The translations under genes and the position numbers were made by a program. From an uncultured Hungatella sp. (GTDB lineage Bacteria; Bacillota; Clostridia; Lachnospirales; Lachnospiraceae), in NCBI GenBank assembly GCA_947089145.1, contig CAMUJH010000048.1, positions 1 through 33,436 of the forward strand: a stretch of DNA of 33,436 nt, written 5' to 3'. Below the pieces are notes generated by a model that worked only from the letters and a program-made list of their open reading frames with translations, had not been told where the DNA came from and did not search any database. Positions 1 to 33,436 of the stretch are shown here, piece by piece; position 1 is the stretch's first letter, and each line of letters starts with the position of its first letter.

Positions 1-90
1 CGCAAAGTGGGGCGTGCAGATGGCGGGAATGAATTTTCAAACACGCTCTAGCACATCAGCAGGGGTTAAAACAAAATACTGCATATTAAT
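1..90. other. Left edge, no assignable gene
   Basis: Two plus-strand frames are open from the window edge. One closes at a TAG ending at position 51 and would be a 16-residue C-terminal tail; the other stays open to about 160. Neither shows a recognisable motif. The terminator-like hairpin just downstream suggests that a gene entering from the left ends here, but I cannot name it. Confidence 0.25.
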
Positions 91-129
91 GGCAGCGAGT
101 TATCCGGTGGACAAACAGCTGCCTTTTTT
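91..129 (+). terminator. Rho-independent terminator
   Basis: GGCAGC at 91-96 pairs with GCTGCC at 118-123, with an inner TTATCC/GGACAA helix (one mismatch), followed directly by six T. It would end a transcript entering from the left and insulate the TetR promoter. Confidence 0.6.
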
Positions 130-174
130 ATGTTCAGAAACAGCCGGCTATATTTCGTAAGCCTAAAGCGGCAG

Positions 175-200
175 TAAAAACGATAATCATGTCGTTTTTA
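175..200. promoter_or_regulatory. TetR operator 1 (upstream palindrome)
   Basis: Inverted repeat with 9-base arms TAAAAACGA / TCGTTTTTA around an 8-base spacer. The same AAAACGA/TCGTTTT half-sites recur 55 bp downstream at 232-253. The pair brackets the promoter of the TetR gene, as expected for an autoregulated operator. Confidence 0.75.
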
Positions 201-201
201 C

Positions 202-230
202 TTGTTAACGAGGACAGGATGTGCTATTAT
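202..230 (+). promoter_or_regulatory. Promoter of the tetR-hydrolase pair
   Basis: TTGTTA (202-207), 17-bp spacer, TATTAT (225-230). It lies between the two AAAACGA palindromes, so regulator bound at either or both sites would occlude RNA polymerase. Confidence 0.7.
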
Positions 231-231
231 A

Positions 232-253
232 AAAACGATAATATTGTCGTTTT
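232..253. promoter_or_regulatory. TetR operator 2 (downstream palindrome)
   Basis: AAAACGA (232-238) and TCGTTTT (247-253) around an 8-base spacer, the same half-sites as operator 1. It begins immediately after the -10 element and would cover the transcription start. Centre-to-centre spacing to operator 1 is 55 bp, about five helical turns, so both sites face the same side of the helix. Confidence 0.75.
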
Positions 254-281
254 ATTAAATTTCAAGAAGGAAATAATCGTT

Positions 282-968
282 ATGCCAAAAGTGAAAAGCG
301 AATATTTAGAAAACAGAAGAAACCAGATTTTAGATGCTGCATTTGCAGTGTGTAAGCGAAAACCAGCCTATGATATTACGATGACAGACATCGTATCAGA
401 AACAGGCATGAGTCAGGGTGGCGTCTACAAATATTTCAATAATATTGATTTAGTGCTTGCTGCGCTTATTGATAAGTCAAATTTACAGGGAAACTACACG
501 GAACAGATAGATGAAATTATGGAGTCTGGCAACCCGCCGGATATTATTTTATATAATCTGTTTCTGGTTTCTCAACAGTACTTTTCTGATATGCTGATAA
601 GCTATAACAAAATACTTTTTGAACTCAGCACATTTTTTGCGTATAATCCTAAGCGGTATGAGCGGATCAACAGAAATGTGACTACCTCGTCAGCCTTTGA
701 CTATTTAATACAATGTGCGTCGGCAGTTATGAGCGCAGGAGCGGAGAGCGGACACTTTATGCCTGTTATGCCAGTAAAAGAGATTATGGCTTTTATCATA
801 GCTTCTTTCGATGGCATTATACGGGATGTAACGCTTTCCAGATGCTATTCCGGAAAAAGCGTACCAGAAGCAGGCGCTGCTTTTCATGAGAAAAATCTAA
901 TTCAATGCTTATATATGAGCACCATGTCTTTGTTAGGAAGAAATCAGAATGAGGGAAGAAGCATATGA
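282..968 (+). CDS. TetR/AcrR family transcriptional regulator
   Basis: 228-residue repressor. I chose the ATG at 282 because AAGAAGG lies about 11 bases upstream and because an earlier in-frame ATG at 189 sits inside the operator. The N-terminal 50 residues form the TetR helix-turn-helix: RRNQILDAAF opens helix 1, and TMTDIVSETGMSQGGVYKYF is the recognition region. The C-terminal ligand/dimer domain is divergent, so the inducer cannot be predicted. The gene overlaps the following serine hydrolase by 4 bases (ATGA), implying translational coupling and a shared promoter flanked by two palindromes. By family precedent it represses its own operon; that role is inferred from layout. Confidence 0.9.
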   Translation: MPKVKSEYLENRRNQILDAAFAVCKRKPAYDITMTDIVSETGMSQGGVYKYFNNIDLVLAALIDKSNLQGNYTEQIDEIMESGNPPDIILYNLFLVSQQYFSDMLISYNKILFELSTFFAYNPKRYERINRNVTTSSAFDYLIQCASAVMSAGAESGHFMPVMPVKEIMAFIIASFDGIIRDVTLSRCYSGKSVPEAGAAFHEKNLIQCLYMSTMSLLGRNQNEGRSI

Positions 969-2248
969 AAAAGACCGTGCCGGCATTTACAATCATTGCA
1001 TGCGGACTAATAATGGGGATTATAATTTACGGCTGGAAGAAAACTAAACTGATGGAAAATAGCCATACTATAAATGGATATTCCATAGCTTACTGTGAAA
1101 ACGATAAAACTGTGTTTCAAAATCATGGCCATGGAATAGATGAAACGTCTGTATTTGAGCTCGCCTCCAATGGCAAGGTAGTCAGTGCCTATATCGCTTT
1201 AAAGTTAGTTGATGAGGGGAAACTTAATCTTGAAGACAAAATTGCACCTTTTTTAGACAGCAGCCTGCTGACGGATGACCAGCGGCTATATGATATAACT
1301 TTGAAACAATTGTTATGCCATACGGCAGGTTTTTCTCCGTCCTTTGAATTGGGCATTGATAAGAAATTATATTCAGATCCCGGTGAGAGGTTTTGCTATT
1401 CAGGGGTTGGGTACATTTATTTGCAGAATGTAATTGAAAATATCAGCGGCATGACCATAGAACAGGCTGCAGACTGCTATGTCTTTGAGCCTCTGGGGAT
1501 GAATAACAGCTCCTTTGAACATAGGAAAACAGTTACTCCCTATATGAATCTTTCCTCTGTTGCAGTATATATTTTTACTGTGTTCCTTTTGGTACTGCTT
1601 GTACTTCTATTGACTGCCTTTGTCGCAGGGAAGATTACGGGATTCCGGTTCTTTTCTTTTAGAAGCAGCCTGTCTGTCTGTTTCATGACAGCCGGTATTG
1701 TTAACACATTGTTTCTTCTGTCTGTTGTATCAAAAGTAGTGGCAGCTTTTCTGGCATGCTTTACAGTTATGGAATTATTTTTGCTGCTTGCCCGAAAGGC
1801 TGCCAAAGTTTTTTATGCCGGTATACCAATATTGATGATGTCCGTTTTCGCTTTAGGCTTTGCAATTCCAGTCAGCATACCGGTTACCAATGACATAGTG
1901 GCCAGGGCGCCTAATTGCGCTTATACCTTAAAATCTACAAGTGAAGATATGGCGGTGTTCTGTCAGGAACTAATGAAACAATATTACAATTGCGATGGAG
2001 CTTTGAAAAATATGTTTTCTGCTGCTGTGGATATTGATACTGTCAATAGCTGGGGGGCAGGCACCGCCATAATTGAAAGAGGGGGTTACTATGAACCCTC
2101 CGGGAGATGCACACAAAATGCCAAAAGCAGGCATTTTGGCGCCATACGGTCAGCGCAGTATATGCGCAGACTTACCGCAAGGATTCGATACTTTTATAGT
2201 AAACCGGCAGATTCTGCGGTCCATATAAAGATTTGCCCCGTGCATTAG
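965..2248 (+). CDS. Beta-lactamase-related serine hydrolase, C-terminally truncated
   Basis: 427-residue protein with an N-terminal membrane anchor (residues about 7-25) and a class C beta-lactamase/PBP-like domain. The nucleophile motif SxxK is seen as ASNGK, followed by LCHTAGF and by YSGVGY, where the Tyr motif usually reads YSN. A block of several hydrophobic segments follows (about residues 200-310), as in FmtA/PBP4*-like membrane hydrolases. The family then resumes around NSWGAGTAIIERGG, but the last roughly 50 residues look unrelated and the expected HxG/KTG box is missing. I infer that the 3' end was replaced or frameshifted, so activity is doubtful. The start overlaps tetR by 4 bases. 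Confidence 0.7.
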   Translation: MKKTVPAFTIIACGLIMGIIIYGWKKTKLMENSHTINGYSIAYCENDKTVFQNHGHGIDETSVFELASNGKVVSAYIALKLVDEGKLNLEDKIAPFLDSSLLTDDQRLYDITLKQLLCHTAGFSPSFELGIDKKLYSDPGERFCYSGVGYIYLQNVIENISGMTIEQAADCYVFEPLGMNNSSFEHRKTVTPYMNLSSVAVYIFTVFLLVLLVLLLTAFVAGKITGFRFFSFRSSLSVCFMTAGIVNTLFLLSVVSKVVAAFLACFTVMELFLLLARKAAKVFYAGIPILMMSVFALGFAIPVSIPVTNDIVARAPNCAYTLKSTSEDMAVFCQELMKQYYNCDGALKNMFSAAVDIDTVNSWGAGTAIIERGGYYEPSGRCTQNAKSRHFGAIRSAQYMRRLTARIRYFYSKPADSAVHIKICPVH

Positions 2249-2260
2249 GAATTAAATTAT

Positions 2261-2289
2261 TTGTAGCCTTGCCCGCCCTATTTTATAAT
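2261..2289 (+). promoter_or_regulatory. Promoter of the first PTS operon
   Basis: TTGTAG (2261-2266), 17-bp spacer, TATAAT (2284-2289). It lies 35 bp upstream of the EIIC start codon. The fit is good enough to treat EIIC onward as a transcription unit separate from the hydrolase. Confidence 0.65.
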
Positions 2290-2323
2290 AAAAAAAATTA
2301 AATACATAGGAGGGCTTTTACGT

Positions 2324-3580
2324 ATGGACAAGCTTCAGAAGTGGCTTCAGAAATGGCTGATGCCCATTGCCGAAATGCTGGAAAGACAGAAGCATCTTCA
2401 GGCAGTGAAGGACGGAATCGTCGGGATCGTGCCGATTATTATTATCGGTTCCTTCTGCCTGGTGCCTACAGGCATTGGCAACCTGCTGGGCGGCGGCATT
2501 TCGCAGTGGGTTGCCAGCTGCAACGGGGTGCTGACTCTGCCCACTTATTTTACCACCAACATTATGTCTGTATATGCGGCGCTGTTTATTGCCAATTCCC
2601 TGGCGAAAAGCTATGGCATAAAGAATGTGCTGGTGGGACCGTCGGCGGTGCTGGTTCATCTGATTTTGTCAGTGACCATTTCTCAGGAGGGAAACTGGGT
2701 AGTGTCCTACCTGGGGGCGGAAGGGCTGTTTGTGGCTATTATATCCGGGCTTTTTGTGGTTGAGGTGCTGCGGCTGTGCAGCAAATATCATCTGACCATT
2801 CAGATGCCGGAAAGCGTTCCGCCTATGGTGGCAGACAGCTTTTCCATTCTGATTCCTCTGGCCATAGAAGTGATTGCAGCCGTAGCCGTGGCTACCATGT
2901 GCGGTGAAACCGTGTTCCCCCAGGTAATTATGAATATTCTGGCTCCGGCCATCAGCTCCATGGATTCCCTGCCGGCAGTTATGATTATTATTTTTATTAC
3001 TCAGATTCTGTGGGTGTTCGGGCTTCACGGGGCAGCCATAACCTCCAGCGTGTGGGCGCCCTTTGCCATTGCCAACGCTTCTGCCAATGCGGCGGCGGTT
3101 GCGGCTTCCCAGGCGCCTGCCCATGTATTTACCTTTGGATTTTATTATGGATTTCTGCAGGTCAGCGGTTCTGGCATGACCCTGGGGCTTGTGATTTTAA
3201 TGATGATGTCCAAGGCAAAATCCTTAAAGAGCATTGGAAGGCTGGGGTTTGTGCCGTCTCTGTTCGGCGTCAACGAACCTATTATCTTCGGCGTTCCTCT
3301 GATTATGAATCCTTTTATGATGATTCCCTTTGTAGCAGGGCCGGTAATAATTGCAGGCCTTAACTATCTGGCCATGTCCTCAGGGCTGGTGGGGCTTCCT
3401 CTGTGGGAGTCTCCAGGATTTCTGCCGCCGGGATTTCAGGCGTTTCTTCTGACTCTGGACTGGAAGGCAGCAGTGATGGCAGTGCTTAATGTGGTGCTGA
3501 TGACTGTATTCTATTACCCGTTCTTTAAAATGATGGAGGCCAATGAGCTGAGGAAAGAAGCTGCTCACACCCCAGGCTGA
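2324..3580 (+). CDS. PTS EIIC component, lactose/cellobiose family
   Basis: 418-residue integral membrane sugar-translocating subunit. The ATG at 2324 follows AGGAGGG with good spacing. The N-terminus (amphipathic MDKLQKWLQKWLMPIAEML, then QAVKDG and a PIIIIGS segment) is typical of the LacE/CelB family. The substrate-site signature is present as GVNEPIIFGVPLIMNP at about residue 315, after a WVFGLHG segment. The usual WTTPP-like motif is altered to a WESPGFLPPGF stretch. No EIIA or EIIB gene is nearby, so those domains must be supplied elsewhere; an EIIB is encoded at 27797. The neighbours (PRD regulator, phosphatase, alpha-glucosidase) imply uptake of a glucoside. The sugar is inferred, not proven. 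Confidence 0.93.
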   Translation: MDKLQKWLQKWLMPIAEMLERQKHLQAVKDGIVGIVPIIIIGSFCLVPTGIGNLLGGGISQWVASCNGVLTLPTYFTTNIMSVYAALFIANSLAKSYGIKNVLVGPSAVLVHLILSVTISQEGNWVVSYLGAEGLFVAIISGLFVVEVLRLCSKYHLTIQMPESVPPMVADSFSILIPLAIEVIAAVAVATMCGETVFPQVIMNILAPAISSMDSLPAVMIIIFITQILWVFGLHGAAITSSVWAPFAIANASANAAAVAASQAPAHVFTFGFYYGFLQVSGSGMTLGLVILMMMSKAKSLKSIGRLGFVPSLFGVNEPIIFGVPLIMNPFMMIPFVAGPVIIAGLNYLAMSSGLVGLPLWESPGFLPPGFQAFLLTLDWKAAVMAVLNVVLMTVFYYPFFKMMEANELRKEAAHTPG

Positions 3581-3658
3581 GTAATCCCAATATCAGACAG
3601 GGCCTGTGGAATTTCATAAATGGTTATGGTATACTTGACAGCAAAGGAGGCGTTTCTT

Positions 3659-5569
3659 TTGCTGTCAATTCGTCATAAGACCATGTTGGAAATTATCCTG
3701 GAGCATCCGGAGGGGATTACGGGAAAACAGCTGTCAGGGCGGCTGCGGGTCAGCGGCAAGACTGTACGGAATGACATTGCTGCCGTTAACAGCCAGCTGA
3801 GGGAGAGAGGGATGCGCGTTGGGGCATCTCAGAAACAGGGGTATTATATAGAAGAAAGCCAGAAGGAATCTATACAATCAATTCTGGAAGAACAAAGGTT
3901 TCCCTTGAATATCAGGGAAGCACAGACGCCGGAGGAACGCAGGTTTGCTGTGCTGGACAAGGTTCTGGGCCATCCGGGAATCGGAATCGAGAAAATTGCG
4001 GAGCATCTGTGCGTATCCGAACAGACCATTTATAAGGATATTGCATACCTGGAGCAGAAACTGAAGGGGGTCTGCGGCTTTACGGGCCTGACAGTACAAA
4101 ATCACAGAGTCTGTCTTTATGGTACGGAGGAGGACATACGCAGGCTCGTGTTCCGCCTGATCTGCGCATGCGTTTTTGACAGTGGGCAGCTGCTGGACAG
4201 AAACCTTCATCAAATGATGAATGGAATTGTCAATCTTCATGAGATCTGCACATTTTACGAGTACGCCAGGAATTATGCCCAAGACAGGGAAATGAAGGTT
4301 TCGGAACAGGTTCTCTTTCTCGGTACATGGATGGTTTTTTATGTTAATGTCCGTCGGGAAGAGGCGCATTTTCTGCAGGAAGGGCGGGCGGCAGGCCATA
4401 AAGACGAGCTGTGGGACTTTCTTGATTATATGAACCGCAGCCTTTTTCTGGAGCTTGAGGCCTCCGATATGGAATTTCTCCACAAGGCTTTAGGCAGCGT
4501 GGGGTTTCCGGCATCCTGCAGCCAAGAGACAGGCAGAGCCAGGAAACTGTTTGGGCAGCTGTCAGAAGCTTGGAAATCCCAGTATGGCATTATTTTTCTC
4601 AGCGGAATGGAGGAGGCTTTTATCAGGGAACTGGCCTGTGTCTTAAAGAGAGTCAGGGCGGGATATCAGTTTTGCGACTGGCAGCCATGGGACAGGCAGC
4701 AGGTGGACAGAAGCTATTTGGATGCGGGCATGATGGCAGCCTATATAATACGGCAGCATACAGGCGTATACTTAAGCATGACAGAGATCTGCCGCCTGGG
4801 AAAATATCTTCAGGCATGGACCAGAACAGACCGTGAGAAAGTCAGGATACAGATGGTGTATGACGGGGATATGGGACAATATTATATGGCGCGCAGATGG
4901 ATAGAGGACAGGCTTGGCGATGAAGCGGAGATCTGCGGCGCCTGCCCTGGTTATCTGATCGAGAGGGAATGCGTCAGAAACAGGCCCCACCTGATTATGG
5001 GAACCCAGCGTCTGCGGATTTTGCAGAAGGTGCCTTTTGTGTGCATGCCAGAAAGCCAAAACCTGGAAGAAGAGGAAAAAATCCGGAGTTTTTTGGACCA
5101 TGCCATAAAAAAGGAGAGGGCCTTATCCTGCATGAAAGGGATGATATCCGCAAACAGAGTGGTATTTTTAGAATCTGGAGCTTCTTTTGAAACCATGGTC
5201 CGGGCATGCGTGGATGTTCTTGAGAAGGAAGGCTGCATTTTGCCGGGAAGCGGGTTCTTTCAGGAGGTTGCAGACAGGCAGAGGCAGTATCCGTGCAGTC
5301 TGGAAAACGGCTGCCAGGTGCTGCAGCCGTTTTCCAGACTGGCGGCGTCAGACGGGATTGCAGCATCTCTGGAGCGCAGCCCGGATGGGACGGGACATGT
5401 GGTTTTTGTATGTGCCTTTTCGGCAGGACTGGAAAAGGGGATAGGCAGCAGACCCATAGTTCATAGTCTGGAGAAACTGCTGGGGGTGCGGGAATTTGCC
5501 GGGAAACTGAAAAGGGCGGGGGACGGGGCTTTGGCCGCCGCCCTGATTTTAAGCGGAATAGGAGAGTAA
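3659..5569 (+). CDS. PRD-containing PTS-sensing regulator (MtlR/BglG-like), TTG start
   Basis: About 636 residues. The start is set at TTG 3659 because AAAGGAGG at 3643-3650 lies 8 bases upstream; an upstream in-frame ATG at 3620 has no such site. Domains in order: helix-turn-helix (about 5-55), second winged helix (about 97-145, with VSEQTIYKDI), a divergent PRD region (about 150-370), an EIIB-like domain (about 395-480) beginning VYDGDMGQYY with no phosphorylatable Cys, and an EIIA-like domain (about 490-636). In the EIIA part the position of the usual active-site His reads GCQVLQPFS, so the His is lost. It probably activates the surrounding PTS/glucosidase genes in response to PTS phosphorylation at the PRDs. 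Confidence 0.85.
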   Translation: MLSIRHKTMLEIILEHPEGITGKQLSGRLRVSGKTVRNDIAAVNSQLRERGMRVGASQKQGYYIEESQKESIQSILEEQRFPLNIREAQTPEERRFAVLDKVLGHPGIGIEKIAEHLCVSEQTIYKDIAYLEQKLKGVCGFTGLTVQNHRVCLYGTEEDIRRLVFRLICACVFDSGQLLDRNLHQMMNGIVNLHEICTFYEYARNYAQDREMKVSEQVLFLGTWMVFYVNVRREEAHFLQEGRAAGHKDELWDFLDYMNRSLFLELEASDMEFLHKALGSVGFPASCSQETGRARKLFGQLSEAWKSQYGIIFLSGMEEAFIRELACVLKRVRAGYQFCDWQPWDRQQVDRSYLDAGMMAAYIIRQHTGVYLSMTEICRLGKYLQAWTRTDREKVRIQMVYDGDMGQYYMARRWIEDRLGDEAEICGACPGYLIERECVRNRPHLIMGTQRLRILQKVPFVCMPESQNLEEEEKIRSFLDHAIKKERALSCMKGMISANRVVFLESGASFETMVRACVDVLEKEGCILPGSGFFQEVADRQRQYPCSLENGCQVLQPFSRLAASDGIAASLERSPDGTGHVVFVCAFSAGLEKGIGSRPIVHSLEKLLGVREFAGKLKRAGDGALAAALILSGIGE

Positions 5570-5570
5570 G

Positions 5571-6476
5571 ATGACAAAAGAAAAGACCCTGGAATCCATG
5601 GCCAGGGACAGGGAGCGAAACAGAAAAATCCGGGCAGTGGTCAGTGATATGGACGGTTCCTTTCTGGATGGGAGGGGCATGGCAAGCCAGAGGAACATTG
5701 AGGCGGTTCATGCCCTTGTGGGGGCGGGGCTGCGGTTTATGGTGTGCACAGGCAGAAGTTATGACGAAGCCAGAATCCCGCTTAAGGAGGCTGGGATTTC
5801 CTGCGATATGATTGCCATGAACGGTGCGGCGATTTATGACAGCGGCGGCAGGGCGGTAAAGGAGCATATTCTTTCCAGGGATAAGGTTGACAGGATGATC
5901 CAGGCAGTGGAGCCTTTCAGAGACAGGCTTATTGTCCAGCTGGTAACCAGTGAAGGCGACTACATCATTGCCAGAGAGGATTTGTTCCGGCATTTTTTTG
6001 CCGCCCGGATTTTTCCCCATAAAGAGAGAAGCCGGGAGGAAGAGGAAGCCCTTTTTGCAGTCTACCACAGAGTTACAAAGGAGGAATTTCTGGGGAAGGA
6101 ACTAAGATGCTTTAAAGCAGTAACATTAAGCGAGGATACGCAGCTCATAGGCAGTATCAGGGACAGGCTGACAGCCGTAGGCGGCGTATGCGTGGCGGCA
6201 TCCTTTCCCACCAACTGGGAAATTACCCATGAGCAGGCCAGCAAAGGAGCAGGGCTGACAGACTGCGCAAAACGGATGGGGTATGGCCTTCATGAGATTA
6301 TGGCCCTGGGTGATGGTGATAATGATAAGACCATGCTGTCCCTTCCTCTGGGCTGGAGCGTGGCTATGGGCAATGCAGGAGAGGCGTTAAAGGAGGCGGC
6401 CCAAATCATTACAGGGGCCAACACGGAGGACGGGTTTGCCCAGGCAGTGGAAGCTCTGCTTGAGGGCAGGCGGTAA
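5571..6476 (+). CDS. Cof-type HAD-superfamily sugar phosphatase
   Basis: 301 residues. The ATG lies one base after the regulator's stop codon, with AGGAGA just upstream. HAD motif I appears as DMDGSFLD (Asp nucleophile and Asp acid, with Ser where Thr is usual). Motif II is in VCTGRS, and motifs III/IV are in EQASKGAGL and ALGDGDNDKTML. The length and the cap between motifs I and III match the Cof/YbiV type IIB subfamily. Such enzymes dephosphorylate sugar phosphates or related metabolites. In a PTS operon it could relieve sugar-phosphate stress or process the imported phosphosugar. Substrate unknown. Confidence 0.9.
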   Translation: MTKEKTLESMARDRERNRKIRAVVSDMDGSFLDGRGMASQRNIEAVHALVGAGLRFMVCTGRSYDEARIPLKEAGISCDMIAMNGAAIYDSGGRAVKEHILSRDKVDRMIQAVEPFRDRLIVQLVTSEGDYIIAREDLFRHFFAARIFPHKERSREEEEALFAVYHRVTKEEFLGKELRCFKAVTLSEDTQLIGSIRDRLTAVGGVCVAASFPTNWEITHEQASKGAGLTDCAKRMGYGLHEIMALGDGDNDKTMLSLPLGWSVAMGNAGEALKEAAQIITGANTEDGFAQAVEALLEGRR

Positions 6477-6591
6477 ACAAAGCACTGCCTTGCAAAAGGG
6501 GCAGGCTGCCTTGCGGAGATTCCAGTGAATAAAGCGCTGGCTATTTCCGCAGCGCAGTGCCAGATACGAAAAATTCGGAGGAGGAAGCAGA
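6477..6591 (+). promoter_or_regulatory. Intergenic hairpins before the glucosidase
   Basis: GCGCTG (6534-6539) pairs with CAGCGC (6550-6555), and GCACTGC (6482-6488) can pair with GCAGTGC (6554-6560). The two overlap and are therefore partly exclusive. There is no T-run, so this is not a plain terminator. It might modulate mRNA stability or glucosidase expression. Evidence is limited to the repeats. Confidence 0.35.
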
Positions 6592-8235
6592 ATGAGACAT
6601 GAGAAAGACTGGTACAAGGAACTGGTAATTTATCAGATATATCCCAGAAGCTTTATGGACGGAAACGGGGACGGAATCGGTGATTTAAAGGGGATGACCC
6701 AGAAGCTGGATTACCTGAAAGAACTGGGAATCACGGCAGTGTGGATGTCTCCGGTGTATGCGTCTCCCAATGTGGATAACGGATACGACATTTCCGATTA
6801 TTTCAGCATTATGGAAGAGTTCGGCACCATGGAGGACTGGGAGGAGTTTCGGGATCAGGCCCATCAAAGAGGGATCGCCGTTATAATGGATCTGGTGCTG
6901 AACCACAGTTCTGATTTGCATGCATGGTTTCAGGAATCGAAAAAATCCAGGGATAATGAATTCAGTGATTATTATATCTGGCGTGACCCGGCGCCGGACG
7001 GCGGGGCGCCTAACAAATGGCTGTCTGTGTTTGGCGGCGGGGCATGGGAGTATGTGCCGGAACGAGGACAGTATTACCTTCATTTCTTTGCCAAGGAGCA
7101 GCCGGATCTGAACTGGGATAACAAGGAGGCCAGGGAAAAGATCTTTGACATTATCCGTTTCTGGAATGACAAGGGGGTGGACGGATACCGCGTGGACGCC
7201 ATCAGCTATCTGGACAAGGGGATGGATGGAAGGGCGGATATGTCGGAACCCTTTGGCACTTCCTCCTGCGCAAACCTGGAGGGAACGCATGAGTATATCC
7301 GGGAGATGGTGGCAAAGACCACAAGGCCGGACAATCTGATGACGGTAGGCGAGGTTAATATCCGGAACCTTCAGGATGCAAAGGATTACACCAGCGCTTC
7401 CAGAGGGGAATTTGACATGGCCATCGGTTTTGTGCCTCCCATTGTGGAGATCAAAACCTGGTCGCCGGAAAGGTTTAAGAGAGAGGTAAAGGAGCAGTAT
7501 GAGGCTTTGAAAGAGGATGGCTGGTGGGCCAGGTTTTTCAGCAACCATGACAAACCGAGACAGGTTTCTCTTTACGGAAATGACAGGGAATACTGGCTGG
7601 AGTCGGCCAAAATGCTGGGATGCTATCTGCACACGCTGCCGGGAACGCCTTTTGTGTATCAGGGAGAGGAGCTGGGCATGACCAATATCCAGCTTCCGTC
7701 CATTGACGATTATGATGATATTGACACAAAGAATTATTATAGAACCATGCTTAAGGAGGGGGCTTCGCCTAAGGAGGCGCTGGCAGAATCCCAGATGGTC
7801 AGCAGGGATAATGCCAGGACGCCTATGCAGTGGGATGACAGTGAAAACGGAGGCTTTTCTTCCTGCAGGCCATGGCTGCCTGTAAATGAAAATTATACCA
7901 GGATCAATGCGAAACAGCAGATGGAGGATCAGAATTCGGTGTTTCGCTTCTACCAGAAGCTGATTGCCCTGCGGAAGGAAAATCCGGTTCTGGTTCATGG
8001 AGATTTTGAACTGTGCTGTCCTGAGGAAGGGCCTGTGATTGCTTATACCAGAAGCTTTAAGGGAGAAACCTGGCTGGCAGCGCACAATTTTTCCGGGAAA
8101 GAGCAGAAGCTGGAACATGGCCAGGTGACAGAGGAAACCAGAGTGATTCTGGGCAACTATCAGGGGCAGAAGGCAGGGAACGGGTTTGTAAGGCTCAGGG
8201 CCTATGAGACAATGATTTTAAGGCTAAAGATTTAG
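6592..8235 (+). CDS. malL: GH13 alpha-glucosidase (oligo-1,6-glucosidase/maltase type)
   Basis: 547 residues, a typical length for GH13 subfamily 31. GGAGGAGG precedes the ATG. The conserved GH13 regions are visible: YQIYPRSFMDGNGDGIGDL, DLVLNHSSD, GYRVDAISYLD (nucleophile D202), VGEVNI (acid/base E254) and FFSNHDKPR (D320). No signal peptide, so it acts in the cytoplasm on an imported (phospho)oligosaccharide. The residue after the nucleophile is Ala rather than the Val described for strict alpha-1,6 enzymes, which by family precedent leans to alpha-1,4 bonds; I would not fix specificity on that alone. It is the hydrolase of the first PTS locus. Confidence 0.92.
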   Translation: MRHEKDWYKELVIYQIYPRSFMDGNGDGIGDLKGMTQKLDYLKELGITAVWMSPVYASPNVDNGYDISDYFSIMEEFGTMEDWEEFRDQAHQRGIAVIMDLVLNHSSDLHAWFQESKKSRDNEFSDYYIWRDPAPDGGAPNKWLSVFGGGAWEYVPERGQYYLHFFAKEQPDLNWDNKEAREKIFDIIRFWNDKGVDGYRVDAISYLDKGMDGRADMSEPFGTSSCANLEGTHEYIREMVAKTTRPDNLMTVGEVNIRNLQDAKDYTSASRGEFDMAIGFVPPIVEIKTWSPERFKREVKEQYEALKEDGWWARFFSNHDKPRQVSLYGNDREYWLESAKMLGCYLHTLPGTPFVYQGEELGMTNIQLPSIDDYDDIDTKNYYRTMLKEGASPKEALAESQMVSRDNARTPMQWDDSENGGFSSCRPWLPVNENYTRINAKQQMEDQNSVFRFYQKLIALRKENPVLVHGDFELCCPEEGPVIAYTRSFKGETWLAAHNFSGKEQKLEHGQVTEETRVILGNYQGQKAGNGFVRLRAYETMILRLKI

Positions 8236-8296
8236 AGAATCTGGAACGACAGACACAAACCGCACGATCTTCTTGGACAATCTTTCTACAAAACAA

Positions 8297-8325
8297 TTGA
8301 AATCTTTGCCGGGTTTATGTATAAT
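8297..8325 (+). promoter_or_regulatory. Promoter of ridA
   Basis: TTGAAA (8297-8302), 17-bp spacer, TATAAT (8320-8325), about 70 bp upstream of the RidA start. Close to the sigma-A consensus. Confidence 0.75.
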
Positions 8326-8394
8326 AGGTAGCACATCAGGGTGTGGACAGCAGTACTTGCATGCCTTGCGAATCATAGAAGAGGAGAGTTTGTT

Positions 8395-8778
8395 ATGAAG
8401 AAAGTATATGCCACAAACAATGCGCCGTCAGCCATCGGACCTTATTCCCAGGCCATACAGGCAGGAGACTTTGTATATGTATCGGGACAGCTGCCCATTG
8501 ACCCGGCTACGGGAGAATTTGCAGGAGCGGATATTGCCAGCCAGACAAAGCAGTCTCTGACCAATATTAAGTCTATCCTGGAGAGCGAAGGGCTGTCCAT
8601 GGAGCATGTGGTAAAGACCACGGTTCTTCTTCAGAACATCGGCGATTTCGGTGCTATGAATGAAGTGTACGGAACATTTTTTGACAGTGCGTATCCGGCC
8701 AGGGCCGCATTTGAGGTGGCGGCGCTTCCCAAGGGAGCTCTGGTTGAGATCGAGGCGGTTGCTTACTGTAAAAAGTAA
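8395..8778 (+). CDS. ridA: RidA family reactive intermediate deaminase
   Basis: 127 residues from the ATG at 8395, preceded by GAGGAGAG; the longer reading frame upstream is not expected to be translated. RidA hydrolyses reactive enamine/imine intermediates released by PLP enzymes such as threonine dehydratase, protecting other PLP enzymes in the cytosol. Family features are clear: [11 protein letters not shown] at the N-terminus, YVSGQLP, and the imine-binding Arg in [12 protein letters not shown] with the Glu in VEIEAVAY near the C-terminus. It has its own near-consensus promoter and appears monocistronic. Confidence 0.95.
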
Positions 8779-8853
8779 ACCTGCATGGGCCGGCAGGGAA
8801 CGCACCGCCACACATAAAAGCCCGGCGGGCGCAACTGGCATCCCTGAATTTAT

Positions 8854-8879
8854 GCCGCCTGACCGGCGGCGGGACTTTT
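8854..8879 (+). terminator. Probable terminator after ridA
   Basis: GCCGCC (8854-8859) pairs with GGCGGC (8865-8870) around a 5-base loop. The following tail is short (GGGACTTTT), so termination efficiency is uncertain. Confidence 0.4.
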
Positions 8880-8947
8880 AAGGTAAGCCTGAGGCAATAC
8901 CCTCAGAGATATGGCAGCAACACCAACAGACAGGAGCAGTGAATACC

Positions 8948-9211
8948 ATGAGATTTGAGATGACCCCCCAGGGGGTGTGTTCTACCAAGATTTGTTTTGA
9001 TTTAAATGACAATGTGGTAACCAATGTGGCTTTTACCAATGGCTGCAACGGCAACCTGAAGGCGATCTGCAAGGTTATAGACGGCATGACCGTGGAGCAG
9101 ATAGAGGGATATTTTATCGGCAACCTATGCGGAAGGAAAAATACTTCCTGCGCAGATCAGCTGGCGCGGGTGGTGCGGAAGGCCTACGAGGAGTCGAAGA
9201 AGGCTGTCTGA
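8948..9211 (+). CDS. TSCPD domain-containing small protein
   Basis: 87 residues. The ATG at 8948 is preferred to the GTG at 8939 because AGGAG at 8932-8936 would be only two bases from the GTG. The diagnostic motif near the C-terminus is seen as NTSCADQLARVV, with further cysteines in VCSTKICF, NGCNG and NLCGRK. In the ribonucleotide reductase/NrdJ setting, TSCPD domains bind metal and assist nucleotide chemistry. Stand-alone versions like this one are common in Firmicutes and of unknown function. A terminator follows at 9238. Confidence 0.85.
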   Translation: MRFEMTPQGVCSTKICFDLNDNVVTNVAFTNGCNGNLKAICKVIDGMTVEQIEGYFIGNLCGRKNTSCADQLARVVRKAYEESKKAV

Positions 9212-9237
9212 CAAGCCGGCAGCCTTATATGAAAAGC

Positions 9238-9262
9238 GGTCCTGCGGGAGCAGGGCCTTTTT
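9238..9262 (+). terminator. Rho-independent terminator after the TSCPD gene
   Basis: GGTCCTGC (9238-9245) pairs with GCAGGGCC (9250-9257), with one G-T wobble and a 4-base loop, followed by TTTTTG. Confidence 0.8.
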
Positions 9263-9402
9263 GAAGTCGAAAAACAGATGGGACACATGTACAAAGACGG
9301 CCGGGAGCACGCTGGAATCTGCGGAAGGCGGAGCAGGCAGGAATGATTTTCGGACACGATCCGGTACAATGGCAAAAGGCAGGAAGAAAAGGCGGTAGGA
9401 GA

Positions 9403-11718
9403 ATGGATAAATACGAGATGCTGAATCCCATGCAGAGAGAGGCTGTTTTCTGTACAGAAGGGCCTCTTTTGATTCTGGCAGGGGCCGGGTCCGGAAAAAC
9501 AAGGGTTCTGACCCACAGGATTGCCTATTTGATTGAAGAAAAGCAGGTAAAGCCATGGAATATTATGGCGATTACATTTACGAATAAAGCGGCAGGGGAG
9601 ATGCGGGAGAGAGTGGACCGGCAGGTGGAGTTTGGGGCGGACAGTGTCTGGGTCAGCACCTTCCATTCGGCCTGCGTCAGGATTTTGCGCCGGCATATTG
9701 AATTTCTGGGATTTGAGACGAATTTCAGCATCTATGACACAGATGACCAGAAGACAGCCATAAAACAGGTCTATAGGGCCATGAATGTGGATCATCGGAT
9801 GTATAAAGAGCGGGTGGTAATGTCGGAGATATCCAGGGCTAAGGATCAGCTGATTACCCCGGCGGAGTACATGAAAAGCGCGGCGGGCAGTGTCTATGAC
9901 GAGACAGTGGCCAGGATTTATGAGGAGTATCAGAAATTTTTAAAGAGGAACAATGCCCTGGATTTTGACGATCTCATTGTGAAGACTGTAGAGCTGTTCA
10001 GGGCACAGCACCAGGTGCTGGATTACTACCAGGAGCGTTTCCGCTACATCATGGTGGATGAGTATCAGGACACTAACAAGGCCCAGTTTGAACTGGTGCG
10101 TCTTCTGGCGGATAAGTATAAGAATCTGTGCGTGGTAGGTGATGATGACCAGTCTATTTACAAGTTCCGCGGGGCGGATATCAGAAATATCTTAAGCTTT
10201 GAGGATTCCTTTCCCGGAACAAAGGTGATCAAGCTGGAGCAGAATTACCGTTCCACTCAGAACATTCTGGACGGGGCTAATCAGGTGATCCGCAACAATA
10301 AGGGAAGGAAAGATAAGACGCTGTGGACAGCCAATGACAGGGGCCAGTGCCTAAAATACCGGCAGTTTGACCAGGCAGGTGACGAGGCAGAATTTATTGT
10401 CCGGAATATTCTGTCAAAGGGATATTCCTATGAGGACTGCGTGGTGCTTTACCGGACCAACGCCCAGTCCAGGCTTTTGGAGGAACAGTGCATCCGGTTT
10501 AATGTGCCTTACCGGCTGGTGGGGGGAGTGAATTTTTACCAGAGAAAAGAGATCAAAGATATTCTCTGCTATTTGAAAACCATTTCCAACGGCAAAGATG
10601 ATCTGGCTGTAAGCCGCATTGTCAATGTTCCCAGAAGGGGAATCGGCACCGCCTCCATAGGGAAAATGACCATTTTTGCGTCAGCCAATGATTACAGCCT
10701 TTATGAGGCCATGTGCCGGGCCAGAGTGATTCCGGGCCTTGGAAAGGCGGCGGATAAGGTAATCCGGTTTACGGATCTTGTGGAAGAGTTCCGAAGGAGA
10801 ATGGGGGAAGAGGAGTATTCTCTGCGGCAGCTGATAGAGGATGTTCTGGTGGAAACCGGGTACAAGGCGGAGCTGGAGGCGGAAGGCGACGTGGAGGCGG
10901 AAAGCCGTCTGGAGAATATTAATGAATTGATCAATAAGGTTGTAAGCTATTGCCAGGAGGCAGAGAATCCTACGCTGGAAGAGTTTCTGGAGGAGGTGTC
11001 TCTGGTGGCTGACGTGGACGCCCTGGACAGTTCGGAGCAGAAGGTGACCCTTATGACTCTTCACAGCGCCAAGGGCCTGGAGTTTGACAATGTGTATTTA
11101 AGCGGCATGGAAGAAGGCCTGTTTCCCAGCTACATGTCCATTATGTCCGGGGAGGAAGGGGACATGGAGGAGGAGCGGCGCTTATGCTATGTGGGCATGA
11201 CACGGGCAAAGAAGCATTTGTTTCTCACAGGGGCCAGAATGCGCATGGTGAACGGGGAAACCAGGTACAGCAGACGCAGCCGGTTCCTGGAGGAGATTCC
11301 GGAAGAGCTTTTTGAGAAAAAGGACACAAAGACCAGGCTTTCTTTTGGGGAGGCGGATGGAGCCAGGGAGGAGGCCGGCTCTTGGAGCGGCAAAAGGGAG
11401 CAGGGGGAGGGAAGGAGAGGCGGCAGAGGGATCAGCCGGGGAGGAAGCGGGGGTAACAGTTTTCAGCCGGGATTTAATCCTTATGCATCCCAGACTTCAG
11501 GAACCAAAACCCCGGGATTTGGGAAAAGCTTCTCTGTGGAAAAGGCGAAAACTTTGGACTACCAGGTTGGAGACAGGGTTACCAGCGTAAAATTCGGCTC
11601 AGGGATCGTGGAAAACATTAAAGACGGGCCAAAGGATTATGAGGTAACCGTAAATTTTGATAAGGCGGGAGTAAAAAAGATGTTTGCCTCTTTTGCAAAA
11701 CTGCAGAAGGAAGACTAG
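9403..11718 (+). CDS. pcrA: ATP-dependent DNA helicase PcrA/UvrD
   Basis: 771 residues from ATG 9403, where MDKYEMLNPMQREAV matches the canonical N-terminus; the reading frame opens 20 codons earlier. SF1A motifs in order: Walker A AGAGSGKT, motif Ia ITFTNKAAGEM, Walker B VDEYQDTN, motif III GDDDQSIYKFRGAD, motif IV QNYRST, motif V LMTLHSAKGLEFDNV and motif VI RLCYVGMTRAKK. A Gly/Arg-rich linker (about residues 650-695) leads to the C-terminal Tudor-like module VGDRVTSVKFGSG, which in PcrA binds RNA polymerase. It unwinds DNA in repair, removes RecA and supports plasmid replication. Intact. Confidence 0.96.
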   Translation: MDKYEMLNPMQREAVFCTEGPLLILAGAGSGKTRVLTHRIAYLIEEKQVKPWNIMAITFTNKAAGEMRERVDRQVEFGADSVWVSTFHSACVRILRRHIEFLGFETNFSIYDTDDQKTAIKQVYRAMNVDHRMYKERVVMSEISRAKDQLITPAEYMKSAAGSVYDETVARIYEEYQKFLKRNNALDFDDLIVKTVELFRAQHQVLDYYQERFRYIMVDEYQDTNKAQFELVRLLADKYKNLCVVGDDDQSIYKFRGADIRNILSFEDSFPGTKVIKLEQNYRSTQNILDGANQVIRNNKGRKDKTLWTANDRGQCLKYRQFDQAGDEAEFIVRNILSKGYSYEDCVVLYRTNAQSRLLEEQCIRFNVPYRLVGGVNFYQRKEIKDILCYLKTISNGKDDLAVSRIVNVPRRGIGTASIGKMTIFASANDYSLYEAMCRARVIPGLGKAADKVIRFTDLVEEFRRRMGEEEYSLRQLIEDVLVETGYKAELEAEGDVEAESRLENINELINKVVSYCQEAENPTLEEFLEEVSLVADVDALDSSEQKVTLMTLHSAKGLEFDNVYLSGMEEGLFPSYMSIMSGEEGDMEEERRLCYVGMTRAKKHLFLTGARMRMVNGETRYSRRSRFLEEIPEELFEKKDTKTRLSFGEADGAREEAGSWSGKREQGEGRRGGRGISRGGSGGNSFQPGFNPYASQTSGTKTPGFGKSFSVEKAKTLDYQVGDRVTSVKFGSGIVENIKDGPKDYEVTVNFDKAGVKKMFASFAKLQKED

Positions 11719-11768
11719 CGTGTTTGAAAAATGATTTTTGCCGGACACACGGAGGTTTGGAAGTTATT

Positions 11769-11777
11769 GTTCACTGC
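11769..11777. repeat. Left flanking direct repeat (target-site duplication)
   Basis: GTTCACTGC lies immediately left of the element and is repeated exactly at 11958-11966 immediately right of it. Exact flanking repeats of 7-9 bp (the boundary is ambiguous by one base per side) are what DNA transposition leaves. Confidence 0.7.
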
Positions 11778-11957
11778 CAATGTCATTTAGTTAAGGTTGC
11801 TGCAGGCCCCAAGGGCTCCATCTCCTGCCAGGGTTCAGAATTGCCAAACGTTCCGAAGAGCCCGAAAAACAGGTCTCTTCTCCTTGGCATTAATTCACCC
11901 TGACAGGAGATGGAGCCCTTGGGGCCAAAGCAGAATCCGCTTAACTAAATGACATTG
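11778..11957 (+). mobile_element. Palindromic MITE-like / structured-RNA element, copy 1
   Basis: 180 bp, no coding capacity. Perfect 18-bp terminal inverted repeats are at 11778-11795 and 11940-11957. Inside is a long stem (11805-11833 with 11898-11926, one mismatch), then TGCCAA/TTGGCA (11842-11847/11884-11889), then GAAGAG/CTCTTC (11855-11860/11875-11880) closing on an A-rich loop. It is flanked by GTTCACTGC direct repeats. Copy 2 at about 33084-33275 conserves the loop sequence and the fold, with compensatory changes in the stems. It could be a non-autonomous transposable element, a structured RNA, or both. I recognise no known Rfam-type motif. Confidence 0.75.
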
Positions 11958-11966
11958 GTTCACTGC
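11958..11966. repeat. Right flanking direct repeat (target-site duplication)
   Basis: GTTCACTGC, identical to 11769-11777 and abutting the right terminal inverted repeat. Confidence 0.7.
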
Positions 11967-12117
11967 ACGTAATGACAGCGAACCAGGCCGACCACCGCTG
12001 CGGGCGATTTTAAATGGCGGTGTGGGTTACAGTCTGCTGGGCACCAGTGAACTGTAATGTTTGGAATAAAATTTCCATGATTTGGGTAAAATTAGGATAG
12101 TAAATTCATGGAAAAGG

Positions 12118-12150
12118 TGGTATAATGTCCATATAGGCAATGGACATTAT
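12118..12150 (+). promoter_or_regulatory. Extended -10 promoter overlapped by an operator-like palindrome
   Basis: TGG-TATAAT (12118-12126) forms an extended -10. An 11-bp perfect inverted repeat, ATAATGTCCAT (12122-12132) with ATGGACATTAT (12140-12150), begins within the -10 and covers the start point, suggesting a repressor site. A second repeat (TTTCCATGA and TCATGGAAA) lies just upstream between about 12072 and 12114. The regulator is unknown. Confidence 0.55.
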
Positions 12151-12199
12151 AGAAAGAACAGAGGCCGAAAAGGATAACCAGGAAAGGAAGGATCGGACA

Positions 12200-12508
12200 A
12201 TGAATAAATTAGACATCATGGGCAAGGACGCCATGAATCGCATGGAGGATATTATGAACTCCACAAGACTCAATGAATTCCTCCACAGAAAAGAAGAAGA
12301 GGACAAGAAGAAAAACAATATCCTGTGGGCTCTTGCCATTATCGGAGCCGTAGCTGCCATCGCAGCCATCGCATATGCCGTGTATCGTTTCTTCACACCG
12401 GACTATCTGGAAGATTTTGAGGACGATTTTGACGATGACTTTGACGATGATTTTTTTGAGGACGAGTCGGACTCAGAAAAAGAGGAGAAGAAAGACACGG
12501 AGGAATAG
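12200..12508 (+). CDS. Small single-pass membrane protein with acidic tail
   Basis: 102 residues from ATG 12200, preceded by an AGGAAGGA-type site. Layout: a charged helical N-terminus (residues 1-40, with Glu/Lys-rich LHRKEEEDKKK), one hydrophobic segment (about 41-62, LWALAIIGAVAAIAAIAYAV), then a tail of Asp/Glu/Phe repeats (EDDFDDDFDDDF) and a Glu/Lys end. The topology is probably tail-out or tail-in single pass; it cannot be decided from sequence. I do not recognise a functionally characterised family. It is monocistronic between a palindrome-covered promoter and a strong terminator, so it looks individually regulated. Confidence 0.75.
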   Translation: MNKLDIMGKDAMNRMEDIMNSTRLNEFLHRKEEEDKKKNNILWALAIIGAVAAIAAIAYAVYRFFTPDYLEDFEDDFDDDFDDDFFEDESDSEKEEKKDTEE

Positions 12509-12531
12509 GCCAACAATATAAAGGAAACATC

Positions 12532-12564
12532 AAAGGGATATTGCACAGGCAATGTCCCTTTTTT
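12532..12564 (+). terminator. Rho-independent terminator after the small membrane protein
   Basis: AAAGGGATATTGC (12532-12544) pairs with GCAATGTCCCTTT (from 12549) with one mismatch and a 4-base loop, followed by a run of T. Confidence 0.88.
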
Positions 12565-12619
12565 AGACAATGATTTTAAAGGTGCAGAACCTTTGTTCTG
12601 ACAGAAAGGAATCCCGGAC

Positions 12620-14260
12620 ATGAAAAAAGGACAAGTTTATACAGGTATCGTGGACAGAATGGAATTTCCCAACAGAGGAGTGGTCTACATAGACAATGAA
12701 AAGGCGGTTGTAAAAAACGGGCTTCCGGGACAGGAGATCACATTTGCCGTAAATAAAAAGAGAAACGGAAAATGCGAGGGCCGGCTTTTAAAGGTGGAGA
12801 GGGAGTCGCCCCTGGAGACGGAGAAAAACAGATGCCCTCACTTTGGAACCTGCGGCGGCTGCCTTATGCAGAGCATTCCTTACGGGGAGCAGGTTCGCAT
12901 TAAAAGAGAGCAGATGAAGGCCCTGATCGGGGAGGTGGAGGTAAAGCCAAGCCCTATATGGGAGGAGTACCGCAATAAGATGGAATTTTCCTTTGGAGAT
13001 GAGGAAAAGGGAGGCCCCTTAGCTTTGGGGATGCACCGGAGAGGAAGCTTCCACGATGTGGTCAATGCGGATGGCTGCCGGATCGTGCATCCGGACTTCA
13101 CCCGGATTCTTATTGCTGCCAGAACGTATTTCGGGGAAAAGGGGATTCCTTTTTATAGAAAGCTGAGGCATGAGGGATACCTGCGCCATCTGTTGGTGCG
13201 CAGGGCAGTGAAGACCGGGGAAATACTGGCGGCTTTGGTTGTTTCCGGGCAGACAGAATGCCTGGAAGAACTGGGAATCAAAGAGGAGGCTTTGCTTAAG
13301 GGGTGGAGGGACTGCCTTCTGGCTCTTCCTTTAGAGGGGAAATTTGCGGGTATTCTGCACATCCGAAACAACAGTCTGGCGGATGTGGTGCAAAGCGACA
13401 AAACCAGTATCCTGTACGGCCAGGATTATTTTTATGAGGATCTTCTTGGACTCCGGTTTAAAATTTCACCGTTTTCTTTTTTTCAGACCAACTCCTTAGG
13501 GGCGGAGGTGCTGTATGGCCTGGTGCGGGAATATGTGGGGGATACCGAAGGAAAGGTGATTTTTGACCTTTACAGCGGGACAGGAACCATTGCCCAGGTG
13601 CTGGCTCCTGTTGCGAAGAAGGTGGTAGGCGTGGAGATCGTGGAAGAGGCGGTGGAGGCAGCAAAAGAGAATGCTGCCAGAAACGGCCTTGAAAACTGCC
13701 AGTTTATTGCCGGCGACGTGATGAAAGTGGTGGGAGATCTGGATGTGAGGCCGGATCTGATTGTACTGGACCCTCCCAGAGACGGAATTCACCCTAAGGC
13801 ATTGGAGAAAATTATGGGTTTTGGGGTGGAGAAGATCGTGTATATTTCCTGCAAGCCTACCAGCTTGGTGCGGGATCTGGAGACGATTTTGGCGAGCGGA
13901 TATGAGGTGGAGAGGGCTTGCTGCGTGGATATGTTTCCGTCTACGGGGAATATAGAGTCGGTATGTTTATTGTCCAAACTTCATTCAGGTCAACATATCG
14001 AGGTTGAGCTTCAGATGGACGAGCTTGATTTGACGGCTGCGGAGAGCAAGGCAACCTATGAGGAAATCAAGGATTATGTGTTGGAGCATAGTGGACTAAA
14101 GGTAAGTAATCTTTATATTGCACAGATAAAGCAGAAGTGTGGTATAATTGAGAGGGTGAATTATAATCTGCCGAAATCGGAAAATTCCAGACAGCCGAAA
14201 TGCCCGCCAGAGAAAGAAGCAGCTATAAGGGAAGCGTTGGAGCATTTTCGTATGATTTGA
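12620..14260 (+). CDS. rlmD: 23S rRNA (uracil-5-)-methyltransferase RlmD with island-derived C-terminus
   Basis: 546 residues. N-terminal TRAM-like domain, then the Fe-S cysteine cluster CPHFGTCGGC (about 72-81), the RNA-binding central region, SPFSFFQTNS, the SAM motif FDLYSGTGTIAQVL, the catalytic-loop DPPRDG and the nucleophile Cys in VYISCKPTSLVRDL. It methylates a uridine of 23S rRNA to m5U. The catalytic core ends near residue 455 (CLLSKLHSG). The remaining about 91 residues (from MDELDLTAAESKATYEEIKD on) lie downstream of the left 30-bp direct repeat, so they are encoded by the inserted island. The insertion thus replaced the native 3' end without truncating the enzyme. All catalytic motifs are present; activity is probably retained. 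Confidence 0.92.
   Translation: MKKGQVYTGIVDRMEFPNRGVVYIDNEKAVVKNGLPGQEITFAVNKKRNGKCEGRLLKVERESPLETEKNRCPHFGTCGGCLMQSIPYGEQVRIKREQMKALIGEVEVKPSPIWEEYRNKMEFSFGDEEKGGPLALGMHRRGSFHDVVNADGCRIVHPDFTRILIAARTYFGEKGIPFYRKLRHEGYLRHLLVRRAVKTGEILAALVVSGQTECLEELGIKEEALLKGWRDCLLALPLEGKFAGILHIRNNSLADVVQSDKTSILYGQDYFYEDLLGLRFKISPFSFFQTNSLGAEVLYGLVREYVGDTEGKVIFDLYSGTGTIAQVLAPVAKKVVGVEIVEEAVEAAKENAARNGLENCQFIAGDVMKVVGDLDVRPDLIVLDPPRDGIHPKALEKIMGFGVEKIVYISCKPTSLVRDLETILASGYEVERACCVDMFPSTGNIESVCLLSKLHSGQHIEVELQMDELDLTAAESKATYEEIKDYVLEHSGLKVSNLYIAQIKQKCGIIERVNYNLPKSENSRQPKCPPEKEAAIREALEHFRMI
13955..13984. repeat. attL-like 30-bp direct repeat in rlmD
   Basis: Thirty bases, starting GAGTCGGTATG and ending AAACTTCAT, occur identically at 17921-17950. 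About 27 bp further upstream the two copies are also alignable but diverged (both begin GATATGTTT). This is the pattern of an integration core inside a conserved 3' gene end. Confidence 0.85.
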
Positions 14261-14396
14261 GGGTAGCTTAGAATTAAAATTTCAGTTAAAAAGTGATACA
14301 AATACCATTCAAATGTGCTATTATTGAAATATTAGAATATATGATATAGAATAACAAAAATTGGATAACAGCCATATAAAATATTGAGGGAATAAG

Positions 14397-16130
14397 ATGA
14401 TAGAAATCCATGATGAGTTGCTATTAAAAGAAATAATAAGCTTTTGCGAGAGTATAAAAGATGAAGAAGAATTAAAAAGGCTTCAGGAAAATAATAAAGA
14501 GCTGCCTTTTCACCCACTTGATCCTGAAGTGAAAAATCAACTTGATACATTAAAGAAAAAGGGAACTATAAAAAGAGATGGAGAAAAACCAATTATTGAG
14601 CTATCATATGAGATGAATGGAGAAATTGACAAATTATGGAATATGCTAATAGAGAAAGCTATAATTTGTCTGCGCTACTTTGACAAAAGAAAGCCGTTTA
14701 TGCAGAATGGAAAACAACCATATGTATATGGACTTGATTCTTTGGAAGATTATCATAAAAAGTATATCGATTTTGAAGGTGTTTTGTATGGGAGTGATGC
14801 ATATTATCGGGATCATGTTTTTCATGTGATTCGAGTATGGTTGCTAGGAGTGTATTTGCTACTAAATGATAATACATATATTACTAATGGAGGTAAACGC
14901 CTAGTTGATGCTATACATTTTGAGGGTGATAGCGAAATGACAGTATGTTGTATTGATAAAAGTGAAATAGACAATAATTATCTGGAAAAGCTCAATGAAA
15001 ATAGTATTTTTATTAATAAGAATGGAAAGTCATATAAGATTCATAAAGACAAGACCGATGGTCATAATTATGTATTGACTCCATCAAATAGTTTTAGTAG
15101 TGAAATAAATATTCTCGAAAAAATAAGTATGTGGACCTTGATGGCTTTATGTCATGATCTGGGATATCCTCTTGAAAAATCGAAGAAAATTTTAACAAAA
15201 ACCGAAAATATGATGGAGGCATTTGTATCGTAACTCAAAATAAATGGTGATTTGAGATTTGATGGAACAAGGGATTCTAATAATAAAGACATTATACTTT
15301 TTACAAGTAAAAAAATGAAAGCTATAGATGATGATGGTGAAATAGCAACATATAAAGCAAGTGTTCAAGAAAAATATAAATTTAAATATATGCTTTCATT
15401 AGAGGCTTTTGCACACGGTGTAATTAGTTCTATAATAATATATAAAAAACTGAATTACTTCAAAGAAACGGATAATAATTCGGATGCTAATTATATATTC
15501 CAAGAGGAAGATGCGCGACAATTCTATATCAGGAGGGATATTCTAAGGGCTATGGCATCGCATACATGTCAAGATATTTATCATATAGATGTTGCAACTT
15601 TTCCTATGTTGCTTTTTGTGTGTGATGAATTGCAGGAATGGGGAAGAAAGTCATGGAAAAGTATGTATAAAGGTGTGACCAACAATGCTGTACGATTATC
15701 TATAGAAACTTTTAATTCAGATAAAATTGAGTATGAAGAAGAAATAGACATGTCTAATGCAGGGAATCAGCAATTAGTGGATAATATTGAACGTATCTTA
15801 AGCCATCAATATATGTTATATCAAACTACATTTAGAGATGGCCAGTACACAGCAAGGAGAAAATTTGATTTTAAGAAACATATTCATATAAAAATTAGTG
15901 AAGAATATAAAAGTATAAAACAAATTGACATTGATTTTAGTATTAATCATGGTTCGGATGATAATACGTTTTTATTATCAATTAGAAATTCAGGTAATAC
16001 TGACAAAGGTAAAAAGTCAAAGGTAAAATATCTGACGGAATCTTTATCGGAACTGTTAAAGCCCTATATAGAAAATCGAAAATATGGTGTATGTGAAATG
16101 AAAGATGATAGAGAGGAAGTAAAAGAATGA
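14397..16130 (+). pseudogene. HD-domain phosphohydrolase-like gene interrupted by an in-frame TAA
   Basis: One frame of 578 codons broken only by TAA at 15231-15233 (codon 279). The HD metal ligands are spread over both halves: YRDHVFH (H140), CHDLGYP (H253, D254), AFAHG (H340), ASHT (H389) and CDELQEW (D410). This is the order expected for an HD phosphohydrolase, so the two pieces were one protein. The upstream piece alone keeps the core HD pair but not the later ligands. HD enzymes of this kind usually hydrolyse nucleotides or phosphomonoesters. The 3' end overlaps the radical SAM start by 4 bases (ATGA), so they form one operon. Specific function unknown. Confidence 0.75.
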
Positions 16131-17090
16131 AGCAAATTTCTATAGAAATAATACATAAATGTCCTAATAAGTGTCTCCATTGCTTTTCTTATTCTGATAT
16201 AACTCGGACGATGAAGCTTAGTACAGATAAAATTCTTAGCATAATAGACAGTGCTAAAGAACTAAATACAGAAATAATAAGTATATCTGGAGGCGAACCT
16301 TTTTTGCATGAAGGGCTAGTAGAAATTGTTCAGTATGCTAAAATGCAGGGAATAAAGATATATATATACGAGCGGTATAATAATAGTGCATGCAGACCAA
16401 GCTTGCAATATAAATGTTGAGACACTTAAACTTATTAAAAACGCTGGTGTCGATAAAATAATATTTGATTTACCAGCTATTGATGAGCAAATTTATGATG
16501 AATTTATGGGAACAAAAGGCTATCAACATTATGCTTTGGAAAGTATCCGTTTATGTAAGAATTTGGGGATTTTTACGGAAATTCATTTTGTACCTACGAA
16601 AATTAATGTTGGTCAAATTGATGATATATTGGATTTTGCTGAAAGGGAAAATCTAGATATTGTTAGTTTTTTAGGATTAATTCCGCATGGGAGAGCAAAT
16701 GAGTATAGAAAGAGACTATATTTAGATACATTTGAAAATACTCAGTTAAAGTATAAATTGCATAAGTTGAAAAGTTCAAGTGTGCGAGTGGGTATTCCGC
16801 TACAATATGAGGACAACGAATATAGATGTTATGCGGGAAGAACAAAATTATGTATTAGGTATGATGGGAAGGTTTTTGGCTGCGAAGCATTTAAATATGT
16901 TCAGCTATATGATGATGATGGTGATGTTATATATCCTGATTCAATTTATGAAAGAGATTTAGTTGATATATATTATAATTCTGTCTATTTAAAAAGAGAA
17001 AGAATATATGTTGAAGAACAAATGTGTGAAGGTAATTGCCAAGAAAAATGTCCTGTTCAGAGAATGATGAGGAAAGTTGCAGGTTTATAA
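16127..17090 (+). pseudogene. Radical SAM protein with SPASM-like C-terminus, frameshifted
   Basis: The N-terminal frame (to 16420) has the CX3CX2C cluster motif HKCPNKCLHC (Cys 12, 16, 19) and the SAM-binding GGEP in ISISGGEPFLHEG. The C-terminal frame (from about 16360 to 17090) continues with YTSGI and ends with extra cysteines (RCYAGRTKLC, GCEAF, CEGNCQEKC), resembling an auxiliary-cluster SPASM/Twitch region. The break lies in the TA-repeat around 16355-16370, a plausible slippage site. Such enzymes install radical modifications on peptides, tRNA or nucleotides. It overlaps the HD gene by 4 bases and is followed 5 bases later by the DUF2284 gene. Confidence 0.8.
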
Positions 17091-17095
17091 AAGAT

Positions 17096-17737
17096 ATGGA
17101 ACAAAAGATTTTTACCCAGTATAAGAAAGCACTGAAAAATAGAACTATTGATATTATTTGTAGAGGCATTCTGATAAAGGATGTCTCTATTTTAAATAAA
17201 TATTATGAGAAAGAATCTATTAAAAGAGCTTGTGAAGAAGGCTGCCCTAATTATGGAAAAAAATGGAGCTGTCCTCCATTTTCAAAACCTTAGTATGAAT
17301 TAATGGACGGATATAACGAAGCAGCTCTGATAAGTTTTTCTGTAAATATGAATAGCTATGTGGAGATAAAAAATAAATATACTGCAATGAAAGCAGCAAA
17401 TGTAACTTTAAAAAATCTTATAGAAAAAGTAGCGCGAAAAGTTGAAATGGAGACAAAAGGATATGCCTTACTAAGTGGAAGTTGCAGATATTGTAGACCA
17501 TGTGCATGCAAAACAAATCAAAAATGTAAGCACCCAGATAAAATGCGTTATAGCATAGAGGCAACATATTTAAATGTACAAGCACTATGTGAAGAATTGT
17601 TAGGTTTTGAACTTTTATGGTATGAAAAGAAGATATTACCTAAATATACAAGCACGGTTTCGTTGATTTTTTTTAATGAGAATTTTGTGAAAGAGGCAAT
17701 GATGGAAATTATAAAAGATGTGATTGAAAATTATTGA
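17096..17737 (+). pseudogene. DUF2284 predicted metal-binding protein, interrupted by an in-frame TAG
   Basis: 214 codons from ATG 17096, broken by TAG at 17291-17293 (codon 66). The frame continues without shift to a TGA at 17735-17737. The family's cysteine pattern spans both sides: CEEGCPNYGKKWSCPPF before the stop and SCRYCRPCACKTNQKC after it. This is typical of DUF2284 proteins, which are thought to bind metal or Fe-S. Whether the amber is a mutation or read through cannot be judged here; nearby genes also carry nonsense codons, so mutation is simpler. It is the last gene of the HD-radical SAM operon. Confidence 0.75.
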
Positions 17738-17920
17738 AATATAACTGTATAGTGAGTTGGTGCATAAATATTTATATGTATACCAAATGGGAGAAAGTGG
17801 ATATTACTCATATTTTTTGCGTTAAAGGAAGTAGATTATATGAGAAGAACTTTCATCGTAATAGTATTGTCTAAATTTATGTGATTTTGTAAAGATATGT
17901 TTGGACATAGGGAGTACGAA
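17738..17920. other. AT-rich island tail, no gene
   Basis: No supported ORF or clear hairpin terminator. It separates the DUF2284 stop codon from the right direct repeat. Confidence 0.4.
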
Positions 17921-17950
17921 GAGTCGGTATGTTTATTGTCCAAACTTCAT
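17921..17950. repeat. attR-like 30-bp direct repeat
   Basis: Identical to 13955-13984. The surrounding frame from about 17895 reads DMFGHREYEESVCLL..., then a stop about 6 residues after the repeat. This matches the end of an RlmD-like protein, so it is probably the displaced native (or donor) 3' end of rlmD. Confidence 0.85.
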
Positions 17951-18229
17951 GCAGACCTTGAGTAAAGTTATCAGTGGTGTCGACTTTGATGTTAAATTCG
18001 GGGATAAAGTTTGTGTGATGATGGACTTCTCTGGTACAGGTAAGACTTTCTTATTGAAGACGTTAAGGTCTTGTATGGTTCTTAAGAATGTGCCTTGTTT
18101 ATATGTATCTCTAGTAAATATGCAGGATTTGGTATTGCTCCTGATGATTTAGGGGCGTTGATACTTAAGAAGCCTTATGTAGTGTTACTTGACAATGCAA
18201 GTTTTTATTACATAGTCTTGTGGAACTGA
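17948..18229 (+). pseudogene. Relic of a P-loop ATPase from a mobile element
   Basis: The first frame (ATG at 17948) carries ISGVDFDVKFGDKV and a Walker A motif in MDFSGTGKTFLLK. After about 18110 the homology moves to another frame, with APDDLGALILKKPYVVLLDN, a Walker B-like strand ending in Asp. The gene is therefore frameshifted, and it stops at 18229. The style resembles small ATPase ORFs carried by integrative conjugative elements of Clostridia; I cannot assign a name. It begins inside the right end of the attR-like repeat, suggesting that a second element once abutted this site. Confidence 0.5.
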
Positions 18230-18333
18230 AAAACCAGCTCATACAGCAGGGCAGATATACGGACTGCGTTGACGAACTGATATTTAAAGTTGTAAAGGCA
18301 CCCGTTAAGAGAATGAAAATTGAATATGTCTAA
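18193..18333 (+). pseudogene. C-terminal fragment of an unidentified element gene
   Basis: An open stretch with no start codon that ends at TAA 18331-18333. The residues VELKNQLIQQGRYTDCVDEL and the basic end KAPVKRMKIEYV look like a genuine protein C-terminus. It is in a different frame from the ATPase relic it overlaps. No family assigned with confidence. It is followed by a terminator. Confidence 0.4.
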
Positions 18334-18347
18334 GGCACATCATTATG

Positions 18348-18392
18348 AAGCCACTTATTCTTATTGATTTTTTAAGAGTAAGCGGCTTTTTT
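18348..18392 (+). terminator. Rho-independent terminator in the relic region
   Basis: A 15-bp imperfect stem beginning AAGCCACTTA (18348) and closing TAAGCGGCTT (to about 18388), with one mismatch and one wobble, followed by six T. Confidence 0.7.
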
Positions 18393-18441
18393 GCATTCTC
18401 TGCTACTCTTACATAGCCACTCTGACAAAGTGGCTAAATCT

Positions 18442-18684
18442 ATGCGAAAGGAGGAACCAATTGTACAGCTTGAAACCGCAAAAAAGGAAGTGAAGAAGCC
18501 GTTTGCCTTTGAAAACGAGCTGAAAGAAAAGACGGAACGGCTGAACGCATTCAATATTAAATTGAATCTCAATGAAAAAGACAACTCCGTGATTGATGAT
18601 GAGCCAAAGCAGAATGGCAAGCAGCCAGAGAAAAAATGCACGGACAGGGAGCGGTTAATCCAGTTTGCACATTTGTACTGCTGA
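18442..18684 (+). pseudogene. C-terminal fragment of a large conjugative-element protein
   Basis: From ATG 18442 the frame encodes 80 residues, including KKEVKKPFAFENELKEKT and LNLNEKDNSVIDDEP. To me this resembles the extreme C-terminus of the very large helicase/methylase-type proteins of clostridial integrative conjugative elements. The start is preceded by other reading, so it is a truncated tail rather than a complete gene. The identification is from memory of the family and is tentative. Confidence 0.45.
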
Positions 18685-18709
18685 GTTTGAGGTATTATAA
18701 TAAGGACGA

Positions 18710-18910
18710 ATGTCTGATGCGTTCAGGTTTGAAACCTTTGTAGATGTCCACGGCAATGTCTTTAATGAATACCTTGGCTCTGTCGTAGCAAAGCTGTCCA
18801 GAGAAAACGAGGAATACCGTGCCGTGTGAGCCGAGATTGAGGGCTTGTATGAAAAATATCCGAAAGTCTTAGACATGTTTGACACGGAAACAGCGGAAGA
18901 ACTGACCTAG
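18710..18910 (+). pseudogene. Small mobile-element protein with two nonsense codons
   Basis: ATG 18710 after a weak TAAGGA site. The frame reads FVDVHGNVFNEYLG... to TGA 18827-18829, continues in the same frame (AEIEGLYEKYPKVLDMFD) and stops at TAG 18908-18910. The first stop is at a position where CGA (Arg) would give RAVRAEIE; the second is where CAG would extend the protein. Both would be C-to-T changes. It resembles small conserved ORFs next to relaxase genes in clostridial elements. Function unknown. Confidence 0.5.
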
Positions 18911-19228
18911 AAAAAGGCAGTATCAGCATACCAGAATTGATTGACTGGCTTGGTATTCAGACAGTAGACTGGGGAGTTAATGGACAAAATGAGATGATTG
19001 CGATTGAAACAAAGCTTTCTAATATTATTTTAAAGGAAAGCAATCCTAAGATAGAAATATATTTTATTGATAGGCCATATTACGGATGTTTTAGATATTC
19101 GTCTTGACATTCAAGATCAAGATTTAAAATGCAGGTTGTATATCAATGTAGATTTTTCATATAATTTGAGAACTATAACAGCAACTGACAGACCTCGTAC
19201 TAAGTTAAAAAGTGTAGAAGAAATTTAG
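18911..19228 (+). pseudogene. Unidentified frameshifted 3' gene fragment
   Basis: One frame is open from about 18911 to 19107 (with IPELIDWLGIQTVDWGVNG), and another from about 19070 to TAG 19226-19228 (DVLDIRLDIQDQDLKCRLYI). The second looks like the continuation of the first after a frameshift near 19080. The composition is AT-rich like the island. No family recognised. Confidence 0.35.
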
Positions 19229-19259
19229 ATACGTATGAAGAACAGGAGGCGGAAAACAG

Positions 19260-19502
19260 TGACACTGTTACAAGAAGCGTATACACTCATGCAAGGGCAG
19301 TCGGAGCGGAATGCTCGGCTTGATTGTGGATCTTCTCCGGATAATGTCACCAAAAGAGGAAGCGGTGGATGTGACGTCGTCTAAGGTTTTTAGACGGACT
19401 GACCTTGCGAGAAATGCGGTGAACTTGCCGGGTGATTTTGATGAGATCTTTGATGCGCTGGACAAGGATATTGAAGAACTGTTTTACGAAGACACCTTAT
19501 GA
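19260..19502 (+). pseudogene. Antitoxin of the PIN toxin, frameshifted
   Basis: The GTG at about 19258-19260, after AGGAGG, starts LLQEAYTLMQGQSERNARL. The rest (IVDLLRIMSP, VFRRTDLARNAVNLPGDF, DIEELFYEDTL) lies one frame over, reaching TGA at 19502. A single-base change near 19317-19322 would join them into an approximately 80-residue protein of the size and context of antitoxins that precede COG3744-like PIN toxins. The stop overlaps the toxin ATG. As drawn, no complete antitoxin is encoded unless the downstream ATG at 19311 suffices. Confidence 0.55.
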
Positions 19503-19900
19503 AATACGTTTTAGATTCCCATATTTTGATTTGGGCGTTGTTTGCCGATGAAAAGCTGCTCCGGCAAGCTTGTGCGATCATCAACAATCGGAAAAACGAG
19601 ATTTATTACAGCGCCGCTTCTGTCTGGAAAATTGGAATCAAGCATAGCAAATCTCAGAAAAAAATGCCGATTTCCGGTGGGCTGTTAGCTGAGAGCTGCG
19701 ACATGGCAGACATGTTGTCCCTGCCAATTACAAAAGAGCATGCCCTGGCGGCAGGGCTCAGACGTGGGGAAAACACGCCGCCCCATAAAGCCCCATTCGA
19801 TAAAATACTTATCGCCCAGGCTAAAAGTGAGGGCATGGTTTTTCTGACATACGATCATTTGCTGGAAGGTTATGAGGAAGATTGCGTCAGGACGGTATGA
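19499..19900 (+). CDS. PIN-domain toxin (VapC-like, COG3744 type)
   Basis: 133 residues, overlapping the antitoxin stop by 4 bases (ATGA). The fold signature is clear: N-terminal LDSHILIWALF with the first catalytic Asp, SAASVWKIGIKHS in the middle, APFDKILIAQAKSEGMVFLTYD with the C-terminal acidic residues. PIN toxins are Mg-dependent ribonucleases held in check by their antitoxin. The second conserved acidic position, normally Glu in S(V/L)WEIxIK, is Lys here, which would remove a metal ligand. Together with the broken antitoxin, this suggests a toxin that was inactivated and tolerated. Confidence 0.8.
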   Translation: MKYVLDSHILIWALFADEKLLRQACAIINNRKNEIYYSAASVWKIGIKHSKSQKKMPISGGLLAESCDMADMLSLPITKEHALAAGLRRGENTPPHKAPFDKILIAQAKSEGMVFLTYDHLLEGYEEDCVRTV

Positions 19901-20091
19901 AGTCTCCTGACTGTGGACAACTAAACGGTTAAATAGAAAAAATGGCGCATTGTGTAAAATCATCATCGTTTGCCGCTTTTATCAGAAATCTTCGATAACT
20001 TTTGTAATCAGAAAATTACCAACAGCACCATGTTTTCGTAGATTGCCATGGAACCGGATCAGGAATTGCCGGAGATCACGAAGTGAAACGC
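19901..20091. other. Intergenic region with possible coding debris
   Basis: No supported gene. A short stretch around 20038-20085 reads like protein (DCHGTGSGIAGDHEVK), but it has no start codon and no recognisable family. It may be debris. Confidence 0.3.
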
Positions 20092-20133
20092 CGTTTACAA
20101 AAACCAGCGTTACACTATCCGGATTTGTAAACG
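20092..20133. promoter_or_regulatory. GCGTTTACAAA-type palindrome, copy A
   Basis: CGTTTACAAA (20092-20101) and TTTGTAAACG (20124-20133) form an inverted repeat of 42 bp overall. It is the same span and the same 25-bp-like distance to the -35 box as copy B at 29379-29420, and the flanking DNA is also similar. Likely an operator or activator site shared by the EIIB-like gene and the GH1 gene. Confidence 0.65.
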
Positions 20134-20157
20134 CTGTTTCGGAATCTTCCGGAAATA

Positions 20158-20186
20158 TTGAAAAAAACTTTCACATTTGGTTTAAT
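20158..20186 (+). promoter_or_regulatory. Promoter of the EIIB-like pseudogene
   Basis: TTGAAA (20158-20163), 17-bp spacer, TTTAAT (20181-20186). Its counterpart at 29445-29473 has the same hexamers and spacing. Confidence 0.7.
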
Positions 20187-20231
20187 ATATCCATACAAAA
20201 CAGGTCTTTGACTAGATTTGGAGGTAACAAA

Positions 20232-20855
20232 ATGAAAAAGAGAAAACAAATGTCTTTACGGTGTAAGATATACGAGCAGCTGACTTCTATGAAATGTGCC
20301 TGCGTCAGAAAAAAATGTGGGATTATCAGCTTCTGCAACGAAACCTACGAGGCATTGGCAGTATTCCATGAGGAGAATCTGGTGGAACTGTCTATATAAG
20401 ATAAATAGACAGGCGAGACGCCCTTTTACCTTGATTTTGAAGCTATTGACATCAAAACCGCCCGCAGCAATATAGAAGCATTTTTCGATTTTCAGAAAGC
20501 CAAAAAGCCTGTAAAAGAAAGTCTGGATGTTACTGCGGCAAAAGGCAGGCAGCCTATGAAGCTTCTGGTAAGCTGCACTTCCGGCCTTACTTCGTCCTAC
20601 TATTTTGCCTATACGATGAAAAATGCCTTGGATAAAGCCGGCGTTCCGGTTATCATAGGCGCCGTAAGCTTTACGGAGATTGACAAGGTGCAGGCCCGGT
20701 ATGACTACATTCTGCTGGCGCCTCAGATTACATATAAGCTGCCTGAGTACAGGAAAAAATACGGGGACAGAGTCATGAATGTAGACAGCAGGGATTTTGC
20801 CAGATATGATGTCATCAGGGTTATGAACCGCCTTATCCATCATAATGCCGCATAA
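20232..20855 (+). pseudogene. Two-domain protein with C-terminal PTS EIIB-like domain, two in-frame stops
   Basis: ATG 20232 after TTGGAGG. The frame is continuous for 208 codons except for TAA 20397-20399 and TAG 20406-20408, two codons apart. The N-terminal half is Cys-rich (MKCACVRKKC) and unrecognised. The C-terminal half, from about 20556, is a lactose/cellobiose-type EIIB: LLVSCTSGLTSSYYFAYTM holds the phosphorylatable Cys, then YDYILLAPQITYKL. An internal ATG at 20556 could still give a free EIIB of 99 residues, but no good ribosome site precedes it. It shares its promoter architecture with the GH1 gene. Confidence 0.65.
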
Positions 20856-20943
20856 GGTTTTGAGATTTTGTGCTTCGGCAGTCATAGGAAGAGGATGAAA
20901 AAACAGGGATAAAAATCGGAAAGAAAAAGAGGAGGAATTTAAA

Positions 20944-21657
20944 ATGATGTACGGGATAATCGCTTTCATCGCCTTATGTGCGGGGATTCTTCAGGGAGTG
21001 ACCGGGTTTGGGGCGGGAATCGTCATGATGATGGTTCTGCCGTCTTTGTTTCCGTTAAACCAGGCGGCAGGGGTATCCTGCGCCATCGCCATTGTGCTGA
21101 GCCTGTCCATGTTTTGGAGATACAGAAAGTATATTGAGTTAAAGAAGGTGCTCTGGCCGGCGATTCTGTATGTCGCAGTTTCCGGTATTTCCATCGTCTT
21201 TTCTACCATGGTCAACCAGGCGGTTATGAAAAAGGTGTTTGGGGTATTCCTGATCCTTTTGTCTGCGTATTATCTGTTTTTTAATAAGGCTCAGGAGAAA
21301 GAGCTTAACCTTCTGGTGAGCGTGATATTTATTGCGGTTTCCGGCGCCTGCGACGGGCTTTTCGGAATCGGGGGGCCGCTGATGGTGCTGTTCTTTTTGG
21401 GCCAGACCCACAGCAAGGAGGAGTATCTGGGGTCCATTCAGGCGGTATTCCTGGTGAACCTGGTTTATGGGACGATTATGCGTATGCTTAACCATATTTT
21501 GACGCTGTGGCATTTACCCTATATCGGAATCGGCATGGCCTGTATTCTTGCAGGGCTGATGATCGCCAATAAGATCGTGGATCGTATGGATGGGGAGAAG
21601 ATTAAGAAGATTACCTATGTGGTGATTGGGATAAGCGGGATTTTGAATGTGATATAG
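20944..21657 (+). CDS. TSUP family (TauE/SafE) membrane permease
   Basis: 237 residues, preceded by GAGGAGG. Two homologous halves of hydrophobic helices, with the family signature GVTGFGAGIVMM near the N-terminus and its counterpart CDGLFGIGGPLMVLFFL around residue 140. TSUP proteins move small organic or sulfur-containing anions across the cytoplasmic membrane; the substrate here is unknown. It is intact although its neighbours on both sides are damaged. Confidence 0.9.
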   Translation: MMYGIIAFIALCAGILQGVTGFGAGIVMMMVLPSLFPLNQAAGVSCAIAIVLSLSMFWRYRKYIELKKVLWPAILYVAVSGISIVFSTMVNQAVMKKVFGVFLILLSAYYLFFNKAQEKELNLLVSVIFIAVSGACDGLFGIGGPLMVLFFLGQTHSKEEYLGSIQAVFLVNLVYGTIMRMLNHILTLWHLPYIGIGMACILAGLMIANKIVDRMDGEKIKKITYVVIGISGILNVI

Positions 21658-21696
21658 GAGCTTAAATAACATTGTATAAAACCATAATGGGAAAGC

Positions 21697-21747
21697 AAAA
21701 AAAGTTCGGCATTTTGGATAAATTCATCAAAAATTGCGAACTTTTTT
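21697..21747 (+). terminator. AAAAAAAGTTCGGC hairpin, copy A (terminator or operator)
   Basis: Seven A then GTTCGGC (21697-21710), a loop, and GCGAAC then six T (21736-21747). As RNA it is a bidirectional terminator, fitting its position after the permease. A near-identical hairpin at 24794-24846 sits the same distance (40-41 bp) from an extended -10, so an operator role is also possible. Confidence 0.6.
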
Positions 21748-21785
21748 CCATTTTGCTTCAATCATTATCAGCCATGGAGTTTTTG

Positions 21786-21794
21786 TGTTATATT
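21786..21794 (+). promoter_or_regulatory. Extended -10 promoter of the gltD-like operon
   Basis: TGT-TATATT. The equivalent element before EIIC is TGG-TATATT at 24884-24892. No good -35 is visible, suggesting activator dependence or extended -10 use. Confidence 0.5.
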
Positions 21795-21884
21795 GTCGGA
21801 TGAAAGATATTGCTTTTGGGCTGCATGCAGGAAGGTTTTTGGAGGATTTGGAAACAGGATGCGAAAAGGGAAAGGAGAATGTTT

Positions 21885-22376
21885 ATGGCAGTACATGTAA
21901 TTGATGAAGCCAACAGGTGTTTAAATTGCGGGAAACCCATGTGCCAGGATGGGTGTCCCATTCATACGCCTATCCCGAAGATGATTCAGGCGTTTAAGGA
22001 GGGGAAGATTAACGAGGCGGGAGAGATGCTGTTTGAAAATAATCCCATGTCTGTCATCTGCTCCCTGGTGTGCGACCACAGAAAGCAGTGCGTGGGCCAT
22101 TGCGTGCGGGGGAAGAAGGGGGAGCCGGTACAGGTCTTTGCGGACAGCACCATTATTTCCATCAGCCAGGGGCTGAAAAGCAAGATGGTGAACACCACAG
22201 AAGGGCTGAAATCATCGGCCAATGGGCTTTTGATGACCAACATCTTTGGGGAAACCACTCATCCGGGTATCTCTGCGGCAGGAGACGTGGTGCTTGGGGC
22301 AAGGACCGTGGTGGAAGCTGCGGCGTATTCTAAAATCGTGGCAGATGCCATGGACAAGTATATACAAGGTGCTTAA
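21885..22376 (+). pseudogene. Internally deleted glutamate synthase small subunit-like protein
   Basis: 163 residues from ATG 21885 (AAAGGAG 7 bases upstream). The N-terminal Fer4_20-type domain is intact, with RCLNCGKPMCQDGCPIHTPI and VCDHRKQCVGHCVRG. At about residue 85, after GEPVQ, the sequence jumps in frame to the C-terminal end of the NAD(P)/FAD domain (TTEGLKSSANGLL, GDVVLGARTVVEAAAYSK). Full-length members are around 400-500 residues, so about 250 residues including both nucleotide-binding folds are missing. Either a decayed gene or a compact Fe-S protein; because the frame was kept, translation is possible. Confidence 0.75.
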
Positions 22377-22406
22377 ACACAGTCTTGTGATGGAGGTGTT
22401 GGAACA

Positions 22407-22906
22407 ATGCAGAAAAAGAGGATAGCATTGGCAAGCGATATTGACGGGACTCTTGTGTTTTACAAAAGGGAAAATTTTTTAGAGGATTCGGGGAATGCCG
22501 GGATCTATTTTAAGGAAAAGGATTTGGAAGCCGTCAAGGCATGGCAGGCGGAAGGAGGATTGTTCGGGCTTTGCTCTGGGCGTCCTCTGGCGGGTATATT
22601 TGACCTGCATCCGGAAATTCGGCCGTATTTATAATTGCCTGCAGCGGGGCGGTGATTTTTGACCGGAACCGGGATTTAATCTATGAGGCTGTCATTGAAA
22701 AAGAAGAAATCAGGGAACTGTTCGAGAACTATAAGGATTCCACGGTCTTTGACGTCTTTCATACGGACAGCAGGGATACTTTATACAGAACCCGGTGCGG
22801 CGGGAGAGGGGATGAGAAGGAAGTGAGGGTCACATATGTGGTGGATTCCGTGGCGGAGGCATTGGGGGTATTGAAACAGGAAAATGAGAACAGGGGTTTA
22901 GATTAG
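22407..22906 (+). pseudogene. HAD (Cof-like) phosphatase, frameshifted and shortened
   Basis: The first frame has motif I (ASDIDGTLVFY) and motif II context (LCSGRPLAG), ending at TAA about 22634. The fold continues one frame over (FIIACSGAVIFDRN) after a shift near 22620-22630. That second part goes directly to a C-terminal helix VTYVVDSVAEAL, skipping the GDGxND motif, so an internal deletion is also likely. Not functional as read. Confidence 0.75.
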
Positions 22907-22920
22907 GAAAGAGGGAGCAT

Positions 22921-23830
22921 ATGGCGGATATTATTATAAAAGCATTGGGATTTGTAGGGATTATCATACTGGGTTATGTGCTGAAAGATAAGGGGCTGTT
23001 TACGAAAGAGCATGGACGTTTCCTGGGAAAGGTGATCGTGAACATTACCTTGCCCTGTGCGCTTTTATCCTCAGCCAATACGATGAATATTACATGGTCT
23101 TTGATGCTGATACTGGTAATCGTCATTCTCTCCAACGTGGTGCCTATAGTTTTTGGATATATCAGTGAAAGAAAGGGCCGGCCTTGGACCGGGCCCTTGC
23201 CATGCTGAACATGTCGGGATTTGGAATCGGCACCTTTGCCCTTCCTTTTGTTCAGAGTTTTTTTCCGGCCAGTTATCTTACCTATGTGTGCCTGTTTGAT
23301 ATCGGCAATTCTTTGCTGAGCCTGGGAGGCACTTATACCCTTGCCAGCATCGTGGCCCGGCCCGACGAGAAGGTGTCTCTGAAAAGGGTGGCAAAGAGCC
23401 TGCTTTCTTCCATGCCCTTTTGCACCTATATCTTTATCTTTTTCCTGGTTGTATGCGGCATAAAGATTCCGGACAGGATTCTTATTGTCATCAACATCCC
23501 GGGGAATGCCAATGCGTTTCTTTGCATGCTGATGATCGGCATTATGCTGGAATTGAAGCTTCGGAAATCGGAGTTTTATTCTGTCTGGAAGTATCTGTGC
23601 CGCAGATATGCCATGGTGATTCTGTTTGGAATCTGCGTTTTTTGTTTGCGCCCCTGGAGGCGGAGGTTAAAAAGATCCTGATTATTATGTTTGGCGCCCC
23701 TCTTGCCCAGATGACCACGATTTTTTCTCTGGAACTGGATCCAGATAATGTGGTTCCGGCCACCATAAGTTCCATAAGTATTATCATCAGCGTTATCGTC
23801 ATGCCCATTCTGATCATTCTACTGGTCTAA
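22921..23830 (+). pseudogene. AEC (auxin efflux carrier) family permease with two frameshifts
   Basis: ATG 22921 after GAGGGAGC. Three frames join into one protein of about 300 residues: LGFVGIIILGYVLKDKGLF to about 23183, then LDRALAMLNMSGFGIGTFAL to about 23640, then FLFAPLEAEVKKILIIMFGAP to the stop at 23830. The breaks lie at a GGGCC run (near 23180) and a T6 run (near 23640). AEC permeases export or take up small organic acids such as malate or malonate. The first 14 bp downstream of the HAD relic set it in the same operon. Confidence 0.8.
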
Positions 23831-23934
23831 GGGGACTGTTCGGTAAAAAACAAATGAAAGAGATTGCCTTGATAAGCCTGAAAAATTTCGTTAAAATAAA
23901 AATAATTTAGAGGCAGAAAGAAGCAGGTGGCGGT

Positions 23935-24794
23935 ATGAGTTTAATAAAGCAAATGAGGCAGGAAACATCATTCTCAGAGGGCGAGCAGCAGATCGCCGAA
24001 TATCTGCTGAAGAACCCGTGGGAGGATCTGACGATCAAACAGCTTGCGGAAAGGACGTACACGTCAAACGCTACCATTATCCGTATGTGCAGACGGCTGG
24101 GGTATGAGGGATTCCGCCCTTTTAAGGTTGATTTTATTAAAGAGATGGAGGCGGACAAGTATCTGGTGGAAAGCGTTAATTACGCTCAGCCTTTTCATGG
24201 AAAAGCAGGAACCTATGATATTATACGCAATATTGGGACGCTCTACAAGGAGAGCGTGGATTTGATCCTTAAGAGCGTAAAAGAAAGGGATATTCTGGAA
24301 GCCGGCAGACTTATCCTGAATGCCAGGAGGGTCTATATTTATGCCATCGGAGACTCCATGATCACTGCCAGGGCATTTGCCAACAGGCTGACGAAGCTGG
24401 ATATTTATCCCATCATGGCCTATGAATTTAATGAAGACGGGGCGGTCAGCTACAGCATCTCAAAGGAGGACTGCATTATTTTTTTAAGCTACAGCCTGGG
24501 AGCATCCAATTTCATGAAATCTTTCCGGATGATAAAAAAAAGCACCCAAAGCAGCATGTCCCCATGGTCGTGATTACATCCAACAAAAATCACCTGATTG
24601 CTAAGTCCGCTTCCTGTAAGGTGATTATTCCGGAAAAGGAAACGGACTACAAGATCGGTACGTTCTATTCCCAGTTCGCATTCGGATTTATCTTCGATGC
24701 CATTTATTCTGTGATTTATGCCCCAAATTACGAAAGTAATGCAAATCGGAAAAAGAATATTGACAAACTGGCGGACAGGCAGACGAAAATATGA
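23935..24794 (+). pseudogene. RpiR/MurR family regulator, frameshifted at an A8 tract
   Basis: N-terminal RpiR helix-turn-helix (IKQMRQETSFSEGEQQIAEY, then LAERTYTSNATIIRMCRRLG) and a C-terminal SIS sugar-phosphate domain split over two frames. The first frame ends at 24573 after FMKSFRMIKKSTQ; the second picks up PMVVITSNKNHL and ends at 24794. One extra A in the A8 tract at 24534-24541 would restore KKKHPKQHVPMVV. RpiR proteins sense sugar phosphates and control sugar operons, so this is the obvious candidate regulator of the neighbouring PTS genes. Transcriptional slippage at the A tract could still give some full-length protein. Confidence 0.8.
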
Positions 24795-24846
24795 AAAAAA
24801 GTTCGGTGTTTTTTAACAAACATAAAAGAAACGCCGAACTTTTTTT
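24794..24846 (+). terminator. AAAAAAAGTTCGGT hairpin, copy B (terminator or operator)
   Basis: Seven A and GTTCGGTGTTT (from 24794) pair with AAACGCCGAAC and seven T (to 24846), 18-bp arms with one wobble. It begins at the rpiR stop codon, ideal for a terminator, but it also shares sequence and promoter distance with 21697-21747. Confidence 0.75.
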
Positions 24847-24883
24847 CGATATCATGCATATTTAACAATCCCTCCTGGTTCTG

Positions 24884-24892
24884 TGGTATATT
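24884..24892 (+). promoter_or_regulatory. Extended -10 promoter of the second PTS operon
   Basis: TGG-TATATT, 34 bp upstream of the EIIC start and 40 bp downstream of the hairpin's T-run. Confidence 0.5.
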
Positions 24893-24926
24893 GCCAATCA
24901 GAAAAAATACATGAGGAGGGTTACAT

Positions 24927-26225
24927 ATGAATCAACTATCAAACGCACTGATGAAAGTCGGCAAGTGGGCGGATAAGAACGAGTATTTAAACGCGGTGAA
25001 GGAAGCGTTCCAGATGTTTATTCCATTTACCATCATCGGCGCCATGGGGACTTTGTGGACATCGGTTCTGTGCAATGCCAACACGGGATTGGGGAGCATC
25101 TTTCCTCCCATTATGGCTCTGTCTTTTTTGAATCCCGCTTTTAACGCGGTGAACTTTTGCACCATCGGCTACATCGGATTGGGCATCACGGTTCTGGTGG
25201 GAGCACTCCTTGGGTCTTCAAAAGGCCATGACCCCATCTACTGCGGGCTGCTGTCCCTTTTGTGCCTGGCCGGGGTATCTCAGTCCTCCATGGACGTGGC
25301 GGCAGCGGACGGCACGGTAATTGAAACCATCAAGGGGATTTTCAACAGCAATCTGGGAAGTACGGGCATTTTCACAGGTATTATCGTGGCCATATGTTCC
25401 GTAGAGCTGTTTAACACGATTATGAAGATCGACGCCCTGCGGATTAAAATGCCGGACAAGGTGCCTGGCAGCGTGGCCAAGTCATTTTCCTCCCTGGTTC
25501 CCGGTTTTCTGGTAATCCTGATTATGGGACTTATCAGCCTGGTTATTTACACGGTGATCGGCGGTTACCTTAATGACTTTATTTATAACCTGATCCAGGC
25601 GCCGCTTTTGAGGCTTGGTTCTTCCCTTCCTGGAATTTTGGTATTCGTTCTCATCGCCGTAATGCTGTGGTCTGTGGGCCTTCATGGGGAGAACATGATC
25701 AACGGCGTACTGAATCCCATCCTCATCAGCCTTATGGTGGAAAATACGGAGGCCGTGGAAGCAGACGGAGCTACCATGAATATCATCAATTTTTCCTTTT
25801 ACCGTACTTTTTTATGTACCGGAGGCACGGGCATGGTGCTGGCGCTGACCATCGCATTTCTGATTACAGGAAAAAGGGAGGAGAACCGGTCCATTGCAAA
25901 ACTGTCGCTGGTATCTAATTTGTTTAATATCGGAGAAGTGTGCATGTTCGGATATCCGGTGGTACTGAACCCCATACTCATTATCCCGTTTATCGCTTCT
26001 TCACTGGCAAGCATTATCATGGGCTATGTGCTGACGGCAATCCATATCTGTCCCATTATGTATGTCAATATGCCGTGGACCATGCCGCCGTTTTTGCTGG
26101 GGTTCCTTGCTTCCGGCGGAAACATCATGGGAGGCGTGTGCCAGCTGATTGCACTGGCCGTATCAACCCTTATTTATCTGCCATTTGTAAAGTTATATGA
26201 GAAACAGCAGGCGGCGGCCGAATAA
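24927..26225 (+). CDS. PTS EIIC component, lactose/cellobiose family
   Basis: 432 residues, AGGAGGG upstream. It begins with the amphipathic helix and EYLNAVKEAFQMFIPFTIIG, then about ten membrane segments. The substrate-site signature reads FNIGEVCMFGYPVVLNP where the family usually has FNxNEPxxFGxPxxxNP; the catalytic Glu is kept but the Asn and Pro positions differ. A later WTMPP matches the conserved Trp-Thr-x-Pro-Pro. The differences suggest a non-standard substrate. It is the first gene of an operon with a UPF0303 protein, two oxidoreductases, an EIIB and probably GH1. Confidence 0.93.
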   Translation: MNQLSNALMKVGKWADKNEYLNAVKEAFQMFIPFTIIGAMGTLWTSVLCNANTGLGSIFPPIMALSFLNPAFNAVNFCTIGYIGLGITVLVGALLGSSKGHDPIYCGLLSLLCLAGVSQSSMDVAAADGTVIETIKGIFNSNLGSTGIFTGIIVAICSVELFNTIMKIDALRIKMPDKVPGSVAKSFSSLVPGFLVILIMGLISLVIYTVIGGYLNDFIYNLIQAPLLRLGSSLPGILVFVLIAVMLWSVGLHGENMINGVLNPILISLMVENTEAVEADGATMNIINFSFYRTFLCTGGTGMVLALTIAFLITGKREENRSIAKLSLVSNLFNIGEVCMFGYPVVLNPILIIPFIASSLASIIMGYVLTAIHICPIMYVNMPWTMPPFLLGFLASGGNIMGGVCQLIALAVSTLIYLPFVKLYEKQQAAAE

Positions 26226-26259
26226 AAAATAATTTGTGACACGGAAAGGGGAAAGGGAC

Positions 26260-26760
26260 ATGATTGAATCGGAGAAAAAGACAAAGGAATCCGCGCCGGG
26301 ACAAAAAACGCTGGAACTGGAAAAATATCTGCAATTTAAGGAGTTTTCCCATGAGGACGCAAGGCGGACGGCGGAAAAAATCTTTGAGGGGTATGAGCGG
26401 CTGGTAGCGGGCAGGGAGATTAAGAAAGCCATCGGCGTGCGTGTCGTGGTGGACGGGCTTTTGGTGTATCAGTATTTGATGGACGGAAAGAAAGAGGATG
26501 GGTGGCTGAAGCGCAAGGAAAACATGGTGTGGGAATTTGGGCACAGCTCCATGTACATACGGGAGGTCAATGACATTACCCATGAGTACGATCATCTGAA
26601 GGAGGATGAGAACCTGGCAATCTGCGGAGGCGGCTTCCCCATTACCATTGAGGGGGAGATAAGGGGGACTGTCGCGGTGTCCGGCCTGGCCCATGAGGAA
26701 GACCACGGCCTGATTGTGGGAGCGTTAAAAATATTAAAGGAAGAGGGAAAATTAAAATGA
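26260..26760 (+). CDS. UPF0303 / heme-degrading-domain (HbpS/GlcG-like) protein
   Basis: 166 residues from ATG 26260; a GTG at 26236 is in frame, but the purine-rich GGAAAGGGG sits better for the ATG. The fold signature is KAIGVRVVVDGLLVYQYLMDG, then ICGGGFPITIEGEIRGTVAVSGLAHEEDHGLIV. This is the glycine-rich loop and Ser-Gly-Leu motif of the DUF336/UPF0303 group. Members accompany sugar and glycolate operons, and some bind heme or cobalamin; the role here is unknown. Its stop overlaps the next gene's ATG by 4 bases. Confidence 0.82.
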   Translation: MIESEKKTKESAPGQKTLELEKYLQFKEFSHEDARRTAEKIFEGYERLVAGREIKKAIGVRVVVDGLLVYQYLMDGKKEDGWLKRKENMVWEFGHSSMYIREVNDITHEYDHLKEDENLAICGGGFPITIEGEIRGTVAVSGLAHEEDHGLIVGALKILKEEGKLK

Positions 26761-27736
26761 GAGTTGGGATTTTGGGAAGGGGATGATTGTAAAATCGCTG
26801 ATGCAGACCATAGGGAAACTAAATTTTTCTTATACGGCTTTGCTGGGAACAAGGGAAACGGAGGAGGAAACCAGGGCCATGTGCCAGGAGAACGGGCTGG
26901 ACGCTTATTTTCTGGATTATGACGAGCTTCTGGAAAGTGACGTGGATACTGTCTATGTGGCTCTGCCCAATCATCTTCACGCCGCTTTTTCGAAAAAGGC
27001 CCTGGTTCATGACAAGCATGTAATTATCGAAAAGCCGGTTACCTCCAATGCCGCCCAGCTTCGGGAGCTGATGGGAATTGCCCAGGAGCATAAGAAGATG
27101 ATTTTTGAAGCCATGAACATCCATTACCTTCCGGCATACGGCTCTATTAAGGAGAACCTGGCCCAGGCGGGGACGCTGAAAGTTGTAAGCCTCAACTACA
27201 GCCAGTATTCCTCCCGCTATGACGCGTTCAGGCAGGGCCAGGTTCTGGCGGCGTTTGACCCGAAACGGGCAGGAGGCGCCCTGATGGATCTGAACGTGTA
27301 CAACGTTCATGCAGTGGTGGGGCTTTTCGGAAAGCCGAAGAAAGTGGCTTATGAGGCCAATGTGGAGCGGGATATTGATACCAGCGGGATTTTGACCCTG
27401 GACTACGGTGATTTTAAGGTGTCCGCCATTGCGGCCAAGGACTGCAATGCCCCGGTGCGGTGTACCATTCAGGGGACAAACGGGTGTTTTGTGATTCCTA
27501 AGCCGGTAAACCAGATGGACAGCTATGAACTGCTGTTAAATAACGGGGAGACGAAAGAGTACAAGCTGGAGAATCCGGAGCATCGGCTGTATTATGAGTT
27601 TGTGGAGTTTGGGAGGATGATTGACCAGGAAGACTGGGCAAAGCAGAAGGAGATGCTTGAAGTCAGCCTGACGGTGGCGGAGATTCTGGAAGAGGCCAGG
27701 AAGCAGAACGGGATTTTCACGGATTTTGAGGTTTGA
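26757..27736 (+). pseudogene. Gfo/Idh/MocA oxidoreductase, N-terminal frameshift
   Basis: The expected start, ATG 26757, gives MRVGILGRG and then a TGA at 26784-26786. Downstream the frame runs from ATG 26783 for 317 residues: MIVKSLMQTIGKL, YVALPNHLHAAF, and the conserved IIEKPVTSN (the EKP lysine). One base, most simply a C within GGAAGGGG at about 26775-26782, would restore GTGMIVK, completing the GxGxxx NAD-binding turn. Without it, only a protein lacking the first Rossmann strand could start at 26783, with GGAAGGGG abutting its ATG. The family oxidises sugars or their phosphates with NAD(P). Possibly a sequencing error; check reads. Confidence 0.75.
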
Positions 27737-27796
27737 TGGCAGTGGGTTTAAGGTGGGGATAAACGATAAAGGTTATCATGAAAGGAAAATGGAGAT

Positions 27797-28117
27797 ATGA
27801 TTAAAATAAGGTTGTTTTGCGCGGCAGGAATGTCCACAGGCATTCTGGTGGAGAGGATGATAAAGTCCGCCCGGGAAAGAGGGCTGGAGGCAGATATCGC
27901 GGCGGCTCCCGCAGCCGCCATGGAAGAAGAAACCCAAGGGATTGACGTGGCTTTTCTTGGACCCCAGGTAAGGTATAAGCTGGATGAGGCTAAAAAGATA
28001 TGCGGGGAAAAGAAGATTCCTGTGGAGGTGATTCCTATGGTGGATTACGGCACCATGAACGGGAAAAATGTGCTGGATTTCGCTTTGCGGTTATCCGGCC
28101 GTGAGGAGCAGCAGTAA
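27797..28117 (+). CDS. PTS EIIB component, lactose/cellobiose family
   Basis: 106 residues. The phosphorylatable Cys is in LFCAAGMSTGILVERM at residue 8, followed by the usual IDVAFLGPQVRYKLDEAK and a C-terminal MVDYGTMNG. It passes phosphate from EIIA to the sugar on EIIC. It fits the EIIC at 24927 in the same operon; no EIIA gene is visible in the window. Confidence 0.93.
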   Translation: MIKIRLFCAAGMSTGILVERMIKSARERGLEADIAAAPAAAMEEETQGIDVAFLGPQVRYKLDEAKKICGEKKIPVEVIPMVDYGTMNGKNVLDFALRLSGREEQQ

Positions 28118-28161
28118 CACAGGCGGCAATTCGGAAAGAAAAATCAAGAGGAGGAAATGGA

Positions 28162-29190
28162 ATGAGCAAGGAAATGGTAATCGCATATATAGGGAACGGA
28201 AAAAGCGCCAATCGCTATCATATTCCTTTTGTACTGACAAGGAAGGACAAGATACGGATTAAAAAGATATTTACCCCGAACCATGAAAAAGACCCATGGA
28301 AGGAGATACCGGGAGTGGAGTATGTGGAAGATATGAATGAGATTTTGAAGGATGAGGAGATTCAGGTGGTGATTCTCTCCACTCCTCACAGCACCCACTA
28401 TTCCTTAGCAAAGCAGGTTCTCATGGCCGGGAAGAACTGTGTTTCGGAGAAGCCTTTTACCGAAACAAAGGCCCAGGCAAAGGAGTTGTTCGCCCTGGCA
28501 AAGGAAAAGGGGCTGATGATGCAGTGTTATCAGAACCGCAGGTTTGACAGCGACTTTTTGACGGCCATTAAAGTGATGGAAAGCGGGAAAATCGGGGATG
28601 TGACGGAGATGGAGATTAGTTTTGACTACTACCGTCCGGAAGTTCCTCAGGGAAGAAAGTTTGAACCTTTTACCAGCTTTCTCTACGGCCATGCGTGCCA
28701 TACCCTGGACCAGGTGATTTCCTATTTTGGAAAGCCGGACTGGGTGCAGGCGGATGTAAGGCAGCTTTTGGGCGAGGGGTGCATGAACGATTATTTTGAC
28801 GTGGATTTGTTTTATGGGCACCGTTTGAAGGCTACAGTGAAATCCAGCTATTTTCGGGCCAAGGCCCGTCCGTCCATGACCGTGTACGGCATGAAAGGCA
28901 TGTATGTTAAGGAAGTAAAGGATAAGCAGGAGGAGCATCTGAAGATGTTCGTCATGCCCGGGGAGCCTGGATTCGGGGAGGATAAGCCGTCGGAGTACGG
29001 AACGCTGATTTACTATGATGACCAGGGGATTTACCATGAGGAAAAGGTGCCTACCATCACAGGGGATTATGCCCGGTATTATGACGCCCTTTACGAAACC
29101 ATCATGAACGGGAAGGAGCAGTTGGTTAAGCCTGAGGAAACCATTGCTCAGATTGAGATTATGGAGAATGCCATTAAGGGATTAAAATAG
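28162..29190 (+). CDS. Gfo/Idh/MocA family oxidoreductase
   Basis: 342 residues, AGGAGG upstream of the ATG. The N-terminal Rossmann turn reads IAYIGNGKSANRYHIPFVL, as in the YdgJ/YhhX branch. The conserved lysine motif is CVSEKPFTET (about residue 95), and the C-terminal alpha/beta domain includes GHACHTLDQVISYFG. These enzymes use NAD(P) to oxidise or reduce a sugar hydroxyl. Next to an EIIB and a 6-phospho-beta-glucosidase it may act on a phosphoglycoside or the released sugar phosphate; that is inferred. Intact, unlike its paralogue at 26757. Confidence 0.92.
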   Translation: MSKEMVIAYIGNGKSANRYHIPFVLTRKDKIRIKKIFTPNHEKDPWKEIPGVEYVEDMNEILKDEEIQVVILSTPHSTHYSLAKQVLMAGKNCVSEKPFTETKAQAKELFALAKEKGLMMQCYQNRRFDSDFLTAIKVMESGKIGDVTEMEISFDYYRPEVPQGRKFEPFTSFLYGHACHTLDQVISYFGKPDWVQADVRQLLGEGCMNDYFDVDLFYGHRLKATVKSSYFRAKARPSMTVYGMKGMYVKEVKDKQEEHLKMFVMPGEPGFGEDKPSEYGTLIYYDDQGIYHEEKVPTITGDYARYYDALYETIMNGKEQLVKPEETIAQIEIMENAIKGLK

Positions 29191-29322
29191 CATACCCTTT
29201 GAGGTATACCATAATACATGCCCTTCGGGCGGATGCGCTCCTGTGCGAAAAGGTATACCCTTTGGGGCATACCGTAATGCATGCCCTTCGGGCGGACGCG
29301 CTCCTGCGCAAAAAGGTATAGT
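29191..29322. repeat. Tandem 63-bp repeat (two units)
   Basis: Period 63 bp (ATACCC at 29192 and again at 29255). Each unit holds ATACCCTTTGRGG, a GCCCTTCGGGC hairpin (UUCG tetraloop) and a GCGCTCCTGYGC hairpin; the second unit ends in AAAAAGGTATA. The units differ at about ten positions. No ORF. Possibly a terminator array after the oxidoreductase or a structured 5' region before GH1. Confidence 0.65.
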
Positions 29323-29330
29323 TATTTTTC

Positions 29331-29421
29331 AACGCCATTTACAGGTTTCTTTCCGCAGGGAAGGGGATTTGCAAATGGCGTTTACAAAAATCGGCTTTAC
29401 TTTAGCCGGATTTGTAAACGC
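29331..29421. promoter_or_regulatory. Overlapping palindromes upstream of GH1 (includes copy B operator)
   Basis: Three arms: AACGCCATTTAC (29331-29342), GCAAATGGCGTT (29371-29382), and a GCGTTTACAAA / TTTGTAAACGC pair (29378-29388 and 29411-29421). The middle arm overlaps both pairings, so the upstream and downstream hairpins exclude each other in part. The downstream pair matches copy A at 20092-20133. Confidence 0.6.
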
Positions 29422-29428
29422 TGTTTAG

Positions 29429-30949
<1,521 letters not shown>

Positions 30950-30991
30950 GGAAAGCATAATCCGAAAGAAACATAGACAGGAAGGACAGGC

Positions 30992-31615
30992 ATGAGCATT
31001 GGGGAAGAGATAAAGAGATGGCAGGAGGTTGAATGCGTGGAAACCATGGAGCGGGGCGGGTTTAAGGCCGGAGACAGGATCGTGGATTTTGGCTGCGGCA
31101 TTGGGAACTACACGTTTCCTTTATCCAGGGTGGTGCGGGAAAACGGGGAAGTCTATGCCGTGGACGTGGACCGGTATGTGCTGGAGAAGATCAGGGGGAG
31201 GGCAGAGAGGGCGGATATTCATAACATCCGCCTGATGCAGCCGGAACGAAACGGGCGGCTGGGGTTTAAGGACGGTTTTGTGGACGGGATACTCATATAT
31301 GACCTGATTCATTCCCTGGACAGGAGGGAGCAGATTATCGGGGAATGCCGCCGGATATTGAAAAACGGGGGCATACTCTCAATCCTGCCGTTCCATATGT
31401 CCGGAAGCCAGATTGGGGGGCTGATGGATGCTATAGAAGGGCTTGGGTTCAAGCTGGACAACGTCCAGAGAGCCGGAGGGCTCCATTTTGAGATGCACCG
31501 ATATCTGGGCAGGGGGTGGGAACGCTTAAAGGACTATGAGAGGGGCGACATCTATAATTTAAAGAAGGTGGCCGCCAGGGGCATGGAAAGCCAGAAGAAA
31601 GCCGCAGGGCGGTAA
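30992..31615 (+). CDS. Class I SAM-dependent methyltransferase
   Basis: 207 residues, AGGAAGGAC upstream. SAM motif I is DFGCGIGNYTFPL, and the acidic end of beta-2 is VYAVDVDRYVLEKI. The later motif VDGILIYDLIHSL and a C-terminal RILKNGGILSILPFHMSG complete a UbiE-type fold. The substrate is unknown. It lies between GH1 and the MATE exporter and could belong to their transcript. Confidence 0.88.
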   Translation: MSIGEEIKRWQEVECVETMERGGFKAGDRIVDFGCGIGNYTFPLSRVVRENGEVYAVDVDRYVLEKIRGRAERADIHNIRLMQPERNGRLGFKDGFVDGILIYDLIHSLDRREQIIGECRRILKNGGILSILPFHMSGSQIGGLMDAIEGLGFKLDNVQRAGGLHFEMHRYLGRGWERLKDYERGDIYNLKKVAARGMESQKKAAGR

Positions 31616-31636
31616 GTGAAAAGTGGGTAAGAAAAG

Positions 31637-32983
31637 ATGAAAGATGAACGTATGAAAACAGGGGCTCCCGGAAGGCTTTTAATCGAACTTTCCATTCCGG
31701 CCATCTGTGCGCAGATTGTTACTCTTTTATATAATACGGTGGACCGGGTGTATATCGGAAGAATGGCTGACGGGACCATGGCCATGGCGGGCATCGGCGT
31801 ATGTATGCCTATTACCATGGTATTATCAGGATTGTCATCCTTGTTTGGCCGGGGCGGTGCTCCCCTGGCGGCTATCAGCCTGGGGAAAGAAGACAAGGAA
31901 GAGGCGGAGCTGTTTTTGGGGAACAGCTTTCTTGGCCTCATCATTACCTCGCTTTTGGTCATGGCGGGCACCCTGGCATTTAAGGAGCCTTTGCTGGCCA
32001 TGTTCGGAGCTACGGCCAATACCATGGCCTATGCCATGGACTATCTGACCATCTATCTGTACGGGACGTTATTTGTACAGATTACGGTTGGGATGAATTA
32101 TTTTATTACCACCCAGGGGTTTGCAAAGACTGCCATGGCAACCACGATGCTGGGAGCGTTTTTAAATATTATCCTTGACCCCATTTTTATGTTTCGGATG
32201 AACATGGGAATTAAGGGAGCCGCCCTGGCCACGGTGGTATCCCAGTTGATATCCTGCATCTTTGTGCTTCAGTTTTTGCTGGGAAAGAATACAAAGCTGC
32301 GGCTGGGGATGAAAACCATGAAGCTAAAAAAAGATGTCCTTACCAGGGTTTTGGTTCTTGGGGCTTCCCCGTTTTTTATGACCACTTCGGAAGGGGTCAT
32401 GCATATCTGCTTTAATATGCAGGTGCTGAAATATGGAGGAGATATTGCTGTGGGCGCCATGACCATCTTGTTTTCCATGTTCCAGTTTATCAATCTGCCT
32501 TTAATGGGCATCTCCCAGGGGTCTCAGCCCATTGTAAGTTTTAATTACGGGGCCGGGGAGTATGGAAGGGTGAGGAAGACTCTGCGGTATGCCATTATTG
32601 CCTGCACCGCTTTCTCGCTGTGGGGCACCACCCTTATGCTGCTGTTCCCGTCTTTTTTTATCCGGCTGTTTAATACGGACCCGGAGCTTGTAAGCCTGGG
32701 GGCGGGGATGCTGCGGGTCTACATATCCGGTTGCTTCTTTATCGGCGCCAACAGTTTGTACCAGCAGACCTACACCTCTATGGGGGAGGGGAAAATGTCA
32801 TTTTTCTTTGCTTTTTTCAGAAAAGTGATTCTTTTGATTCCCCTTCTGTATATTTTGCCGGCGGTTTTCCCGTGGGGAGTTTTTGCGGTGGCATTGGCGG
32901 AGCCTGTATCGGATCTTTTGACAACGCTGTGTAATAAGCTTTATTTTAACAGATTTATGAAGAAAAAGTTAAGCGTTTCCTGA
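31637..32983 (+). CDS. MATE family efflux transporter
   Basis: 448 residues with twelve hydrophobic helices in two halves. The N-terminal region RLLIELSIPAICAQIVTLLY and VYIGRMADGTMAMAGIGV, then GFAKTAMATTMLGAFLNIILDPIF, are typical of the DinF/NorM group. The second half holds GISQGSQPIVSFNYGAGEYGRV. It exports cationic or metabolite compounds with Na+ or H+. Substrate unknown. Confidence 0.93.
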   Translation: MKDERMKTGAPGRLLIELSIPAICAQIVTLLYNTVDRVYIGRMADGTMAMAGIGVCMPITMVLSGLSSLFGRGGAPLAAISLGKEDKEEAELFLGNSFLGLIITSLLVMAGTLAFKEPLLAMFGATANTMAYAMDYLTIYLYGTLFVQITVGMNYFITTQGFAKTAMATTMLGAFLNIILDPIFMFRMNMGIKGAALATVVSQLISCIFVLQFLLGKNTKLRLGMKTMKLKKDVLTRVLVLGASPFFMTTSEGVMHICFNMQVLKYGGDIAVGAMTILFSMFQFINLPLMGISQGSQPIVSFNYGAGEYGRVRKTLRYAIIACTAFSLWGTTLMLLFPSFFIRLFNTDPELVSLGAGMLRVYISGCFFIGANSLYQQTYTSMGEGKMSFFFAFFRKVILLIPLLYILPAVFPWGVFAVALAEPVSDLLTTLCNKLYFNRFMKKKLSVS

Positions 32984-33083
32984 TAAACGGAGGGATTTAT
33001 CTATGCTGCTGTCACAACTCAGCTATACAAAAAAAGCTTGTGTTTACAATAAAATTCAACCTCTTTGAGGGGAAACATGCTGT

Positions 33084-33275
33084 TTAGCTGAGTAAAGTTA
33101 AGGCGATGTTGCTGCAGGGTCCGAGAGAAGCCATGTCCTGTCAGGGTTCAGGTTTGCCAAACGTTCCGAAAAGCCCCAAAAAGCGGGTCTTTTCTCCACG
33201 GCAAAATTCACCCTGACAGGACATGGCTTCTCTTGGGCAAAATCAGAATTCGCCGGCTTAAATATAGCTTGGCTG
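33084..33275 (+). mobile_element. Palindromic element, copy 2
   Basis: Same fold and orientation as 11778-11957. Main stem 33119-33147 with 33210-33238 (29 bp, two G-T wobbles), then TTTGCC/GGCAAA (33153-33158/33200-33205), then GAAAAG/CTTTTC (33168-33173/33189-33194) closing the A-rich loop. Outer arms pair less well than in copy 1, mostly through wobbles. No flanking direct repeat found. No ORF. Confidence 0.7.
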
Positions 33276-33396
33276 AATGTTATCTCTGACTGGTTAGAAA
33301 ACGCTTTCTTAATTGAAAATGGTATCAATTTTCAGATTTTTCCGCTGCAAAGTTGAAGCAGCATCCCATACCGGAACCGCTTTCAAGTGAGCAAAT
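33276..33396. other. Spacer between two opposed palindromic elements
   Basis: No gene. A 7-bp inverted repeat TGAAAAT/ATTTTCA (near 33318) is followed by GATTTTT, possibly a weak terminator. Confidence 0.4.
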
Positions 33397-33436
33397 CTCA
33401 GCCAGCGAATTCTGCTTTTGCCAGGGAGGGAAGGGG
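33397..33436 (-). mobile_element. Palindromic element, copy 3, truncated by the window edge
   Basis: Read on the minus strand it matches the 3' arm of copy 2: AGAATTCGC, then a one-base change and GGCT, preceded by GGCAAAAG. It is therefore an oppositely oriented copy whose body lies beyond 33436. Its stem sequence (AGGGAGGGAAGGGG on the plus strand) differs from both others. Confidence 0.55.

Follow-up and report, generated by a model that had tools for sequence, protein, structure and literature searches.

The window, which is the whole 33,436-bp stretch of DNA analysed here, contains two large palindromes (Table 1). Copy 1 is a near-perfect 180-bp palindrome located at exactly 11778-11957, and folding with its flanks gave -117.6 kcal/mol (z -13.25 against 200 shuffles). 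Copy 2 folded similarly (-100.9, z -10.89), and both palindromes recognised by the sequence-only reading are thus real. The arms of copy 2 are imperfect beyond 33108-33253, and it does not have the ends of copy 1. The hairpin module has an asymmetric conserved core of about 70 nt, formed by an apical hairpin and two internal loops. This core sits on a basal stem whose length is about 25 bp, and in other genera as much as about 130 bp; the large hairpins measure about 140-180 nt. The bacterial family carrying the module we take to be Lachnospiraceae.

Table 1 Features of the two palindromes and their surroundings in the window
Feature	Position	Strand	Basis
Left target-site duplication GTTCACTGC	11769..11777	.	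Sequence; abutting-repeat test
Copy 1, left terminal inverted repeat CAATGTCATTTAGTTAAG	11778..11795	+	Own-genome matches; near-identity to IS4-family element ends
Copy 1, hypervariable basal stem, 5' arm	11806..11830	+	Columns 3-27 of alignment A1
Copy 1, conserved core GGGTTCAG..TGCCAAACGTTCC..apical hairpin..TTCTCC..GGCA..TTCACCC	11831..11900	+	
Copy 1, hypervariable basal stem, 3' arm	11901..11925	+	Columns 100-124 of A1
Copy 1, right terminal inverted repeat	11940..11957	-	Own-genome matches
Right target-site duplication GTTCACTGC	11958..11966	.	Sequence; abutting-repeat test
Small hairpin CCTC-TTT-GAGG immediately outside copy 2	33060..33070	.	Sequence
Copy 2, hypervariable basal stem, 5' arm	33119..33143	+	A1
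Copy 2, conserved core	33144..33213	+	A1
Copy 2, hypervariable basal stem, 3' arm	33214..33238	+	A1
Conserved tail AAAATCAGAATTCGC.., facing the interior of the two-hairpin unit	33239..33255	+	A1; layout of related units
Start of the second, inverted hairpin of copy 2's unit, cut by the contig end	33405..33436	-	Sequence

Copy 1 is a 180-bp MITE, in which one module lies between IS4-type ends. Its left terminal repeat had 61 matches in the window's own genome (G000) at up to 3 mismatches, compared with 5 for the reversed control. The hairpin element is dispersed over about 42 distinct places in this genome, as counted from a match list with a weakest E value of 1e-3. A full IS4-family element was found at the start of a contig in the congener G006 (L297/G006:C29), with 1,713 bp between CAATGTCATTTAGATAAG.. 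and ..CTTAACTTAATGACATTG and a transposase of 463 aa (NF033592, 138 bits; cut-off 115). The terminal inverted repeats of this element are those of copy 1 with one base different per end (17/18 positions each). Target-site duplications of the IS4 family are about 9-13 bp long, and copy 1 is flanked by one of 9 bp; no ORF of 80 aa overlaps the palindrome. Of 18 end pairs of the IS4 type, 16 were tested as two-ended elements, and 12 of these had a strong abutting direct repeat, against a shuffled mean of 0.13 and a maximum of 1 in 2000 shuffles. The site of copy 1 is polymorphic, the hairpin being absent in congeners G002, G006 and G025 and present in G004. A protein search of G000 (assembly 87% complete) found no intact matching IS4-family transposase, only a 36%-identical stretch; a 1,452-bp interval between two IS4-type ends in the same genome (L069) has no ORF above 174 aa and none that looks transposase-like by eye.

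The contig ends inside a two-hairpin unit, and copy 2 makes up one half of it. Contigs C79 and C65 open with the last 55 and 42 bases of the window, respectively, and each contains a hairpin of this kind whole; the assembly of the genome breaks at the hairpin repeats. The small hairpin outside copy 2 may belong to the unit's left end, to judge from CCGG-ATAAA-CCGG in relatives. The outer ends of copy 2 itself gave no clear match to the IS200-like ends of these relatives. In related units, CC directly precedes the left end in 45 of 50, the right tip is common, and small end hairpins, which are putative TnpA binding sites, are visible. Target duplications were absent in all 15 two-ended related units of congeners; the IS200/IS605 combination of no duplication, a fixed 5' target and unlike ends was found in the congener units only. 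Close hairpin pairs were oriented (+,-) in 28 of 31, a count that is not unbiased, as 20 of the regions had been chosen because inverted pairs were mostly already visible there; the 11 of these 31 pairs that came from pattern-scan loci comprised nine (+,-), one (+,+), one (-,-) and no (-,+).

Y1_Tnp genes or remnants lie between the hairpins in three related units (L145, L148 and L159) and beside one hairpin in L176; the half unit in the window contains none. Over 475 bp, L145 and L148 have interiors that are 81% alike; L141, which has no tnpA, has both interior ends in common with them. The tnpA of L159 is intact and may be a nested insertion, since its 80-82% relatives have no nearby hairpins. 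The three Y1_Tnp matches in the window's own genome had no hairpin within the 2.2-2.5 kb stretches scanned around them. In six other carrier genomes, five had no Y1_Tnp match and one had a broken fragment, and Y1 was therefore rejected as the general mover.

Comparison of copy 1 with copy 2 in A1 revealed six pairs changed in both arms with pairing kept (columns 9, 10, 12, 13, 14 and 19). These are the six compensated stem differences listed by the sequence-only reading, with its positions shifted by one, and three of them are transversions. In the same two-row comparison, copy 2 has two wobble pairs, and copy 1 has one mismatch of A-C type. Across 19 own-genome copies, 98.4% of cells were paired, falling to 40-45% when the alignment was slid by 1-3 columns; both sides had changed in 27 of 43 pairs (shuffled mean 13.3), and the covariation score was 0.422 versus 0.117 shuffled, a value reached by none of 500 shuffles. 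The core helices covary across genera, and the core internal loops hardly vary. In the core control, four other measures exceeded shuffles and the number of pair types did not (16 versus 15.0; 195 of 500 shuffles as high).

Wobble was then compared with A-C mispairing in larger sets. Of 161 hairpins found, 149 were retained after 12 with short paired paths had been dropped, and at stem positions 14-35 their 3,246 pairs were 97.75% Watson-Crick, with 16 G-U and 22 A-C; counting from stem position 11 on, there were 24 G-U and 39 A-C. Likeness in this set was 47% for different arms and 86% for core ends. For other genera, 52 loci were entered, of which 4 gave no hairpin, and 8 gave a paired path of 0-3 nt; the 48 hairpins had 43 G-U and 33 A-C. 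The two sets have some hairpins in common and their counts were not summed. A tolerance of wobble but not of A-C, as in a functional structured RNA, was thus not observed in either set. Among the MITE copies, 32 cells were changed in both arms against 6 expected under independent arm mutation, an expectation that ignores shared descent; the 32 represent 16 distinct position-and-type changes, some shared by descent, and 9 of the 16 are transversions. Single-arm changes in these copies were 34 G-U, 37 A-C and 33 other.

The most probable explanation, in our view, is that a mobile hairpin module without coding capacity gave rise to both palindromes, and that its covariation arises mainly from copying between the arms at the DNA level. 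Copy 1 would presumably have been moved in trans by an IS4-family transposase making 9-10-bp target duplications, and copy 2 would be the left one of two modules inverted to each other within one unit. Template switching at a hairpin formed during DNA replication may transfer a mutation from one arm to the other, so that the stem could drift freely in sequence while staying paired, with the core held by recognition of some kind. Template switching is described as both maker and keeper of hairpins (PMC8794818); such switching between arms would explain the pairing pattern without selection on RNA. Arm copying in DNA is favoured as the cause by the frequency of paired transversions and by the lack of any G-U excess over A-C. 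The loop probably still contains a structure that is recognised, since the core helices covary across genera and the internal loops hardly vary.

We infer arm copying from comparison of the copies rather than from an event of known ancestor, and selection on folded DNA would leave a similar mark. Under such selection a mover, Y1/HUH or another enzyme, acts on single-stranded hairpins and only well-paired copies spread, for which REP sequences and integron attC sites are models. The conserved core on a free stem and the hairpin pairs that enclose Y1 genes or remnants would fit this explanation, and IS200/IS605 enzymes bind subterminal hairpins in single-stranded DNA, although the known Y1 end hairpins are about 20-25 nt (PMC6006769). 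The lack of a Y1_Tnp match in five of the six other carrier genomes tested speaks against it, as does the fivefold surplus of double changes over expectation in MITE copies, which moved by means of IS4-type ends; we therefore regard it as unlikely.

The sequence-only reading had left the choice between a structured RNA and a mobile DNA hairpin. Dispersed copies, target duplications, IS4-like ends, empty sites, and Y1 genes or remnants in relatives favour the mobile DNA. If the hairpins were instead transcribed and their stem pairing selected in RNA, the strong covariation in stem and core and the conservation of the internal loops across genera would be accounted for, and TwoAYGGAY, which is similar in habit, is curated as an RNA family. 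The step from selection on pairing and tolerated wobbles to RNA is nevertheless unsupported. The remaining differences are indeed mostly G-U compatible in copy 2, but in general G-U is no commoner than A-C; many paired changes are transversions, which have no wobble route; and arms of at least 100 bp are nearly perfect yet different between paralogues, a length seemingly beyond the needs of an RNA helix. Together with the dispersed, polymorphic copies bearing target duplications, this makes a functional RNA quite improbable. A further possibility is that stems are not inherited and that every insertion creates its own as an inverted duplicate of the DNA beside it. Six G121 copies fit this, being nearly unrelated in stem (of 15 arm pairs, 4 exceed the 95% level of shuffles) although their cores score 0.86 identity. 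The possibility is most improbable, as arms are related above that level in G722 (6/6 pairs), G222 (11/15) and G738/G544 (15/28) and stems are clearly inherited within the window's genus, differing by compensated changes.

The Rfam search that had been proposed beforehand found no known family matching the element, either in the window at gathering score or at E up to 10 around copy 1, with permissive searches also on nine related loci. On the other strand mir-5408 scored 35 bits against a gathering score of 90, which we take for a generic match to a long hairpin. The TwoAYGGAY covariance model (RF01731) likewise had no match in the window at gathering score or around copy 1 at E up to 10, and was unmatched in 9 tested genomes of the window's genus. 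In the large genome searches at most 8 candidates were scored per genome, and absences in those searches are soft. In two other genera, TwoAYGGAY lies 61 bp and 188 bp from the window's element. It is multicopy in two genomes, with three opposite-facing close pairs among the G339 matches listed. For 18 of the 61 matches listed for G339 and G405, with a start allowed up to 25 nt from the model ends, the paired stretch was 52-148 positions in 17 copies and 22 in one. The stem as an antisense guide was also considered and set aside: own-genome BLAST matches of copy 1 (E up to 10) were, by their coordinates, copies and fragments of the element. Literature searches found nothing on the element, and we claim no unpublished status beyond those searches.

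Compensatory change commonly counts as the strongest sign that an RNA is functional. The hairpin copies form a large natural collection that has kept its pairing without sign of selection at the RNA level, and the alternative therefore becomes measurable, through single-arm changes, wobble versus A-C and transitions versus transversions. The recognition of structured RNAs calls for caution here, as a mobile DNA hairpin with inter-copied arms would mimic RNA covariation. The copies also offer an initial clue that TwoAYGGAY, an orphan Rfam family, could be a mobile hairpin, and hairpin repeats suggest why draft assemblies of carrier genomes break there. More tentatively, the module and TwoAYGGAY might both belong to a single superfamily, the giant mobile hairpins of Lachnospiraceae and related bacteria, with the internal-loop core recognised by some factor and the stem rewritten arm from arm via a single-stranded hairpin intermediate in each round of movement; this is possible but doubtful. 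If it were true, DNA replication would produce part of the covariation by which TwoAYGGAY-like families were accepted as RNAs. Regarding the factor that would recognise the core, we note that five of the six other carrier genomes are those in which no Y1 match was found.

Among known systems, copy 1 resembles the MITEs of IS4-family elements, for example MIC231 of Bacillus cereus: it is short and non-coding, with IS4-family ends one base off each and 9-10-bp target duplications. It differs in its interior, which forms a single near-perfect palindrome around a conserved loop core and is kin to a module also living in other elements. The related two-hairpin units share with IS200/IS605 elements and REP/REPIN the Y1 genes or remnants between hairpin pairs, unlike outer ends, a fixed dinucleotide before the left end and no target duplication. 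The large hairpins, however, are internal and additional to small end hairpins, and identity with REP/REPIN was rejected, as their palindromes are short (20-40 bp) compared with 140-180 nt and the NCBIfam model of the REP-associated transposase, REP_Tyr_transpos, scored 26 bits on L159, below its cut-off of 80. TwoAYGGAY RNA is similar to the element in that its conserved core sits on a stem that is long, variable and almost perfectly paired and that extends beyond the Rfam model; its core is a multiloop with two hairpins and AYGGAY loops, whereas that of the window's element consists of two internal loops and one apical hairpin.

Folding showed that both palindromes of the window form hairpins, and the boundaries first read for copy 1 proved exact. 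The sequence-only reading had also claimed compensated stem changes between the two copies, and these were recovered: in the corresponding rows of A1, an alignment of own-genome copies, six pairs are altered on both arms and still paired, while copy 2 has wobbles at two further pairs and copy 1 a mismatch at one. Since A1 was built from copies found by similarity, the controls weigh more than the raw counts: among 19 own-genome copies, two-sided changes occurred in 27 of 43 pairs against a mean of 13.3 in shuffles, and pairing was 98.4% in register, falling to 40-45% once the partner was slid by 1-3 columns. The paired changes between hairpin copies are genuine and beyond chance.

Coordinates of the hairpins and associated features (window positions unless a locus or contig is named)
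Feature	Coordinates	Remark
Copy 1 palindrome	11778-11957	single long hairpin on folding
Other repeat, ~100 bp	11965-12062	copy 1 lies within or adjoins it
Copy 2 palindrome	within 33080-33285	hairpin on folding
Last 55 bases of the window	33382-33436	equal to bases 2-56 of contig C79
Start of second, inverted hairpin	33405-33436	beyond the spacer after copy 2; interrupted by the contig end
Two-hairpin unit of locus L292	L292:260-1057	797 bp; IS4-type ends and own target duplication
Hairpin copy L355	G339:C36:58388-58522	paired stem of 87 positions

Copy 1 is a MITE, and its putative mover, like that of the units below, was assigned from ends and neighbours. The ends of its class are CAATGTCATTTAGTTAAG and the complement, a pattern that, with up to three mismatches, matched 61 times in the own genome versus 5 times for a reversed control, and copy 1 is flanked on both sides by the target duplication GTTCACTGC. 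Of 18 IS4-type end pairs found in extracted loci, 16 were tested for direct repeats; a strong 8-10-bp repeat abutted the ends in 12 elements, versus a mean of 0.13 and a maximum of 1 in 2000 shuffles. A 1,713-bp stretch in the congener G006, with ends identical to those of copy 1 save one base each, encodes a 463-aa protein that scores above the cut-off of the NCBIfam IS4 model (138 bits versus 115) and passes Pfam DDE_Tnp_1 too. This IS4-family element is intact in G006, and just one stretch of transposase (36% identity) was found in the own genome (4.46 Mb in 127 contigs, 87% complete, with the window as contig C48). Copy 1 is placed after a PcrA/UvrD-like helicase gene (Pfam), at a site which is hairpin-free in G002, G006 and G025 and holds a hairpin in G004, all congeners. 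Core-less copies exist (L032 and L078), and single truncated ends are numerous. The ~100-bp repeat beside copy 1 was present, among the matches listed, in at least nine places in G004 and at least five in G006, with 79-87% identity.

Copy 2 lacks these IS4-type ends and is half of a unit different in kind from the MITE of copy 1. The last 42 bases of the window are the start of contig C65, and both C65 and C79 of the same genome contain the second hairpin entire at the contig start; a similar hairpin terminates contig C91. The assembly therefore probably branches there. Complete units of this kind exist in congeners, with two inverted hairpins whose tails point inward; in the units listed, the two stems differ. 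Their outer ends are dissimilar, with CC preceding 45 of 50 left ends and a tip shared by the right ends, and target duplication, measured as for the MITEs, was found in 0 of 15 two-ended units. At loci L145, L148 and L159 the hairpins enclose genes for a Y1 transposase (IS200-type) or remnants of one, and in L176 such a sequence adjoins one hairpin; L141 has no tnpA and retains both interior ends. Over 475 bp, L145 and L148 agree at 81% in their interiors, and L176 is 67% like L145 over 464; this is the pattern expected of an autonomous element accompanied by shorter derivatives. The intact tnpA of L159 could be a nested insertion, because its relatives (80-82%) have no hairpins near them. 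L292 is a composite of both carrier kinds; because its unit combines the two-hairpin layout with IS4-type ends and a target duplication, hairpin modules pass between carriers.

BLAST with copy 1 and covariance model R1 put the hairpin at about 42 separate sites of its own genome. Matches occurred in 8 of the 26 genomes that represent the genus, with per-genome match counts, which are not copy numbers as palindromes score on both strands, of 121 (G006), 66 (own genome), 63 (G004), 26 (G025), 10 (G024), 2 (G002), 2 (G003) and 1 (G005). With at most eight candidates per genome scored in the large searches, so that absences are soft, six of 397 genomes sampled at family level matched besides the own one (E 1e-6); model R2, built on core alignment A2 of 22 sequences, matched 12 of 392 genomes at order level and 3 of 391 at class level, the own genome counted in both. 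Every R2-matching genome lay within the window's family, which we take to be Lachnospiraceae. The draft assemblies are broken at these repeats.

Across 149 hairpins, most from the window's genus, a 22-bp stem stretch was 97.75% Watson-Crick over 3,246 pairs; mean identity between different arms (73 distinct) was 47%, and that of the core ends 86%. Outside the genus, stems are paired to about 130 positions. Summarised over copies, the + strand sequence of the core is YTCAG..YGCC-RRACATTCC-GATGAGCC-(apical hairpin)-GGTCTCATC-TCCAT-GGCR..ATTC. The two core helices covary between genera, both sides being changed in 9 of 14 pairs, with a covariation score of 0.357 versus 0.149 shuffled that was reached by 0 of 500 shuffles; the number of pair types in the core was not above shuffles (195 of 500 equal or higher). 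Because these helices covary across genera and the internal loops are nearly invariant, the core looks as if recognised by a putative factor. Six copies in genome G121 (L341, L352, L362 and L374-L376) have cores alike and stems nearly unrelated, with 4 of 15 arm pairs beyond the shuffled 95% level. The stem of L355 compares with 37-38 paired positions in two other copies of its genome, G339, one of which extends to 95 under looser settings.

On a transcribed strand G-U keeps pairing and A-C breaks it, so that RNA-level selection should leave more G-U than A-C. Stem counts of G-U versus A-C were 16 versus 22 in the 149 hairpins (p 0.42), 43 versus 33 in other genera (p 0.30) and 34 versus 37 in the 19 MITE copies. 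In the latter, 32 cells were altered in both arms versus 6 expected if independent; when the 16 distinct double changes were classified by hand, 9 proved to be transversions, for which no wobble route exists. A study of rRNA genes reports that replication template switching can create hairpins and restore their pairing, that transition types make up 61.0% of instantaneous compensations, and that G-U pairs are touched in 78.5% of two-step compensations (PMC8794818). The hairpin family agrees better with a template-switching account than with stepwise RNA evolution. Selection for a folded DNA strand is a rival to such copying of arms, and the same G-U/A-C and double-change test is compatible with both. 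The earlier claim that wobbles point to RNA is not supported, given G-U without excess over A-C and many transversional double changes.

The nearest known thing to the hairpin family is TwoAYGGAY (RF01731), described in PMC2864571 as a candidate RNA that occurs in human gut, gamma-proteobacteria and Clostridiales. Its matches numbered 53 in G339, 8 in G405 and 1 in G121, whereas nine genomes from the same genus as the window gave none, and neither did G132, G222 and G256. In G405 it lies 61 bp from the hairpin, in G339 188 bp, and it is multicopy, partly in opposite-facing pairs (L319-L335; G339 and G405). The paired stretch from near the model ends covers 52-148 positions in 17 of 18 copies and 22 in one, and these 18 stems hold 1,450 Watson-Crick, 42 G-U, 33 A-C and 102 other or gapped positions. 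Like the hairpin family, TwoAYGGAY thus has long, variable, near-perfect stems with no clear G-U excess, and we propose that both may be mobile hairpins, the likeness claimed being one of habit.
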